64,000 bases of DNA from Kiloniella litopenaei (GTDB taxonomy: Bacteria > Pseudomonadota > Alphaproteobacteria > Kiloniellales > Kiloniellaceae). Positions 1 through 64,000 of this stretch are shown piece after piece. The notes under the pieces are model-generated. The model searched no databases, was not told where the DNA came from, and worked only from the letters and a program-made list of their open reading frames with translations. The stretch is taken from positions 62,001 through 126,000 of the forward strand of contig NZ_LANI01000001.1 of the NCBI RefSeq assembly GCF_000982415.1. The letters run 5' to 3'. Position numbers and translations under genes: made by a program. Position 1 is the first letter of the stretch. Every line of letters begins with the position of its first letter.

Positions 1-607
1 TCGTGGCATTTTGACTTGAGTTTTCAAAGATAAACGCACTTGAACACGGCGCTTGAAGGACGGTCATCAAATTTGGTTCAACACTTGGCGGAATAGTTGC
101 CGATGGTCCTCGTAATGGAGGGTGCGTATCGACGGGATTGCTCAATGCTATTAAATATAAAAAATCAGAAAGGTTATCAGGCTCACCAAAAGTTGAGTTG
201 TTCCAAGTCACCGTAATTGTATCGGATACATTTCCTAAAAGCACCTCTCTAACATCGATATCGAAGCGCGCATAATCAGTTATAAATGAACGTTGTTCTA
301 TAGTGCTCCTTTTTTCTGCTCGTTCCTTTTCTGATAGACCCGTTTGCTTTTCGAGAGCAGCGATGGTTAGTTTCCTAAAATTTTTATCTTTAACAATCTC
401 ATAATTAATTACTTTGCCTACAACTACAGCTTCGGCATATTTGACATCTTCCATAACCATTCTTGCGCTAATAATGCAGGCATTTACAGGACTCGAAAGA
501 TAAATAACGTACGAGCTTAAACACAATAGAACCAGACGCTTTATGTTGTTCTTATTGGTATCATTACGGCCACCAAGGACTTCATTATTTCCGATAATCT
601 TTGCCAT
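1..607 (-). CDS. Secreted hypothetical protein, 3' part outside window
   Basis: The frame is open from an ATG at 607 to the left edge with no stop (202 codons visible), so the gene is partial. Residues about 23-43 form a hydrophobic segment (KRLVLLCLSSYVIYLSSPVNA) followed by Cys44, which suits a signal peptide or lipoprotein signal with an unusually long polar N-terminus; a later start is possible. The rest is soluble with beta-rich stretches (ITVTWNN). I do not recognise the family. It is read away from ilvA, and the 300 bp between the two genes must hold both promoters. Confidence 0.6.
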   Translation of the reverse strand, partial: MAKIIGNNEVLGGRNDTNKNNIKRLVLLCLSSYVIYLSSPVNACIISARMVMEDVKYAEAVVVGKVINYEIVKDKNFRKLTIAALEKQTGLSEKERAEKRSTIEQRSFITDYARFDIDVREVLLGNVSDTITVTWNNSTFGEPDNLSDFLYLIALSNPVDTHPPLRGPSATIPPSVEPNLMTVLQAPCSSAFIFENSSQNAT

Positions 608-909
608 TGAATTCACCTTATTAGATTCAATATAGACAGTCCGCTTTTGGGCGATTGTGGGAGTACCTACATTAGAAAAAACATTATATAAAACACCCCA
701 AAATACAATCCTTAGTGTAATATTAACCTCTATAACTAATACCTTTTTCTTGACGCTAAAACACTTTGGTGATTGAGAATAATCACCGTTAAAACCCAAT
801 GCCTTCACCGAACTGCCGCGAATGCATGAGAGCTATTCGCAAATGCCCTATACAAAAACCGGCAGAGCGACTATACAAATAGCTGTTGTTCTTCAAGGGT
901 TAAGAGATA
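608..909. other. Intergenic region between divergent genes
   Basis: No gene is visible. The AT-rich stretch should hold promoters for the leftward secreted protein and rightward ilvA. A perfect 7-bp inverted repeat GGTGATT-6-AATCACC lies at 768-787, about 120 bp before ilvA. It could be a regulator site (an Lrp-type site would make sense for ilvA), but nothing in the sequence proves this. Confidence 0.4.
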
Positions 910-2187
910 ATGACTGCATTCAAGGGTTCCGTTCAGAAAGCGCGACAGAATATTTCCACTGTTTTTTCGGAAACACCGCTACAGCATAACCGCTTTCTAT
1001 CGGATAAATATGACTGTAATGTTTATCTCAAACGCGAAGATTTGACCCCGGTCCGCAGTTATAAAATCCGTGGAGCCTTTAACTTTTTCAGCAAGGCGCT
1101 TGAGAAGGGGCATGGTACGGCGAAGGATCAACAATTTGCCGAGCAGCAATTTGTATGTGCTTCGGCTGGCAATCACGCACAGGGCTTTGCCTATACCTGT
1201 AACCATTTCAAAAAGCGCGGCACGGTCTTTATGCCAACCACGACGCCGCAGCAGAAAATTCACAAGACCCGCGCCTTTGGCGGTAAGTACATTGATGTAA
1301 AGCTGGTCGGGGATATCTTTGACGAGGCATATGAAGCCGCCCACAGGTTCACTGACGAAGAAGGCGCCTTTATGGTGCCACCCTTTGACCATCCCGATAT
1401 CATCGAGGGACAGGCGACCATCGGGTTGGAAATTATGGACCAGTTGGATGGTGAGCCTCTGGATACCCTGATCATGCCAACAGGCGGCGGTGGTTTGGCG
1501 GCTGGCGTAACCCGGTATCTGAAAGAAGCATCACCAGCGACAGATTTCTGGTTTGTTGAACCCGAAGGCGCACCAAGCTTGAAGGAAAGCCTTGCCGCCG
1601 GAGAGCGGATCAAACTGGACAGCGTTGATAACTTTGTTGATGGCGCTGCCGTTGCCCTGATCGGGGAACATAACTTTGAGGCGCTCAAGGATTTTTCTGC
1701 GGATCGTGTTCTCCTGGCCCCCGAAGATCGCCTCTGCGCCACCATGATCACCATGCTTAATATCGAAGGCGTGGTGCTGGAACCCGCGGGTGCCCTGACC
1801 ATTGATATTCTGCAATCTCTCGACCCCGAAAGTATCCGGGGCAAAAACGTTGTCTGTGTGACCTCTGGCGGGAACTTTGATTTTGAACGCCTGCCCGAAG
1901 TAAAAGAGCGTGCTTTAAGACATGCTGGCCTCAAAAAATACTTCATCCTTCGCATGCCCCAACGTCCCGGCGCGTTGAAAGACTTCCTCTTCCTGCTTGG
2001 CGATGAAGATGATATTTCTCGTTTCGAATACCTGAAAAAATCCGCCCGAAACTTTGGCTCTATCCTGATCGGCATCGAAACCAAAAACCCGAAGAACTTT
2101 GATACCCTGATGGAAAAATTCCACGAAAACGGCATCAAGTTTCAGGACATCACCAACAATGAAATTCTGGCTAATTTCTTGATTTGA
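910..2187 (+). CDS. ilvA: Threonine ammonia-lyase (biosynthetic)
   Basis: PLP enzyme that deaminates L-threonine to 2-oxobutyrate, the first step of isoleucine synthesis in the cytoplasm. Visible motifs are the PLP lysine in SYKIRGA (K52), SAGNHAQG (85-92), the phosphate-binding TGGGG loop (191-195), EPAGA (291-295) and TSGGN (318-322). Residues about 340-425 form one ACT-like regulatory domain, as in the short (about 420 aa) Bacillus/Corynebacterium type rather than the two-ACT E. coli enzyme of 514 aa. Isoleucine feedback is therefore likely. It stands alone with no ilv neighbours. Confidence 0.93.
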   Translation: MTAFKGSVQKARQNISTVFSETPLQHNRFLSDKYDCNVYLKREDLTPVRSYKIRGAFNFFSKALEKGHGTAKDQQFAEQQFVCASAGNHAQGFAYTCNHFKKRGTVFMPTTTPQQKIHKTRAFGGKYIDVKLVGDIFDEAYEAAHRFTDEEGAFMVPPFDHPDIIEGQATIGLEIMDQLDGEPLDTLIMPTGGGGLAAGVTRYLKEASPATDFWFVEPEGAPSLKESLAAGERIKLDSVDNFVDGAAVALIGEHNFEALKDFSADRVLLAPEDRLCATMITMLNIEGVVLEPAGALTIDILQSLDPESIRGKNVVCVTSGGNFDFERLPEVKERALRHAGLKKYFILRMPQRPGALKDFLFLLGDEDDISRFEYLKKSARNFGSILIGIETKNPKNFDTLMEKFHENGIKFQDITNNEILANFLI

Positions 2188-2242
2188 TTTATTAAAAAAT
2201 AACCTTGTCTTAGTAGTAAGTAAAAAAACAGGAATTACATTC

Positions 2243-2971
2243 TTAAGACCACAAGCCCAATACGATCAAGTACCCCCCGACTAAAGTCGTTACGAACTTA
2301 AAGGCAGTTTGGAAAAATTTTTCTGGCATTTTTCGGACAAATACAACACCTACTGAAGTACCAAGAATCCCACATAACCCGAAAATTATAAGAATAGAAA
2401 TGTACTTTAGGGGTAAAAATGCCAGCAGGGAAAAACCAATAACCTTAGTAAAATGTTGAAATGACATACACGCAGCATCGGTTCCCAAAATGGCTTCCCT
2501 ATGTCCTCTTGATGCTGCTATATACGTAAAAACAGCGGGCCCTGTTGCTCCCACAAAAACGGTCAAAGCACCTGTAACTAATCCAATAATAATATCCAGA
2601 TAAGATACAGCTTTGCCCCCAATAAAGTCCTTATAAGGAATATAATTATTAAAGAGAACAAAGCTGCCGATAACGACTAGTAAAATACCTTCGTCAATCT
2701 GAAAAAAAACAGCAATAGAAACGCTGGTGCCGATAATAGAACCAAGACAAAAGCGAAGAACAAAAAACCAATCAACCGACGATCTAAACTGATAAAACCG
2801 TGTCAGACTAGATGTGCCCGAAATAACAGCATGTACAGGTATAGAGAGTTGCGGAGGCAATAAAGATGCAACCAAAGCCAGTTGAATGCCGCCCGTTGGT
2901 CCAATAGCCGCATTAAAGGATGAGACAAGGAAAGTTCCTACTGCAATGATAACAATGACATGAATTTCCAC
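2243..2971 (-). CDS. TSUP/TauE-SafE family membrane transporter
   Basis: 242 aa with about seven or eight hydrophobic segments and the repeated small-residue pattern typical of the TSUP family (NAAIGPTGG near the N-terminus, VGATGP in the second half). Family members export or import sulfite, sulfoacetate or other organic anions across the inner membrane. It is the last gene of the leftward run that begins with tctC and lies 17 bp after the beta-propeller gene, so it may move the same compound or a by-product of its breakdown. The substrate cannot be read from sequence. Confidence 0.8.
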   Translation of the reverse strand: MEIHVIVIIAVGTFLVSSFNAAIGPTGGIQLALVASLLPPQLSIPVHAVISGTSSLTRFYQFRSSVDWFFVLRFCLGSIIGTSVSIAVFFQIDEGILLVVIGSFVLFNNYIPYKDFIGGKAVSYLDIIIGLVTGALTVFVGATGPAVFTYIAASRGHREAILGTDAACMSFQHFTKVIGFSLLAFLPLKYISILIIFGLCGILGTSVGVVFVRKMPEKFFQTAFKFVTTLVGGYLIVLGLWS

Positions 2972-2988
2972 CTCTCACCCCTCAATAC

Positions 2989-4269
2989 CTAGCTATTCAC
3001 CAGCTCTGAGACATCAATAATATAACGTTGGCGAGAGCCTTCATGAACAGAATCTATACAAACCTGCTGACAATCGGGGCTCCACCTTGGATGGAGATCG
3101 CAACGATTGTGTTTGCCAAGATCTGGTGGCGTATAAAAACTGCCAATATTATAGCGTTGATTATTCTCAACATCATACAAGATTAAGAAACGTTCATTCG
3201 TTACATCGTCAGGATATGTATCCGACAACAACCAACGACCATCTTTAGAAAATGTCATATGCCCATTTTCTGTCAGCTGCTCTTTGCCAATGACCTTAAC
3301 TTGATTGGTTTTATCATCATAAAGGTGATAATGGATATTTCCCTTATGTGGGCCCCATACAATTACTGTATCGTCGTCTTTCCAAACAGGATGAGAAATT
3401 TGATATTCCGATTTTTCATAATCAAAAGTTCCCAAAGCATCAGGGTCAAAATCTTTTGCCAATTGTGGAATTGGGTGATCTGTACATTCCAATAATCGCA
3501 GATCGCTACCATCTTCATTGATGGTAAACAGTCGATGTAAAAAACAGAACTCATCTTCAACACGCTCTGTCCAGCGATGGATAAATAAAAACCGTGAAGA
3601 ATTTGGACAAATTTCCAAATGTGTAACCCAATGAATTGCTTTATCCATAGAAGGTACATGACGGTAATTGAACAGGTCCTTTAAGCTAAGGATCAGCTTA
3701 TAGCAACCTGTTTCAATATCCATACGCCAGATACCATCGTTTTCTGGTGCCAAAGGCAATTCAGGTTCCTGATGTGTTGCATTATAACCAATTGTACGAT
3801 GTGTTTCTTGAAAGCGTGAATAATCAACAGATAATGCGTACTCACTATTAGGAGCCACAACATAAATAGGCAAAGGCAACTTTTTTTCTATACCAGTTTC
3901 CACATTATAAATAGTGGAACAAAAATCAGGGTAAACAGTCTCTTCACCGTCTTCGTTGCGTGTATTATAAATAATACTATGACCTTTATAGCCCTCTAAC
4001 CATTGCAACTGACACCCCATTTGCCAATTCCATGTCGTAGTGGAACCAATAGGAATGTATTTATCACCGTCTTCCAAGTCAAAATACCCAACCTTTGCAA
4101 CCTCTTTGCCAGTTAAATTCTGAGTCATCATCTGTACTTGGTTTGATAAAAAATATCTGCCAGTACGGTCCCATACATTTTTGTTATAATACCCAAAGAA
4201 ATGATGTAGCTCCCCCTCTCCTACACGGCGAATAGGGCAGAAATGTTGAATGGCACTAACGTTGCTCAT
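2989..4269 (-). CDS. Beta-propeller protein, oligogalacturonide-lyase-like
   Basis: 426 aa from the ATG at 4269. A longer frame to 4308 exists, but the ATG is preceded by a GAAAG stretch at suitable spacing. WD40/TolB-like blades recur (FSKDGRWLLSDTYP, HPRWSPDCQQVCID). No signal peptide is seen, so it should be cytoplasmic. The blade pattern and conserved histidines (HLEICPNSSRFLFIHRW, ENGHMTFS, CDLHPRWSP) recall the PL22 oligogalacturonide lyase group, which works on uronides inside the cell. Its place in a TTT uptake operon supports an enzyme acting on the imported acid. This is inference; a non-enzymatic propeller is also possible. Confidence 0.5.
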   Translation of the reverse strand: MSNVSAIQHFCPIRRVGEGELHHFFGYYNKNVWDRTGRYFLSNQVQMMTQNLTGKEVAKVGYFDLEDGDKYIPIGSTTTWNWQMGCQLQWLEGYKGHSIIYNTRNEDGEETVYPDFCSTIYNVETGIEKKLPLPIYVVAPNSEYALSVDYSRFQETHRTIGYNATHQEPELPLAPENDGIWRMDIETGCYKLILSLKDLFNYRHVPSMDKAIHWVTHLEICPNSSRFLFIHRWTERVEDEFCFLHRLFTINEDGSDLRLLECTDHPIPQLAKDFDPDALGTFDYEKSEYQISHPVWKDDDTVIVWGPHKGNIHYHLYDDKTNQVKVIGKEQLTENGHMTFSKDGRWLLSDTYPDDVTNERFLILYDVENNQRYNIGSFYTPPDLGKHNRCDLHPRWSPDCQQVCIDSVHEGSRQRYIIDVSELVNS

Positions 4270-4343
4270 GAATAATCTTTCACTTTTCTTATGACAAAAA
4301 ATATACACCTGCCAAATTCATGACAGGCGTATACTCAAATGGA

Positions 4344-4724
4344 TTATTTGAAGCTTACAACCTCTTGGGCTAAAGGCGTAAAATCACTATCTGTCGCGAT
4401 CAGGGTATAGTCACCCGCAGCAACTAATTTCTTTTTGACAAAACGGCCATAAGACCACGTCGTGACCCAATTACCTTCGTAGTCAGCTTTCGGCGCAGGG
4501 TCGACGGCATAAGTGATGTCACTTTCTACACCGTCTATTGTCCTAAAGACCAATGTCACATCTGAATTTGGAACAAATCCACTACCAGATAATTCAACTG
4601 TTCCCTTTTTATCAAGCGCCAGTGGTCCTTTGAAATTGATTTCAGGATCTGGGGTTGAAGTGGTTCCACAAGCACTAACCAATAAAGTACAGGCGAGAAC
4701 ACAAGCTGCAAAAAGTGATTTCAT
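4344..4724 (-). CDS. Small lipoprotein
   Basis: 126 aa with a clear lipobox LVSAC (Cys19), so a lipid-anchored periplasmic or outer-membrane protein. The mature part reads like one Ig/bacterial-surface beta-sandwich (GPLALDKKGTVELSGSGFVPNSDV; PAGDYTLIATDS-like end). It lies between tctA (29 bp) and the propeller gene on the same strand and is probably co-transcribed. Role unknown; it may help capture the transporter substrate. Confidence 0.7.
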   Translation of the reverse strand: MKSLFAACVLACTLLVSACGTTSTPDPEINFKGPLALDKKGTVELSGSGFVPNSDVTLVFRTIDGVESDITYAVDPAPKADYEGNWVTTWSYGRFVKKKLVAAGDYTLIATDSDFTPLAQEVVSFK

Positions 4725-4753
4725 AATTTTCCTCTCTGTCCATAAAGACGTTA

Positions 4754-6259
4754 TTAATCCTCAAGAATTTTAGATTTTTTGCGATGCTGTACGATGCCTT
4801 GATATAAGGCATAAAAACAAAGCAGCAGAATTACAAAAGAGATAGGACGCGTTACCAATTGAGTGGCAAAAGCAAAGACATCACCATGAACCAGCGCTAA
4901 GGATCTGGCTAATTCGCCTTCGGCCAATGTTCCCAATACCAAACCAAGTACGAGGGGAGCCCTGGGCACATTAAAGAGCTGAAAGATAAACCCAACGGCG
5001 CCGACAAAAAGCATAATCGCGATATCTTCAATCGAGCTACGAATAGAGTAAGCCCCCACGACTGCCAAAGTCATAATTATTGGCGCGAGAATTGGTCTCG
5101 GCACCTGAATGATGCGCACGCAGTATTTCGCAATAAATAATCCGATGGGCACGAACAAAAGGTTGGCAACAAACAAGCTGAGAATAAAACCATAGGTGAT
5201 TTCAGCGTTCAGGGTAAAAAGTTCAGCACCAGGGCGTAAACCATGTATCATGATTCCCCCCAACAAAACCGCAGTCACTGGATTTCCCGGTATTCCAAGT
5301 GTGAGCAACGGAATCAATGTCCCCCCGGTTACAGCATTATTAGCTGTTTCACATGCTATAACGCCCTCAGGTGAACCATTACCAAACTCTTTTGGTTTCT
5401 TGGATATACGTTTAGCAGCATCATAGGACAAAAAGCCTCCGACACTGCACCCCACACCAGGTATAATCCCAACCACTATTCCGATTAAGCTAGAACGGAG
5501 TAGATTTATTTTCTGGCTTAGAACTTCTGGTAAAAATGTGAACGGATTGGAAGCGTCAGTATTGATAAGCGGGCGTTCAGACTGATTACGTTTAGTAACC
5601 ATATCAATTACTTCAGGAATTGAATACAGTCCAATTAACGATACAACTAGAGGAATCCCATCATATAAAGAAGGTAATCCTAAGGTATAGCGCATCTCCC
5701 CTGTCAAAGGGTGATTACCGATAGTGCTCAGGATCAGACCAATTGCGCCAGCAATTAAGCCCTTTTCCATAGCGCCGGCGGATAAAGATGCAATAACTGT
5801 AATACCAAATACAGCAAGCAAGAAATATTCGGGAGAACCGAACATTAAAGAAAATTCTGCTAAGGGTGGGGCGATAAAAAGAAGAGCAACGACACTAATT
5901 AATCCACCAATACAAGACCCAAAAGTTGCCAAAGAAATTGCCCGTGTTGACTGTCCCCTCTTTGACATAGGATGCCCATCAAGCAACGTCGCGACCGCCG
6001 CCGAAGTACCAGGGATATTTAGTAGAATTGCACTAATTGAACCACTGTAAGTAGAAGAAAGATAAATCCCCCCCAGCATAGCCAATCCGACTTGTGGCGG
6101 CATTGAAAATGTTATCGGAATAAGCAATGCAACGCCCATCGTACTACTTAATCCCGGCAGAACCCCAATCATCACGCCACCGAGTACACCTGCGGCAATT
6201 GCAGCCAACATCGTTACGTCCGAGAGTGCTGATAATCCAAGCAAAATATTATCAAACAT
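4754..6259 (-). CDS. tctA: TTT transporter large membrane subunit TctA
   Basis: 501 aa, about 12 membrane segments, with the DUF112/TctA family pattern GVLPGLSSTMGVALLIPITF near the N-terminus and its repeat GIIPGVGCSVGGFLSYD after residue 250. It forms the translocation pore of a secondary carrier that uses the periplasmic binding protein TctC. It follows tctB by 11 bp. Known TTT systems carry citrate, tartrate, other carboxylates or aromatic acids; this substrate is unknown. Confidence 0.93.
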   Translation of the reverse strand: MFDNILLGLSALSDVTMLAAIAAGVLGGVMIGVLPGLSSTMGVALLIPITFSMPPQVGLAMLGGIYLSSTYSGSISAILLNIPGTSAAVATLLDGHPMSKRGQSTRAISLATFGSCIGGLISVVALLFIAPPLAEFSLMFGSPEYFLLAVFGITVIASLSAGAMEKGLIAGAIGLILSTIGNHPLTGEMRYTLGLPSLYDGIPLVVSLIGLYSIPEVIDMVTKRNQSERPLINTDASNPFTFLPEVLSQKINLLRSSLIGIVVGIIPGVGCSVGGFLSYDAAKRISKKPKEFGNGSPEGVIACETANNAVTGGTLIPLLTLGIPGNPVTAVLLGGIMIHGLRPGAELFTLNAEITYGFILSLFVANLLFVPIGLFIAKYCVRIIQVPRPILAPIIMTLAVVGAYSIRSSIEDIAIMLFVGAVGFIFQLFNVPRAPLVLGLVLGTLAEGELARSLALVHGDVFAFATQLVTRPISFVILLLCFYALYQGIVQHRKKSKILED

Positions 6260-6270
6260 AACCTTCGCCC

Positions 6271-6717
6271 TTATTGCAAAAAGAGACTTTCAGGACGACT
6301 TACCGCCAAGAATTCAAAGAAAACACCGTAAAGAAGTGCTGTTACGCCGAGGCTAACACCACATATAATCAATAGATTTCGATACCCGAGATAAAAGATA
6401 AATCCGGCAATAAAAATTATTGTTGAAAGTTCAAAGTTGATAATTTGGATACCAACGGCATAGAGCGCAATGCCCGTAAAGACACTAAGACCAGCTAGAG
6501 TTTGGTCTTTTATCCCGTCAACCACAGCGCTTTCGTCCTTACCTGAAGCTGACTTAAGGCGGACTAAAAGAAGCAATGCTACCGCAGCAATGAATGCCGA
6601 AAGGAGACGTGGAAAATATGACGATTCATAAGAATACTGAAAAGCCACAATCCCACTGGTGATAGCAAAAACTATCATCAATAAAGAAAACAATTTATCC
6701 ATAAAGTCTTGGCGCAT
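6271..6717 (-). CDS. tctB: TTT transporter small membrane subunit TctB
   Basis: About 148 aa with four hydrophobic segments, matching the poorly conserved TctB family. The ATG at 6717 is preferred over a GTG at 6720 because AAGGAG lies six bases before it. It sits between tctC and tctA, the standard TTT order, so the assignment rests on both topology and context. Confidence 0.85.
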   Translation of the reverse strand: MRQDFMDKLFSLLMIVFAITSGIVAFQYSYESSYFPRLLSAFIAAVALLLLVRLKSASGKDESAVVDGIKDQTLAGLSVFTGIALYAVGIQIINFELSTIIFIAGFIFYLGYRNLLIICGVSLGVTALLYGVFFEFLAVSRPESLFLQ

Positions 6718-6743
6718 CACGTACTCCTTTCAGGCTTTCTCTA

Positions 6744-7721
6744 CTATTTTAATAATGAAATATAGCTCTCGACAGATTCAGCAGCCGTTTTGAGATAGGC
6801 ATCAAAATCTTTTGCATTCATATAATGTAGCGGTAAGCCCATTTTATCTGCATGCGCTATGAATTCAGGATCTTTCATCACTTTTGCAAATGCAGCTTCA
6901 ATGATTTTTTTACGGGCAGGATCCATCCCCTTAGGAACAGCAACACCACGCATTGAAGCACCTATTGACGGCACATCAACACCAGACGCTTCTTTAATGG
7001 TTGGTACATCGGGAAGGTATTTATACCGCGCATCAGCAAAGACAGCTAAGGCACGTAGCCGACCATTCTGTATGTGGCTTGTGGCAGAACTCGCTGATGG
7101 GACAGAAGCAACAACCTGATCACCTAACGTTGCCGTAATCGCAGGTCCAGAGCCGTTGAATGAAACAAAATTCACATCGATCCCCAGTTTGTCCTCAGCA
7201 ACAACAACTTGCAACTGGTTGTTAGATTGAGGCCCATCACCACCAACATTAACATTACCAGGGTTCTTTTTTACCGCATCCATAAACTCTTCAAATGTTT
7301 GATAAGGACTATCGGCCTTGACCGTCAGGACAACAGGGTCCAGTTGAATATTTGCGATAGCCTCATAATCTGACATCTCATACGGCACATTATCTCGCAA
7401 CATTTTGACCATAAAAATCGACGGAATATTAATAAATCCAATTTTGTAGCCGTCATTCTTAGCGTTCGCTAATGCCGTAAAGCCAATTTGACCACCTGCG
7501 CCAGGTTTGTTTTGGATAATAAGCCTTTGTCCCAAGTGAGGTTGAACATATTTAGCAATTACGCGTGCTGCGGTATCAGTCCCACCACCGGGTGAATAAG
7601 CGACAATCATTGCCAAAGGCTTTTTCGGAAAATCATCCGCTTTTAGTTCAAAAGTCGGGAGTATTGTTGATACAGCCGCCAAAGCAAAGGCTAAGGCGAC
7701 AACTTTGATTCTACCATTCAT
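6744..7721 (-). CDS. tctC: TTT periplasmic substrate-binding protein TctC
   Basis: 325 aa with a signal peptide (KVVALAFALAAVSTILPTF, cleavage near residue 27) and the Bug/TctC signature: YPPKP-like start (FPKKPLAMIVAYSPGGGTDTAAR), NKPGAGGQIG, and a C-terminal MGLPLHY segment. It binds a carboxylate in the periplasm and delivers it to TctAB. AGGAGG lies about ten bases before the ATG. It is the first gene of the operon and is transcribed from the 159-bp region shared with the divergent GntR regulator. Confidence 0.92.
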   Translation of the reverse strand: MNGRIKVVALAFALAAVSTILPTFELKADDFPKKPLAMIVAYSPGGGTDTAARVIAKYVQPHLGQRLIIQNKPGAGGQIGFTALANAKNDGYKIGFINIPSIFMVKMLRDNVPYEMSDYEAIANIQLDPVVLTVKADSPYQTFEEFMDAVKKNPGNVNVGGDGPQSNNQLQVVVAEDKLGIDVNFVSFNGSGPAITATLGDQVVASVPSASSATSHIQNGRLRALAVFADARYKYLPDVPTIKEASGVDVPSIGASMRGVAVPKGMDPARKKIIEAAFAKVMKDPEFIAHADKMGLPLHYMNAKDFDAYLKTAAESVESYISLLK

Positions 7722-7774
7722 TGGAAAGGAACCTCCTGCTAAATTTTAACGGCCCTTTTTAGGGGAGCTTAATT

Positions 7775-7804
7775 ATGTACTTAATTGTATACATTTTAGT
7801 ACAT
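7775..7804. promoter_or_regulatory. Palindromic operator between tctC and GntR gene
   Basis: A nearly symmetric 30-bp element: outer arms ATGTAC (7775-7780) and GTACAT (7799-7804) lie exactly around a central GTATAC (7787-7792). FCD-type GntR regulators often bind TNGTNNNACNA-like sites, and the centre ATTGTATACAT fits. It is placed to control both tctC and the regulator. Confidence 0.6.
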
Positions 7805-7880
7805 ATGAGTCAACATATTGCAAAATAAGTTCATCTAGCGTAACTTCCATTTTTGAAAACAATAAGTTAACGTAACTATT

Positions 7881-8564
7881 ATGAACGATAAAAATAACAA
7901 AATTGAAGAGAGCAAAAATGCTCAACCCTCACTGGGTGAATATGTTTACCAAGAAGTACTTCAGGCCATTCGCGACGGACAATACCATCCCGGAGAGCGT
8001 ATCCGAGAATCAGAATTTACAAAGTCTTTAAATGTTAGCCGAACACCTGTTCGTGAGGCTTTTCGTAGATTACAGTCCGAAGGGCGCTTGACGTTTGAAC
8101 CTCAAAGAGGCGCCATCGTTGCAGAACTAAACCCGCAAGAAGTTGCCGAATTATATGCCCTACGCGAAGAACTAGAAGGTATCGCGGCACGCTTCGCCGC
8201 TCAGCATGCCTCAGATATGGAAATAGCGAATATGGAGTATATCTTGGAAAAGGGTCGAGAGGCAAAAGACCCCAGAGATTTAAATCAAATCAACTGGGAA
8301 CTTCATCATGCAATCTATAATGCGGCTCATAATCGCTTTTTAATTAAAGCTTTTGAAGCAATTTCTGACTCGATGGCTCTTCTGCGTGGAGTGAAATATC
8401 TTCCTTCAGACAGACCAAATCCACTTTATGAAGAACACCAACGCATAATTGAAGAAATAAAAAATCGCAACCCAGAAGCGGCTGAAAAAGCAGCTCAACA
8501 ACATATAAAGCGCGCTTTTCAAATCCATTTAGAAACATCGTTTCAAAACAGAACGGCCAAATAA
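7881..8564 (+). CDS. GntR-family regulator, FCD subfamily
   Basis: 227 aa. The N-terminal winged helix-turn-helix (residues about 20-80) holds the GntR signature GERIRESEFTKSLNVSRTPVREAF; the C-terminal part is an all-helical FCD ligand domain (ELYALREELEG, then INWELHHAIYNAAHN with metal-type histidines). It is divergent from the tct operon and most likely represses it until the transported acid or a derivative binds. No strong ribosome site precedes the ATG. Confidence 0.88.
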   Translation: MNDKNNKIEESKNAQPSLGEYVYQEVLQAIRDGQYHPGERIRESEFTKSLNVSRTPVREAFRRLQSEGRLTFEPQRGAIVAELNPQEVAELYALREELEGIAARFAAQHASDMEIANMEYILEKGREAKDPRDLNQINWELHHAIYNAAHNRFLIKAFEAISDSMALLRGVKYLPSDRPNPLYEEHQRIIEEIKNRNPEAAEKAAQQHIKRAFQIHLETSFQNRTAK

Positions 8565-8691
8565 GAGGAGTTAACTCTGCTCTCTACAAAAAATAATTAA
8601 AAAAAAATGGAATAAAAAGAAATCCGGGCTGTAGTCCTAGTAACTTTCGAATTTGTTTGCTTGTCAGACAACGATTTTACGGGAAAAAGCT

Positions 8692-10578
8692 ATGACGACA
8701 CGCCTTGAAAAAAATTCTGCACTCGCCCCAGAAACAAACACACAGACAAACGCTGTTTCACCAGAGCTTGATGCAAGTTTAAATCACCTGATCAAGCCAG
8801 ATACCTTGACCCCAGATACCCTTACCAGCGACATGATGCCTTCCGGGGCTTCTGTTAGCGCGGATGATACCCTGGTGGAATTCGCCAGTGCTTTGGGTAA
8901 TCCCGAATACTTTGCCGAGATCATTGCCGCGCTTTCTGAAGAAGAGAAAGAAGAGCTTGCCCGGATATTGGATCAGGCCCCCATCGAGACGGCAGCGGGG
9001 GATGCCGTAGCACTCGTTGGGGGCGGGGGCAGTCAATACAGCGATGATTTGGGAAACGCAATCGACCTGTTGGAACGACAGGGCGTGATTGATCCAACAG
9101 AACTCGCATTTGGATTAATAGCAAATCAACCAGACACTACGGATCGTGGCAATACAAGTAATTTGAGCACCCCACCTGCTCCTTTTTTAAGCCTGTCCCT
9201 TGATCTATTGCCCTACTCGGTTCGGGATCAGGGAACTTTTGGTAATCAGCCAATCACACTCCGGGGTGGTGACGGGAACGATGTTCTTGTTGATAGCGGT
9301 GTTATTGTTGGTGACGGTGCGAACAATGTGTATCAAATCAGCTTTGCACACAACCTGTCGCCAACAGACACCATTCTGTTACAGGGTTTCCCCGCGGGAA
9401 CAGTTCTAAATCAGGGCACAATGGTTCCCGGTAGCAACGGAACCGCATGGGAAGTGACGGCGCCCTTCTCGTCCATTATCTTCTCTGCCGATAATTCCTG
9501 GGCAGCAGGTTACTATAATATTCAGGCAACCAGCGGCGGATTGTCATCATCCGTCACAATCACGCACCAAACCTCTACGTCTTTTGGGGATGATCAAATC
9601 ACCGGACTTGCCACCGACGACACGATCTTTGGCGATGGTGCTTTCCTGAATAATGTTGTGACAGGTGATGATGTGATCAACGGCGGCGGTGGAAACGACC
9701 GCCTGCATGGTGACAGTAATTATTTGACAAGCTCCGTAGGAGGTGACGATACGGTTTCAGGCGGTAGTGGAGACGATATCATCTTTGGTGACGCCAGTGT
9801 TATCAACAATTCAGTCTGTGGCAATGACACCGTTTACGGCGGTGACGGGAACGATACCATCTATGGTGATGGCAGTTCGCTGAATGATTCAAGCGGTGGC
9901 GATGACACGCTTCACGGCGGGAATGGTAATGATCTTATCATTGGTGACAGTAATAGCCTGAATACTTATTCGAGCACCTTATCCCTGTCCGGCGGGAACG
10001 ATACCATCTATGGCGGCGCCGGCAATGATACAATTATGGGAGACGCAAGTTTTCAATCGGGCTATATTTCAGGCTTCGGGTTTAACTTTGCCCAAGGAGG
10101 CGACGACATTATCGACGGTGGTGATGGCGACGATATTATCTATGGTGACAGCCATACCTATGCAATGAGCAGCGGTTACGGTGTCGGTGGCGACGATGTC
10201 ATTACGGGAGGGCGCGGAAACGACACCATGTACGGTCTTGATGGCAATGACCGCTTTGTATTTCGTCAGGCAGATATTGCCACCAATGGTCCAGTAGAGA
10301 CAGATACCATCAAGGACTTTAAGTTTGATGATGTTCTTGACCTTGGTGATTTGTTGAACACCGCAGAAACCGCATCGAACCTGGACCAGTATCTGGATTT
10401 CATTCAGGGAACAAACGGTGTTAGCATTCACATCGACAGCAACCTGGATGGAACCATAGATCACACCATTGTTCTTGAAAACCATTCACTCTCGACCCTT
10501 GGTGGATCAGCTGGGACGTCTGATAATGATATTCTGACCAATATGCTGAACCAGAATAGTCTTGATACTTTGGCCTAG
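8692..10578 (+). CDS. RTX calcium-binding protein, type I secreted
   Basis: 628 aa from the ATG at 8692, preceded by GGGAAAA; a TTG frame extends to 8653. Numbering below is from 8653. Residues about 1-170 are acidic and low in structure, with the motif AIDLLERQGVIDPTEL (136-151), and lack a Sec signal. Residues about 311-530 carry many GGxGxDxI nonapeptides arranged in larger units. Next comes a type I secretion target segment (DGNDRFVF...DTIKDFKFDDVLDLGDLL, about 530-568) and a C-terminal tail. Such proteins leave through a TolC-type exporter and fold outside on calcium. No exporter genes are in the window. Confidence 0.85.
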   Translation: MTTRLEKNSALAPETNTQTNAVSPELDASLNHLIKPDTLTPDTLTSDMMPSGASVSADDTLVEFASALGNPEYFAEIIAALSEEEKEELARILDQAPIETAAGDAVALVGGGGSQYSDDLGNAIDLLERQGVIDPTELAFGLIANQPDTTDRGNTSNLSTPPAPFLSLSLDLLPYSVRDQGTFGNQPITLRGGDGNDVLVDSGVIVGDGANNVYQISFAHNLSPTDTILLQGFPAGTVLNQGTMVPGSNGTAWEVTAPFSSIIFSADNSWAAGYYNIQATSGGLSSSVTITHQTSTSFGDDQITGLATDDTIFGDGAFLNNVVTGDDVINGGGGNDRLHGDSNYLTSSVGGDDTVSGGSGDDIIFGDASVINNSVCGNDTVYGGDGNDTIYGDGSSLNDSSGGDDTLHGGNGNDLIIGDSNSLNTYSSTLSLSGGNDTIYGGAGNDTIMGDASFQSGYISGFGFNFAQGGDDIIDGGDGDDIIYGDSHTYAMSSGYGVGGDDVITGGRGNDTMYGLDGNDRFVFRQADIATNGPVETDTIKDFKFDDVLDLGDLLNTAETASNLDQYLDFIQGTNGVSIHIDSNLDGTIDHTIVLENHSLSTLGGSAGTSDNDILTNMLNQNSLDTLA

Positions 10579-10633
10579 AGAGGTATGGTGCAATTGTTAT
10601 TTTACTACCAGAAGATGTTATTCAATCTGTGTA

Positions 10634-12085
10634 ATGGCTAGCCCCATGCAGATACAATTAGACACAACAACAGTAACAGGTCCCAAGCAATTGAATTTTG
10701 AGCAAAAACTAGAAAGCTCTATGCCAAAGCTTAAACGCTATGCCAGGTATCTAACAAAAGATGACGAGCTTGCTTCGGACCTGTTTCAGGAAACCTATGG
10801 CCGCGCCCATGCCAAACAGCATCTTTATGACGATGCATATGAAATGGAACAGTGGCTGTTTCCTATTATGAAGAACCTCTGGATCAATCAGATCAAACGG
10901 CGGCAAAAGGAACTGCAGTCACAAACAGAAATCGAAAATGACAGCATCCAGAACAACATCTGTTTTGCCAAAGAGATAGAGCACCGATCCCTTTTGAACC
11001 GCGTGCAGGATGTTCTTAAAAACCTGCCGCAAAAGGATCAGGAAGTTCTGGAACAGATTGTGTCTTTTGGCCATAGCTATGAAGAAGCAGCGAAAAGCCT
11101 TTCCGTGCCAATCGGTACCGTGATGAGCCGCTTGTCACGCGCACGAAAACGCCTGAAAGAGAAACTACAGCTTGGCGAAGAGTTTATCTTTATGTTCATT
11201 CCCCCCGTGTTTTACGCACAGGAGGATACAGACAATACGGCTGATATACTTCTAAAAGATTTTAACCCGTCACAGGATCAAGACGAAACATCAAAAGATT
11301 CTGCCCCAAGTGCTGCTGTCATAACCTCAAATTCAAAACGTCAGGGATGGCAAAACAAATCTGATCTCTTGTCACTGTATTATAAAAAGCGTCAAAAGAA
11401 TAAACAACACGATCCCTATGACTATCAGCTACATGCTGCCTTTGTTATTCTGGGGGTCGAAGGTCTTTTTGAAACACTTCCAGTGGTCAGAGGTCAGGAA
11501 GATCAGGCGCTTATAAACGGCCTGTCAAGTGATCCACAACCAGAAGACACACGAACACAGCTTTCAAAAATTCAGGAAACAGACATTCGTGCCGATCAGA
11601 ATAACGATCCGTCACTTATGGAAAGCACCCAATATCTCAACCTTTTGGATGAAGAACACAATGATCCTCTGGCGTCCCTTATCATCACAGGGACAACAGA
11701 AGAAAATTTGTTGCATCTAGAAGATACCAACAGCCAAAATGGACAGTCCTATCACCAAAGTATTGGTACCATACTGGAGTTACTAAACACTCAGGGTGTG
11801 TTGGACCCGACGGAAATCTTAAGCACAGCGGCACAAGTTGACGGGACAGAAACCCGGTCCGAAGAAACCCATCTATTATCGGACGAAGCGACAACGTCCG
11901 TTATTCCCATAAGTGATATACTGGGATCAGGCTCGTCCCCTGTTTTTACAGATCCCCAGTCTGGGACAAATACCAGTAGCGATGGCTTTGTTATTGTCAC
12001 CACTTCTGGCGGAGGAAGCATTCTGGAAACAGTCTTGAACGACGACCCTACTCTAGGCGGAGGTCCAGTACTTCCCATTATATAA
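10634..12085 (+). CDS. ECF-type sigma factor with long C-terminal extension
   Basis: 483 aa from the ATG at 10634 (10646 is also possible; neither has a good ribosome site). The first 180 residues are sigma-70 region 2 (ELASDLFQETYGRAH...EQWLFPIMKNLWINQIKRRQ) and region 4 (LPQKDQEVLEQI...EEAAKSLSVPIGTVMSRLSRAR), about the length of a whole ECF sigma factor. Some 280 further residues, acidic and mostly unstructured, follow. They include ILELLNTQGVLDPTEI, which matches a motif in the RTX protein just upstream. No anti-sigma gene is adjacent. The extension may be an anchoring or self-inhibiting part; this is inference. Confidence 0.75.
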   Translation: MASPMQIQLDTTTVTGPKQLNFEQKLESSMPKLKRYARYLTKDDELASDLFQETYGRAHAKQHLYDDAYEMEQWLFPIMKNLWINQIKRRQKELQSQTEIENDSIQNNICFAKEIEHRSLLNRVQDVLKNLPQKDQEVLEQIVSFGHSYEEAAKSLSVPIGTVMSRLSRARKRLKEKLQLGEEFIFMFIPPVFYAQEDTDNTADILLKDFNPSQDQDETSKDSAPSAAVITSNSKRQGWQNKSDLLSLYYKKRQKNKQHDPYDYQLHAAFVILGVEGLFETLPVVRGQEDQALINGLSSDPQPEDTRTQLSKIQETDIRADQNNDPSLMESTQYLNLLDEEHNDPLASLIITGTTEENLLHLEDTNSQNGQSYHQSIGTILELLNTQGVLDPTEILSTAAQVDGTETRSEETHLLSDEATTSVIPISDILGSGSSPVFTDPQSGTNTSSDGFVIVTTSGGGSILETVLNDDPTLGGGPVLPII

Positions 12086-12216
12086 CCAATTTTCATAAAC
12101 AGCCTCTCAAGTACCGTTTAAGAAAACCCCTTAAACACAAGATCCCCGATCTTTGTGAACGGGATAACTCTGTTCAAAATCCAAAGATCAAACAATAAAC
12201 CCTCACTTTTTTAGTT

Positions 12217-12687
12217 ATGGATAACAAAATGAAAACAGTAACTTATATCGCACTTGGCGCATTGATCACACTAAGCCAGCCAGCAATGGCCGACCCATCA
12301 ATCAACAACATGCAAGGTTGTCAGGCCCTGATCGATTTTATCGACGCCAAGCTAGGGCAAACATCGTATGATTCATCTGATGTTGCCAAGGTTCAAAATG
12401 GTCTAGGTGCCTATAACAGCTATATACAAAACGAGATTATTACCCCCGGCCTGTTGAAGTTCAGCAACGGTGATCAGGGTAAAGCCGCCAAGTTACAGGA
12501 ACAGGTCGATGCTTTTAAAAGCCAGGTTGTAGCTGGGTATAACAAAAAATACCCGCAAGACCGTATCTTTATGGATCATGTCGTCGCCCTGAATAACTGT
12601 ACACAACAGGCTGTTCCAAAAGGCGCAGATCTGGAAGCCCTGAAAACATCTATGGAAACAATGGTTACATTGGCTCAATCAGGATAA
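12217..12687 (+). CDS. Periplasmic hypothetical protein
   Basis: 156 aa with a signal peptide ending at AMA-DP (about residue 26). The mature part is helical and carries two cysteines (CQALIDF, NNCTQQ) that could form a disulfide. The start may instead be the ATG at 12229, which has GGATAA before it. I do not recognise the family. It follows the extended sigma gene on the same strand by 131 bp and ends in a strong terminator, so it may close that transcription unit. Confidence 0.65.
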   Translation: MDNKMKTVTYIALGALITLSQPAMADPSINNMQGCQALIDFIDAKLGQTSYDSSDVAKVQNGLGAYNSYIQNEIITPGLLKFSNGDQGKAAKLQEQVDAFKSQVVAGYNKKYPQDRIFMDHVVALNNCTQQAVPKGADLEALKTSMETMVTLAQSG

Positions 12688-12715
12688 CCGGATAAGCATC
12701 TGGTTTTAAAATGAT

Positions 12716-12746
12716 AAAAGCAGTCGTGCAAACGGCTGCTTTTTTC
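12716..12746 (+). terminator. Rho-independent terminator
   Basis: Stem GCAGTCGT / ACGGCTGC with a GCAA loop (12720-12739), flanked by A4 and a T6 run. It lies 29 bp after the periplasmic protein gene. Confidence 0.85.
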
Positions 12747-12919
12747 GTTTCATAAATAATAAGCTAACAAACAGCACAGATAGCCTTCATATTAGTCACT
12801 TGTCAGTAATCTGTCAGCTTGCGTCGCGTATGACCTAATTCATAATACCCATAGAATTGTTCTGTATAACAAATCGACCGCCGGGTATTAATGAAAAGGT
12901 CACGACACAGGAAAGATTT

Positions 12920-14017
12920 ATGACAACGTCTGCACGTCTGGAAGGTTTGGATTTTGCCCGCTTTATCGCCTTTGTTGGCATGGTTCTGGTCAATTTCACT
13001 GTTGCCATGGGGGCGGAAGGCCAAGGATCTTTTCTGGCGACAACTTTTGTCGGTGCTTTGGAAGGGCGTGCTGCGGCAACCTTTGTTGTCCTCGCGGGTA
13101 TCGGCCTTGGTTTGACAGCAAACAAAGCCGCAAAAAATCAAGAATTTAATCACGACTTTAATGATCACCTGGTTTGGCTCACCACGAAACGGGCATTATT
13201 CCTGCTTGTTCTGGGCCTTTTGAACAGCCTGATTTTTGATGCCGATATTCTGCATTACTACGCGCTCTATTTCTTTTTTGGTGTCTTTTTTATCCGCATG
13301 AGCGCCAGGGGATTGATCAGCTCTATTATCGCCCTGCTCGTGGGTTTTGTGATTATGTTATTTACCCTGGACTACGATGTGGGGTGGGATTGGAAAACCT
13401 ACACCTATAAAAATTTCTGGACCCTGGAAGGCTTTATCTGCAACCTGTTTTTTAATGGTTGGCACCCCGTTGTTCCCTGGTTGGCCTTCTTTCTGTTCGG
13501 CATTTTTCTCAGCCGTTTGTCCCTTAACCAGATCCAGGCGCAACGACAGCTATTTATCTTTGGGCTAATCGCCCTGCTAACTGTCGAGGGACTATCCCTT
13601 ATGACCCTCGCCTTGTTAACCGGGGCAGAACAGGATTTGCTTGATATCGCAACGACAGAGCCCCTGCCGCCGATGCCCTATTATATGATTGCCGGTATGG
13701 CAAGCGCCTGTATGGTTCTTGCCTTTAGCCTATGGATCAGTTCAAAGGCCGCTGGCTTGTCCAAAACAGTCGGGTTCAGGCTTTGTAATAATATAGGCAG
13801 ACAAACACTGACCCTATATGTTGCCCATATACTTCTAGGCATGGGAACACTGGAAGCATTAGGACTTCTTGATGGACAAAATACATCTGGAACCACAGAT
13901 GATGCAGTTCTTGCCTCGGGAATTTTCATCCTCGTTACTGCCCTTTATGTTTGGGCATATACCAAGTTCTTCACACGTGGCCCGATCGAAAATCTGATGC
14001 GTATCATCGCCGGATAA
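12920..14017 (+). CDS. DUF418 / YeiB-like membrane protein
   Basis: 365 aa from the ATG at 12920, chosen because AGGAAAG lies six bases before it. About ten membrane segments. The N-terminus (LEGLDFARFIAFVGMVLVNF) and the end (FTRGPIENLMRI) match the YeiB/DUF418 pattern, distantly related to membrane acyltransferases such as HGSNAT. The reaction is unknown. It has its own upstream region after the terminator and no operon partner. Confidence 0.75.
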   Translation: MTTSARLEGLDFARFIAFVGMVLVNFTVAMGAEGQGSFLATTFVGALEGRAAATFVVLAGIGLGLTANKAAKNQEFNHDFNDHLVWLTTKRALFLLVLGLLNSLIFDADILHYYALYFFFGVFFIRMSARGLISSIIALLVGFVIMLFTLDYDVGWDWKTYTYKNFWTLEGFICNLFFNGWHPVVPWLAFFLFGIFLSRLSLNQIQAQRQLFIFGLIALLTVEGLSLMTLALLTGAEQDLLDIATTEPLPPMPYYMIAGMASACMVLAFSLWISSKAAGLSKTVGFRLCNNIGRQTLTLYVAHILLGMGTLEALGLLDGQNTSGTTDDAVLASGIFILVTALYVWAYTKFFTRGPIENLMRIIAG

Positions 14018-14052
14018 AGACGAAGGCAAGGCAAATATTTCTGGCCGATAGA

Positions 14053-14229
14053 TCACGCGACGTCCTGAAATGCATAGAAAGCGATGGTCCCCGTTACGAT
14101 CCCCCAGACACACATATTGATAAAAGATCGCAGAATACCGCCGTCCTCTTCGATACTGATCCCCAGTTTCTGTACGACAATATTTCCGGGGAAAAGAAAC
14201 GCGGCTTCAAGCCAGTGTAACACAGCCAT
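14053..14229 (-). CDS. Small two-helix membrane protein
   Basis: 58 aa from the ATG at 14229, which has a perfect AAGGAG seven bases upstream; this argues for a real gene. Two hydrophobic stretches (VLHWLEAAFLFPGNIVV and INMCVWGIVTGTIAFYAF) flank a short charged loop. It converges with the DUF418 gene. Family not recognised. Confidence 0.6.
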   Translation of the reverse strand: MAVLHWLEAAFLFPGNIVVQKLGISIEEDGGILRSFINMCVWGIVTGTIAFYAFQDVA

Positions 14230-14371
14230 AAAACACTCCTTATAAACATTCATTTAATATATATGTTTATAAATAAACCAGACAAAGTCAATTCTAAAAC
14301 CATCGTGAGACTTTAGGACGCAGCTAAATCCGGTTTATGTGCAAACCAGATGACACCAAAAAATGATGTGA

Positions 14372-15301
14372 TTAAAAAATCGAAAGATCCGTTTTGGTCG
14401 TGAACAATTCCAAGGCTTTGCCGCCGACCAATGAATTGCCATAGCGGTCGAGTTCCGGGGACCAGACAGCAACCGAAAATTCCTTTGGCAAGACCGCAAT
14501 AATACCACCGCCAACACCACTTTTGGCTGGTAAACCAACAGTATAGGCAAAAGACCCCACAGCATCATAAAGCCCACATGTCAGCAACAAAGCATTGATC
14601 CGCTTTGCATCCCGGCCTCTCATAACCTGTTCATCCGCAATGGGTGAATAACCACCGCAAACCAGCGGCATAGCCGCACGGGCAAGGTCCAAACAGGACG
14701 TCGTCAGGGCGCATTGTCTGAAATATACATCCAGAAGATCCGGGATCGGGGTGTTAATATTGCCAAAGCTACACATCAAGTTTGCCAAGGCAGCGTTTCG
14801 ATAACCGCATTCTTTTTCCGATATGGCAACCTCTTCATCCGGTCGGTTTTCTTCATTGCCCGATAACATTCTATAATAATCAACGATCCGGCGAGAAGCA
14901 TCGGCGGATCGGCCCGCGAGTATATCGGTTACAACAATAGCACCCGCATTGATAAAGGGGTTACGGGGAATGCCCTGTTCATATTCCAGCTGAACCAATG
15001 AATTGAAAGCAGTTCCCGACGGTTCGCGCCCAACACGTGACCATATATCTTCGTCACCAAGCCCAAGAACCTGCATCAAGGTAAAAAGCTTTGAAATAGA
15101 CTGGATGGAAAAATCTTCCTCTGCATCCCCCACCACAAATTCTTGCCCCGCAGCAGTACGGACAGCCATACCAAACTTGTCACCAGGTACATTCGCCAAA
15201 GCCGGAATATAATCGGCCTGTTTACCCTGTCCAAAAAAAGGTTGGATTTCTTGTCTTATCTCGGTGAGGATTTGAGGAAAATCAATAGTATCAACAGTCA
15301 T
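14372..15301 (-). CDS. glsA: Glutaminase
   Basis: 309 aa, the usual length for the serine-dependent beta-lactamase-fold glutaminases (E. coli YbaS/YneH type). It hydrolyses L-glutamine to glutamate and ammonia in the cytoplasm. The catalytic S-x-x-K is seen in SIQSISKLF (S68, K71). Further family motifs are NPFINAGAI, SFGNINTPIPDLLDVYF and the glycine-rich GLPAKSGVGGGI. It is a single gene; in other bacteria such enzymes aid acid resistance or glutamine use. Confidence 0.92.
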   Translation of the reverse strand: MTVDTIDFPQILTEIRQEIQPFFGQGKQADYIPALANVPGDKFGMAVRTAAGQEFVVGDAEEDFSIQSISKLFTLMQVLGLGDEDIWSRVGREPSGTAFNSLVQLEYEQGIPRNPFINAGAIVVTDILAGRSADASRRIVDYYRMLSGNEENRPDEEVAISEKECGYRNAALANLMCSFGNINTPIPDLLDVYFRQCALTTSCLDLARAAMPLVCGGYSPIADEQVMRGRDAKRINALLLTCGLYDAVGSFAYTVGLPAKSGVGGGIIAVLPKEFSVAVWSPELDRYGNSLVGGKALELFTTKTDLSIF

Positions 15302-15657
15302 ATAGTAGCCTGATCCCTAAACTAGAGTTACATCACACCAAGTTTAATGGTGCGAACAGAGCTGTGAACGGGCAAATCAATAAAGAAGATAGATTTCTTT
15401 GCAACCCATTTGTTTGATTTTATGATCTCATCCCAGAACAATATTCTAAAAAATACCTTATAGAGATAACAGGCCTTATTTCCCACTGCCCCGTTCTTCT
15501 TATAGGTTCTGGCCGCGTTGCCATATCACCATTTAGCCATATCAACGAGAAAGCCCCACAACCTAAAGCCCGGTAATTACGCCTGAATATAAAAAATCGG
15601 CTGTCCAATGTGGATCAGCCGATTTTTATCACCATTCCGCAAAAAGCAGGTTCGCTG
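15302..15657. other. Intergenic region between glsA and TRAP operon
   Basis: It holds the glsA promoter region at its left side and the TRAP operon terminator at its right end. A 62-codon leftward frame at 15420-15608 overlaps the terminator and has no recognisable features; I do not count it as a gene. Confidence 0.5.
15591..15627 (-). terminator. Terminator of TRAP operon
   Basis: A stem of about 11 bp, AATCGGCTG / CAGCCGATT, with A-rich and T-rich flanks on both sides (15591-15627). It lies 30 bp after the dctM stop and could work in both directions. Confidence 0.85.
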
Positions 15658-16971
15658 TTATGTTCCACCCATCAGATAATTGGGTAGCCATGTTGCAATC
15701 TCGGGGAAGACACAAAGAATAGCGATGGCCAAAACCATACAGAGCATAAAGGGAAGTGCCCCTTTGAGAATGGTGGGGAGCGATACATCCGGCACAATGC
15801 CGTTGATCACATAAAGATTAAGACCCACAGGTGGTGTAATCAGTCCGATTTCCATATTGATGGTAAAGACAACTGCAAACCAATAGGGATCAAATCCAGC
15901 CTGAATAATAATTGGCAACAGGATCGGTGCGGTCATCAAAATCACCGCAACAGGTGGCAGGAAAAACCCGGCAACCAGTAAAAACAAATTGATAATAATC
16001 AGAAGCTGCCATTTTCCGATATCCAGACTGGCGATATATTCCGCCACCGATTGCGTCACAAAAAGGGACGAAAGGGTGTAGCTGAAAAGAGCAGATGCCC
16101 CGATAATCATCAGGATCATCACAGACTCTTTCATGGAATCAGACAGGATCGCCCAAATTTTTCGCGGCTGCCACATGCCGTATATCACGACAACCAGAAC
16201 CAGACAGAAAAGTGCCCCCACACCCGCCGCTTCTGACGGTGTAGCTACCCCGCCATAGAGCACATAAAGCACCCCAACGATGATCACGAGAAAAGGAAAA
16301 ACCCGGGGCAAAACTTCAAACTTTTCTCGCCAGCTATATCCACCGATCTGATCTTTAAAGCTGTAACCATTCCGCCATGCTGTATAGAGTGACCAGCACA
16401 TAAACAGAACGGTTAGAAGCAATCCCGGTAACAGCCCGGCAAGGAACAAACGGCCAATCGATGTTTCCGTCGCAATACCATAGACAATCATCGTAATTGA
16501 CGGCGGAATAAGAATTCCAAGGGTTCCCCCGGCCGCAATAGATCCCGTGGCCAGGCCATCCGGGTATCCCCGTTTGCGCATTTCTGGAATGCCCATTTTC
16601 CCAATCGCGGCACAGGTCGCAGGTGATGACCCACTCAAGGCCGCAAAAATAGAACAGGCCCCGATATTAGAGATAATCAAGCCACCCGGTACACGATTAA
16701 GCCAACGATCAAGCGCAGCGTATAGATCTTTCCCCGCGGGGGAAGAAGCAACCGCAGCCCCCATAACAATAAACATGGGAATGGAAACCAACGCAAATTC
16801 AGCCAATCCGGAAAAGAAAGTTTCCGCCACAACATCAAGCGAGCCAAAGCCCTCGAAAGCAACCAGAAAAACAACCGCGACCAGCCCAAGACCAAAGGCA
16901 ACAGGAATGCCAGATGAGAGGACAAAAATCGTCGCAATCGCAACCAAGACACCAATATAAAGTGGATCCAT
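15658..16971 (-). CDS. dctM: TRAP transporter large permease (DctM)
   Basis: 437 aa with about 12 membrane segments and DctM signatures (SIPMFIVMGAAVASS, GGTLGILIPPSITMIVYG, LITPPVGLNLYV). It is the ion-coupled channel subunit of a secondary carrier using the DctP binding protein. It starts two bases after the DctQ stop. Context with the MatR-like regulator and malonyl-CoA synthetase suggests malonate as substrate (the matPQM arrangement). Confidence 0.93.
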   Translation of the reverse strand: MDPLYIGVLVAIATIFVLSSGIPVAFGLGLVAVVFLVAFEGFGSLDVVAETFFSGLAEFALVSIPMFIVMGAAVASSPAGKDLYAALDRWLNRVPGGLIISNIGACSIFAALSGSSPATCAAIGKMGIPEMRKRGYPDGLATGSIAAGGTLGILIPPSITMIVYGIATETSIGRLFLAGLLPGLLLTVLFMCWSLYTAWRNGYSFKDQIGGYSWREKFEVLPRVFPFLVIIVGVLYVLYGGVATPSEAAGVGALFCLVLVVVIYGMWQPRKIWAILSDSMKESVMILMIIGASALFSYTLSSLFVTQSVAEYIASLDIGKWQLLIIINLFLLVAGFFLPPVAVILMTAPILLPIIIQAGFDPYWFAVVFTINMEIGLITPPVGLNLYVINGIVPDVSLPTILKGALPFMLCMVLAIAILCVFPEIATWLPNYLMGGT

Positions 16972-16973
16972 GA

Positions 16974-17501
16974 CTATTCCCCCTCAAATGAACTATGGCT
17001 GTCCATCACAAAGGGCATTTCCCGCCCACTCAATAGGGCCAAAATATCTGCGACATATTGCAAAGACAATAAACCGATCCCAACAGGAAGGGATAGATAG
17101 GGTATCCACAAAGGAAGTTCCCAAATCGTATCTGTTACCCACCCGCCTTCCAAAGCCTCGGCAAAGAGTTCATACCCCTTCCAGGTCAACAAAACGGTAA
17201 AGATCAAACCACAGATACTGGCAACAAAGGCCAGGATTTTTCGAGCTGGCAAGCTTAAATAGTGCGGCAATAAATCGACATTCACGTGCCCCTTGATCAA
17301 CAGGACATAAGGGCTGCCGATCAGTGTGGCAGCAACCAGTGCATAGGTCACATAGTCAGTCTGCCAAACGGTAGATTCCTGTAGGAAGTAACGTAGTACC
17401 ACCATCTGACAAACAACGACAATCGCCGAAGCAATAAGAACAGAAGCAAATACGCCACATACACGAGAGAGTTGACGCACGAGATCAATAAAAAAATTCA
17501 T
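16974..17501 (-). CDS. dctQ: TRAP transporter small permease (DctQ)
   Basis: 175 aa from the ATG at 17501; a TTG frame reaches 17537, and neither start has a clear ribosome site. Four membrane segments, with the DctQ features QESTVWQTDYVTYALVA and KGHVNVDLLPHYL. It couples DctP docking to the DctM channel. It lies between dctP and dctM in the standard order. Confidence 0.88.
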   Translation of the reverse strand: MNFFIDLVRQLSRVCGVFASVLIASAIVVVCQMVVLRYFLQESTVWQTDYVTYALVAATLIGSPYVLLIKGHVNVDLLPHYLSLPARKILAFVASICGLIFTVLLTWKGYELFAEALEGGWVTDTIWELPLWIPYLSLPVGIGLLSLQYVADILALLSGREMPFVMDSHSSFEGE

Positions 17502-17579
17502 ACTGAACGGACCAAACGAAAGAGCAAATCTATGCAAGGAAGATGCCTTACAGATACCTGCAAGGCATCAATACCTGCC

Positions 17580-18587
17580 TTATTCAACGGCGAGAGCTTT
17601 GTTGATTAACTCTTCCCCGCCTTTTACTTTTTCAGCAAAGGCCTTGTACGATGTCTCCTTGGCAATTTCGAGCCAGGCAGCAGCATCTTCGTTACTCATG
17701 GTTACCACTTCGACCCCAGCGCCTTCGTATGCCTCTACCAATTTCGTATCCAACCCTTTGGCTGCATCTAGGAAGAAATCTTCAGATTTCTTACCCGCAG
17801 CCATCAAAGCATCTTGCTGCTCTTTGTTAAGCTTGTTCCAGCTTTTCTTGGACATAAGCAACGGCTCGTACATGAACCACAACGCGTTATCCCCCGGCGC
17901 GGTCAAGCACTTAACCTGTTCATAAATACGATAGGAAACAAAGCTTCCTGAACTGGTGTTGGCCGCATCAAGTACACCCGTCTGCATGGCAGAATAAATT
18001 TCTGAACTTGGCATAGAGGCAATTGAGGCCCCGGCCCCAACAAGCATCTGTTCAAATGATTTACCCGCGGCACGGGTTACCTGGCCCTTCATGGTATCCG
18101 GCCCCAAAATACATTGTTTTTTAGAGGCAAACCCGCCAGCCAACCAAGCATCTGCAAGAACCACGACACCCGCATCATCGATGATTTTTTTGATATCATC
18201 CATGAAAGGTGATTTGTTCAAACGTGTCGCATGGTCATGATTTTTGACAAGGCCCGGCATATTGGTTGCGTTAAATTCCGGGTGACGTCCCGCCGCATAA
18301 GCCAAAGGGAAAGCAGAAATATCCAGCTGTCCCTTTACCATCGCTCCCCATTGTTCTTTGGGCTTAAAGAGTGCCTTGCCCGGATAAACCTTTATATCCA
18401 GACCAACATTGGCTGCATTGACTTCACGCGCGATGATCTGAACCATTTCATCACGGACGTCCCCTTTTCCACCGGGCCATTGGTGCGAAGCTTTCAAGCT
18501 TTTTGCCATTGCTGTTTCAGCAAATAACCCACCTGTCAGCACAAAGCTGCCCAGCGCCAAGCCCAGCGCTTTTTTTGAAATTTTCAT
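17580..18587 (-). CDS. dctP: TRAP transporter periplasmic binding protein (DctP)
   Basis: 335 aa with a signal peptide (LGLALGSFVLTGGLFAETAMA) and the DctP fold, including the carboxylate-binding arginine region GQVTRAAGKSFEQML and the conserved GVLDAANTSSGS. It captures an acid in the periplasm. It is first in the operon and divergent from the GntR regulator; the shared 255-bp region has a TTGTATACAA operator. The likely substrate is malonate, from the matB/matR context. Confidence 0.9.
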   Translation of the reverse strand: MKISKKALGLALGSFVLTGGLFAETAMAKSLKASHQWPGGKGDVRDEMVQIIAREVNAANVGLDIKVYPGKALFKPKEQWGAMVKGQLDISAFPLAYAAGRHPEFNATNMPGLVKNHDHATRLNKSPFMDDIKKIIDDAGVVVLADAWLAGGFASKKQCILGPDTMKGQVTRAAGKSFEQMLVGAGASIASMPSSEIYSAMQTGVLDAANTSSGSFVSYRIYEQVKCLTAPGDNALWFMYEPLLMSKKSWNKLNKEQQDALMAAGKKSEDFFLDAAKGLDTKLVEAYEGAGVEVVTMSNEDAAAWLEIAKETSYKAFAEKVKGGEELINKALAVE

Positions 18588-18712
18588 TGGTAGTCTCCCT
18601 GTTTTAGGTCAATTAGTCCCCAAAACCAGAGGATATGACCCGTTGTTTTTTTAGAATTCCAACTTCAATTCTGAACACAATAAGCCAGCTTGGAAATACA
18701 AGTCAATAATTC

Positions 18713-18740
18713 TTGTATACAATATTTATATTTAAATATA
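18713..18740. promoter_or_regulatory. MatR-type operator and AT palindrome
   Basis: Perfect palindrome TTGTATACAA at 18713-18722, followed by a 14-bp palindrome TATATTTAAATATA at 18727-18740. From memory, the Rhizobium MatR operator is described as a TTGTA/TACAA inverted repeat, which the first element matches exactly. It lies between dctP and the GntR gene and can control both. Confidence 0.7.
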
Positions 18741-18842
18741 CAAAATATCCTGTATTATAATTTTCAATTCTTTTGCTTTTAAGAGATAAATTCTGTCTAA
18801 AGGCAATAGAGCAAAAACAATAAGGTATCAGGAGTTCTGCGC

Positions 18843-19511
18843 GTGGCGAACATGTCGTCAAATGACTTGAGAAGACAGCTTGAGCATGAAATTGTCCTGG
18901 GGGAGATTGTTCCAGGCACACGTTTAGACGAAGTGGCATTAACTGAACGATTTGGCGTCTCGCGAACACCTGTACGAGAAGCCCTTCAACAGCTAAACAT
19001 GATGCAGTTGGTTGAAATTCGCCCCAGACGCGGTGCCTTTGTGAAGAAAATGAGCCTGAGAGAGCTGGTGGACATGTTCGAAGTTATGGCCGAACTGGAA
19101 GGAACCTGTGGTAAACTGGCGGCGGATCGCATGACTGATGAAGAGCGTGACAGATTGAAAGAACTGCACCTCGTCGCAGAACCTTTGGTCTCTGACCGAA
19201 ACTATGACAGCTATTACAAAGCCAACGTCGCTTTTCACGAAGCCATATACAAAGGAAGTCACAACGACTTTCTGAGCGAACAAACAAAAAACCTGCGCAA
19301 CCGTCTAACACCCTATCGACGCCTTCAACTACGCCAGAGCAACCGTCTCAATAATTCATTTCAGGAACACGCCGAAATTACAGACGCCATTATAAAAGGC
19401 AACAAGGAACTGGCCGAGCAGCTTTTAGGAAAGCATGTGACAGTCCAACAAGGATCATTCAACGATTTCCTTGCCAGTTTGCCCATGGATATCATCGATC
19501 AAACAGCCTGA
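18843..19511 (+). CDS. matR: GntR/FCD regulator, MatR-like
   Basis: 222 aa. It starts at GTG 18843 with AGGAG eight bases upstream; an ATG at 18852 is the alternative. Winged helix-turn-helix with GTRLDEVALTERFGVSRTPVREAL, then an FCD helical domain (ELVDMFEVMAELEG, YYKANVAFHEAIYKGSHN). It lies between the TRAP operon and matB, with a MatR-type operator in front. It probably represses both units until malonate or malonyl-CoA is present. The symbol rests on context and operator, not on a search. Confidence 0.8.
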   Translation: MANMSSNDLRRQLEHEIVLGEIVPGTRLDEVALTERFGVSRTPVREALQQLNMMQLVEIRPRRGAFVKKMSLRELVDMFEVMAELEGTCGKLAADRMTDEERDRLKELHLVAEPLVSDRNYDSYYKANVAFHEAIYKGSHNDFLSEQTKNLRNRLTPYRRLQLRQSNRLNNSFQEHAEITDAIIKGNKELAEQLLGKHVTVQQGSFNDFLASLPMDIIDQTA

Positions 19512-19549
19512 TATTCCCCCAATAGATACATTCTTCGCCGAGCTTATTT

Positions 19550-21061
19550 ATGTCTAAAAACCTTTACGCCCTTTTTCAATCGCGCTTTCCCCAAGATATG
19601 TCAGCGGATTTTATTAAATCCCCTGACGGACGTAACCTGAGTTACCAAGAACTGGATCAACAAACAGCTCAAATGGCTGGGGCCCTTATCGCGCTGGGCA
19701 CAAAAACTGGCGACCGTATCGCCGTACAAGTGGACAAGACAAAAGAAGCTGTTGTTCTCTATCTGGCCTGTTTACGCGTAGGTGCTGTATATCTGCCCTT
19801 GAATACTGCCTATACAGCCGACGAACTTGATTATTTCATGGGGGATGCCAGACCACACATTATGGTTTGTACCCCCGAGAAGCACAAAAACCTTAGCCCT
19901 GTAGCACAAAAAAATTCTGTTTCTCATTTACTAACACTGGGAAGCAAAGCAACAGGCAGCTTGATGGATCAATTCCAGCGTGCAACCCCACACATTGAAA
20001 TTGCAGATGTTACAGGGGATGATCTCGCCGCGATCCTGTATACATCCGGAACAACCGGACGATCCAAAGGCGCAATGTTAAGCCATGATAATCTGGCCAG
20101 TAACGCAACAGTCTTGCATAAATATTGGGGATGGGTGCCCGACGATATTCTTTTACACGCCCTACCCATATTTCATGTTCATGGTCTCTTTGTCGCAATC
20201 CACTGTGTGCTGATGAACGGTTCCGGCATGTGGTTTCTACCAAAGTTTGACGCAGCAGAAATGATCGCCCTCATCCCAAAAAGCACTGTCATGATGGGGG
20301 TTCCAACCTTTTATACCCGATTACTGGATCAACCGGAATTCGATCGATCTACCTGTCAGAACATGCGGTTATTTATCTCTGGCTCGGCACCTTTGCTGGA
20401 AGATACCTTTGTCCGTTTTGAAAAACTGACAGGCATGACGATACTCGAACGTTATGGCATGACAGAAGCTGGTATGATTACATCCAATCCCCTTAACGGG
20501 GACCGCATCGCCGGTACTGTTGGCTACCCCTTGCCGGGGGTTGAAGCCCGGTTGTCGACAGAAACATCAAACCAAGACGCAGGCGTACTTGAAATCAAAG
20601 GGCCAAACGTTTTTAAGGGCTATTGGAAAATGCCCGAAAAAACAGCCGAAGAGTTTACGCCCGATGGATATTTCATAACTGGTGACATTGCCACTATTTC
20701 AGCGGACGACCGCGTTGCCATTGTCGGTCGCGCCAAGGATCTGATCATCAGCGGCGGATACAATGTCTATCCCAAAGAAATCGAACAAGTTATTGATGCC
20801 ATAGACGGTGTAAAGGAATCTGCTGTTATTGGGGTGCAACATCCAGATTTTGGTGAGGCCGTCGTTGCCGTAATTGTTGCCGACAACACAAAGAACATTG
20901 ATCAAGAGGACGTAACAGCAAACCTCAAGGGGCAACTTGCCCGCTTTAAACAGCCTAAAAACATATTTTTTACTGATGAACTTCCCCGTAATACCATGGG
21001 AAAGGTACAAAAGAATGTTCTGCGACAAGACTATGCCGATCTGTATAAAGAAGTAAATTAG
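19550..21061 (+). CDS. matB: Malonyl-CoA synthetase
   Basis: 503 aa, the length of rhizobial MatB. It joins malonate and CoA with ATP through a malonyl-adenylate. Motifs of the adenylate-forming family are YTSGTTGRSKG (164-174), ERYGMTEAGM, the hinge TGDIATISADDRVAIVGRAKD, and the adenylation lysine in PRNTMGKVQ (K485). GVRSGAVYLPLNTAYT-like and ISGSAPLL segments match MatB more closely than acetyl- or long-chain acyl-CoA ligases. It lies 38 bp after matR. The usual partner malonyl-CoA decarboxylase (matA) is not in the window, so malonyl-CoA may go to fatty acid synthesis or the gene is elsewhere. Confidence 0.85.
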   Translation: MSKNLYALFQSRFPQDMSADFIKSPDGRNLSYQELDQQTAQMAGALIALGTKTGDRIAVQVDKTKEAVVLYLACLRVGAVYLPLNTAYTADELDYFMGDARPHIMVCTPEKHKNLSPVAQKNSVSHLLTLGSKATGSLMDQFQRATPHIEIADVTGDDLAAILYTSGTTGRSKGAMLSHDNLASNATVLHKYWGWVPDDILLHALPIFHVHGLFVAIHCVLMNGSGMWFLPKFDAAEMIALIPKSTVMMGVPTFYTRLLDQPEFDRSTCQNMRLFISGSAPLLEDTFVRFEKLTGMTILERYGMTEAGMITSNPLNGDRIAGTVGYPLPGVEARLSTETSNQDAGVLEIKGPNVFKGYWKMPEKTAEEFTPDGYFITGDIATISADDRVAIVGRAKDLIISGGYNVYPKEIEQVIDAIDGVKESAVIGVQHPDFGEAVVAVIVADNTKNIDQEDVTANLKGQLARFKQPKNIFFTDELPRNTMGKVQKNVLRQDYADLYKEVN

Positions 21062-21212
21062 GCGTTATCCCAAAGCTCATATTTGATAAAACAAAGGCCT
21101 AAACTACTTTAGCCACCGTTAATCAGGTCCGTTCCCATCAAAAAAATAAACCTTAACTTAATTCATACAGGGTTATTTTACTGCGTCATTATTATTAACC
21201 CATGGCCAGTAT

Positions 21213-22631
21213 ATGAATATACCAAAGCAGAATACAGACATGTCAAACAGTCTGCATTTATCAGAATTGGTCAGTGCAATCAGTACTGCCCTGGACATGA
21301 CCGAAGGACAGCCCATCGGTCATTGTGTCCGCAGTTGCTGGATTGGCATTCATATAGGGCAAGAAATTGGTCTTCGTGATCAGGATATTTCTGATCTGTA
21401 TTACATGATACTACTGAAAGATCTGGGATGTAGCAGTAATGCAGCCCGCATTTGTCAGCTTTATCTGACCGATGATCAAAAATTCAAACACGATTTCAAA
21501 AAAATAAATGGCAGCCTGCCACAAGCTTTACGATTTGTACTTTCCCACACCGGATTGCAAGCCAGCCTGAGCGAACGCTTTCAGGCAATTATCAAGATAT
21601 TGCAAGATGGAGGGGAAATTGCGAAAGAGCTGATCGAAACCCGTTGCCACCGCGGGGCTGAAATTGCCTTAAAGATGCGTTTCTCACAAAAAGTTGCCGA
21701 GGGTATTTTAAATCTGGATGAACGCTGGAATGGCACGGGCTTGCCTTCGGGGGTTTCCGGTGATGACATACCCGTCTTTTCCCGAATTGCCCTGTTATCC
21801 CAAGTGGTTGATGTATTTCATACTTCTGAGGGTCGCCATGCTGCGTTGGAAGAGGTTAAATCCAGATCAGGAACATGGTTCGAACCCGATATGGTTAAAG
21901 CCTTTGAGAAAGTTGCATCCAAGGATGAATTCTGGGAGACAATCAAAGATCCCGATCTGGAAAATATAATTCAGGATCTGGTCTTTCCAACCCATGACAT
22001 AACCGTCGACGAAGATTATCTGGACGATATCGCAAGTGCCTTTGCCAAGGTTATTGACGCAAAAAGCCCCTTTACCCACGGGCATAGCGAAAGGGTTATG
22101 GGCTATAGTGATTTAATCGCACAACAAATGGGTGTTCCCTATCACAAGAGACGTTGGTTAAGACGTGCCGCCCTTTTGCATGACATCGGTAAACTGGGTA
22201 TCAGCAACAGTATTCTTGATAAACCTGGCAAGCTTACAGACGAAGAATTTGCAATAATAAAGATGCATCCGGTTTTTTCCGTCAATATCCTTAAAAACAT
22301 TATCGCATTTGCAGACATATCCCCCATCGCCGGGGGGCATCACGAACGATTGGACGGCAAGGGTTATCCGCATGGGTTAAACGATAATGAAATAGATATG
22401 GATACCAGAATTGTTACCGTCGCCGATATCTTTGATGCCCTTACAGCTGATCGTCCCTATCGCGCAGCAATGCCGGTAGAAAAAGCCATTTCAATCATGG
22501 ATGAAATGGTGGACAGCGCAATTGATTCCCAGTGTTACAAGGCTTTGAAATCCGTCATTCAAGAAGTTTCAGCACTCAATACATCACTACAAGAAACACT
22601 TGCAAAGGTTGGCATAAAAGAAACGGCCTGA
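21213..22631 (+). CDS. HD-GYP protein with degenerate second HD-GYP half
   Basis: 472 aa (the start could be the ATG at 21240). The C-terminal half is a complete HD-GYP phosphodiesterase domain: H291, LLHDIGKLG (HD at 323-324), and HHERLDGKGYP (376-386). It should split cyclic di-GMP to GMP. The N-terminal half looks like a decayed copy of the same domain: LLKDLGCS (67-74) stands where HD is expected, and LDERWNGTGLP (168-178) where HERxDGxGYP is expected. It has no receiver or membrane domain, so the first half may sense or regulate. No obvious operon partner. Confidence 0.88.
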   Translation: MNIPKQNTDMSNSLHLSELVSAISTALDMTEGQPIGHCVRSCWIGIHIGQEIGLRDQDISDLYYMILLKDLGCSSNAARICQLYLTDDQKFKHDFKKINGSLPQALRFVLSHTGLQASLSERFQAIIKILQDGGEIAKELIETRCHRGAEIALKMRFSQKVAEGILNLDERWNGTGLPSGVSGDDIPVFSRIALLSQVVDVFHTSEGRHAALEEVKSRSGTWFEPDMVKAFEKVASKDEFWETIKDPDLENIIQDLVFPTHDITVDEDYLDDIASAFAKVIDAKSPFTHGHSERVMGYSDLIAQQMGVPYHKRRWLRRAALLHDIGKLGISNSILDKPGKLTDEEFAIIKMHPVFSVNILKNIIAFADISPIAGGHHERLDGKGYPHGLNDNEIDMDTRIVTVADIFDALTADRPYRAAMPVEKAISIMDEMVDSAIDSQCYKALKSVIQEVSALNTSLQETLAKVGIKETA

Positions 22632-22661
22632 GCCAGGGGAAATACCTCTAACAGAGAAAAT

Positions 22662-22729
22662 AACAGAAACAGTCCTTATGACCTATTAAACGCCAGGATT
22701 TTACGAAATCTCAAAGGACCATTTCTGTT
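22662..22729. terminator. Inverted repeat between convergent genes
   Basis: Arms at 22662-22677 and 22714-22729 match at 14 of 16 positions (AACAGAAA..GTCCTT) with a 36-base loop, followed by a T-rich stretch. It lies between the convergent HD-GYP and tautomerase genes and may end transcription from both sides. Confidence 0.4.
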
Positions 22730-22759
22730 CACTTTTGCTTTTTCAAACAGATTTTAGTG

Positions 22760-22966
22760 TCAGGAAGAATGAAGCTTCCTATATTCATCGACCTGTAACC
22801 CGCCGATACCCCAGTCTTCTAGTGCAACTTCATTAATAACAACAAAGGTTGTATTAGGGTCTTTGTCCAATACTTCCTGTAAAAGGTCGGTTACCCCTTT
22901 GATCAATTTAGCCTTCTGTTCCTTTGTTACACCTTCATCAGTCACTTTTATATTTACGTACGGCAT
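22760..22966 (-). CDS. 4-oxalocrotonate tautomerase family protein
   Basis: 68 aa, typical of the small subunit type. Pro2 becomes the catalytic N-terminal proline after Met removal (MPYVNIKV), followed by the helix KEQKAKLIKGVTDLLQEVL and the conserved NTTFVVINEVALEDWGIGG. Members interconvert enol and keto forms of unsaturated acids. It lies with an NTF2-like protein and a GST, so a detoxification role is plausible; the substrate is unknown. Confidence 0.88.
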   Translation of the reverse strand: MPYVNIKVTDEGVTKEQKAKLIKGVTDLLQEVLDKDPNTTFVVINEVALEDWGIGGLQVDEYRKLHSS

Positions 22967-23008
22967 AATTATTCACCCTGTAAGTTGTTAAAATTAATAT
23001 TAAAGATC

Positions 23009-23413
23009 TCAAGTAAGATTTTTGATTTCAAAATCAAATACTTTAGAAATAATTTTCCACTCACCCTCCAGGGGGCCATCCTGGGGATCATCCACGAAAA
23101 TCAGTGTCAGGAAATCGTTAAAAATCTTCTCTCCGATTGCGCAATTTAAATGGACAAATGCCGTGGTATCACCAGCAAACCGAATAGAGAGTATTTGATC
23201 TTGCCGTCTTTCACCACGACTGGCCGGTGACGGTCTTTTTTCAACAATCGGGAAATATTCTTCCATTGTTAAATAAACAAGTGGCGGATCCGTAGCACAG
23301 ACGTAATGCGCCTTTGGATGAAAGACTTTTTTCAACCGATCTGTATCGCTGTGATAAAGGCCATCAAAATAAACCTGAATGGTATTTACAACGGCTTGAT
23401 AATCCTTGGGCAT
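23009..23413 (-). CDS. NTF2-like (lumazine-binding type) protein
   Basis: 134 aa with the cone-shaped NTF2/SnoaL pattern: helix VVNTIQVYFDGLYHSD, then KKVFHPKAHY, and terminal strands FVHLNCAIGEKIFNDFLTLIFVD and WKIISKVFDFE. It resembles the putative lumazine-binding group (PF12893). Ligand and function are unknown. It is in the same orientation as the tautomerase (42 bp apart) and the GST gene, so the three are likely one unit. Confidence 0.75.
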   Translation of the reverse strand: MPKDYQAVVNTIQVYFDGLYHSDTDRLKKVFHPKAHYVCATDPPLVYLTMEEYFPIVEKRPSPASRGERRQDQILSIRFAGDTTAFVHLNCAIGEKIFNDFLTLIFVDDPQDGPLEGEWKIISKVFDFEIKNLT

Positions 23414-23495
23414 CCTCTTGATCTCTTTTATAATTTTATATCAGTCAACAAATAGGTGCCTGTCCCAAGAACAGGACAGGCACAACCATTCCAGA

Positions 23496-24107
23496 TCAAT
23501 TAAGCAAACCTTCGGCTGCAAGGGCCGTCTGGGTCTTTTCCCGTGATGCTACCCGATTTACAAAAGCAGCGAGGTTCGGAACGCTATCCATGTTGATGCC
23601 CACAAAATTTGACCAGTTACTAACAACAAAGAGATAAGCGTCAGCAACGGAAAAGGTATCCCCCAACAGATACTTACGACCATCTGAGAGAATTTTTTCA
23701 AAGTGGGCCATTTTCTTTGCGACATTCTCTTCCGCTGGCTGCCGTGCATCCCCCTCGGCATTACCGGAAAAGAAAGGGCCAAATGCTTTGTGCAGCTCTG
23801 AAGAAATAAAATTAAGGTGTTCTTGAAGTCTGGCGCGTTCCACTGACCCTGTTGCAGGTGTCAGGCCTGATTCCGGTTTTTGATCAGCTAAAAATTGAAG
23901 GATCGCGGCTCCCTCGGTTAAAACCTCGCCATTATCCAGCCTAAGTGCTGGAACGTATCCATTTGGATTAACAAGCCGAAAATCTTCACCGCTTTCAGTT
24001 TGTTTGATATCTGTATCGACTTTTTCAATATCAAAATCATGTCCCAATTCTTGTAAAATAATATGAGACGCCAAAGAACATGCACCTGGTTTATAATAAA
24101 GTTTCAT
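23496..24107 (-). CDS. gstA: Glutathione S-transferase, beta class
   Basis: 203 aa from the ATG at 24107, where AGGAAAG sits seven bases before. The N-terminus MKLYYKPGACSLASHI is close to E. coli GstA, with the beta-class Cys10. The thioredoxin-like domain includes NPNGYVPAL and LTEGAAILQFLAD; the helical domain includes LNFISSELHKAFGPFF and the folding motif FSVADAYLF. It conjugates or binds glutathione in the cytoplasm and is divergent from an HxlR regulator. Confidence 0.9.
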   Translation of the reverse strand: MKLYYKPGACSLASHIILQELGHDFDIEKVDTDIKQTESGEDFRLVNPNGYVPALRLDNGEVLTEGAAILQFLADQKPESGLTPATGSVERARLQEHLNFISSELHKAFGPFFSGNAEGDARQPAEENVAKKMAHFEKILSDGRKYLLGDTFSVADAYLFVVSNWSNFVGINMDSVPNLAAFVNRVASREKTQTALAAEGLLN

Positions 24108-24292
24108 AGGATCTTTCCTCAATAAAATGGTTTGTGACAACCAAGGAGGTAAGTTCATTAGTTACTTTTATAAACCATATGATATTATGATACTTAATTA
24201 TATAGTTTCACCAAGGTAACTCGGTTTCCTTTTGGTAACGGATGAATATAAAACGTTAATGAACATAATTAGCCGGACCGGAGAGCACCAAC

Positions 24293-24646
24293 ATGGCTTT
24301 GAAAATGCGGAAAAACCAAAGCGGAGATGTCCCCTACAACTGCCCACTATCAGAGTGTATGGCTATTCTTGGTGGTGCCTGGACCACGAACCTGATCTGG
24401 TTCTTATCTGGCGGTCCCCGCCGTTTTAGTGAGCTAAAAAACGACTTAGAGGGGATTTCAGCAAAAATGCTTACGACACGGCTAAAAGAACTGGAAAGCA
24501 AGATGGTTGTGGATCGAAAAGTTTTACCAACATCGCCGCCGTCTGTTGAATACAGCCTGACCGAGTTGGGAACAGAACTGGTTCCCGCGATCAATGCAAT
24601 TGTCGAGGTTGGTCATAAAATCAAAGTACGAAACGGAAAACTATAA
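24293..24646 (+). CDS. HxlR-family transcriptional regulator
   Basis: 117 aa winged helix protein: CPLSECMAILGGAWTTNLIWFL, then GPRRFSELKNDLEGISAKMLTTRLKELE, and VEYSLTELG are typical HxlR motifs. Cys near the N-terminus is often the redox or electrophile sensor in this family. It is divergent from gstA across a 185-bp AT-rich region, so it likely controls the gstA-NTF2-tautomerase group in response to reactive compounds. Confidence 0.88.
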   Translation: MALKMRKNQSGDVPYNCPLSECMAILGGAWTTNLIWFLSGGPRRFSELKNDLEGISAKMLTTRLKELESKMVVDRKVLPTSPPSVEYSLTELGTELVPAINAIVEVGHKIKVRNGKL

Positions 24647-24660
24647 ATCAAAAAAGACGA

Positions 24661-25608
24661 TTATTGAGACAATGCCCTGCCGACCTCGCCATTCCAAGCA
24701 CGATGATCCTGGGTATGCGTTGAAAATTGCCACCCGGCGATACCCCCAAATAAGTCGCCGAATTCACTGCTCAGCGGTATGATAATTTTCTTGATGATAT
24801 CTTCAGGTGGCACATGACCGCTAAAGGCATCGGCTTTATAGACGGGCTTGCCTATGACAATTTTTTCACTCGGCCAGGCCAAGGCTCCATTTTTAGCAAC
24901 CAACCCACGATAAGAAGTGCTATAGACCTTCTTTCCTGTTCCAACGACCTTTGTTACCACCGGGTCGTCTTGTCCAGGGTTATTGTAATACTGTACAGTT
25001 ATCCAATCGATTTCCTCTGCCGATGCTTTCAATATCTCTAGATAGGGCCCTCCGTGCCATTCCGGGTTTAAATACGGAGATTGCGGCGCATGGCTGATAG
25101 AAAACTTGGGGGTAGGCAGTTCGTGCCGTAAAGCCTTGGTGAATTTTATCAAAAAATCTTTTCCATCAGCAACTCCCACCTTTCGTTTTTTATAGAGCAT
25201 TTCACTTGCTTCAAAATCAAGATCCACACCATCCAGTTGTTTTTGCCGAACATACCGACCAATAGCAGAAGCCAGTTCACTTTCTCGGCCGACAAAACGT
25301 TTATAATCTTCTGCCTTGGCCAAGCCACCGCCAAAAGAAATCAATACCTTCATCCCCTTCCGCTGTAAAATCTTCACACTCTCCCATTGACCATCTATCT
25401 TGGCAGGGGGCCGGAGAACAATTCTGTTTTCTTGATCAATTTCCGCATTCAAAAAGGATAGAATGACATGAGTATATTCAAATTTTGCAGCCTCTGCTAA
25501 AGCGGAAGCATCGCTATTATAATAAATGATAAAACGCGGCTTTGCCTCAACAGAAAAATAACCTGTAAAGAATGTAATCAGAAAAAGTACGAACGTTCTT
25601 TTTACCAT
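24661..25608 (-). CDS. Glycoside hydrolase family 18 (chitinase-like), secreted
   Basis: 315 aa from the ATG at 25608, which gives a clean signal peptide (KRTFVLFLITFFTGYFSVEA). The GH18 catalytic motif DxxDxDxE is intact as DGVDLDFE, with the acid Glu at about residue 133. The SxGG strand appears as VLISFGGG, and YY and W residues at the barrel mouth are present (WITVQYYNNPG, GGIAGWQFS). It should cleave beta-1,4-GlcNAc chains such as chitin or peptidoglycan-like glycans, in the periplasm or outside. It has no chitin-binding module and no operon partner. Confidence 0.82.
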   Translation of the reverse strand: MVKRTFVLFLITFFTGYFSVEAKPRFIIYYNSDASALAEAAKFEYTHVILSFLNAEIDQENRIVLRPPAKIDGQWESVKILQRKGMKVLISFGGGLAKAEDYKRFVGRESELASAIGRYVRQKQLDGVDLDFEASEMLYKKRKVGVADGKDFLIKFTKALRHELPTPKFSISHAPQSPYLNPEWHGGPYLEILKASAEEIDWITVQYYNNPGQDDPVVTKVVGTGKKVYSTSYRGLVAKNGALAWPSEKIVIGKPVYKADAFSGHVPPEDIIKKIIIPLSSEFGDLFGGIAGWQFSTHTQDHRAWNGEVGRALSQ

Positions 25609-25627
25609 AAAGACAAATCCCACCCCC

Positions 25628-25656
25628 GAATAGGTATCAACCTGAATAGGTATCAA
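25628..25656. repeat. Tandem 13-bp direct repeat upstream of GH18 gene
   Basis: GAATAGGTATCAA occurs at 25628-25640 and 25644-25656 with a period of 16 bp, 20-48 bp before the GH18 start. It may be a paired regulator site or a small duplication. Confidence 0.55.
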
Positions 25657-25964
25657 TAAGAACCCCAACGAACACGAAGCATGCCATATCCAATAGAACA
25701 GAGTAAATTATCAATGTTTAAGCTGGTGGTTTTATTCACAATGCATGCGAAGCCTGATGACACTTATTTAATGACCTAACGAAAAGAAAACATTTGCGAA
25801 CTTTTTTACAGACGTTTTTTGTGTTTCTAAATTACACAAAAAAACTTTGAGCTTGTACTATTTCAAAAGCGGAAAGCTTATTAAAGCAAGAAACGGATAG
25901 TTATATTTATCAATCTCGCTATAAGTTATGATCAGACATTGAACCATCCGGCAGACAAAGCAAT
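25657..25964. other. Intergenic region before EamA gene
   Basis: AT-rich; no gene seen. An inverted repeat TTTTTTGTGT / ACACAAAAAA lies at 25815-25843 with a 9-base loop. It has the wrong T/A order for a normal terminator. Confidence 0.35.
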
Positions 25965-26870
25965 ATGAACACATCTATCAATACCACCATGGGTACCAGT
26001 GAATGGATCATGCTAGTTGTCCTGTCTATTTTATGGGGTGGTTCATTTTTCTTTGTTGGTGTTGCGGTATCCGATCTGCCGCCCTTTACGATTGTTACTA
26101 TTCGTGTTGGATTGGCTGCAATAGCCCTATGGACCGTTATCTTTGCCCTTAAGATGCCCGTACCCACAACGATAAAGGCATGGCAAGCCCTTATATTCAT
26201 GGGATTATTGAATAACGTAATCCCCTTTACGCTCATCGTATGGGGACAATTTTACATTCCCTCTGGTTTGGCATCAATTCTGAACGCAACGACGCCCCTC
26301 TTCGCAGTCATCGTTGCGACGCTTTTTTTGCCAGATGAAAAAGCAACCATATTAAAGATATCAGGCGTTATTGTCGGCTTTTTTGGTGTTGTTCTCATGT
26401 TTGGATTGCCAGAAGACAACCAAAACTTCCTTGCTCAACTGGCTATTTTGGGTGCAACACTAACCTATGCAGTCGCAGGGGTTTTTGGGCGACGGTTCAA
26501 AGCAATGGCTATAAATCCAATCGTAACAGCCGCGGGACAGGTCACAGGTGCAACACTGCTCCTTTTCCCAATAGCATACATAATCGACGGGGTCCCCTCT
26601 ATAGATATCATTTCGAATGAAACGTGGATATCCCTTGTTGCGCTTGCCCTACTTTCAACAGCTGTTGCCTATATTCTTTATTTTAAGATTTTGGAACGGG
26701 CAGGTGCAACCAATCTATTGCTTGTTACCTTACTTGTTCCTGTTTCCGCTATCTTACTCGGCACGATATTTTTGGATGAGAAACTTGAAATTTCTCATTT
26801 TATCGGCATGACCTTTATTGCCATTGGATTGTCCGCAATTGACGGAAGACTTTGGAAAAAATTCAGATAA
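25965..26870 (+). CDS. EamA/DMT-family exporter
   Basis: 301 aa, ten membrane helices in two homologous EamA halves (MLVVLSILWGGSFFFVGV... and ILGATLTYAVAGVFGRRF...). Family members export amino acids or other metabolites across the inner membrane by secondary transport. Several in-frame ATGs lie near the start. It stands alone, and no regulator is adjacent. Confidence 0.88.
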   Translation: MNTSINTTMGTSEWIMLVVLSILWGGSFFFVGVAVSDLPPFTIVTIRVGLAAIALWTVIFALKMPVPTTIKAWQALIFMGLLNNVIPFTLIVWGQFYIPSGLASILNATTPLFAVIVATLFLPDEKATILKISGVIVGFFGVVLMFGLPEDNQNFLAQLAILGATLTYAVAGVFGRRFKAMAINPIVTAAGQVTGATLLLFPIAYIIDGVPSIDIISNETWISLVALALLSTAVAYILYFKILERAGATNLLLVTLLVPVSAILLGTIFLDEKLEISHFIGMTFIAIGLSAIDGRLWKKFR

Positions 26871-26897
26871 TAGAATATCAAAAAAACAAGGATTGGA

Positions 26898-27500
26898 TTA
26901 TCTGCTATCAGTTAATTTATCAATCGACCTTTTGAGCAGAATAACAGCCAGCATGGAACAGATGACCGAGGTACCAAAATAATACATCCCCGGTTGTGAG
27001 GTTGCATTTGCCATCCCGGATGATTTTGCGGAAATGACAATCATGCCGACAATAAAAACATCAAGCATACTCCATTTTCCCAAAATATCGATAAGCTTCA
27101 CAGCCCGATGTACGGATTTGTGACCAACAGCACGCGCACGCCAAATGTAATTAGCAACCAGAATTTTAATCGTGGGAAAAATCACCGAGAAAAGAAGAAT
27201 AATAATCGCAATAAGATACTCACCACTATTGACCAACTGATCAATGGCCCCGGAAATAGAGATAAGGTCTTCAAAAAGGAAAAATTTTTCAACTCGTAAA
27301 ATGGGAATGGTTAACCCGGCAAACAAAGTAATTAACGCCACGATCAGCAAAACGGGAACAAGTCGAACAAGACCAGATGATCGTTTGGAAAGTGAGTTTT
27401 CGGCCCGCTTGAAGGTAAAAAGCAGATGCCACCAGCGAAGGCTTTCATGCTCTGAAGACCAGAACCGCTGCGCCTGTTTCAGAAGTCTAATTTCCTTCAT
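26898..27500 (-). CDS. PqiA-like membrane protein
   Basis: 200 aa with four membrane helices and a soluble N-terminus of about 35 residues. GEYLIAIIILLFSVIFPTIKIL, KLIDILGKWSMLDVFIVGM and the C-terminal AVILLKRSID match the paraquat-inducible protein A domain. Full PqiA (about 400 aa) has two such domains; this is a single-domain form. PqiA works with MCE-type PqiB in envelope lipid transport, but no MCE gene is nearby. Confidence 0.82.
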   Translation of the reverse strand: MKEIRLLKQAQRFWSSEHESLRWWHLLFTFKRAENSLSKRSSGLVRLVPVLLIVALITLFAGLTIPILRVEKFFLFEDLISISGAIDQLVNSGEYLIAIIILLFSVIFPTIKILVANYIWRARAVGHKSVHRAVKLIDILGKWSMLDVFIVGMIVISAKSSGMANATSQPGMYYFGTSVICSMLAVILLKRSIDKLTDSR

Positions 27501-27904
27501 GGAATTTCCCGGAAAATCAGATGCACGATCTTGTCCAGATCAAAAACCCCAGATCAAAAACCATTGATGAACCAGCCTATGGCCCGGGGCAACAATACCC
27601 AGGCCAAGCCTTTATCCAATATCAATAACGCGTATTTTTATAATTTGAATCCCGGTCACGACGCCTTACACGTACAGGCACAACGGCCCGCGCAGGTTCA
27701 GATGAAACGGTAAAGGTTCGTAGGATCGAAAGGATCAAAGCAGATAACATAAATAAATCTATTCCTAGTTTTTTTTGTTACCTTCTTATTTAGGCTTTTC
27801 CGCCTTCCCGATCAACTTTAATTCAGAAATAAAACTTAATTAGCTTAAAAATTTTGATTGCTTAAAATAAGCCCCTGAGATCCAGAATAAACCTAATGCC
27901 CAAA
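27501..27904. other. Intergenic region between PqiA-like and SBP genes
   Basis: A possible 48-codon rightward frame lies at 27567-27713 (starts MNQPMARGNN, rich in Q/N/P). It has no ribosome site and no family I know, so it is not called as a gene. The rest is AT-rich and unassigned. Confidence 0.35.
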
Positions 27905-28699
27905 CTAATTTATTAAATCCACTATTTGAGTATGCTCTTTTAAAAATGTTTCTTTAATTTCTAATATCTTACCGCTCTCAGATAAATCAGCCAGAGTATC
28001 ATTAAACTGAGCCACTAGCTTTTCGGATCTGTCAAATCCTCTGGGAAAAATAATATATCCATAATCTGTGCTGATTGTTCTTTCCAATTCAACAATCTCG
28101 TCAAACCTTTCTGTAAGTACTTCCCGACGAAAAATATCTGCAACAAAAACATCTTCTACAAAAAAATCGGCACGTCCGTTTAAAATCATCAACCAGCAAC
28201 TTTTAATATAAGGCGTACGAACCCGTTTAATTTTCCCTTCCGCATGAAGTTTGTCCAATTCAGGTAAGCCACCATAATGATGAGGCAGACACTCTCTTAA
28301 CCCCAGCAGATCAAGTGAACTATTGTACACAATGCCGGAATCTCTGCGCACATAAACGTGGCTTCTCCATTCTATTATTGGGTCGCTATAATGGAATTCA
28401 TTTACACGTTCTTCTGTTAATAAATAGGGATATGTAGCAGCATATGTCCCCTTTTTTGAAAGAACATACCCACGTTTCCAGGGTAAATAATCAACCGTAA
28501 AATCATACCCCATTTCACGAATAACCAACTCTACGATTTCAGAAACTATCCCACCACCCGGTATATTTTGGGTCGTAAAGGGAGGGTACTCACCCGTCGT
28601 CAATCGCAGCTCATCAGCGCTTGTGCGATTATAAATAATTCCGGTCAGCACGAGAAAAGCTATAACAACGAGAACTCGCTTATATAAATTTCTCAACAT
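27905..28699 (-). CDS. Periplasmic solute-binding protein, family 3-like
   Basis: 264 aa with an N-terminal hydrophobic signal (VLVVIAFLVLTGIIYN). The fold is of the SBP_bac_3 type (TGEYPPFTT..., GGIVSEIVELVIREMGYDFTVDYLPWKRGY). Many such orphan proteins are sensors or of unknown role rather than transporter parts. The ABC permeases upstream are cut off by an IS remnant, so it is not clearly part of that operon. Confidence 0.75.
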   Translation of the reverse strand: MLRNLYKRVLVVIAFLVLTGIIYNRTSADELRLTTGEYPPFTTQNIPGGGIVSEIVELVIREMGYDFTVDYLPWKRGYVLSKKGTYAATYPYLLTEERVNEFHYSDPIIEWRSHVYVRRDSGIVYNSSLDLLGLRECLPHHYGGLPELDKLHAEGKIKRVRTPYIKSCWLMILNGRADFFVEDVFVADIFRREVLTERFDEIVELERTISTDYGYIIFPRGFDRSEKLVAQFNDTLADLSESGKILEIKETFLKEHTQIVDLIN

Positions 28700-28758
28700 G
28701 AAAGTTTCCTAGCATATAGTGTCTGAAATAATCCCTGTTCAATTATTTCTAAGCAGTC

Positions 28759-28871
28759 TGACCTGCTCCCCAATGTGTACTCATTTATAAGTTAGCTGTG
28801 TTTCTGTTTTGGTCCACTGTTGACTTGGTAGCATATTCATTTGGTGTCAGCCCCTTAAGGCTGGTGTGAGG
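28759..28871 (-). mobile_element. 3' remnant of an IS3-family element
   Basis: On the minus strand, 28871-28785 reads PHTSLKGLTPNEYATKST followed by VDQNRNTANL and a stop. This is the typical C-terminus of an IS3-family OrfB transposase (YNxxRPHxSLxxLTPxEYA). The outer edge at 28759 begins TGACCTGCTCCCC, which looks like an IS3-type terminal inverted repeat. Only the last 29 codons and one end are left. The element joins directly to the truncated permease, so a deletion has removed the rest of the IS and the end of the permease gene. Confidence 0.82.
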
Positions 28872-29242
28872 CCTTTGGGAACAGCCTGATAAGCCCCACG
28901 CATTATCTCTGCGGTGAAGGCACAATTTACAATTGAAAGGGTAAGGATTGCGCACCAAAAGGCTTCCCGCAGTAAAGGCCAGGCCACTGAGCTACGCAAC
29001 CATTCAAACTGCCCAAGCCCATAATACACGATATAGAGCTGTACTAATAACGGGATACCACGAATTGCATAGGATACAAATCGTGCTGGGCGATTGATTA
29101 CAGCCTTATCATGGATTTGCAAAGCAAATAGCCCAACGGCAAGAACAAAGCCAATGCTGATGCTAGAGAAAAACAACGTTAGCGTCATCCCTATGCCAGA
29201 AAGCAGCTCGGGAAAAATGTTGATGAATATATCTATGTCCAT
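28847..29242 (-). pseudogene. Truncated polar amino-acid ABC permease
   Basis: 131 aa; full family members are about 220-240 aa. The reading is normal (MTLTLFFSSISIG, RGIPLLVQLYIVYYGLG, FTAEIMRGAYQAVPKG) up to the point where the family continues with QxEAARALG. There the frame runs into IS3 sequence and stops a few codons later (LTPALRG). The EAA-loop that contacts the ATPase is missing, so the subunit should not work. It lies 35 bp after the other permease gene. Confidence 0.85.
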
Positions 29243-29277
29243 AAGGGATCCCTTCCCCCCAATTTACCCGATTACAA

Positions 29278-29994
29278 TTACTTCGGATGGCTCCAGCGGC
29301 GTTGACGCATTTCCACATGGCTGATGACAAGGTTCGACACATGAGCCAAAGCCAAAAACAACAAGCCAACCACAGCATAAAAAACAAAAGGTTGTCCGGT
29401 TGCCCCTGCCCCTACATTAGCAACACGCACCATATCCGACAGACCAATCACACTGATTAGTGCCGTTTCCTTAACTGTAGTAACCCATAGATTTCCCAAG
29501 GGCGGCAAAGCGATCCTTAGCATCTGTGGCGCAATCACCAAAACGAAGGCCTTAACCGGCCGAAGCCCCAGTGCAGCAGCACATTCAGACTGCCCCCTTG
29601 GCACAGCCCCCCAGGCGGCTCTTAGTATCTCGACAGCAAAACCACCAGAAACAAAACCCAAAGCCAGAATTCCAGCCGTAAAAGCATCAAAATCAACCCG
29701 GGAGCCATACCCCAATAATTTCGCGAACGTGGTTATCAGCGCACCACCCCCATAATAAATAAAAAGGATCAGCAAAATTTCAGGGACACCCCGCACGCAT
29801 TCCACATAAGCAATAGAGATATAACGACTGATGCGCCCTCCCCTAACCTGAGCAACAGCGCCAAGGCTCCCGAGGACAAGAGCTAGAACAAAGCCACAAA
29901 TGGCCAAAAGACAGGTGGTAACAAGCGCATGACCGAACTGCTGCGCCCAACCTGCTATTTCTGGAGATAAAAAAGTGTTAAACAGATCTACCAT
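29278..29994 (-). CDS. Polar amino-acid ABC transporter permease (HisQ-like)
   Basis: 238 aa from the ATG at 29994; a TTG frame reaches 30006. It has the membrane segments and EAA loop of the HisM/HisQ family (CVRGVPEILLILFIYYGGG, RAAWGAVPRGQSECAAALGLRP). It is complete, but its partner permease is truncated and no ATPase gene follows, so the transporter is probably inactive unless it borrows subunits. Confidence 0.85.
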   Translation of the reverse strand: MVDLFNTFLSPEIAGWAQQFGHALVTTCLLAICGFVLALVLGSLGAVAQVRGGRISRYISIAYVECVRGVPEILLILFIYYGGGALITTFAKLLGYGSRVDFDAFTAGILALGFVSGGFAVEILRAAWGAVPRGQSECAAALGLRPVKAFVLVIAPQMLRIALPPLGNLWVTTVKETALISVIGLSDMVRVANVGAGATGQPFVFYAVVGLLFLALAHVSNLVISHVEMRQRRWSHPK

Positions 29995-30176
29995 CTTATG
30001 AGACAAACTAACTTGTGATTAATCGCAAGGGGAAAAGGAGTGCACCTACCTAGATAGATGCACCCAGGGATGGACCGCGAAACACTCTGAGGCCAAACAT
30101 AATCTGGTCGAGGTCTGGCGTCATAAGATTTCTGGATCAACATCAAGGGGGATAATGACGAGAATATTTCCTGGCT

Positions 30177-30935
30177 CTAATCGTAAGAGCCAATACCCCA
30201 TTTTTGTGCAATCTCGGCGTACTGCCCAGTTTTGCGAACATGCGCAAGAGCTTCATTAAACATTGCAATTAGCTTATCGTCTTCCAAACGAGATGCCATG
30301 CCTAAGCCGTTTATGTTCACAGGACCGCCAACAAATTTGAACTTATCGCCAGCGTCCGTTTTAAAAATCTTCTTCTGAGCAACTGTATCTGAGAGAACAA
30401 TAGCATCAACACGTTGTGCCTTCAGATCGGAAATAATAGCTTCGGTAGAGGGATAAAGCTTTAGATCAGCAGTTCCACCATAGTAAATTTTTAGATAGTT
30501 CAATTCAGTCGTTGCTTCCTGTACACCGATGGTTTTCCCAGCCATAGCTTCTGGTGAGGTATCTGCATCAGCAGATTTTGGTATCACCCATCGCGAAGGT
30601 GCACGGGCATAAACATCAGAAAAGAGAACCTGCTTTTTACGCTCATCTGTAATGCCCATAGCACCAATGATGATGTCAAACTTGCCTGCTTGCAAAGCGG
30701 GAATTATACCTGACCATTCCTGCGCTACAAAACTGCACTTAATTTCCAGATAATCACACATGGCATGAGAAAGGTCGATGTCAAACCCCTGAACAGATCC
30801 ATCCGCAGCGGTTGAATTGAATGGTGGATAACCAGCCTCATTCCCAATAACAACTTCTTTCCAGTCCTTAGCACTTACAGATGCAGAAATCATCATAGCT
30901 GACAAAGCGACTAGGCCTACAAACTTTTTATACAT
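30177..30935 (-). CDS. Polar amino-acid ABC binding protein (LAO/HisJ type)
   Basis: 252 aa with a signal peptide (VGLVALSAMMISASVSA). SBP_bac_3 fold: GNEAGYPPFNSTAADGSVQGFDIDL, EWSGIIPALQAGKFD, GMGITDERKK-like core, GVQEATTE. This pattern fits basic or polar amino acids, or opines such as octopine. GGAGG lies just before the ATG. It is first in an operon with two permeases and faces a LysR regulator. Confidence 0.88.
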   Translation of the reverse strand: MYKKFVGLVALSAMMISASVSAKDWKEVVIGNEAGYPPFNSTAADGSVQGFDIDLSHAMCDYLEIKCSFVAQEWSGIIPALQAGKFDIIIGAMGITDERKKQVLFSDVYARAPSRWVIPKSADADTSPEAMAGKTIGVQEATTELNYLKIYYGGTADLKLYPSTEAIISDLKAQRVDAIVLSDTVAQKKIFKTDAGDKFKFVGGPVNINGLGMASRLEDDKLIAMFNEALAHVRKTGQYAEIAQKWGIGSYD

Positions 30936-31200
30936 AATTTTCCTCCATATTAGAGTCTGTCCTTAGGGTATTCTTATTTTTTAGGCCTTTATCGACCTTT
31001 ATAATAAGAAGAACTTACCAGTGCTTTTAAGGAGAAATGTAGAACCGATGATGAATATCATTATGCATTTATGTATATCCATATTATATTAAAATACAGA
31101 CATATGTGCGATTACCGCCAAAACCCGCAACTAACATGTTGATAAATAGATCATTTTCTCTATCTCTAAATTAAACACAAACATAAATAAAAGTGAGTTC

Positions 31201-32112
31201 ATGAGCAGGCTACTCAATATCGATTGGAATGATGTCGCAACTTTCGTCACCGTTGCGCAAACAGGAAACTTGTCTGTAGCCTCTAAATCCATGCATATCT
31301 CACAACCGACAATCGGTCGCCGTATTGCCAGACTGGAAGAACGCATTGATTTAATTCTCTTCCACAAGGGCCCTACGGGATATGATTTAACACCCGCAGG
31401 CAAAGAGATCCTGCCAACAGCACTTAAAATCATTGATGAGCAGTTTAATTTTCAACGAGAGATAAAAAAAACAAAAGAAATTATGCAGCCCACTCTGCGG
31501 ATTTTTAGCGGAGAATGGATGACACCTTTAATTGCAGATATTCTGCCCGAAATAAATAAATTGGCCGGAAAAGATCTCAATGTACTCATCGAAACAGGAC
31601 GCCAACCTACCCAAGATGCCATTTTACCAAATGACATCGTGATTATGAACGACCCCGTTGATCTCAATAGCTTTGTTCTTCGTCGTTTAGGGCAAGCACC
31701 TTATGCAGTATTTGGAAGCCAGAACTATCTTGATCAACACCCTGAATCTTCTAAAGAACGGCGTTATGAAGAGGGACACTGGGCTATAGTTAATCAATTA
31801 ACACAGCTAGGCGAAGCTGCTGTGACCAATTATGAATGGGGTTACCCTGAACTCGGGCCAAATACCACTATTTATCGTAGCACCAGCGTACTTTCTATGA
31901 TGACCCTGCTAAAACAAGGTAAAGCAATGGGTTTTGTTCCACTCTTTATTGGTTCTAAAACCAAGGACTTGATACAGTTTTCGGATGAAATACAGAGCTT
32001 GGAACACACTTACTGGCTAGTTTATCGTAGCGATAGCCCGTATATTGATCAGGTCAAAAAAATAACAGCTGTGTTATCAGAGCATTTAGTCGATAGTTTA
32101 CATATTACATAA
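31201..32112 (+). CDS. LysR-family regulator
   Basis: 303 aa. N-terminal helix-turn-helix (DVATFVTVAQTGNLSVASKSMHISQPTIGRRIARLE, residues about 10-50) and a periplasmic-binding-like effector domain. It is divergent from the amino-acid ABC operon, which it probably regulates. Its target operon is damaged, so it may now be a relic or control other genes. Confidence 0.88.
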   Translation: MSRLLNIDWNDVATFVTVAQTGNLSVASKSMHISQPTIGRRIARLEERIDLILFHKGPTGYDLTPAGKEILPTALKIIDEQFNFQREIKKTKEIMQPTLRIFSGEWMTPLIADILPEINKLAGKDLNVLIETGRQPTQDAILPNDIVIMNDPVDLNSFVLRRLGQAPYAVFGSQNYLDQHPESSKERRYEEGHWAIVNQLTQLGEAAVTNYEWGYPELGPNTTIYRSTSVLSMMTLLKQGKAMGFVPLFIGSKTKDLIQFSDEIQSLEHTYWLVYRSDSPYIDQVKKITAVLSEHLVDSLHIT

Positions 32113-32224
32113 CGTGATAGGCGGAAATAATAGCCTTGTTATCAACAATGGCTTTTATCATAAAAAACGAGAAAACGTTATTTTGAATATTCCGTGTAAA
32201 AATCATCAAAAAAGTAGAAACCAT

Positions 32225-32254
32225 CAAAAAAAGCGCTTGGAAGCGCTATTTTTG
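32225..32254 (-). terminator. Terminator after tRNA-Ser
   Basis: Self-complementary AGCGCTT..AAGCGCT hairpin with a run of A on the left, which reads as a U tract on the minus strand just after the tRNA. Confidence 0.75.
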
Positions 32255-32257
32255 TTA

Positions 32258-32348
32258 TGGCGGAGAGTGAGGGATTCGAACCCTCGATACGCGATTAACG
32301 TATACTCCCTTAGCAGGGGAGCGCCTTCAGCCACTCGGCCAACTCTCC
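32258..32348 (-). tRNA. tRNA-Ser (anticodon GCT)
   Basis: Complete class II tRNA on the minus strand. Acceptor arms GGAGAGT / ACTCTCC pair fully, with discriminator G and encoded CCA (32258-32260). The anticodon stem CTCCC/GGGAG holds the loop CTGCTAA (anticodon GCT, codons AGC/AGU). A long variable arm and the T arm GAGGGTTCGAATCCCTC are present. Confidence 0.97.
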
Positions 32349-32622
32349 ACAATCTGTGAACAGCCGAATTACTAAGGTCTTACATCAAATCTGTAAAGTG
32401 AAAAAATACAGAAAAATGTACTTTCTAACAAAGTACGCAGGAACAGGGGCGTTAGAGCGTACCAGAAACATGTATAGGTAGAGAAGATCGATTCTAATTA
32501 TGGCGAATGCCTTTAGCCTAAAACTTCATAGCTAAATACAAAAAATTCTTATAAAAATCAGACGACGCCTTTTCAAAAGCAGACACTACAACCAAAGCAT
32601 CAGAGGACGCGACAACCAAAAG

Positions 32623-33513
32623 ATGGTGTTAGTAACACAACAAGACATACTCGTTCTACCTCAGGCACTACACAGTTTCCCAGAAGCTACCTGCCTTATG
32701 GAATATAGGAAAAGTGCTATTTTCTATAAGGACTTAAAAAGAGATCTGCTCGATGTAGAATTTTACTGCAACTCCCCGTGTTTTATTTACGCTGAACAGG
32801 GAAAAGAGAAAATAACGTCCTCTGAAGAAGATGCAATCATCATTGACGCAGGCACAATAACATTCTTACCTTACGGCAGAAACTTACACAGTGACTACGT
32901 TAGAACATCAGGACAATTAAAAGCTTTTCTGCTATTTCTCGATGAAGATGTCATCAAAGACTTTATTGCTGATCACAATCACAAAACTAAAAATAAAACA
33001 AAGTATGAAAACAAATTTCTAAATGTGAACAGTAACACATTACTGGATCAATATTTTCAATCCCTCAAGATTTTCGAAACACAACGTTTCACATCAAAAG
33101 GATTGTTAAAGAGCAAATTATTGGAATTTTTACACCTGCTAACTCTTAGCAACCCAGAAGTAGATTTTGCATCATTGATTGGTTTGCAAAAATCAAGATC
33201 AGAAAAGCGCAATGTCAGACGCTTATTGCAAAAACCTTCACATCTAAAACTCAACATAGCTGATTTAGCAAGACTTTCAGGCAGAAGCCTGTCAAGTTTC
33301 AACCGCGATTTCCGAGCAACATACAACATGCCCCCCAAGCAATGGCTAAAAAAACGGCGCCTATCATACGCAGAAAAACTCTTACGCAGAAAAGACCTGA
33401 CGATAACAGAAATTGCTTTTGATATCGGGTACGAAAATGTTTCACATTTCATAAAGTCCTTTAAAGACACCTATGGAATGACACCCAAGCAATACCAAGA
33501 TTTTATAGCTTAA
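32623..33513 (+). CDS. AraC-family regulator
   Basis: 296 aa. A variable N-terminal cupin-like effector domain precedes a C-terminal double helix-turn-helix (LNIADLARLSGRSLSSFNRDF and ITEIAFDIGYENVSHFIKSFKDTYGMTPKQY), the classic AraC signature. The monooxygenase-like gene starts 112 bp downstream on the same strand and is a likely target. Effector unknown. Confidence 0.9.
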   Translation: MVLVTQQDILVLPQALHSFPEATCLMEYRKSAIFYKDLKRDLLDVEFYCNSPCFIYAEQGKEKITSSEEDAIIIDAGTITFLPYGRNLHSDYVRTSGQLKAFLLFLDEDVIKDFIADHNHKTKNKTKYENKFLNVNSNTLLDQYFQSLKIFETQRFTSKGLLKSKLLEFLHLLTLSNPEVDFASLIGLQKSRSEKRNVRRLLQKPSHLKLNIADLARLSGRSLSSFNRDFRATYNMPPKQWLKKRRLSYAEKLLRRKDLTITEIAFDIGYENVSHFIKSFKDTYGMTPKQYQDFIA

Positions 33514-33625
33514 GGAGGCCCTTAAAATTAAATGAAATAAAAACAGTATTATTGGCATTTCCAAGGTAGTTTGTTTTTTTCATTGGCCTAATCTCTTCAT
33601 TACTAACTAAATGGAGTAAGGCAAA

Positions 33626-33916
33626 ATGCCAATCAAAGTAACTTTAAACTGTCAGCTTAATGCCGAAAAAACAGATGAATTAATTATTTTCTTACAGCAA
33701 AATTTGCCAAATGTGCGTAATTTCCATGGCAACAAACGTGTAGAGATATTTTTTGATAGGGCAAAAAAAGAAATGCTGATTGATGAGGATTGGAAGTCCG
33801 TCGAAGATCATCAAAAATATATCAAATATATTACTGACAACGGAATTATGGCCAATTTAATTAGTTATTTTCTTGAGCCACCATCAGTCAAATATTTTAA
33901 TTACCAGGACCTCTAA
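33626..33916 (+). CDS. Antibiotic biosynthesis monooxygenase (ABM)-fold protein
   Basis: 96 aa ferredoxin-like fold matching the ABM/quinol monooxygenase family (KTDELIIFLQQNLPNVRNFHGNKRVEIFFD, IDEDWKSVEDHQKYIKY). Members oxidise quinols or small aromatics without cofactors, or act as dimer scaffolds. GGAGTAAGG precedes the ATG. It is the last host gene before the phage region and ends in a strong hairpin. Confidence 0.78.
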   Translation: MPIKVTLNCQLNAEKTDELIIFLQQNLPNVRNFHGNKRVEIFFDRAKKEMLIDEDWKSVEDHQKYIKYITDNGIMANLISYFLEPPSVKYFNYQDL

Positions 33917-33920
33917 AATT

Positions 33921-33963
33921 AAAGGTGACATTCGCGAGAACAAAGCAAGAGTGTCACCTTTTT
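33921..33963. terminator. Bidirectional terminator at host/phage border
   Basis: Ten-base arms AAAGGTGACA / TGTCACCTTT with a 21-base loop and A and T runs on the outer sides. It ends the rightward ABM gene and can also stop the leftward phage late transcript, whose last gene ends at 34012. Confidence 0.85.
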
Positions 33964-34011
33964 AGATATGATCGCCCCTACGTCAATTATCAGGCAGCGG
34001 CATCCCTTTTA

Positions 34012-34434
34012 TCAATCATCATCGTCCCAAGCTGGTTGCCCACCAAGCCTGACTGCGATATAAGCCGCCCATCGTTTGAGCCATGGCATCCGGTCTTGCT
34101 CTGCCACGATCCGCAAAATCGCATCAGCAACAGCGCGTGAACCTTCCCGGCTGGCATAAAGTAGATCATGTAAAGTGGCGGCCCGAAAAAACCGTGCATC
34201 GGCACGAGGAATAAACCACCACAACGCACGAGGAACACTTGCCCCGTCGTAATTAAATCCACCCGGCACAATCACGTCCATTCCTCTTGGCCCTGTAATC
34301 TTATGCTCACAAGCAGCCGTAAAGGGATTGTCGGGATCTTCGGGCGATACCCAGACCAGCACCGCCCCCGGTGGACGCGATGCCTTGATCTGGGCCAGAT
34401 CGTATTCAGGTGTGAACTCATACACCTTAGCCAT
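34012..34434 (-). CDS. Phage DUF1353 protein
   Basis: 140 aa from the ATG at 34434. The DUF1353 pattern is visible (GFNYDGASVPRALWWFIPRADARFFRAATLHDLLYA). Such proteins are common at the end of phage lysis modules; function unknown. The start overlaps the preceding gene by eight bases. It is the last gene of the leftward phage unit. Confidence 0.78.
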   Translation of the reverse strand: MAKVYEFTPEYDLAQIKASRPPGAVLVWVSPEDPDNPFTAACEHKITGPRGMDVIVPGGFNYDGASVPRALWWFIPRADARFFRAATLHDLLYASREGSRAVADAILRIVAEQDRMPWLKRWAAYIAVRLGGQPAWDDDD

Positions 34435-34627
34435 TGTTTTTACCTGTGGATTTTCCCGCTGCTTCCCAAGCTGCCCAGGCATCATCTAACTTTGCGGCAA
34501 TGGCCGGCCACTCGGCGCGGATTTGTTCCGGCGTCTTGTCACCATTTTGAACGGCCTTGATTGATTTGAAGGCAAAGACCCCAATTTCAATAAGCGCGTT
34601 TACTGTTGCGATTGTTGCCGGGTTCAT
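34427..34627 (-). CDS. Small phage protein
   Basis: 66 aa, helical, no membrane segment strong enough to call. Four-base overlap with the preceding lipoprotein gene and eight-base overlap with DUF1353, so translational coupling supports a real gene. Found in the lysis module; function unknown. Confidence 0.6.
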   Translation of the reverse strand: MNPATIATVNALIEIGVFAFKSIKAVQNGDKTPEQIRAEWPAIAAKLDDAWAAWEAAGKSTGKNNG

Positions 34628-34941
34628 GATTCAACACCTTTCTTTACAGTCAGAAGGATAAAAGCCGTTTCCTGCAAAGTGGTCAGTGCAGACTGATAAT
34701 CTGTCACCTCACCAGAACAGAGCTTCACAGTGGATGGCATCAGGTCAGAAACGGTCTTGATCGTTTCTTCTGACAACTCCCCCGCCGCTCGATAACCCGC
34801 GAGCACACGTACTGTAGAGATAATGCCCTCACAGGTAATTTGTACTTGCTGTTCAGCACTCAGGCGATTGCCACCCGGTGTCGTACAGGCAGACACAAAA
34901 AAAGCCGCTACAAGAGCGACCGTCATCAGTATGTTTTTCAT
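34624..34941 (-). CDS. Phage lipoprotein in lysis module
   Basis: 105 aa with a lipobox FVSAC (Cys19) followed by a mostly helical domain with two more cysteines. Its position after the endolysin is where spanin or Rz1-type proteins sit, but it is longer than typical Rz1 and not proline-rich, so a spanin role is only a guess. Confidence 0.65.
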   Translation of the reverse strand: MKNILMTVALVAAFFVSACTTPGGNRLSAEQQVQITCEGIISTVRVLAGYRAAGELSEETIKTVSDLMPSTVKLCSGEVTDYQSALTTLQETAFILLTVKKGVES

Positions 34942-34951
34942 AATAACTTTC

Positions 34952-35326
34952 CTAATAACTCCATGACGCAGGGCGATATGCGTAGGGGTGGCCCTCGTCT
35001 ATGTGAATGAAAGTCTTAGCAACCCCGATACCCTTAAAACGCATGTCGCTAATGGTGGTAAGTAGATCGTAACGCCGTGCTTTCAGCGGAACGATATCTG
35101 CGGCAAGTCCCAATGAATGCGCGCCGGGCCGCTTCTTGTTTTTTTCGACCGGATGATTCCGGCACCGAAAGCCGCTCGTAATCCGCATTGGCCCGACAAA
35201 ATTACGAAGCTCTTGCAGCTTTGCCATAAACTCCGGGTTCATATCCGCACGGCCGTTACATTGACCACACTTACAGGCAAATTCGTATGCCGAGAAGTTA
35301 GGGTAATCTGACCAGTTAAGGGGCAT
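34952..35326 (-). CDS. Endolysin, M15-type peptidase
   Basis: 124 aa single-domain zinc peptidase of the M15 group. The core reads ITSGFRCRNHPVEK, then GAHSLGLAADI (the zinc H and D), and FIHIDEG (the third zinc ligand). It should cut peptide cross-links of peptidoglycan for lysis. A CKCGQCNG motif near the N-terminus may bind another metal. It overlaps the holin-like gene by 11 bases. Confidence 0.87.
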   Translation of the reverse strand: MPLNWSDYPNFSAYEFACKCGQCNGRADMNPEFMAKLQELRNFVGPMRITSGFRCRNHPVEKNKKRPGAHSLGLAADIVPLKARRYDLLTTISDMRFKGIGVAKTFIHIDEGHPYAYRPASWSY

Positions 35327-35519
35327 CCTCGTTCCTCCGCTTCACTTCCAGATATTCCTGTCGGGCTTTAGCGATACGAAAGGCCAGCAAGGCAAGCCCC
35401 CCAACACCGATACAGACAGCAACACCTGTATTGAAATAATGAAGCCACAAGGGAGTAGATACGGCTGTAATACCGATAAATTTATCGAGGTTTTCTCCTC
35501 TTAGAAATGCATCAATCAT
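35316..35519 (-). CDS. Putative holin
   Basis: 67 aa with one clear and one weaker hydrophobic segment (FIGITAVSTPLWLHYF; VAVCIGVGGLALLAFRIA) and a charged C-terminus (EYLEVKRRNED). It lies directly before the endolysin, with ATGA overlap to the preceding gene. Holin is inferred from size, topology and position. Confidence 0.65.
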   Translation of the reverse strand: MIDAFLRGENLDKFIGITAVSTPLWLHYFNTGVAVCIGVGGLALLAFRIAKARQEYLEVKRRNEDAP

Positions 35520-36058
35520 GCCTTACCCCAATTCGCATCATCAAAGACATCGATATTAGCCAACTCTTTATCGGGCAACGACTTCAAGAGATTTGATTGT
35601 TGCCGTATAGCTTTAATTTGATGTTTTATTCCCTTGAGAACTGTTACTTCGTTATCCTCTGCATTACTCAAATCTCTAAAGTTTCTAATTTCGATTAACT
35701 CTATTGCACGCTCTAGTTTTTTGAGTGGTACAACCTCGTCGATACGACGAGCAGTTTCATTGTTGATTTCAACACGCTTCTGACTTGCGATTTGTTCAAC
35801 AGCTTTATCCTGCAAAGACTGCGTAATAACCCATTCGTCCCCGACCACGGCACCGCCATCATCAATAACAAATTGATAAGGATTGGGGCTGGCTTTTACG
35901 GTCAGGACAGCCCGAAGCTTGGCCCCATCATTCAAATCAAACGGCAATCTTTGAGGAACCTGATTGTTCCCCACAAGACCGCATTTTTTAGCCAGTCCCG
36001 GCGTCCAAGCACTGACAGAAGAAATAAGGACCCCATTTTTCTCAATTGCATATTTCAT
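35516..36058 (-). CDS. Tail-fibre-associated phage protein
   Basis: 180 aa. A small beta-rich N-terminal part (MKYAIEKNGVLISSV, ... VTQSL) is followed by helices (QIASQKRVEINNETARRIDEVVPLKKLERAIELIE). It lies two bases after the large fibre gene, where tail fibre assembly or chaperone proteins usually sit. I do not recognise the exact family. Confidence 0.55.
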   Translation of the reverse strand: MKYAIEKNGVLISSVSAWTPGLAKKCGLVGNNQVPQRLPFDLNDGAKLRAVLTVKASPNPYQFVIDDGGAVVGDEWVITQSLQDKAVEQIASQKRVEINNETARRIDEVVPLKKLERAIELIEIRNFRDLSNAEDNEVTVLKGIKHQIKAIRQQSNLLKSLPDKELANIDVFDDANWGKA

Positions 36059-36060
36059 GA

Positions 36061-39000
36061 TTAATTCCCCAAGATAGCCGGAAGGTTGCCGCCACCCGCT
36101 ACGTCTGCGATGGCAAAGCCAATGTATGTTCCACCGCTTGCATTGTGGGTATTCGCTGTTCCACGGATTTTGAAACCATTTGCTGTTATATCAATGTCAC
36201 GCGTAGAACTAGAACTCTCGGCGTTACTCAGATCTGCATACAAGCCAGTATTGACAGGGTTAAATTCGTTCCGTTCACAATCGTAAATCAACCAACTACG
36301 CGAAGCATTAGTTTGCTTGAACAAAATCCATCGTGGCTTAAATCCGCAGACGACATTAGGCCCGTCACCAGAACCGGTGCCTGTGTATTGGAAGACTTTA
36401 GATAAGCTCGCAACAGACCGGACACAAAAAGCTACAAAATTTTCCGAATTAAGATTAAGTACGGATCCAGCATTTCCCCCTGTATTAAGCACAGTCGCGC
36501 CGATGACGCCGTTATGGATATTAGCACTACCGTCAGACAATAAACCGTTTGCTCCGTCCAATATTAGGTAATGCCCCAACGCAAGCGTCATGCCAATGTT
36601 GTTTGTATATACGTACCTGGAGCCGACAAAACTTCTAGGTGTCACGATTACCAAATCAGGTGTGTCCGGCAAGCCATGGCCAACAGTCATTCCCGCAGTG
36701 CCGTCGGCTGTGTAAATCACTAATGACATAAAGCCAGAACTATCAACAATAACTTGTGATGGGATCGTACCGTCGTTGTTAGTGACTTCCGTGCCGTCGT
36801 TACCAAAAATCCAGTCAACAAAGTTATTGCCATTGTTGTTCAGCCCGTTGCGGTCACCTATAAAAATCTGCCCATCGTTGAAGGCTTTAACGCTATCTAC
36901 CCTAGTTGCTTCAGCACTTGCTAGGCTTGAGTACAATTCTTTTCCTGCCCCGCGAAGCCTGTCTTGCAAAATGTGTTCGTTCGAGGCAGTTCTGTTCTTA
37001 GTCCAAATCAAACCCGTCTTATCGAAAGGGGTGAGAATTATAGCATCTGCACCTGTTCCGGTTCGTAGATTCACATCAAACTTGTCACGTCCGTGGTGTT
37101 GGGGTGTTTCAAGGTTTGAGCTTTTGATTTCTTTGAAATCTGTGGGTGGCGTATAGGCAAATGGTTTTTGGCCAAAGTTTATGTCCCAGATGTTTGATCC
37201 GGCGGCTGAACTCACTTGACCAACCGCTGCCACGTAACTTAACCCTGCTGTTACAGGGAACTTTCCGCGGGAAACATTATTCTTGAAAAACTCAATCTCA
37301 TTGGCATCAAAATCAAGTGCGATACCGATCACATCGCCTGTTGTATATGTGGCACCGCTAGCACCGCCGGAACCATTTGAATAAACCTGTCCGTTGTACC
37401 CATAATAACCAAAGGTGTTTTGGTTTCCGTACCAAGAACCAGAGAGAGTTTGACCATCTGCAATAATACCCACCGCACCTTGGTTTGGGCTGGCCCCGCC
37501 GGATATTGTGACTTCCCAATACCATTTACCGGAAGACATCGTCAGGGAACTTTCCGCATTTCGTGTGACGCCGGAAGCAGATAACCGTGTACCACCGTGA
37601 CTAATTCCTAATGCTCCGTTTCTGATTTGGGCCAAAATAGGATAAGGATCACCTGGTGTATCTGTTAGCTGATCGTCTGATGTGATTCCCGTCGGTGTCC
37701 AGGTTACGAGATTACCCGCTTTTATTTCTCCTATCTGTCCACCATTTTCAAACAACAGCTGCCCACCGTTAGGACCGTACTCAAGATGTTCGCCATCACT
37801 TTGCGGAGCTCGTAGCGTATCAAAACCTACATGAGCAGGACCAACAAAACCAGTAGGTGGTGTCTCCTTCCAAGGGCTATCACCAAAGTTAAGCAAGACC
37901 CCCGTGTCATAGGAATTCACCATAACCCGATAAGCAGTGTCGGTGATGGTATGACCACCTGTCCCCGTCGCAGGATTGCCGTCCTGCCAAATACCATCGG
38001 CTCCCATCCAGAACTTGTTATCGTCAAGATCAACAGCAAAGGTCAAAGTCTGTGATGCAGTTCCAGATACAAATGTTCCTATGTTCGCACCACCTTTAAA
38101 AGCGATAAGACTGTTACCTTGATACAGCCCGATACTCTCGACTATGCCGCCAACAAATTCCTCGTTACCTGAATAGCCCTCATTACCAACTTGGGCGATG
38201 CCGACAGCATTTGAATTGGATGGATTTTCCAACTCGGCTTCAAAGTATATTTTCCCGGAAGACAAAACAAAATTGCTGTACGCCCCGATAAATGACGCAC
38301 CTGTCGCGCTATTCCGAAGCCCCCGTTCAGAAAGAACACCGGGTGTTGAGCCGCTCGTTGGTAGAAGCTTACACCGTTTCAAGTCCGACTTTGCGGGTTC
38401 TTTAAGCGGACCATAACCCGCTACCGGGTATTTATAATCGGCCTGTCCAAAGTTGACCTTGGCTCCACTTAAACTGTGTATGGTATTGTATAGCCTGACA
38501 TCGCCATACTGAATTGTTATCCCCCCGCCACCCGACGTAGGGTCTCCAACTTGAGAAACACCGTCGAGAGAGTAATAAAATTTACGAGAGGTCAGATTTA
38601 ACTGTATTGAAATAATCTGTCCGATTGCAGGTGCTGGACTTTGCAACAAACCACTCTCGACACCATTATTATTTTCAATAAAAGCGTTACCCCCAGCATA
38701 AATACCCGTTGGAGTGTTATAATTTGACCAAGCCCCCGTATTGGATGAATCATCATCAGGCCCCACAAAAATCTGTAAATTACCTGTATCAAGCAGTTCG
38801 TACTCAACTTGAATTAAACCAGTGGATGGCAATACATCGGAATAAATACTATCCCATGACGCATGATCGCGCTCTACGTATTGACCTTTATCCAGTATCT
38901 TGGTGAGAGTGCTTTGTGGACTGTTTTTATGTAATGCCAAGAACCGCTCTTGCTGTCCCTCGGTCGTGAACTTCTTGGTCGTGGTAATGACGTTGTTACC

Positions 39001-39537
39001 AAAAGGCACATTCTGTGTTCTATAGTTGATCATTTCTTGTGGCGTCAGAACTTCGCCATCAAGAAGCACGAAATCAGATAGAACATGCTCTCCTTCACCA
39101 ATCTGCATGGCGGTACCAGCTAAGTTCACACCCACAGCCGCATTTTGTGTAGGGGGTGTTTGCGTATCCCACAGGTCAATTTCTTCGTCGTTCACAACCA
39201 TCTTGATTGTTCTGGCCACGGTATCAACGGCAAGCCCCAGGAACATCCATTCGGTATCACGGAATTTTCTGGTTGTGTGATAAGCCCCAACTGCGGACGT
39301 GCCATTCCAGCGCAGGGTGTCATCTGTATCAAAATACCAATAACAATAAGTCCCGCCGGAAAAGATGTAATGCAGTCCTCCCAATTGGGTGCGACGCACG
39401 TTACACATAACCGTAAATTGGCGTTGATTACCTGAAACCGTGGGGGTGTAAGTCAGCTTTTTTCCCACAGATAGTGCCAAGGAATTTGAAAGATCGTTGC
39501 GCCAACGACTATCAGTACCTGAATAAAGTGCTCTCAT
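36061..39537 (-). CDS. Large phage fibre protein with SPRY and DUF7483-like domains
   Basis: 1158 aa. The N-terminal 200 residues form a LamG-like sandwich (NQRQFTVMCNVRRTQLGGLHYIF). Three SPRY-like modules follow at about 235-385, 405-570 and 650-800, each ending in a VNFGQ/INFGQ-type strand. From about 815 a DUF7483-like part appears (GLIWTKNRTASNEHILQDRLRGAGKELYSS, then FGFKPRWILFKQTNAS-like, GTYIGFAIAD end). These domains occur in adhesive phage fibres. It overlaps the T7-type fibre gene by four bases, so both probably form the host-recognition apparatus. Confidence 0.75.
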   Translation of the reverse strand: MRALYSGTDSRWRNDLSNSLALSVGKKLTYTPTVSGNQRQFTVMCNVRRTQLGGLHYIFSGGTYCYWYFDTDDTLRWNGTSAVGAYHTTRKFRDTEWMFLGLAVDTVARTIKMVVNDEEIDLWDTQTPPTQNAAVGVNLAGTAMQIGEGEHVLSDFVLLDGEVLTPQEMINYRTQNVPFGNNVITTTKKFTTEGQQERFLALHKNSPQSTLTKILDKGQYVERDHASWDSIYSDVLPSTGLIQVEYELLDTGNLQIFVGPDDDSSNTGAWSNYNTPTGIYAGGNAFIENNNGVESGLLQSPAPAIGQIISIQLNLTSRKFYYSLDGVSQVGDPTSGGGGITIQYGDVRLYNTIHSLSGAKVNFGQADYKYPVAGYGPLKEPAKSDLKRCKLLPTSGSTPGVLSERGLRNSATGASFIGAYSNFVLSSGKIYFEAELENPSNSNAVGIAQVGNEGYSGNEEFVGGIVESIGLYQGNSLIAFKGGANIGTFVSGTASQTLTFAVDLDDNKFWMGADGIWQDGNPATGTGGHTITDTAYRVMVNSYDTGVLLNFGDSPWKETPPTGFVGPAHVGFDTLRAPQSDGEHLEYGPNGGQLLFENGGQIGEIKAGNLVTWTPTGITSDDQLTDTPGDPYPILAQIRNGALGISHGGTRLSASGVTRNAESSLTMSSGKWYWEVTISGGASPNQGAVGIIADGQTLSGSWYGNQNTFGYYGYNGQVYSNGSGGASGATYTTGDVIGIALDFDANEIEFFKNNVSRGKFPVTAGLSYVAAVGQVSSAAGSNIWDINFGQKPFAYTPPTDFKEIKSSNLETPQHHGRDKFDVNLRTGTGADAIILTPFDKTGLIWTKNRTASNEHILQDRLRGAGKELYSSLASAEATRVDSVKAFNDGQIFIGDRNGLNNNGNNFVDWIFGNDGTEVTNNDGTIPSQVIVDSSGFMSLVIYTADGTAGMTVGHGLPDTPDLVIVTPRSFVGSRYVYTNNIGMTLALGHYLILDGANGLLSDGSANIHNGVIGATVLNTGGNAGSVLNLNSENFVAFCVRSVASLSKVFQYTGTGSGDGPNVVCGFKPRWILFKQTNASRSWLIYDCERNEFNPVNTGLYADLSNAESSSSTRDIDITANGFKIRGTANTHNASGGTYIGFAIADVAGGGNLPAILGN

Positions 39538-40442
39538 TCCAGCACCTCCAGAGCTACACGGGCAACACCATTTACCGTAGACATATGCATGATGGTAATC
39601 ACCCCGTTCCCCACACCGAATGATCCCTTAACATAATCAAAGCTGGAAATATCCAACACTCCGGCTGTCGGTCCATTGGTTACCCAGACATCAACCGAAT
39701 TGTTATTAACCTTGTCGGCAGTAATAACCCCATCACCATTATTGGTCATGGATGTCAGGAATGTCTTGGTCAGATCAATCACGGGGTTGTCTGTCGTATT
39801 GCCATATGAATTGACTGTGGTCGGATAACTCACGCCCAGAATTCTGGATAAATTGGTCAAAAGAACCTGATCTGTCCCGGTCAAAACCGAAAAATCATGG
39901 GTGTGTGCCTGGCCTGTATCATTGGCAAGATTGATCAAATCCTGAACCGTCGACATCAAGGTGCTAAAACCAACTGATGACATCACCAGCTTACCATTTT
40001 CATCATAGTACGGCACCTCATTGGGCACCGGTGCCGGGAACTGCAGTTCGTCACCGGAATAGGCAATGGGTAGTTTAATCGCCCGGCCGATCTGTACATC
40101 CTGTTCCTGATTTTGAATGGTCAACAGATCAACAGCTGTCTCAATAACATCGGCGGGCATACCATCTGACACAGCAAGGTCAGTCTGCTGCTCCAACGGC
40201 GTCGCCCCGAGCACAGTAACCGTATCCCCCGTAGCAGGAGCATTAGTAAGCGTAACAGAACCCCCATTTTCGGCTCCTGCACCACTTATTTGCGAAGGCG
40301 TCACAAAGCTTTCAGCGCCGCCTGAAGTTGTCACCACAACCTTCAAGTGGTTATCAGCAAGAAACTTGAAGGGCACAGCAAAAGTTACCGTAGAGCCATC
40401 CCCGGTGTAAGAAGCTCTCCGCGGTGTCGCAGAAATAGTCAT
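39534..40442 (-). CDS. T7-type tail fibre N-terminal protein
   Basis: 302 aa from the ATG at 40442; a TTG frame reaches 40457. The N-terminus (RRASYTGDGSTVTFAVPFKFL...HLKVVV) matches the phage T7 tail fibre N-terminal domain (gp17, PF03906) that joins the fibre to the tail. The remainder has strands and a segment like a trimeric stalk. It is followed by the much larger SPRY fibre, so attachment and receptor parts may be split between two genes. A promoter-like element and a hairpin lie just before it. Confidence 0.82.
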   Translation of the reverse strand: MTISATPRRASYTGDGSTVTFAVPFKFLADNHLKVVVTTSGGAESFVTPSQISGAGAENGGSVTLTNAPATGDTVTVLGATPLEQQTDLAVSDGMPADVIETAVDLLTIQNQEQDVQIGRAIKLPIAYSGDELQFPAPVPNEVPYYDENGKLVMSSVGFSTLMSTVQDLINLANDTGQAHTHDFSVLTGTDQVLLTNLSRILGVSYPTTVNSYGNTTDNPVIDLTKTFLTSMTNNGDGVITADKVNNNSVDVWVTNGPTAGVLDISSFDYVKGSFGVGNGVITIMHMSTVNGVARVALEVLE

Positions 40443-40458
40443 GTCAAATTTTCCCAAT

Positions 40459-40516
40459 AAAAAAACCTCCGCTAAAAAGCAGAGGTTGAGACCTGTTTAT
40501 CCAAGAACGATTATAG
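40459..40516 (-). promoter_or_regulatory. Promoter-hairpin cassette 1 (before tail fibre)
   Basis: Minus strand: TTGTTC, 17 bp, TATAAT (-10 at 40516-40511), then the conserved block (plus strand CCTGTTTATCCAAGAACG within 40490-40510), then a 9-bp hairpin (40464-40487) with seven U. The block is identical for 21 bases to 54940-54960. Confidence 0.7.
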
Positions 40517-40558
40517 GTAATGAATCAGAGACGAACAATTCATCATAACAAACTGATT

Positions 40559-43500
40559 TTAATGCACGAAAGAAGATATCTTAGGAGTCAAAATAGGTGA
40601 AAGTGTTCCTGCTAGCCAAGTTTTATTTGTAATATTTTCTGTAGCTCCCTGCCAAATTTCAGCATTGGGATCATTGTAAAGACCAGCGATCAGTGCATTC
40701 ACGCCACCTTCGACCGCATCGGTTAAAAGCTGAGTTCCTTGATTTTTCATAATTTCATCAACGGGTATACCTGTTTTCTCAGAAATCATGATTACATTGC
40801 CAATTACTCGGTTTGCAAACCACTTCTTAGCAGGTTCAGGCAAAGCTTTTACCAGTTTATCGACCTTTATCGCTTCGATTGCCAAGCCTGTTGCAGCACC
40901 GGTAAGAATAGCAGCGGACTTTTCCTTTGCGCTAGCTTGATTGTTGACAGCTCGTATTTTCTGCTTGTGCGCTCCCTCCCCTGCTGCGACGACAGCCATC
41001 ATAGGAGCACTAACCGAACTAATACCAATTTTAGTTAAAACTTCGCCTGTATCATACGCAAGATCGGTAACCCAATGCTGTTGATCTGGCTTAAGGTATT
41101 CCGAGAAATTAGTAATTTCCCCTCCAACGTCTTGAAGCCCTTTTGATAAAGCTTTAGACGGATCTAACATCCAACCAAGTTGATTTTCTTCTAAAAAGGT
41201 TGAAAGTACTTCAGGCACGATCACCTTCTGAAATTGTTCCTCAGAAATCACCCCCGAATTAAGCATCATTATAACTGGCGACAAAGCAGGAAACAAAGAA
41301 GCCTCAATCGCTCCCGGCGCTAACTCATCAACGGCTTCAATGATATCCCCTACTCCGCTCACAGCAGAGCCGACCACGTTAACTCCTCCAGCAAAAAACG
41401 CAGACGTAATGTCATCAAGCCCCGGAAAATCTTGCTGACTAATATCAGGAGGGCTTATTACTCCTTGGACAGCAAGCTTACCCATAATAGCTGCCACTTC
41501 AGCGTGTTCTAAAGGTCTAGGTCCCGTAAAACGAGTGCTATGTTGCTTTCTACTTTTGAGTTCTTTTTCAACAGCGTCATAAACTGTAACAAGCGCCTTA
41601 TCAAAGTTATCTTTTTTATTAAGGTTATACCCACTGGAAACCACATCCTTTATAATGGAAAAGTTTATTTTTTCCTCACCAGTAGGATGCTTGGACAACA
41701 TTTTTTTCATTCTGATAATGTCATCTTCAATATACTTATTGGTACCAAGAAAAGGATCGCTGTTATTAAGTTTATCTGGCTCCTCATGCCAGGTTGTTAA
41801 AAATCGAGACACTGCACTATTATGTATTGCATCATCTTTTTTATAGTCACTTAAACCACCTTGATCGTTTTTGCTTTTCTGGATTGCATGAACAATTCTT
41901 TCCTGCTGCCCGTTAGCAACCTCAATTGATTGATCCTTAACAATAGAATCCTCGTGTTTTTTTACTGCATCAAGTATTCTCTCTTGTTGTGCACTTCTTA
42001 ATAAAATCGAATCATCTTCTGTTTGATCGACAAAACTATTATCCTCATCCCCGTGCACAGGCTGAAGCACCTCACCATTGGCGACCATGTTATTGGCAAT
42101 TTTCTCAATCTCAAAAGGTCCGGCGGGTTCTTTGTGCGTTCCGTTATATTCATCAATTCTTTCATCAAGTTGAATTCGGAAATCTACAAAATCTGGGCGA
42201 CTAAACTCTTCTTGCCCGCTCCTTCCCGTAATTTTCTCCCAAGTCTTCTGCGCCAAACGTTCACGCAATTTAAAACTGGCAACAGCACGAGGATCCGGCT
42301 CATTTTTCTGCATAGCCATAACCTCACCGATTTGCTTTGGAGTTAGATCCTTAAAGTAATGAGATAAATCATAGTCTGGAAAAGCTTCAGGATCAGCGAC
42401 TTGTAACGCTTTGAGTTTGTGTAGGGTACGTAAACCTTGAACACGCCTAAACTTAACATCAGAAGAGAAATCGTTTTCAACTGCGTTCATCTGATCAGCA
42501 TATTCTGCTATCTGATTTCGATCTATTTCAGCTAAATCCAGAGAAAGGTCATTAACATTGATGTTACCCTTATTTTCAACAAGATAATTCCATGCCGAAT
42601 AACGCTGTCCCTTTAGTCTTTCTCTTTGCTCTTTAGCTTGAAGGCGTCGTTCATTTCGCCAGAGAAGAGCCGCCTCCTCACCCACGAACTGATCTGGATA
42701 ATATTCCAACGTTCTAAACAAATCTTCTTCGGAAAGCCCCGCAGAATAAATATTATCCAGAAGCTTCGTGGCCTCGTTACGTACAATTCCTTTAGAGGCG
42801 ATGGATTGAAAATATCCCTTATCTTCGCTACCGACATATTCATCAATGTTGATGGCCGTCCCTGTTGCGGGGTCAACGCCATCCAGCAACAATTGTAAGG
42901 CTTCATAATTTCCCTGCTTGGCGTGTCCCTGAAGCGCAAAGGTCAGCAAACTTTTTCGTGCTTCCCTGCTTTTTCCAACAGCGGCCTCACGCCCCATTCC
43001 TGGCGCCAGATCATTGATATTACTATCAATAACGATAATGGCATCCGTCAGAGTATCCGGATTATTAACAACACCGGAACCATACTTTTCAATGTGGCGA
43101 TCAACAGTCGTATGAATTTTCTCTTTGATGATTTGCTGCTTGAAAGCCCTGAGAGACTGCAGATCAAAACGAGCCTTTTCGTCAAACCGCTGACTAAAGG
43201 CGGCGGCCTCATCTTCATCTTTGAAATTCTGCCGCGCCATCTGATCAGTTTTCATATCTGCATAGGCCGAATTGATTTCTTCATCAATTTTGGATGGTGA
43301 ACTGTCGGTGAAACCGAGCTGCTCCTTTATCCCCTGATAAAGACCAGAAGCAAATTCGGACATTTCTTCATAAAGGTCGATATCACGCAGCTTTTCCTGC
43401 ATAAAATCAGATGCGTCCCTCAAATCTGATTTCACGCCTTCGATAAAACCTTCACCTTCTGGGCTCTCAAGACGATCAATATCATCAACAGCGGCCTCCT

Positions 43501-43642
43501 GTGCTGCTTTTTTTTCCTTCTGATCTTTTTCATGAACCGCTTTTGCAAGCCTGGAAATACCGCTCGTAACAGTACCAATGTTTTCATCTGGAAGCTGAAA
43601 TCGAACCGTAGCAGGGGCTCGACTATCAGGAATATTTGGCAT
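40559..43642 (-). CDS. Internal virion / ejection protein (T7 gp15-16-like role)
   Basis: 1027 aa, largely helical and charged, with a short hydrophobic part at about 770-900. It sits where podoviruses encode their large core proteins that enter the cell with DNA. No lysozyme motif is visible. It is long and lacks a signal peptide, as expected for a virion protein. Position and length support the assignment; homology could not be checked. Confidence 0.6.
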   Translation of the reverse strand: MPNIPDSRAPATVRFQLPDENIGTVTSGISRLAKAVHEKDQKEKKAAQEAAVDDIDRLESPEGEGFIEGVKSDLRDASDFMQEKLRDIDLYEEMSEFASGLYQGIKEQLGFTDSSPSKIDEEINSAYADMKTDQMARQNFKDEDEAAAFSQRFDEKARFDLQSLRAFKQQIIKEKIHTTVDRHIEKYGSGVVNNPDTLTDAIIVIDSNINDLAPGMGREAAVGKSREARKSLLTFALQGHAKQGNYEALQLLLDGVDPATGTAINIDEYVGSEDKGYFQSIASKGIVRNEATKLLDNIYSAGLSEEDLFRTLEYYPDQFVGEEAALLWRNERRLQAKEQRERLKGQRYSAWNYLVENKGNINVNDLSLDLAEIDRNQIAEYADQMNAVENDFSSDVKFRRVQGLRTLHKLKALQVADPEAFPDYDLSHYFKDLTPKQIGEVMAMQKNEPDPRAVASFKLRERLAQKTWEKITGRSGQEEFSRPDFVDFRIQLDERIDEYNGTHKEPAGPFEIEKIANNMVANGEVLQPVHGDEDNSFVDQTEDDSILLRSAQQERILDAVKKHEDSIVKDQSIEVANGQQERIVHAIQKSKNDQGGLSDYKKDDAIHNSAVSRFLTTWHEEPDKLNNSDPFLGTNKYIEDDIIRMKKMLSKHPTGEEKINFSIIKDVVSSGYNLNKKDNFDKALVTVYDAVEKELKSRKQHSTRFTGPRPLEHAEVAAIMGKLAVQGVISPPDISQQDFPGLDDITSAFFAGGVNVVGSAVSGVGDIIEAVDELAPGAIEASLFPALSPVIMMLNSGVISEEQFQKVIVPEVLSTFLEENQLGWMLDPSKALSKGLQDVGGEITNFSEYLKPDQQHWVTDLAYDTGEVLTKIGISSVSAPMMAVVAAGEGAHKQKIRAVNNQASAKEKSAAILTGAATGLAIEAIKVDKLVKALPEPAKKWFANRVIGNVIMISEKTGIPVDEIMKNQGTQLLTDAVEGGVNALIAGLYNDPNAEIWQGATENITNKTWLAGTLSPILTPKISSFVH

Positions 43643-43682
43643 TTTCGATAACCTTTAAGCTTGAACCCACTGAAACTTGGGC

Positions 43683-43714
43683 AAAAAAATAGATCCAGCA
43701 ATTCTGCTTGGATC
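43683..43714 (-). terminator. Hairpin before the large internal virion gene
   Basis: Arms GATCC-A-GCA / TGC-TT-GGATC (43692-43714) with a U7 tract on the minus strand. The upstream sequence TTCTTTGGAT resembles the TTCTTGGAT part of the conserved phage element, so this may be a worn fourth cassette. Confidence 0.6.
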
Positions 43715-43775
43715 CAAAGAAAAAACTAAAGAGATAGGGGGAGCAATGCTTACAGAGATATTAGATCATTGCTAT

Positions 43776-44606
43776 TTACTGTGTCCGTAACAGTTCATTG
43801 TTTGAAAAATTATTCAAAAATCCGGCCACATTGTTTTCTATATCAACATCAGGATTATCTATTTGAGGTTTCGTGAAACCTTGTCGCATACGCTCTGATA
43901 AGATTTCATCCGTATCAATGGCATCTTCAGGATCCTTTAAAAGAGTATGAGAAGATGATGAATTCTTACGATCAATGCTTTTCTCAGACACTGTCTCATC
44001 AGGCCCAAGAGCACCAGTCAGACGGTCATGAAGTATTGATCTCTCAATTTTATCACCGATTATCTTCTTGTGTGATGGAACCATTCGCAGGCTGTCACTC
44101 TTTTGGTAAGACTGAACCCAACTCTTTATTCTTCTATCCGCAAAACCCCAAACATCTTCGGCGTACTTTAAATTTTTCTCTCTCAGATTACCTGTGCCGA
44201 TGCCCACAGTACGAATATGGTAATTTCCATCTTTCACGACGATAGAACGCTGTACCAACCCTGGATCAAGAAGGTGCAAGTTTGTTGTATAATTTGTCAC
44301 AATACCGGAGTGAGCCGAGGAATGCTTTACAAACCCTGGCCCAGCAAAATTTCCATACTTTGGCCCTAGTGGTGTTGCAAAGGTCGCCAACGCTGCGGAT
44401 ACAATTTCCTGGTCAACATCTTTGGCTGAAATACCAAGATCATGTAAAAAGCCGTATTCATGATAATCCTCATGGCTCTTTTTAATATCAATGATGTCTT
44501 CACCAAGCGTATCGAAAAAGTTATCCTGATCAATCGTGACAGGACCATATTCATCCGTGAAAAAAGTTGCAGTGCCATCGTTATTTAACTGCCATTTGTC
44601 TGACAT
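43776..44606 (-). CDS. Phage protein of unknown function, near internal virion genes
   Basis: 276 aa, soluble and acidic, with no signal peptide. Its C-terminus (GFLNNFSNNELLRTQ) matches the end of the 438-aa protein at 46510 (GFLNGFPRNSLMSSQ). It overlaps the membrane protein gene upstream by 26 bases. Possibly another virion or ejection protein. Family not recognised. Confidence 0.6.
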   Translation of the reverse strand: MSDKWQLNNDGTATFFTDEYGPVTIDQDNFFDTLGEDIIDIKKSHEDYHEYGFLHDLGISAKDVDQEIVSAALATFATPLGPKYGNFAGPGFVKHSSAHSGIVTNYTTNLHLLDPGLVQRSIVVKDGNYHIRTVGIGTGNLREKNLKYAEDVWGFADRRIKSWVQSYQKSDSLRMVPSHKKIIGDKIERSILHDRLTGALGPDETVSEKSIDRKNSSSSHTLLKDPEDAIDTDEILSERMRQGFTKPQIDNPDVDIENNVAGFLNNFSNNELLRTQ

Positions 44607-45159
44607 TCGCGTTTGTCCCTTTATGGTAAAATCTTAAATAAACAGCTGCACCAATCAACGCTTCAACCAAATTTCTAATAAAACCTTTCACCCAGATTTC
44701 ATACCCGCAAGCTGTTCGAACATAATCAACAATAGCCACGCAATCCCTAGTGCTGTACCCAAAGCTTGAAGTACCTTCACGCGGATGCATAAAATCAAAC
44801 AGGCTATAAATATCATATGAAATGAAGCAGATAACAAATAGCAGATATGTCCAAATAATCCGTTTCACTTTAAAGAAATTCAGGACCAATCCCCCTAGGA
44901 GAACGGGCAAATTTGACGGGATATGATAGAGAATTAAATAAAGTGAAAACTTTATGACTAACTCCAGAGCTCTGTCCAGAAGTAGAGTTACCTTTTGCGG
45001 GTTCGCTTCATCTATCAAAGTAAAGTCATAATAAAGCTTATCAATAAATTCATACGCAAAGGTCAGAAAAAAAAGAACCAGCATAGAAATAACAAAAGCT
45101 TTCAATACCCGCTTGAATTCTATTCCCTTAAAACGTGACTGAATAGCTGTCATAAACAT
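44581..45159 (-). CDS. Phage-borne membrane protein
   Basis: 192 aa with about four membrane helices (VISMLVLFFLTFAYEF; FSLYLILYHI...; IWTYLLFVICFISYDIYSLF; LVEALIGAAVYLRF). It lies among virion genes in the same direction. It may be an accessory (moron) gene altering the host envelope; nothing in it points to a virion part. An in-frame ATG at 45153 has better spacing from AGAAG. Confidence 0.6.
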   Translation of the reverse strand: MFMTAIQSRFKGIEFKRVLKAFVISMLVLFFLTFAYEFIDKLYYDFTLIDEANPQKVTLLLDRALELVIKFSLYLILYHIPSNLPVLLGGLVLNFFKVKRIIWTYLLFVICFISYDIYSLFDFMHPREGTSSFGYSTRDCVAIVDYVRTACGYEIWVKGFIRNLVEALIGAAVYLRFYHKGTNANVRQMAVK

Positions 45160-45271
45160 TCTTCTAGCTCATTTTTTAATCAAACTTCAGATAGCCAATT
45201 AACTCAGAAAGCACCACTTTATTCAACCATAAGATATAACGGGATTAAATCTCTATCTCCTATAACATTAT

Positions 45272-45715
45272 CTATAAGAAGCTTGATCCCGCATTGAGAA
45301 AACCACCGATCATGGCGTTGTTTCCGGCACGTTTATAGGCTTTGGCTTGCTGATTCCCGGCGTAGAGAATATTATCCACTTCCTGCGCCCCCAGCTTTTC
45401 AGTCTCTTCAATTAACAGGGCCGGACTGCCTTCAATTTTTAAACCCGCCGCTGCAAAATTGGCACGCTGTTGCCCCGCCAAACGTTGTGTATTGCGTCGA
45501 CTGATCGCGGCCTCCTGCGCCGCAAACCGCCTTGCCATTTTGGCCTGTTTTTTCGCGCGTTTACGTTCGGCAAAGCCGTTAAAAAGCGCCCCACCCGCCC
45601 CGAGTAAACCAGCCGTCGACGACAAACCACCAATTCCTGCCAGCGCACCAATAGCCGGAGCCGCACCCTTTAAAACTTTTTTGACACCTTTAAAAAGCTT
45701 TTTAAAAAACCCCAT
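45272..45715 (-). CDS. Internal virion protein (T7 gp14-like)
   Basis: 147 aa from the ATG at 45715. An amphipathic and glycine-rich N-terminus (GFFKKLFKGVKKVLKGAAPAIGALAGIGG) and an alanine/arginine-rich helix with AAGLKIEGSPALLIEETEKLGAQEVDNIL are typical of podovirus internal core proteins such as gp14. It probably embeds in the outer membrane during DNA entry. Confidence 0.75.
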   Translation of the reverse strand: MGFFKKLFKGVKKVLKGAAPAIGALAGIGGLSSTAGLLGAGGALFNGFAERKRAKKQAKMARRFAAQEAAISRRNTQRLAGQQRANFAAAGLKIEGSPALLIEETEKLGAQEVDNILYAGNQQAKAYKRAGNNAMIGGFLNAGSSFL

Positions 45716-45903
45716 CACGTAACCCTTTATGTTAGATTTCTTGTCAAAACTTGATCAGCATCAGGGATATATTCATAACACGTTTGAAACACTTCAAACG
45801 GCACAACATTACCGCCACTTAGCCGACCTCACCTTTATTTAATTGTTCAAAGGCCTCAAACTAGCTACCATTGCGTGCATTATATAAATCGGCACTGTTC
45901 TCT

Positions 45904-46506
45904 ATGCATTCTCTAATCGATAAAATCGAAGCTGAATTCAAAAAACGTTGCTTGGCTTACAGTATACTCGCCTGCGTCTCTGCAATCATCTTCTGTGTAC
46001 TTCTGTACATATCCCTAGTGTTTGCAAAACCATCTGATTTCACAATGTACTATAGCTGGGACCCCCCCCCCGAGATTTATATATACAGAAAATATTGGGG
46101 AATGCTTTTATCAACAGCATTGATCTCTATCCTCATAATCGCCCTACTTTTAACGATCACAATTCCTTTTTACCTGATAAAAAGACAAAAGCTGGATAGC
46201 TATTTCAACACTTTGAAAAACAAGTCAAATTTACCATGTGATTTTATATATATCCTCAGATATGCAACACTGTTTACATCTATCATATGGTTCATACTTA
46301 CGATTACTTTTTGCTATGACACACTATCTGAACTGTACCCGCCTGTTCTTTTGGAAACAGTAGAAGAAAACCATGACATCGCGACAGCACGACACTGGGA
46401 AGATTATACTTATTTCCTGTTTTGTCTTTTTTCAGTGGTTAGCAGCATTTTTGCAATAACTCCCGTATCCCTGAGCAGCTATCTTATTTTCAAAGGCCAA
46501 AAGTAA
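45904..46506 (+). CDS. Membrane protein on opposite strand, with C10 tract
   Basis: 200 aa from the ATG at 45904; a TTG frame reaches 45871. Four membrane helices (YSILACVSAIIFCVLLYISLVFA; GMLLSTALISILIIALLLTITIPF; YATLFTSIIWFILTITFCY; YFLFCLFSVVSSIFAITPVSLSSYLIF). It is the only rightward gene inside the virion block, so an accessory lysogen gene is likely. A run of ten C (46062-46071) encodes WDPPP near residue 55; slippage would switch the gene off. Family not recognised. Confidence 0.65.
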   Translation: MHSLIDKIEAEFKKRCLAYSILACVSAIIFCVLLYISLVFAKPSDFTMYYSWDPPPEIYIYRKYWGMLLSTALISILIIALLLTITIPFYLIKRQKLDSYFNTLKNKSNLPCDFIYILRYATLFTSIIWFILTITFCYDTLSELYPPVLLETVEENHDIATARHWEDYTYFLFCLFSVVSSIFAITPVSLSSYLIFKGQK

Positions 46507-46509
46507 ATG

Positions 46510-47823
46510 TCATTGAATAGATTTTGATTGTCTGTTTATTTGAGAAGACATTAAAGAATTGCGGGGAAAGCCATTTAAAAATCCCAAATTTTCTTGTTCT
46601 TTATTACGATCAAGATGATTTAGATCTTCTTGTTTTCCTTGACCTAGATCACTCTTTTTCCCAGACCAAAATTCTAAATCATCATTTTCAGGTAAAAAAT
46701 TCTCGGGATTGATTTGGTCCAAATAACTTTGGTTTCTATGAACAGGAGGAGCATCAATTGTTTTATTTCCAAGCACATCAATACTATCAAAATCAATGTT
46801 TTGGTATTTTAGACGCGCATTTCTTCTCAAGTTAAGTTCTGTCGCTTCATAGCTATCAGCTAGAATCTCCCGGTTAGTAAAATCACCAGAACCTCCGCCA
46901 GGGGATGGAGGACGACCTGGGGGCCACTCCTCTCTTATCCATTTATTATTCTTACTGAATATCCAACCATCAACTTTCTGTGGATTACCAGTATAATTCT
47001 TGGTTCTCACTCTCGAAGTGATTTCCTTTCGAACATTAAGAGGGATCGGGGCACTGACACCAAATAAAATACCTTCAAAAAACTCTTTAGAATCTCTTTC
47101 TTTTAGCTCTGTTTTCATTGTGTAACGGGTCGCAGCTGCATTAATCGCCAAAAACTTTTCCAGCTGTTCGGGATCTTGTTTTATTGTTTCGCCAATTGTT
47201 TCGCCTGATTTTAGCTTATGATCCCAAAAGTAAAACGCACCTCCCCAACCGGCTAAATCCTGCTCACCTTCTTTTAAAGCACCATCAATTTCAGCATTAA
47301 TAATTTCACTGATACCTGGCAATATCCTGATACTTTTCAGATTGTTATCATTATTTCCACCCTCGTTTAACTCCTGCTTATTTATCTCATATTTGTGTTT
47401 TTGCAGTTTTTTTATAACGTAACTTACGACCCCGCGACCAATGATCTTCGTTGTCTCATCTAAACGATCTTTGGTTCCGTCCATTCCTGTTTCATCTTTA
47501 ATATCAAGAGACTTTCCTGAATAATGTAGCCCGTACTTTGAAACAGCTCGTATAAACTTATTTGCTGAGCTTTTTGGGTCATCACTGTTAATTTCCGCTG
47601 CTCGCTCAAACCATGTTTTCGTTTTCTCATAGTCAGGATCATCTCGGTTGACCCCTAACATTTCTGGATTTTCTTCGAGAACTAAAGCAATTTCGGCATA
47701 GGCTTTATAGAAATTTTTAGTACCCTCTTTAGTGTTCACCTTAATATTTCCTAAGAGTTCAGCAGAACTCTTAGGAACTTTTAATGAACGACGAAACGCT
47801 TCTAAACGATGAGTGTTTTCCAT
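46510..47823 (-). CDS. Phage protein, probable virion component
   Basis: 437 aa from the ATG at 47823, with GAGG eight bases upstream; a TTG lies at 47835. Soluble, helical N-terminal half and a polar, probably disordered C-terminus that ends in GFLNGFPRNSLMSSQ plus a short tail. This end matches the 276-aa protein at 43776. It sits between the tail tube and internal virion genes. No family recognised. Confidence 0.6.
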   Translation of the reverse strand: MENTHRLEAFRRSLKVPKSSAELLGNIKVNTKEGTKNFYKAYAEIALVLEENPEMLGVNRDDPDYEKTKTWFERAAEINSDDPKSSANKFIRAVSKYGLHYSGKSLDIKDETGMDGTKDRLDETTKIIGRGVVSYVIKKLQKHKYEINKQELNEGGNNDNNLKSIRILPGISEIINAEIDGALKEGEQDLAGWGGAFYFWDHKLKSGETIGETIKQDPEQLEKFLAINAAATRYTMKTELKERDSKEFFEGILFGVSAPIPLNVRKEITSRVRTKNYTGNPQKVDGWIFSKNNKWIREEWPPGRPPSPGGGSGDFTNREILADSYEATELNLRRNARLKYQNIDFDSIDVLGNKTIDAPPVHRNQSYLDQINPENFLPENDDLEFWSGKKSDLGQGKQEDLNHLDRNKEQENLGFLNGFPRNSLMSSQINRQSKSIQ

Positions 47824-47872
47824 TTTATGCCTCAATAATAACGCCCCGGAAAAAGCAAAACGTGAGAGGGAA

Positions 47873-49636
47873 CTACCCCTCTGACTGTACTTCTGTGATC
47901 AGTGATCTGATTGTTGCGGGTAGTGGTTGTCTTGCGCGGATAAAAATTTGTGCCTTGTCGCTAAAGCCGTTTTCCGGGTCAATTTCCAAGTACCCGGTGT
48001 AGAGATCCGGGGACTGCCCAAAGGGTGTCGAACCATCGCGAAAGATATGTGTTTGGGTATCTGCCAGCGTATCACCGGCTTCGATTGTTCCCGTGTTCAT
48101 GACATCCACACCCATGGAAACAACCCGCTTTTTCTTGCCTCGACCAGTTCCATTTTGCAGTGCGACAATCGGGGATAAAGGCTGGACGACAGATTGATAA
48201 GGCAAGCCGGCTGTAATTTTCAAACCTGTACGGTTATTCTTTAACGATACCTTGCCATCATTTGCCACCATTGATCGTGGAGACACCTTGCCATCATGCA
48301 GGATATCCACCTCTTCACCCACCAGATGATCAAAACCGTTAATGGTGTTTGCCGCATCCCCTTCATAGGTTCCGCCACAATCCACAAAGAAGGCATCTTT
48401 TTTATCACCACCATCGTCAAACCCGGCTTCCATAAATTCAATGTGGCGCACGATTTCTCCATTGACTTTGCGCTTCACCGACAGCCACAGAACTTCCCGT
48501 TTGGCTTCATAAGTTACGGCAACGGTTTCAACTTCGCCCCAATCATGGTCGTCGGTTGATCCGCCCAATTTATGGCGATGAAAGGCGACAACTTCCTGTG
48601 ATTTTTCATAGGTAACGCCAACCAGTTGCCCGTCATCCCGCACCATCCAGATAATGGAATCAGGGTCATTGACCATGTCCATATCCTTGATCCCGGTGCC
48701 CGTAATATGTTGGGATAAAAAGGTCTGATCCGGCGCAATAAAGCTGTCGCGCTCAAACGAAAAGACAAACTCGTGCAATCGCTTTCTGTTCCGACTTAAA
48801 AAGAGAGCCACTTCCCCCTTCTGGATCGGCGGAATAGCAGCTGATCCTTCCGTGGTATGGCGGCGATTGATCACCGACGTCACGGTCAGGGCTTCATTGG
48901 CTGACGATCCGCTCAATGTTCTTGTTGCTCCCGATGTTCCCATCATCAGGGCACGTCCCTCGACCATCCATTGAATATGATTGACCTGTCCAGCCTTGAT
49001 CGTGGCTTTAAAGGCATCGTCAGCATTGGTGCCTAAAGTAAAGTTTTTCTCGTTGGATGTTTTCGACGTCCAGATGGTTTGCGGTTGATCAGGTGGCGAG
49101 GCAAAGATAGATCGCTGCTGGTAAAAGGAACAGCGTCTGGGATAGTTCCCTGCCTTCCATTCCGATGGCTTGGCAGTAAAGGTAATATCCGCCAGTGACC
49201 AGTCGGCATGATCATTCCGTTTTAGCTCTTTTGGCGGGTGATCCTTGTGTACAATCCACAGGCTGTTTTCCGTCTGGGTAAAGACCAGATCAAACAGCTC
49301 TTCTTCTTTGTAGGGTGTGGTAATTTCATAAGGGGCATCATCTTTTTCAATTTGCCCGAAATCACGATAAAACCGCATGTAAAGATCGCCAATCTCCAAG
49401 ATGTAGGCGTCTTCTGTTGAGTATTCGAACGAAATTAGACGGCATTGTTTATCGGCGTGTTTTGCCTTTGCCACAAAGCGGGTTCCCGGACGACGTGTCA
49501 TGCCGCCATGTGGTAACACAATCCAGTTTTCACATAGTGCCAATCCTGTCTGGTAGAGCTGCGTATCTTCCCGTCCGTGTAATCGGGGCGTTATCTCACC
49601 GCGAACAAAGCTGGCTTGAAGGGTTCTTGGCGGCAT
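47873..49636 (-). CDS. Tail tubular/nozzle protein (gp12-like)
   Basis: 587 aa from the ATG at 49636, which overlaps the preceding stop in TGATG. Beta-rich; the N-terminus SFVRGEITPRLHGREDTQLYQTGLALCENWIVLPHGGMTRRPGTRFV is characteristic of the podovirus tail nozzle/tubular protein B family. It forms the lower tail tube. Confidence 0.82.
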   Translation of the reverse strand: MPPRTLQASFVRGEITPRLHGREDTQLYQTGLALCENWIVLPHGGMTRRPGTRFVAKAKHADKQCRLISFEYSTEDAYILEIGDLYMRFYRDFGQIEKDDAPYEITTPYKEEELFDLVFTQTENSLWIVHKDHPPKELKRNDHADWSLADITFTAKPSEWKAGNYPRRCSFYQQRSIFASPPDQPQTIWTSKTSNEKNFTLGTNADDAFKATIKAGQVNHIQWMVEGRALMMGTSGATRTLSGSSANEALTVTSVINRRHTTEGSAAIPPIQKGEVALFLSRNRKRLHEFVFSFERDSFIAPDQTFLSQHITGTGIKDMDMVNDPDSIIWMVRDDGQLVGVTYEKSQEVVAFHRHKLGGSTDDHDWGEVETVAVTYEAKREVLWLSVKRKVNGEIVRHIEFMEAGFDDGGDKKDAFFVDCGGTYEGDAANTINGFDHLVGEEVDILHDGKVSPRSMVANDGKVSLKNNRTGLKITAGLPYQSVVQPLSPIVALQNGTGRGKKKRVVSMGVDVMNTGTIEAGDTLADTQTHIFRDGSTPFGQSPDLYTGYLEIDPENGFSDKAQIFIRARQPLPATIRSLITEVQSEG

Positions 49637-50214
49637 CAATTTCGCGCCTCCACCCAGGACGAAGGAACCAAATCGCTCACACCGTCTTCCATCATGTCAT
49701 TGGACTTGGCCAGTGCCAGATCATTCCTGTAAAGGCCAAGGGCCATATTCAGTTTGGTTTGTGACCCGGTTAATACCTCTGCCAACCTCACCGCCAGTTG
49801 AGCCGCTACAACACGACGCAAGTCCGGTGGCATGTCCGACGGTTCCACTTCACTACTGATATAGCGGTAATAAAGCGGCGCGGACTGATGACACAGGATG
49901 TATCGCCCTTCCAGCTGATATACCACGGGCAGGCCATCATATTCCCCTGTTGTGGTAATAGGCAGAACCTGAATATCATCAACCGGGCGTCGATATCGTT
50001 TCCATTCACCAAAGGCTGATGCCTCGGCGGATGCAGCCAGTTTCACCCGGCGGATCGCGCATGACCAGGGATAGGCACGCAAAACGGTTTCGACTGCTCT
50101 GGGATAGGCGATCTTGCATTGACGCGCCTCCTTGCTGTTTTCATCCAAGGAAACAATGGATTTATCACCCAGGATCTGCAAAGCATCCCGACAGATTTCA
50201 ACTTTGCTGCTCAT
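49636..50214 (-). CDS. Tail tubular/adaptor protein (gp11-like)
   Basis: 192 aa from the ATG at 50214 (AGGAAAACAG before it). SSKVEICRDALQILGDKSIVSLDENSKEARQCKIAYPRAVETVLRAYPWSCA is the typical N-terminus of podovirus tail tubular protein A, which joins the portal to the nozzle. Confidence 0.8.
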   Translation of the reverse strand: MSSKVEICRDALQILGDKSIVSLDENSKEARQCKIAYPRAVETVLRAYPWSCAIRRVKLAASAEASAFGEWKRYRRPVDDIQVLPITTTGEYDGLPVVYQLEGRYILCHQSAPLYYRYISSEVEPSDMPPDLRRVVAAQLAVRLAEVLTGSQTKLNMALGLYRNDLALAKSNDMMEDGVSDLVPSSWVEARN

Positions 50215-50317
50215 CTGTTTTCCTGACCTGTAGTTATGGGATAATACAAAAGCGGGCGACCAGTTCCCCCGATCTCCCGCCTTCTCAAACATCAAAGGAA
50301 TTCAATCCTTGATGATA

Positions 50318-50542
50318 TCAAGCCCTTTCCATCCAACTGGATGAAAAGTGTTCGGCCTCTCTCAAGTCAAAGATATCTCCCTCTTCCCTGAGCTGGGCAC
50401 CGTAATACCCCAGGGCAATCGCGCGTACCTTCAGCACTTCTGCTTTAGGTACAGTATCAAGGCTTGCCGCCGACACAGCTTTGGCAGAACTCCGCCCTCT
50501 CTTTGCGGTCACTCCTTTCGCGGATTTTGGCCGCAATGCCAT
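50318..50542 (-). CDS. Small phage protein
   Basis: 74 aa. Basic, likely disordered N-terminus (SAKGVTAKRGRSSAKAVSAAS), then LKVRAIALGYYGAQLREEGDIFDLREAEHFSSSWMER, a pattern common in small phage head proteins of this position. It starts directly at the end of the cement protein gene. Function unknown. Confidence 0.65.
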   Translation of the reverse strand: MALRPKSAKGVTAKRGRSSAKAVSAASLDTVPKAEVLKVRAIALGYYGAQLREEGDIFDLREAEHFSSSWMERA

Positions 50543-50964
50543 TAACTCTGCACTCCGGCGACAATTGCTGCTGAAATCTTGCCATTGGTCGGATTTGTTC
50601 CCGTCACCGTATAGCGAAGACGCATGTACCGTTCATCCAGACCCTTGGGCAAAATGTGGAAAGACGTCTGTTTTCCCGCCACAAGATCAGCCTGCACAAT
50701 CGACTGAGACAGCACTTCGCGTGGGGAAGAGAAACTGGTTGTGCTATCCACTTCGATTGCGATTTTCAGTGATGTCAGATTGTTAAAATCCTCTGTCACC
50801 TGCACATTCAACGGCACCGCAGTGCCATCACCGGGGTTGCTTGGCAGTGCTGCAGACGCCCCGACAACTGTCCCGGTTGTACCAAGATCAAGAATATTGG
50901 TTGATGCAGCAGTACTGGTAATTGCCTGCTGATCCGAAAAGGTAAGTTGCTTACTATGAATCAT
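50542..50964 (-). CDS. Capsid cement protein, Bbp16-like
   Basis: 140 aa from the ATG at 50964. It opens with SKQLTFSDQQAIT and ends MRLRYTVTGTNPTNGKISAAIVAGVQS, as in the Bbp16 capsid cement family described for Bordetella phage BPP-1. It should decorate or stabilise the capsid. It follows the major capsid gene by 28 bases. Confidence 0.78.
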   Translation of the reverse strand: MIHSKQLTFSDQQAITSTAASTNILDLGTTGTVVGASAALPSNPGDGTAVPLNVQVTEDFNNLTSLKIAIEVDSTTSFSSPREVLSQSIVQADLVAGKQTSFHILPKGLDERYMRLRYTVTGTNPTNGKISAAIVAGVQS

Positions 50965-50992
50965 ATTAAATCTCTCTCTAAGTTCGGAAAAA

Positions 50993-52012
50993 TTAAGCAG
51001 ACAGAACGCGTGCTTCGGTATTAAGAAGCGCGTCAGTTTCACGAATTGGAATACCGCGATAGGTCAAGACTTCCTGACCTTCCAGTTCACTGTCTTTCAG
51101 GCGAACAAAGTTATCCCCGGCCCCGGCATTGGTTGCCAAGGCATCCAAGGCTTCAAGCACATCACGGTTACAGTAAATAACCTGACGCCCCCCTGCCGCA
51201 TCACCGCGACGGATACGGCTTTGCAGTTTGTAATAGGCTTTACGCATGAAATCATAAAGCTTCACATTACCCGCCTGCATCTCAGATACATCAATGTTGG
51301 CGACACGGGATACATAGCGCCAATCCTTGACGGCCAGCCCCAGATGCCATGTGAACTTTTCTTCCTTCACATAGTATGGGTTGTTGTTGTCATCCAGAAC
51401 GCGTTGGCGCCCCATATCATCCCGTTGCAAGCCCGCTTTTGTGCCTTGCGGATAAAGCAGATGACAGTGACGATCACCCCAGGTTACAAACCAGATAGAT
51501 GTGTTATCCGACCCGGTACCACCTGCATCAATGACCTGCTCACCTGCACCACCGCCGCCGATGGCATTAAAACGTGCAGAAAGCCCTTTGAACTTTTCCG
51601 GTGTTGATGCTGTGTCATGATAAAACAGACCAGATGCTGCTTCCTGGTTCATTGATTCCATAAACGCCATGGCTTCGTTCAAACGAACACCCGCTTCGTT
51701 CTTGGACAGGTTTAGGACACGTTCATCAATGGTGGCCAAAGCTTCCAGATAGCCCGTTGTATCGGTGACCTGTTGTTGTTTGGCTTTTGACTGTGTAATG
51801 CCTTGATACAACGCGCCCCATGAAACGGATGGTAAACCGGTACGAATGGTATGCAGGTGTTCTGATCCTTTATTGCATTCCATCGCAATCGCATCATCCA
51901 GAATAGGGTTTTGCTGTTTCAGAAGCTCGATAATTGTTGCAGTCGAACCATTCGGATCAGTTTGTTTATAAATATCGATAAGATCGACAAAAGTATTTCC
52001 AAGTGTAGCCAT
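50993..52012 (-). CDS. Major capsid protein, Bbp17-like
   Basis: 339 aa. The N-terminus (MATLGNTFVDLIDIYKQTDPNGS, IIELLKQQNPILDDAIAMECNKG) and centre (FVTWGDRHCHLLYPQGTKAGLQRDDMG) match the podovirus Bbp17-type capsid protein. No protease gene is nearby, so assembly relies on the adjacent scaffold. It follows the scaffold gene by two bases. Confidence 0.87.
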   Translation of the reverse strand: MATLGNTFVDLIDIYKQTDPNGSTATIIELLKQQNPILDDAIAMECNKGSEHLHTIRTGLPSVSWGALYQGITQSKAKQQQVTDTTGYLEALATIDERVLNLSKNEAGVRLNEAMAFMESMNQEAASGLFYHDTASTPEKFKGLSARFNAIGGGGAGEQVIDAGGTGSDNTSIWFVTWGDRHCHLLYPQGTKAGLQRDDMGRQRVLDDNNNPYYVKEEKFTWHLGLAVKDWRYVSRVANIDVSEMQAGNVKLYDFMRKAYYKLQSRIRRGDAAGGRQVIYCNRDVLEALDALATNAGAGDNFVRLKDSELEGQEVLTYRGIPIRETDALLNTEARVLSA

Positions 52013-52014
52013 AA

Positions 52015-52830
52015 TCAGCCTTCCTTAGTAGATGATGGGTAGAGAATTTCCGCAGCAGATCTGTTGCGTCTGGTTGCACCGGCTCCGCCGGGGCTGCTGT
52101 CCTCTACCAGGGAGAGGCCAGCTTTATGAAAGGCGCGAATGACAACGGGATCATTTAAGATCCCGGCTTCAGACAACACCCCCTCAAGTTCAGAACCACC
52201 CAATGCCTTGAGGGCACGATTGGCGGTTCTGACATTCACATCCATTTTGGATCCCCACTCTTCGCGAAGCGTTTGCGTGGTTTCCTCAATTTGTTGGCTT
52301 AAATATTGTTGTTGTTCACGTTCCAGATTTTCCATGGATTGCGTTTTGGCCTGCAAATCCATATCGGCCAGCACCTGTGCCTGTTCTGGGGAAAGCCCCA
52401 GCGCGTGCGAGAGTTCACTTATAGCCCCAGTGTATGCATTCCAGTCTTCCTTGCTATGCTGAGCACTGAGTTCTTCCGGAACCTCTAATTCGTAACCATC
52501 CGGGGTTTCCGGAACACCCAATGCCGCATAAAAGGCATCAATTTCATCTTCGCTGGCACCCTCTGAAGGTAACTTAAGATACCCATCCCTCTCCGTCGCC
52601 TGATCGGGTAAAGTATCATTCTGCCCCTCTGGATAGCTCTCTGGGTTCTCGCTTGTAGAAACTCCATGCTGTTCGATGGAAGATCCATTCAGGTCGCCCT
52701 CTTGAGCTGAATTTTGGGCATGAAAAAACCCGCTATCTTGCGATGCGGGTTGATACCGAGAAGGTTGCGAATAACCGGGACTTTCAGGGCCAGAAACGGC
52801 TGATCCGCTTAAACCGGAATCATCACTCAT
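52015..52830 (-). CDS. Scaffolding protein
   Basis: 271 aa, acidic, with a disordered serine/proline-rich first third and a helical, coiled-coil-like centre (EQAQVLADMDLQAKTQSMENLEREQQQYLSQQIEETTQTLREEWG). This composition and position (between portal and capsid genes) are typical of phage scaffolds. The segment GVPETPDGYELEVPEEL resembles many phage scaffold proteins. Confidence 0.82.
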   Translation of the reverse strand: MSDDSGLSGSAVSGPESPGYSQPSRYQPASQDSGFFHAQNSAQEGDLNGSSIEQHGVSTSENPESYPEGQNDTLPDQATERDGYLKLPSEGASEDEIDAFYAALGVPETPDGYELEVPEELSAQHSKEDWNAYTGAISELSHALGLSPEQAQVLADMDLQAKTQSMENLEREQQQYLSQQIEETTQTLREEWGSKMDVNVRTANRALKALGGSELEGVLSEAGILNDPVVIRAFHKAGLSLVEDSSPGGAGATRRNRSAAEILYPSSTKEG

Positions 52831-53104
52831 ATTGCATATCTTCCTCTTGTTTTAAATAAGCCGCCTTTGCCAACTCTGCTCGCAAGTCAGAACTGACAGA
52901 AGCTTTCCGAAGAATATCGAACGCCACAGCACGTTTACCGTCATTGAAGACAGACGGCCCATCAGGGGGGGTGGTTTCAAAAGCTTGCGCCTGATCAAGG
53001 ATATCTGCCAAAACCATCTGACCATCAGATGATGCAAAAAGCCGGCTATAAGCTTCGACAAGTTCGTGTTGTTTTTTAAGCGAAAAGGGCCAGCCTTTGA
53101 GCAT
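52823..53104 (-). CDS. Bbp19-like phage protein
   Basis: 93 aa. The pattern EAYSRLFASSDGQMVLADIL ... FNDGKRAVAFDILRKA is characteristic of the Bbp19 family of phage proteins found between portal and scaffold genes. It overlaps the scaffold gene by eight bases. Role unknown, likely in head assembly. Confidence 0.78.
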   Translation of the reverse strand: MLKGWPFSLKKQHELVEAYSRLFASSDGQMVLADILDQAQAFETTPPDGPSVFNDGKRAVAFDILRKASVSSDLRAELAKAAYLKQEEDMQYE

Positions 53105-53107
53105 AGT

Positions 53108-54787
53108 TTAAACCTCTCCTTCTGGGACCTGATCGGGGGCCGGGATCTGATCAGGGTTAAGTCCTGCCGCACCAAGTGCTTCCATAATCGGCAATGCTTT
53201 TCCGGCGGTATCAATATCCTGCGCTTGCTGTGCCGCCATCAATTGCTGTTGTTGGGCTTCTATTTTTGCCTGTCGGCTTGCTTGAACCTCTTCCACAGGA
53301 CGCATCAGATCGGCTGGCATACCATTGATGTCCGCACGGGCACGAATAATGCGGTCATGATCAAAATTGTCCATAATTGTCGGATCGAACTGCGCCTGTT
53401 GCGCGGCTGTTTCCAACGTGCGCTGAATACCAACATCCTCCGCAGCACGCCGCAGTTTTGCCATAGGACTGGTGAATTTTAAGGTAAGGCTGCGGCCCTC
53501 AAGAACCTCTGGCCGTGGTGGCAGATCAATAATGCCATCATCTGCCTGACGTTCCAGAATGGCATTTTCACGCATCACCATAGATGCCAACATTTCTTCC
53601 TGCTTGGCAAAGGGCGGGCCAATCAATTCGTTCTTTTCCTGTGCTCGCAACGCCGCTTCATAGGCTGTCATGTCTGGCTTGTTCACAAGAATTTGCCATA
53701 GATCACCGTAAAAATTCGCGCTGATATCCATCTGTTTTTTGGCAATCAGCTGCTCGCCGATATCTGGTCGCGCCCCGGTTACAATCGGTTGGATTTTCAA
53801 ACGCCCGTCATCGGTTACAAGGTCCGGATTGATGGCATTGGCGCTCAAATTCAATCTGCGCTTGAGCTTCTGAACTGTAGCAAAGGCAGGTGAGACCGCC
53901 TGTTCAGCCGCCGCAATCGTAGTCTTGTTCATAACATTGAGCTGTTTGATATCCGGCAGGGCCATCATGCCCGGTCCCCAGCCATAGGCTTCGCCGTCAC
54001 TCTCTACAAATGATGACGCGTGTATGGGAAACTCGTAATAACCGGACTGTCGCAAGACATGATGATGCCCTTTGAGAACATGAACAGAGGGCCAGGGCAG
54101 AAGCGTTTGTGTATCTCCGCTCAGGGTCGTGTCAATAGCATGGATAATTTCAAATTTTTCTTCCAGTAAATCCGGCTTGTCCAATCGGGTTGTTAGAAAC
54201 TCTGGTAAAGCCTCCAGACCGAACTCATCGATAATCTGTCGTAACGTAAGTTTATAAACCCGGTAGAATGTATCCACCTGCCCCCAGGCCGTGGTTGCCA
54301 GAAAGCATTCAATAATCGGGATCATGCGGTATCTAATGGGCGGCAAGTCTTCCCCGCCCGGACCTCGGGACAAGACTTCTTCGGTCATCAACACCTGGTT
54401 GCCATAGCACCCCAAAGACCGGAACATCCGCTGCGTATTCGACACAAAGCCCGATTTTGCCATATATCGAACAGAAAAAAGCTTCTTGGTTCGCTGTTCT
54501 GCCCAAGCTTGAACTTCATCGCTTTCCCGTAAATCATCATCAACAGGCTCCAGTCCGTGCCAGATTGATCCGCGGGGAATAAGCAGACTTTCGATTGCCG
54601 CGGAAAAACGCGCCAGATCCTGCAACGGGCGGGAACTGAACATCTTTGACATATCACCGCGTCTGCCCTCCAGAATTGATCCAAAAGGGTCAAGACGTTC
54701 AGCCGTTTCCATCCAGATCTTGTCAAACTTGGACCGTTCATTCGCCAGTGCGGCCTGACGATTAATTACCTTTTCAGCAAGCTCCAT
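53108..54787 (-). CDS. Portal (head-tail connector) protein
   Basis: 559 aa of the podovirus head-to-tail connector family (PF12236, T7 gp8 type). Marker segments: IWMETAERLDPFGSI near the start, a conserved AAIESLLIPRGSIWHGLEP, GWGPGMMALPDIKQLNVMNK and DMTAYEAALRAQEKNELIGPPF. It forms the dodecameric ring through which DNA is packaged. A promoter-hairpin cassette lies upstream. Confidence 0.88.
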   Translation of the reverse strand: MELAEKVINRQAALANERSKFDKIWMETAERLDPFGSILEGRRGDMSKMFSSRPLQDLARFSAAIESLLIPRGSIWHGLEPVDDDLRESDEVQAWAEQRTKKLFSVRYMAKSGFVSNTQRMFRSLGCYGNQVLMTEEVLSRGPGGEDLPPIRYRMIPIIECFLATTAWGQVDTFYRVYKLTLRQIIDEFGLEALPEFLTTRLDKPDLLEEKFEIIHAIDTTLSGDTQTLLPWPSVHVLKGHHHVLRQSGYYEFPIHASSFVESDGEAYGWGPGMMALPDIKQLNVMNKTTIAAAEQAVSPAFATVQKLKRRLNLSANAINPDLVTDDGRLKIQPIVTGARPDIGEQLIAKKQMDISANFYGDLWQILVNKPDMTAYEAALRAQEKNELIGPPFAKQEEMLASMVMRENAILERQADDGIIDLPPRPEVLEGRSLTLKFTSPMAKLRRAAEDVGIQRTLETAAQQAQFDPTIMDNFDHDRIIRARADINGMPADLMRPVEEVQASRQAKIEAQQQQLMAAQQAQDIDTAGKALPIMEALGAAGLNPDQIPAPDQVPEGEV

Positions 54788-54838
54788 AAGATCTCCAGTT
54801 CACTGTATTTGATCCTCGCAAAACAAAGTTCCAAAAAC

Positions 54839-54966
54839 AAAAAACCCTCGCATTAAATGCAAGGGGTACAACACTTATTGGACATGTCATCAAACTCTAT
54901 AACACGCCCAAATCACCTATAGTCTTTACGCTTCCAGAGGACCTGTTTATCCAAGAACGAATATAC
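54839..54966 (-). promoter_or_regulatory. Promoter-hairpin cassette 2 (before portal)
   Basis: Minus strand: TTGTTT, 17 bp, TATATT (-10 at 54966-54961), the conserved block (54940-54960, same 21 bases as cassette 1), then a hairpin at 54845-54865 (CCCT-GCAT arms) with a U6 tract, then the portal gene at 54787. Confidence 0.7.
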
Positions 54967-55007
54967 CGTTATCCCAAGGGGCAAACAAAGTATAACGAAG
55001 AAAATTT

Positions 55008-55316
55008 TTAACGAATTTTGTTATATTCAGGGCGAAGCAAATTCAATGTTGCAAGGCCGCGAACCCGCCGAACAGGTGATGGCTTCAAACTTGTATAAGG
55101 GGTTAATAAAGAATCAGAGTTACTGGCATCTGGATACAAGACATCCTCTGGCGAAGGCCTTATTGTCCGCAAGCTTCGGTCATCCTCTGAACGCCCCTGC
55201 GAAAGTCGAAGGGATCGACCTGTATTTTGCCCTGTCCCCCTGCTCCTGAGAATACCCTCCGTATGGACTCTTCTGGTTGGCCGCGGCGGCCTGTAATTGC
55301 TTGAAGTCATTTGCAT
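55008..55316 (-). CDS. Small phage protein with shared C-terminal tail
   Basis: 102 aa, arginine- and serine-rich and likely disordered. Its C-terminus (LYPDASNSDSL... SPVRRVRGLATLNLLRP) is a diverged copy of the tail on the 383-aa neighbour and the 135-aa protein at 60960. It begins one base position before the upstream gene's stop, so the two are coupled. No known family. Confidence 0.6.
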   Translation of the reverse strand: MQMTSSNYRPPRPTRRVHTEGILRSRGTGQNTGRSLRLSQGRSEDDRSLRTIRPSPEDVLYPDASNSDSLLTPYTSLKPSPVRRVRGLATLNLLRPEYNKIR

Positions 55317-56468
55317 TTATCTCACCCTCCCGAAATTAGCCCGTCTGGCGTTAAGTGTTGATAGCTTTGGTGCCCTGCGCACGGGTGATTGCCCTTGCGA
55401 CACACCAATACCCAAATGTAACGGGTCTTCTTCGGTTAATAGATCCGGATACAACTGTTCCGTCGCCCGTTCAAAAACAGATTTATTTCTCGTTTTTTCT
55501 CCTTCTTTTTGTAAACTTCGCCGTCCTGCCGCTACCGCACTTTGCTGGCTTTGCACACTATCCAAAACCTCACTGGTATAGGACTTCCCAACTGGGTAGC
55601 CTGCCAAAGAAGCTAACTCCGAAGTTCTGCCCACTAAACCAGCATACCCATGACTTCTAGAGATAAATGAAAGTGCCTGTTCTCCGGGGTTATATGATTT
55701 ACTCCAGGCTGGCTGGCCAAAGGTTTCTGTGTCCAGAGAATAGGTTGGGTAGGCATCTACTCCCGGAAGCACTGAGCTTGTAAATCGAGAAAAAGCATAT
55801 GTGCCGGGGTTGTTTATTTTTGCATAAGTTTGGGCGAGTGCTGTTCGTTCTACAGGCGAAGTTGCAGCTTTGATGTTATCCAACTGACTTTTTGTCAGGG
55901 GGTTGAGCTTCGCTGTCGCAATGCCATTCGCTCGATTATATTGTCTGGCCCAATCAACCCTGCTTCCCGAATATCCAGGTGGCGCATCAGGTGTGTGCTG
56001 CCATCCAGATCCCGTTTCCTCTGCTTCTTCCTGTTCTATTTCGTTATACTCTTTCTCTAAAGCAGCTCTGTGTTTGTCTGCCAACTCTTTGGTTTTATCG
56101 GCTTTCGGACTACCAGTTGCCCCTTTTGTCTTATTATTATCAATTGCCCCGGAGTTTCGGTTTTCTCCTCCGTCTCTATCTCTATTACCATTTGGGCCAT
56201 TATCGTTCTCATCGCTTCGGTCCCGTCCCCGCCCATCAAGACCGGTATTATCTTGCGGAGAATTAGCACCAGCTTCATTATCACCAGGCGCATCATAGAA
56301 CTCTCTGAACCCCGTTTTAGGGTTTACTGTGCCGCTTCCCCCCAATGCTTTTAACAGAGCCGCTTCGCGTTTATTTACATGAACCAGTTCTGTATCACCA
56401 AACCGCCCCTTCGCTGCCAGGCGCGCCAGGGCATTTCCTCTTCTTGACGTTTGTTGCCTTTTTCTCAC
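55317..56468 (-). CDS. Phage protein with shared C-terminal tail
   Basis: 383 aa from a GTG at 56468 with GAGGAG about nine bases before. The first 55 residues include LVHVNKREAALLKALGGSGTVNPKTG, a pattern I have seen in phage proteins near the terminase. A long polar, repeat-poor disordered part (residues 60-190, rich in N, G, D, K, E) follows. The end is LYPDLLTEEDPLHLGIG then VSQGQSPVRRAPKLSTLN. The tail is shared with the genes at 55008 and 60960. Function unknown; an ejected or packaged protein is possible. Confidence 0.6.
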   Translation of the reverse strand: MRKRQQTSRRGNALARLAAKGRFGDTELVHVNKREAALLKALGGSGTVNPKTGFREFYDAPGDNEAGANSPQDNTGLDGRGRDRSDENDNGPNGNRDRDGGENRNSGAIDNNKTKGATGSPKADKTKELADKHRAALEKEYNEIEQEEAEETGSGWQHTPDAPPGYSGSRVDWARQYNRANGIATAKLNPLTKSQLDNIKAATSPVERTALAQTYAKINNPGTYAFSRFTSSVLPGVDAYPTYSLDTETFGQPAWSKSYNPGEQALSFISRSHGYAGLVGRTSELASLAGYPVGKSYTSEVLDSVQSQQSAVAAGRRSLQKEGEKTRNKSVFERATEQLYPDLLTEEDPLHLGIGVSQGQSPVRRAPKLSTLNARRANFGRVR

Positions 56469-56832
56469 GCTTTAATTCTCCTCAATTTAATCGGGCTTGG
56501 TAATACCGAACCCTTGCGGCTTGCATACGATTACCAGTGACAAAATACGCTTCATTCCACTACCCATAAAAAAGCCCCACTTTTGGTGGAGCTTGTTTTT
56601 CAACAAAGACGGATTATCCCAAAACGATCTTAACGGCGAACCAGATAAAATAAAAAGTATCATAGGACCGCGGTAAAAAGTGATATTCTGCCTCTTTATG
56701 TGCGATTAACCAACAAAAGCAGCAAGCATCTGCTATGAAATAGAGAAAAGCATTTGAACTCAGGATATTAACAATCTACCATCACATAAAGTTGCATACA
56801 CTTATAATTTTCCATCATAGTTAGATTTCATA
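56469..56832. other. Intergenic region with phage promoter cassette
   Basis: No gene. It holds promoter-hairpin cassette 3 (56568-56635), and on the right side the promoter region of the rightward cargo gene at 56833. Confidence 0.5.
56568..56635 (-). promoter_or_regulatory. Promoter-hairpin cassette 3 (before 383-aa gene)
   Basis: Minus strand: -10-like TAAGAT (56635-56630), a diverged conserved block (plus strand TTATCCCAAAACGAT at 56614-56628, against TTATCCAAGAACGAT in the other copies), then a hairpin at 56572-56594 (AAGC-CCAC arms) with a U6 tract. The -35 is weak. Confidence 0.5.
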
Positions 56833-57489
56833 ATGCGCATCCTTTTATCGCTGGCTCTGTTACTTATTCTTGCAAACTGTCAGACCACGAGAAACCCGGA
56901 CACAACGCCGCTTAAAACGAACACGACCACAAGTAACTCGCGGCATTATCCCTTGGATATGGCACAAAGTGTTACAAATAACGCTGACCTGAAACACGCT
57001 CTAAAAGTTGGAAACTTTAAAAAATACGATCAACAGACATTAGACCTCTTGGCCTCAGATCAAAGACAAGTTGATATACCCGGAAAGGCGATTATCTATC
57101 GTTTTAATTATCAATTCATTATCAATAAGGATGAAAGACAAGAGGTCGCCGATATTCTTGACGGATTAAAATCCCAACCCCGTACGCCCCCATCACGCGC
57201 TGTATTTTTTAACAAGCTGAAAACACATATCGTGAATATGACCTCGGAAGAGGCATCGCAAATTGCTATTTGCGTGGCCGATTACACTTGGAACGATTTT
57301 CCCAGTAATCAAAAGGAAATTTATAATAAAATGTCGACGGGTATTAATATCACCTCAGAAGACAATGTTTCCCTGACCTATCGACCTGCCGCAAATAATA
57401 AAATTGGTAAAATCACAAAACCGGTCAAATGCATAATTGAAGCAATCGGATTATTCGATGAATTTAAAACTCATGTGAAAGTCCATTAA
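56833..57489 (+). CDS. Secreted/lipoprotein-like protein, paralogue A
   Basis: 218 aa. The N-terminus LLSLALLLILANCQTT looks like a lipoprotein signal with Cys17. The mature domain has conserved blocks shared with the next gene (FKKYDQQTL..., PGKAI, IYNKMSTGINITSEDN). Two cysteines (ICVAD, KCIIEA) could pair. It opens the rightward cargo block. Family not recognised. Confidence 0.65.
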   Translation: MRILLSLALLLILANCQTTRNPDTTPLKTNTTTSNSRHYPLDMAQSVTNNADLKHALKVGNFKKYDQQTLDLLASDQRQVDIPGKAIIYRFNYQFIINKDERQEVADILDGLKSQPRTPPSRAVFFNKLKTHIVNMTSEEASQIAICVADYTWNDFPSNQKEIYNKMSTGINITSEDNVSLTYRPAANNKIGKITKPVKCIIEAIGLFDEFKTHVKVH

Positions 57490-57572
57490 CTTCACAGGCA
57501 AATAAGACTTTGGACACAATATTAATTTTCTTCGGTCCCTTCGCTCTGCGTTCAGTAAAACAGGAATTATTC

Positions 57573-58148
57573 ATGCGCGCTCTCATTTCAGCATTTTTCG
57601 TTTTAAATTTGTTTATCAGCAACATTTCTTACGCTCAATCCGTTGACGAACAAGAACTCGCCCGTCAATTGAGAGAAGGTGAATTTGTAAAGTATCCACC
57701 AGAATATTTAGCAGAATTGAAGGAAGTCATTGGGTTGTTTGACCACCCGGGAAAATCAATTCCGTACCTGACATGTTTCAATCATATAGAAACAAACCTG
57801 ACCAAGGGTGGCATCGTCGAAGAATTCAACGCCTATATTGATCACCCGCAAATCACTGCTAAACAAAAATCTTTTATGAGGAAATCTGTAAACAGGCTGC
57901 TGAATATAACGCCAGAAGAAAAATCGGGCATATGCGCCTGCAATACCAAAGACACCTGGGACAATCTGATGACACCGGGACACAGAACAGCTTACAACAA
58001 AATGGCCCAGGGAATTCCCCTGACAGAAAAAGATAATAAAGCCCTGCAAAAAAAGACGAATGTCGTGCGTCCGGCCACAGAATATGACCCCATGGCTTGT
58101 ATCTTCAAACCGATGAATCTTTACAATGAATACCGTAGAATCCTCTAG
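57573..58148 (+). CDS. Secreted protein, paralogue B
   Basis: 191 aa from the ATG at 57573 (AGGAA six bases upstream); a TTG frame reaches 57510. Signal peptide LISAFFVLNLFISNISYA. It shares blocks with paralogue A (FVKYPPEYL, PGKSIPY, AYNKMAQGIPLTEKDN) and two C-terminal cysteine positions plus an extra CAC pair. Tandem duplicated exported proteins suggest an envelope role in the lysogen. Family not recognised. Confidence 0.65.
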   Translation: MRALISAFFVLNLFISNISYAQSVDEQELARQLREGEFVKYPPEYLAELKEVIGLFDHPGKSIPYLTCFNHIETNLTKGGIVEEFNAYIDHPQITAKQKSFMRKSVNRLLNITPEEKSGICACNTKDTWDNLMTPGHRTAYNKMAQGIPLTEKDNKALQKKTNVVRPATEYDPMACIFKPMNLYNEYRRIL

Positions 58149-58294
58149 CTATTGGTTATAACCACCTGCGCGTCCCAAGCATAATAAGAACCTTCACCAA
58201 GATCATAATTTCCCCACAATAGAGTATTGACCGATGTCAATTCTACATCCAGAATAACCACAACCATAGAAATACATCTAAACAAAGAATTATT

Positions 58295-58456
58295 ATGAAA
58301 AATAGTTTTTTCGGTGCTCTTATCGGCGCAGTAATCGCCCTGTTTATCGGGTGGCTTAGCATCAGCTTTATCGGTGGAACATTTGGAATAACCACCGTAT
58401 TTTTGTTGTTCGTTGGATCGACCATTGGCTTTGCACTTGGAAGAATGCGTAGCTAA
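58295..58456 (+). CDS. Small two-helix membrane protein
   Basis: 53 aa: MKNSFFGALIGAVIALFIGW, then a second hydrophobic stretch FGITTVFLLFVGSTIGFALG and the basic end RMRS. Two membrane helices with glycine zippers. No strong ribosome site. It follows the secreted pair in the same direction. Confidence 0.5.
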   Translation: MKNSFFGALIGAVIALFIGWLSISFIGGTFGITTVFLLFVGSTIGFALGRMRS

Positions 58457-58495
58457 CCGCGGAACAACATCGGGCCGATGCCTGTCAGAACCCAA

Positions 58496-58527
58496 AACGC
58501 CGCGCCCCTGACAAGGTTTGCGGCGTT
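58496..58527. terminator. GC-rich hairpin
   Basis: Arms AACGCCGC / GCGGCGTT with a 16-base loop, 40 bp after the small membrane gene. There is no T run, so intrinsic termination is uncertain. Confidence 0.4.
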
Positions 58528-58729
58528 CGGTACAATCAATCGGTCAACACTGAAACTAATCAAATTAGCAAACATTTCAACTATTTTCTGAAAAACAACA
58601 CTTTATCAATTCTTGACTTACCAAATAGGGACGATCACTATCATCCTTTAAAACCTGATCGGGAACACATCGGGCTCAAGAAGCTATCGCAAAAATCTTG
58701 CGCTAAAAATGCCCCCTTAAAATGCCCCG

Positions 58730-59041
58730 ATGCAACCCAGATGTGAAGAAGCTATAAAAGACAGGTCCTCCCTTCTGATGATTTCCAAACAAAGGCTCTT
58801 AGACCTCTTTTTACTTGTACTCTTTCCGCATCTTTGCCTATCAGTCTGGATTAGTGAACGCGTTACGCCCATGACCAGTATGATTCTGACAATTCTCTAT
58901 GCTGGGGGAATATGCTATTTTCTCTTTGTTGATCAGCCAGCTATATACTATCAACTCACCCAATTCTGGCTTTTAGTTACAACAGTATACGCAGCCTTAC
59001 CCGGCCTGTTCTTTCTGGCCCGTAGTTTTGATAAGTTTTAA
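58730..59041 (+). CDS. Small membrane protein
   Basis: 103 aa (87 aa if the ATG at 58778 is used). About three hydrophobic segments (LLDLFLLVLFPHLCLSVWI; MILTILYAGGICYFLFV; FWLLVTTVYAALPGLFFLA). It is in the same direction as the other cargo genes. Function unknown. Confidence 0.5.
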   Translation: MQPRCEEAIKDRSSLLMISKQRLLDLFLLVLFPHLCLSVWISERVTPMTSMILTILYAGGICYFLFVDQPAIYYQLTQFWLLVTTVYAALPGLFFLARSFDKF

Positions 59042-59072
59042 AGAGACTTTGATAAATAGCACAGGAATGCGT

Positions 59073-59255
59073 TTAACGGCTGCGGTAATAAATCACAATG
59101 ATAGAAACAATAATTAAAATCCCGCCGGCTAAGGCACTGAACATCGGGTAAAGGCCATCCATTTCATCAAATCGCACCCGCCCGGCATCCGTATACATCC
59201 CCCACATCCCAAAGGCGACACCCACAAGACCAGCAAAAAAAAGAACCCAACCCAT
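59073..59255 (-). CDS. Small two-helix membrane protein
   Basis: 60 aa from the ATG at 59255, with GGAGGG four bases before. Hydrophobic segments WVLFFAGLVGVAFGMWG and FSALAGGILIIVSIIVIYY. It converges with the gene at 58730. Unknown function. Confidence 0.55.
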   Translation of the reverse strand: MGWVLFFAGLVGVAFGMWGMYTDAGRVRFDEMDGLYPMFSALAGGILIIVSIIVIYYRSR

Positions 59256-59461
59256 TTTGCCCTCCGACAATAAATTACATACAGATTTATACTGTCAGTC
59301 GGCAACAAGATCAAAAAGGTTCATATCCCCCAAAGCTCATACCCTATATGAGGCATGTGAACGGCGCCTAAATCCGATAAAAATATGACGCTTCGTAGAA
59401 CTTATTGTAACTGATTATCGACAGTTATGGATACTTACCATTTAAGAAACGCAAGGGTTTC

Positions 59462-59812
59462 ATGGCTAAAAAATCATTTTTTATCGCATATTTACTCTGG
59501 ATCTTCACAGGTATCTTCGGCGGACACCGCTGGTATTTGAGGGAAAGGTGGGGCGCTTCTATTCACCTGCTCTTTTTCTGCATTTATCTGGCAACCCTCA
59601 CATACATAACCTGTCTTATGATCGAATATGACATTGATGATCTAGGCCTAATTCCAGATCCCCAAACAGCCAGTACCTATAAAGTCATTGAGACTGTCGT
59701 AAATTACGCGTTCTTACTGCAAGTAATCTACCTAAAGCTCGATCTTTTCTGGATTTATTTCGCCATTAAAAAGCAAAGTGTATCAGAGCAATCAATTAAA
59801 GCTACGAGTTAG
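59462..59812 (+). CDS. TM2-domain membrane protein
   Basis: 116 aa. The N-terminus FFIAYLLWIFTGIFGGHRWYL is the TM2 domain signature (two helices joined by a GxHRxYL turn). Further hydrophobic segments follow, so it has four helices. TM2 proteins are of unknown function and frequent in accessory DNA. A decayed relative lies at 61429-61837. Confidence 0.8.
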   Translation: MAKKSFFIAYLLWIFTGIFGGHRWYLRERWGASIHLLFFCIYLATLTYITCLMIEYDIDDLGLIPDPQTASTYKVIETVVNYAFLLQVIYLKLDLFWIYFAIKKQSVSEQSIKATS

Positions 59813-59934
59813 TTTAAAATTTAGAATATAGCATACAAGGGGGCAGGTTATTTGAGATCTCACGAGGTCACCTTAGCATATAAAATCCTCATACGTAAAA
59901 ATATGCGTCCAACCATAACAATCCGCAGGAAAAA

Positions 59935-60329
59935 TTACAAATCTACACCTGTTGCCTTTGAGATTTGCTGTTTAATAAGACCTTTAGCCAAATCGCTTAA
60001 AAGTTCAATTGAGAAGCCACCAGCTTCTAAAACACCTTTTTTAGTCTTCGCCCATATCTTTGGATCTCTAACACTATCGATGAAATCATGGCCTTTAGAA
60101 GTGATCCTTTCTACACAATATCCTCCACCGATATAGCCTTCCCCTTTAATGTACTTAAGCTCCTCCAATAAAAAAAATGATGTTCAAGTTTATCAGACGC
60201 ACCTACATCCAAGCCGGTTGGATCTAGGCCAAAAAGATTACTATCTGCATTTGATCGAGTTTCAAAATCGTATTTTCCATTCTCAATCTCAAGCATGATC
60301 TTTCTTAATAAATCCATATCTCGCTTCAT
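59935..60329 (-). pseudogene. Frameshifted DUF2513 gene
   Basis: Two overlapping frames together make one DUF2513 protein. The first (from ATG 60329) begins MKRDMDLLRKIMLEIENG; the second continues LLEELKYIKGEGYIGGGYCV and holds ITSKGHDFIDSVRDPKIWAKTKKGVLE and the usual end ELLSDLAKGLIKQQ. The break is at a run of eight T on the minus strand (60170-60177). A ninth T would restore HHFFLLEELKY. It is either a real mutation, a slippage switch or a sequencing error. Confidence 0.82.
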
Positions 60330-60461
60330 GTTCCCCCCTTAAATTAGTATTAAAAATTACTACTATATTTGATAATACTAAACCAAAAAATAGACAATTA
60401 TCTGGACATTATTAGATTTATTTTGCAATCATAAATAATTAAATCTTTATGTGAGTGAAAA

Positions 60462-60671
60462 ATGTCAAAGTTGACAACTGTAGCTTTAATAGAATTGCTA
60501 CATGCAATACAAAAACAATCCGTCTTATCTTTTCAAATTATCCAAGAACTAAATCAATTAAAGGGCGAAATCACAACCGACCCACCCCCCTTAATTGAAG
60601 ATTGGCAAGATGCCTCAAACCAAGTAAGTGTGGCAATCAAAGCTGTAGGTAATGTCGTAGATCATGAGTAA
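60462..60671 (+). CDS. Small hypothetical protein
   Basis: 69 aa, helical (VALIELLHAIQKQSVLSFQIIQELNQL), soluble. It overlaps the next gene by eight bases, which suggests a coupled pair. Function unknown. Confidence 0.5.
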   Translation: MSKLTTVALIELLHAIQKQSVLSFQIIQELNQLKGEITTDPPPLIEDWQDASNQVSVAIKAVGNVVDHE

Positions 60672-60957
60672 TATTGAGTTACATCCTGAATTAAAAAAAC
60701 AACTCGAAGAATTATCAAAGCTGGAAAAATCAGTTGAAAATCACGGTGGCGGAGGCGATAATGGTGACATGGAAGCAAGAGTAGCAAAACTTGAAGCAGC
60801 AGTTGAGCATATCCATAAAGACACCTCGGATATCAAAACTGATCTGCGCGATTACCGCAAAGAACAACGTTCTGACTTCAGACTGGGCGTCGGGATAACT
60901 ATTACCGCGACTCTTGGTCTTGCTGGCCTCTTAGCTAAAGGATTCGGCTGGCTGTAA
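60664..60957 (+). CDS. XhlA-like coiled-coil membrane protein
   Basis: 97 aa. A coiled coil (MEARVAKLEAAVEHIHKDTSDIKTDLRDYRKEQRSDF) followed by one C-terminal membrane helix (ITATLGLAGLLAKGFGWL), the layout of XhlA-type and related phage proteins. XhlA acts with a holin in Bacillus prophages, but such proteins in proteobacteria have no settled role. Confidence 0.65.
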   Translation: MSNIELHPELKKQLEELSKLEKSVENHGGGGDNGDMEARVAKLEAAVEHIHKDTSDIKTDLRDYRKEQRSDFRLGVGITITATLGLAGLLAKGFGWL

Positions 60958-60959
60958 CC

Positions 60960-61367
60960 TCACTGCCGCACAAACCTTGGTCTTCTCACATTCAGCGTGG
61001 ACAAGTTCGGTGCTCTCCTGACCTTCGACTTTCCTTGGCTCACCCCAATCCCAAAGGTCGGGTTTTCCTCTTCCTGCGGATAAAGAATATGTTGTGCCTG
61101 ATCATAAACAGAGTTGCTTTTGCCAAATGATCTGCCGAGTGAAGATCGGCTATTATTTTCCGGTCGGCCACCCGGATTGCCTCCGCCTGAAGATCCGCGA
61201 CCGCTTCCCCCAACTGGCCCCTGCGAACCATTGGTGAAGCTGCTATGAGGACGGGTAGAATTATACGTTGGGGCACCATACCCAAGTCCCTTTGCGACCT
61301 GATATCCACGCTTGAATAACGTTCCTACCGGATTTTTCCCACCGATCCCCATGATACCGGTTGTCAT
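60960..61367 (-). CDS. Phage protein with shared C-terminal tail
   Basis: 135 aa. Glycine/serine/asparagine-rich centre, ending in YDQAQHILYPQEEENPTFGIG then VSQGKSKVRRAPNLSTLN. The tail matches the 383-aa protein at 55317 almost residue for residue. The frame is open upstream of the ATG to 61470 (IYIEPQTGELASVDEFDAIG), so a longer form or a lost N-terminal part is possible. It is leftward like the virion genes, inside the otherwise mostly rightward cargo. Confidence 0.65.
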   Translation of the reverse strand: MTTGIMGIGGKNPVGTLFKRGYQVAKGLGYGAPTYNSTRPHSSFTNGSQGPVGGSGRGSSGGGNPGGRPENNSRSSLGRSFGKSNSVYDQAQHILYPQEEENPTFGIGVSQGKSKVRRAPNLSTLNVRRPRFVRQ

Positions 61368-61428
61368 TCCGATAGCATCAAACTCATCTACAGAAGCAAG
61401 CTCACCTGTTTGAGGCTCAATATAAATA

Positions 61429-61837
61429 TGACAAATAATCCCTCCCCATAGCTTACTTACTCTGGCTGTTCACGGGTATCTTCGGTGGACATCGGTGGTA
61501 TTTGGGGAAGCGGTGGAGTGCTTTAGCTATGAGTGTGGGAGGAGTATACTTTGCGCTACCCACGGCAACATTTTTGTATGGCAAAGAACCTATACACGCC
61601 ATATACACTGACATTCTATTTGAATTCTTAAATCGCCCTCAATAAACACTAGCAGGTGTCTTTGATGCGGGCTGGATAATTGGCATAGTCATAAGCATTT
61701 ATTTTCTATTTGCTTGGCTATTTCCACTCATCCTCCTCTTCGACCTATTACGAATATACTTTCTCATAAAAAACAACCCAACACCCTCACACAACAACAG
61801 GTTGAAGTGTTCGATTAGGAGCAACCTTGACTTCTGA
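61429..61837 (+). pseudogene. Decayed TM2-domain gene
   Basis: A start ATG at 61429 gives MTNNPSP and then a stop. In the next frame from 61448 reads IAYLLWLFTGIFGGHRWYLG, the TM2 signature, as in the intact gene at 59462. A second in-frame stop lies at 61643-61645, after which the frame continues with two more hydrophobic stretches to 61837. Frameshift plus stop mark it as dead. Confidence 0.82.
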
Positions 61838-61880
61838 AACAAGCCAGCGCAGAGTTTTCAATTAAAGAGGGGGCAAATTA

Positions 61881-62315
61881 ATGCAAAAAATATTTATAAT
61901 AACTTTAATATCTATCTTTTTAACTTTTCAGGCAAAAGCCGAGCCTCTAACAAAAGAAATGTTAGAAAAGGTATTTACTTCTTACGGAATGATAATTCAG
62001 GCGCAACAGATATACAAAAAATGTAATTATTTATCGAGTGAAGAGATAAAAAAACTCAACACTGATATCTCAATAATTACTAAAGGTCTGGAGTTGGAAA
62101 TACCACGTTCAACAATCTACCTTGTACTAAAAAGAGATGTCGAAACGTCACAATATTTAGAAGAAATAACTTCAATAGTTACCAATAGAGTTAAGACCCA
62201 TCACTCTTACAAATGCTCAAGAAAAATGCTTGAAACTCTCAATATTGCGAAAGAAAATGCGAGAGTGTGGAGCCAAGTTATATTAAAAACATGGAATAAC
62301 GATACAGTCGGTTAA
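61881..62315 (+). CDS. Secreted hypothetical protein
   Basis: 144 aa with a signal peptide (KIFIITLISIFLTFQAKA). The mature domain is helical with two cysteines (KKCNYL, YKCSRK) likely to pair. GGGGGC lies before the ATG. Low GC compared with neighbouring phage genes. It is the last rightward cargo gene, converging on terL. Confidence 0.6.
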   Translation: MQKIFIITLISIFLTFQAKAEPLTKEMLEKVFTSYGMIIQAQQIYKKCNYLSSEEIKKLNTDISIITKGLELEIPRSTIYLVLKRDVETSQYLEEITSIVTNRVKTHHSYKCSRKMLETLNIAKENARVWSQVILKTWNNDTVG

Positions 62316-62322
62316 CCCTCCC

Positions 62323-63786
62323 TCATCCCCCCGGCTCATAGTCCGAGATAGCGACCTCCATATCGCCGTAATAATCCTCTGACCACTTCACGATACCCTC
62401 GGCAAAGGTAAGCGCCAATGCGTCTGCCACGTCCGGCGAATGCAATCCTCGCTTTTTCATATCTTCCTTGCGCTCTAGCTGTAGCCTGTTCTTGGCGTCA
62501 AAGCCGTATTCAATAGCAGTAAGGTCCGTTTCAAGTTCCTGATCATCAGCGGGGATATCACCGCCCTTGAGCCAGTCGCGCATCTTGCCCCACATTTCGG
62601 CGCGCTTGTTCATATAGGTCTTCTGGTCCTGCGCTCTGGCCCCGGCGTTTACATCGATGCAGTCGTGACCCAGTTGCTTCAGGCGATCGACAACACCGCC
62701 CCCAACACCCACACCGTCAACCAGTACACCATCAGGATTCCATTTACGGATTATCTCGATCACATGACCGACCAGTGTCATGGTATCTATGCGATACTTG
62801 GTAATCTCCAGCACCTTTCGGCCCTGCCGCACCAAAATCACCGATTGATCGTCCCCAAAACGGGCCACATCAACACCGATGACAATGGTATCCCCCGGGT
62901 GTGCCGAAAGCTGTCGTTTTTGGGCCTCTTCAACAATGGTACCACTGATAAACTGCGTCGATCCGGCCCGAGGGAACACCCCCCGGACACGGACGCGAAC
63001 AAAATCGCTGTCTTCGCCGTAATCCTCCACCCATTGCTGCATCAGCTTCTGGTTGGTTCCCCTGACCGAACGGCTGTCAATCTGGCGGGTTTTCCAGCGA
63101 TGGCGCAAACGGTTGAAGCACTCAAAAAAACGCCCGGAATTTCGTGTCGGGTTGCCAAAGACAAAGCGCATGGGTTCGCCATCGGTCAGACCGCCGTCAG
63201 AAACCTCCCAGATCTTATCGGGCACGGCGCTGGCTTCATCAAAGAGATAAAAGGGCGTCGAATTTGCAGCATGCAATCCGGCAAAGCTCTCGGAATTTTC
63301 CTCGCGACAGGTCTGCGCATCACACCGCCAGCTTTCAGGGTGGCGTTTATGGACCAGCGCCATATTCCCCTTGCTGGCACTATAGCTAAACCAATGTCCG
63401 GTCAGACAGCGTTTGTGCCATTTCCCCAACTCGGCCCAGGTTTTCGTGCGCAGCTGATCACTGGTATTCGATGTCACGACCCCCTTGGCAAAGGGCCGCG
63501 TTGACATGATAAAGAGGATAAGCCACGCCGACATTGCCGACTTGCCAATACCGTGGCCGGATGCCGTTGCCATATCCATGGGGGCAACGGGGTGCAGCCC
63601 GTCAAACCCGCGCTCTGTGATCTGTGCGCCCAGATCTTCCAGATAGGCCAACTGCCAGTCGCGTGGACCTTTGAAATCGGCCAACTCACCCTGCCCCCAG
63701 TCAAAGGCCCACAGCACAAACCCCAGCGGATCCGCATAGAACTTTGCACAGTCCTCGGCCAGATCCAGATCAACCCCGTGGGTCAT
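62323..63786 (-). CDS. terL: Large terminase subunit
   Basis: 487 aa from the ATG at 63786 (GAGG six bases before); a TTG frame reaches 63798. Numbering is from 63798. ATPase Walker A GHGIGKS (81-87), Walker B with YLFDEAS (184-190), and the RNase H-like nuclease with GVDVARFGDD (308-317). It packages DNA into the procapsid through the portal. It converges with the cargo gene at 61881, seven bases away. Confidence 0.92.
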   Translation of the reverse strand: MTHGVDLDLAEDCAKFYADPLGFVLWAFDWGQGELADFKGPRDWQLAYLEDLGAQITERGFDGLHPVAPMDMATASGHGIGKSAMSAWLILFIMSTRPFAKGVVTSNTSDQLRTKTWAELGKWHKRCLTGHWFSYSASKGNMALVHKRHPESWRCDAQTCREENSESFAGLHAANSTPFYLFDEASAVPDKIWEVSDGGLTDGEPMRFVFGNPTRNSGRFFECFNRLRHRWKTRQIDSRSVRGTNQKLMQQWVEDYGEDSDFVRVRVRGVFPRAGSTQFISGTIVEEAQKRQLSAHPGDTIVIGVDVARFGDDQSVILVRQGRKVLEITKYRIDTMTLVGHVIEIIRKWNPDGVLVDGVGVGGGVVDRLKQLGHDCIDVNAGARAQDQKTYMNKRAEMWGKMRDWLKGGDIPADDQELETDLTAIEYGFDAKNRLQLERKEDMKKRGLHSPDVADALALTFAEGIVKWSEDYYGDMEVAISDYEPGG

Positions 63787-63853
63787 CAGATACCTCAATT
63801 AATCAGATAGGAAAAATGGTGACAAGAAAATAGATGGGTTTAATTAAACTCAC

Positions 63854-64000
63854 TCATTTGTCCGGTTTGTCTTCCGGTTTATATTTCAGGCGCTTACGCC
63901 CCCGCATCAGGCGATCAACCAGCTCATTTTCAATCGACATTTCAACCTTTTCCTTAAAGGCCTGAACCGATACATGACGCCCGATAATCTCCAGCGCCTT
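63854..64000 (-). CDS. terS: Small terminase subunit, C-terminal part
   Basis: An open frame enters from the right edge and stops with TGA at 63854. The visible 48 residues end ...LVDRLMRGRKRLKYKPEDKPDK and include ALEIIGRHVSVQAFKEKVE, which suits the end of a small terminase subunit. It lies just before terL in reading order. Only the end is visible. Confidence 0.65.
   Translation of the reverse strand, partial: KALEIIGRHVSVQAFKEKVEMSIENELVDRLMRGRKRLKYKPEDKPDK

Follow-up and report, generated by a model that had tools for sequence, protein, structure and literature searches.

Three cassettes, A, B and C, stand before virus-like genes in the marine bacterium Kiloniella litopenaei, and in each of them a predicted promoter is followed by a short block of sequence, an intrinsic terminator and then the gene. 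The stretch of DNA analysed, referred to here as the window, is 64,000 nucleotides long. We think it most likely that the cassettes are promoter–terminator switches worked through antitermination by a dedicated candidate factor, and would call this probable rather than firm. That three switches match suggests that expression of the virus-like genes depends on some factor able to overcome the stop.

Results

Anatomy of the three cassettes

All three cassettes lie on the minus strand and read, in order, -35 region, spacer, -10 element, a block at about -6 to +14, intrinsic terminator and gene. Cassette A (40459..40544) begins with the -35 region GATGAATTGTT (40544-40534) and continues with TATAAT as its -10 (40515-40510), the conserved block (40509-40490) and a terminator hairpin with a T-run (40487-40464), the stem ending 21 nt upstream of the ATG at 40442. 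Cassette B (54839..54994) has the -35 region TATACTTTGTT (54994-54984), the -10 TATATT (54965-54960), the conserved block (54959-54940) and a terminator with a T-run (54865-54845) whose stem ends 57 nt upstream of the ATG at 54787. In cassette C (56567..56661), the -35 region is GATACTTTTTA (56661-56651), the -10 is TAAGAT (56632-56627), the block is diverged (56626-56607), and the terminator (56594-56572) ends its stem 103 nt upstream of a GTG at 56468.

The first-pass annotation had described most of this at A and B: 21 identical bases at 40490-40510 and 54940-54960, -10/-35 pairs spaced by 17 bp, and a U-tailed hairpin before each gene start. Each of these holds, the upstream hexamers being TTGTTC at A and TTGTTT at B. 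The 21-bp repeat is exact, and no exact direct repeat in the window is longer; one at 9846/9993 equals it, while 20 Markov-simulated windows gave no exact repeat longer than 17 bp. Between A and B, identity is 87% in the block, 18% in the spacer and 23% in the 20 nt that follow the block. The block also contains a -10-like hexamer, GATAAA or GATAAT, about 1 base into the presumed transcript. In fixed register at least four of its six positions match in 9 of 11 block types, a count made without a chance control, and the hexamer is poor in the B copy of G047 (2/6) and the C copy of G043 (3/6).

The annotation had also called for further copies. Its diverged third copy at 56568-56635 is genuine and is our cassette C: it can be aligned to B through its upstream element, its spacing and its terminator, and six other carriers have counterparts. 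Genome-wide, the 20-mer of the block occurs at A and B only, even with up to three mismatches allowed. A supposed fourth copy near 43683-43730 was rejected, since it consists of a hairpin and T-run (43690-43716, minus strand, -12.6 kcal/mol, preceding the gene at 40559-43642) with neither promoter nor block. Its matrix scores do not exceed 8, compared with 25 to 85 for the copies used to build the matrix, and the best match to a degenerate cassette pattern has 5 mismatches in 17.

A plain sigma-70 consensus scan lists none of the three cassette promoters, although the same scan does list all three cassette hairpins. Its totals for promoters and terminators are not above those of shuffled sequences. 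Sigma-70 or terminator consensus alone thus proves nothing here, and the cassette promoters are unremarkable by it. The evidence that these are promoters is conservation and repetition, not consensus.

Conservation across Kiloniella genomes

All three cassettes are present in each of the seven same-genus genomes that carry the element (G044 has a second B), and in none of the seven does any cassette depart from the order of promoter, block, terminator and gene. Among the seven orthologous A copies, identity is 97% in the -35 element, 100% in the -10, 93% in the block, 51% in the spacer and 27% upstream; the seven B copies give 96%, 100%, 91%, 55% and 54%. Over the cassettes together, the spacer ranges from 42 to 55% and the -35 element from 95 to 97%. 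The C block is more diverged (54%) and retains its spacing and a GGA core. The C copies of G044 and G047 were recognised only at 4 mismatches, a level reached by 19 of 300 background pieces of equal length; both also precede a terminator and a C-type gene.

The cassettes are nearly restricted to the element. Across the seven carrier genomes the degenerate pattern, which was derived from the same cassette copies that it was used to count, has 21 matches when at most 1 mismatch is allowed, 19 of them within the element and 2 elsewhere, and there is none in two non-carriers. At 2 mismatches, genome matches are about as frequent as those of a reversed-pattern control (in G000, for example, 8 and 6), and a 2-mismatch match at G042:C2:32693, with no terminator within 150 nt and a background of similar size, was not counted. 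Among viral contigs, the pattern matched only contigs of this same element, and seven loci (L068-L074), drawn from 24 portal-gene genomes outside the genus, gave no match. In four genomes, genes of the 60960-61367 type lack a cassette even when 4 mismatches are tolerated.

The identity and terminator sets omit the second B copy of G044, the IMG/VR copies L048 and L052, a duplicate C copy (G043a) and the C copies of G044 and G047. By eye, promoter, block and terminator are all visible in each of these except L052, whose B is diverged, with block core and terminator kept and a poor upstream match, and whose C-type gene likewise lacks a cassette with as many as 4 mismatches allowed. The G043a duplicate precedes what appears by eye to be a gene fragment.

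Terminators before the genes

A terminator is predicted between block and start codon in all 19 leaders tested, and 16 of 1,900 dinucleotide shuffles were equally strong. The search was confined to the leader, as an unrestricted finder took coding-sequence hairpins in A of G046 and G047; two further C leaders (G044 and G047) look similar by eye. The predicted hairpins range from -11.5 to -20.5 kcal/mol, carry T-rich tails and begin 16 to 91 nt downstream of the presumed start. Covariation in the B terminator was not significant (98 of 500 shuffles reached the same level), with one pair changed on both sides. At A, the stem ends 20-21 nt upstream of the start codon in all seven copies, which leaves no space for a second promoter, so the gene needs read-through if the hairpin terminates. 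At B and C, 38-103 nt remain between hairpin and start codon, into which part of another promoter could fit.

The host element

The cassettes belong to a phage-derived structural element at 34012..64000, on the minus strand with some small plus-strand genes, which extends beyond the window to a small terminase gene (L066:9855-10325; ~64.3 kb in window coordinates). Behind A lies a tail-fibre-like gene (39534..40442, minus strand) with tail PHROGs and a Pfam T7 tail fibre domain under the cut-off. The gene behind B (53108..54787, minus strand) encodes a predicted head-to-tail connecting protein, or portal (PF12236), and heads a connector/capsid/tail run, and that behind C (55317..56468, minus strand) encodes a G/S/N-rich protein with a C-terminal SPVRRAPKLSTLN motif. 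As judged from its gene content, the element is a set of podovirus-type structural genes under purifying selection, dN/dS being below 0.06 in all element comparisons with finite dS. Of the genomes in which the flanks could be tested, 6/6 have the same right-hand neighbour, at a distance of 2.3 kb in G043, and 3/4 share the left-hand tRNA. Synonymous divergence of the element is mostly lower than that of flanking host genes, so these data do not establish strict vertical descent.

No integrase or replication gene was recognised among 30 window proteins compared with PHROGs and those scanned with Pfam, a set from which small or overlapping ORFs were left out; nor were regulators among the element proteins scanned or defence genes among nine of them. 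The window had been annotated as carrying a prophage. The phage-derived element looks instead like structural genes alone, without recognised integrase or replication genes, that purifying selection has maintained at a single chromosomal site. We infer that it is GTA-like.

The major capsid protein is 68.5% identical to that of Vibrio phage 1.021.A (MG592403) and its relatives. Within the structural half of that phage (v01-v23), 9 of 23 genes have counterparts in the element, their order kept, and a search of 50 kb here recovered none of its 27 other, non-structural genes. The portal gene of the phage is separated from its neighbour by 3 bp, which, unlike the element, leaves no space for a cassette.

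Search for an antiterminator gene

The first-pass annotation had proposed looking for a Q-like gene, and this came up empty. Neither of the Q families PF06530 and PF03589 had a member in any of nine genomes, their positive controls being detected; PF06323 was likewise found in 0/9, but its control also gave no signal. Comparison of 30 window proteins with PHROGs showed no recognisable Q family. The GafZ-like DUF6456 (PF20057) appeared in one genome of nine, as a borderline match on another contig, with the Caulobacter control detected. An extra NusG-family protein is not present in every carrier: a second copy occurs in 4/7, G000 and G049 have a single copy, and none was found in the G047 MAG.

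Discussion

A switch model and its alternatives

An order of promoter, block, terminator and gene kept in 7/7 elements is as an antitermination switch predicts. The steps below, with their promoter activity, start site, in vivo termination, pause and factor, are what we infer from the conserved anatomy. A, B and C would drive late transcription of a podovirus-type structural cluster that has become domesticated. RNA polymerase would start just past the -10, perhaps with an activator aiding the poor -35, and would pause early, or be otherwise recognised, at the conserved block. By default it would halt at the intrinsic terminator and yield only a short leader RNA. On induction, a dedicated factor would recognise promoter or early-transcribed DNA, or the nascent 5' RNA, and load onto the polymerase, which would then pass the terminator and transcribe the operon.

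An unlikely but substantial alternative is that the late promoters are driven by an activator and their terminators are leaky: the activator would bind at GATnnnTTKTW, the block would be a start-site or discriminator sequence, and with no specific antiterminator the terminator would merely damp basal expression and close the upstream operon. The weak -35 hexamers would suit activator dependence, as with GafY in the available part of PMC11150451; the terminators lie behind upstream genes and could serve both purposes, and the antiterminator searches (Q families, DUF6456) gave nothing convincing. However, in 7/7 elements each of the three sites has its promoter ahead of the terminator, hairpins of the strength predicted would be costly ahead of connector and tail genes if nothing relieved them, and the conservation of the block spans 20 bp.

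We give little credence to the block being an operator, a repressor or activator site over the start site through which the genes are held silent, with the terminator incidental. It lies partly outside the transcript and is conserved as DNA, but no clear dyad symmetry is apparent in it by eye, and the terminator after each copy is left unexplained. Slightly more doubtful still is RNA-based control, in which the leader RNA (GGAUAAACAGGUC) would act in cis, put-like or attenuator-like, or bind an antiterminator. The block is mostly transcribed, and an AGGU in A could, by eye, base-pair with the terminator's 5' arm. Against this, no Rfam family reached threshold in the cassettes (the highest-scoring match, to PK-repBA, lay on the plus strand and had 22.3 bits against a threshold of 45), the B leaders diverge past the block (41% identity among orthologues in the next 20 nt), and bases -6 to -1 are conserved though presumably untranscribed. 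Sibling trans-acting small RNAs with a common 5' seed would share the anatomy of promoter, short RNA and terminator, but are very improbable: the best pairing of the seed with 29 window translation starts did not exceed chance (of 300 shuffled seeds, 290 were equally strong), and a terminator right before a ribosome-binding site and gene is unusual for a separate small RNA.

Returning to antitermination, a bolder form of the model is possible, though we advance it tentatively. The element may be a podovirus-type Kiloniella GTA outside the RcGTA lineage, its connector/capsid, tail-fibre and cargo modules co-activated by a new class of processive antiterminator whose recognition site would be the initially transcribed region and not the spacer.

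Comparison with known antitermination systems

Lambdoid Q, in the available part of PMC6606751, requires a -10-like pause element plus the QBE, a site located between -35 and -10. Like pR', the cassettes have an intrinsic terminator ahead of late genes, by sequence in every leader tested, and most block types carry a candidate for the early-transcribed -10-like element. Unlike pR', there are three of them, serving separate gene blocks, and the spacer, where the Q site would sit, is their variable part, unlike the elements that flank it. The annotation's suggestion of antitermination cassettes is supported by an order conserved in every element, whereas membership in the lambda Q class is not supported, the spacer being variable and PF06530 and PF03589 not being found in nine genomes.

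In geometry, the closest system among those compared is AlpA of Pseudomonas aeruginosa, where terminators start 26 and 54 nt past the start sites, before the first genes of two operons (PMC7969949, in the part available). There too the site lies between -35 and -10, and the cassettes conserve other positions; the AlpA site GGGACGN5GGTA is matched once in the window with 1 mismatch (35827), where chance predicts 1.95 such matches, and not at the cassettes. GafY and GafZ control the Caulobacter GTA through an activator at a degenerate -35 together with antitermination, and so come, like our element, from an alphaproteobacterial domesticated phage cluster. As described in the accessible sections of PMC11150451, CcGTA differs in having its terminator after the first gene and the ZBE between -10 and -35; the particle genes of our element are podovirus-type, unlike those of CcGTA.

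With the conserved element lying elsewhere and no known Q family found, we liken the switch to those of lambda Q, AlpA and GafZ and do not assign it to any of them. In the available parts of those accounts, the recognition site of all three lies in the promoter spacer, whereas here the conserved element lies downstream of the -10. This block would be a handle for finding a new antitermination factor, and three coordinated switches in a genus-wide element would offer a tractable model for the silencing of domesticated phages.

Anatomy of the repeated cassette

Three putative minus-strand promoter–terminator cassettes, A (40459-40544), B (54839-54994) and C (56567-56661), share a common layout of -35 region, -10 element, 20-bp block, U-tailed hairpin and gene. 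The gene is tail-fibre-like behind A, encodes the head–tail connector (portal) behind B, and encodes a G/S/N-rich protein (the C-type gene) behind C. The -35 regions are conserved (GATGAATTGTT in A, TATACTTTGTT in B and GATACTTTTTA in C) and lie at an equal distance from the respective -10 elements, TATAAT, TATATT and TAAGAT. Directly abutting the -10 is the block, which reads CGTTCTTGGATAAACAGGTC in A and B and CGTTTTGGGATAATCCGTCT in C.

The 21-bp identity between A and B reported in the first-pass annotation exceeds every repeat of 20 simulated windows (maximum 17), and a search of the own genome allowing up to three mismatches returned no third site of the A/B 20-mer. A supposed fourth copy near 43683-43730 turned out to be a hairpin only. 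A and B stand 14 kb apart before unrelated genes; their blocks are 87% identical, their spacers only 18%. A -10-like hexamer (GATAAA, GATAAT or GATCAT) occupies a fixed register within the block, with at least four of six positions matching in 9 of 11 block types. The window holds one other 21-bp exact direct repeat, whose copies at 9846 and 9993 lie 147 bp apart within a long plus-strand ORF and are unrelated to the cassettes.

Conservation across Kiloniella genomes

The connector gene of the phage-derived structural element is present in seven of the nine same-genus genomes searched, own genome counted, and was not found in G045 (77% complete) and G048. Cassettes A and B occur in all seven carriers. 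The diverged third copy, C, was likewise borne out: it was recognized in five carriers at first and in the remaining two on closer look, at four mismatches to the pattern, a level also reached by 19 of 300 background pieces; in both cases a terminator and a C-type gene come after. Among orthologues (n = 7 for A, 7 for B and 5 for C), identity is 95-97% in the -35 element, 100% in the -10 of A and B (77% in C) and 91-93% in the block of A and B (54% in C); the drifting parts are the spacer (42-55%) and the 23 bp upstream (27-54%). Judged from these alignments, the pattern shows which parts of the cassette would matter.

A degenerate pattern derived from these same cassette copies matched, at up to one mismatch, 19 times inside the element and twice outside it in the seven carriers, and not at all in the two non-carriers; at two mismatches the number of matches was near control level. 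K. majae (G044) has an extra B copy, which stands 630 bp upstream and precedes a small gene that is duplicated. The IMG/VR contig 2890351070 (74.9 kb) bears two structural elements that are related and point the same way (loci L048 and L052), and in the diverged one (L052, portal 86%) a promoter–terminator-like cassette, with TATTAT, block core GGATCATTCCGTC and a terminator, still immediately precedes the portal gene.

Terminators and proposed read-through

All 19 leaders tested contain a hairpin with a T-rich tail between block and start codon (-11.5 to -20.5 kcal/mol), and dinucleotide shuffles equalled or surpassed the observed hairpins in 16 of 1900 cases. The hairpin starts 16-17 nt after the presumed transcription start in A, 43-91 nt in B and 22-58 nt in C. 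Between species the sequence of the C hairpin varies greatly, with the hairpin retained; a covariation count over six B hairpins was not significant. In all seven A copies, 20-21 nt separate the stem end from the start codon, so that, if the hairpin terminates, the tail-fibre-like gene would be readable only by read-through, irrespective of where the transcript began. The repeated order of promoter, block, terminator and gene would be best explained by regulated read-through.

Gene content and borders of the element

The element covers 34.0 to ~64.3 kb, with the small terminase at its right-hand limit (L066:9855-10325, in the locus that continues right of the window). Its recognized late genes, encoding terminases, connector, capsid, tail, tail-fibre-like protein and endolysin, are on the minus strand, and variable cargo, partly on the plus strand, sits between terminase and connector. 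Scans of 30 window proteins against PHROGs and of 10 + 10 + 10 proteins against Pfam, some of the latter from outside the element, covered ORFs of at least 80 aa and recognized no gene for an integrase, a repressor or replication. The capsid is 68.5% identical to that of Vibrio phage 1.021.A, for which the 50 kb searched hold counterparts of 9 of the first 23 genes and none of the other 27.

The right neighbour is the same in all six testable genomes, although in G043 a distance of 2.3 kb separates it from the terminase. Its 1332-aa product combines, by Pfam, topoisomerase and Toprim domains with a RecD2-type helicase (L066:10554-14552, just right of the window). The left end is at a tRNA-Ser(GCT) in three of four genomes, G043 being the exception. 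Strong purifying selection acts on the genes for capsid, connector, tail and terminase; in the capsid gene, for example, dN is 0.005-0.009 and dS 0.60-0.72. Synonymous divergence of element genes is mostly below that of flanking host genes, and exchange of the element between lineages, rather than strictly vertical descent, is therefore possible. These features would fit a domesticated, GTA-like structural module better than a decaying or an ordinary prophage. In one survey table the Kiloniellales row reads 5, 1, 0, 3, 0, 0; its final two entries give the abundance and the percentage of RcGTA-like clusters (PMC6821227). Among the matches listed from the open-access literature on Kiloniella prophages or GTAs and antitermination, titles and abstract openings held no description of the element or cassette.

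The G/S/N-rich family is encoded between the terminase and connector genes, on the minus strand in the window (55008-55316, 55317-56468 and 60960-61367) and also at other loci (L055:2250-2561, L055:2880-3197, L056:13400-13714 and L058:11405-11719). Its N-terminal parts are very variable and its C-terminal tail is conserved (for example, SPVRRVRGLATLNLYRPEY or SKVRRAPNLSTLNVRR); this tail may mark proteins carried in the virion for packaging or cleavage. Two related plus-strand genes with signal-peptide-like starts (56833-57489 and 57510-58148) run opposite to the late genes and have at least one counterpart in the loci taken from G044, G046, G049, G042 and G043. Within the variable interval, both K. 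laminariae genomes carry three genes resembling a chaperone-usher set (L064:4159-8810 and L063:5613-10204); the set of L064 includes a PapD_N match just above cut-off and a DUF4402 protein, and its 1026-aa usher-sized protein gave no usher match.

Comparison with known antitermination systems

The lambda Q-like antitermination suggested in the first-pass annotation gained no matching gene, as the Q families PF06530 and PF03589 were not found in the nine same-genus genomes. A GafZ-type DUF6456 protein appeared in only one of nine, as a borderline match; it lies on a separate contig of the own genome (contig 26, L121:1234-1837), where an adjoining frame resembles, by eye, a phage replication gene. 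The cassettes lack the AlpA motif, and not every carrier has an extra NusG paralogue. None of these searches yielded the factor, and this is the main weakness of the antitermination reading.

AlpA of P. aeruginosa acts on two targets whose terminators begin 26 and 54 nt past their start sites (PMC7969949), and GafZ acts at the Caulobacter GTA promoter, where a degenerate -35 is assisted by GafY (PMC11150451). In the cassettes the conserved block, with its -10-like hexamer, sits past the -10, and the spacer is unconserved. They would thus work like Q, AlpA or GafZ, with the recognition surface elsewhere; that surface would be the block itself, perhaps also the -35 region. The experimentally known AlpA and GafZ systems, as reported there, follow the same logic of regulated read-through as that proposed for the cassettes. 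Besides a binding element in the spacer, Q requires the initial transcribed region to contain a -10-like sequence (PMC6606751). Measured against that account, the hexamer of the block would be a candidate for the -10-like sequence, but the spacer, where the Q element is located, is not conserved in the cassettes.
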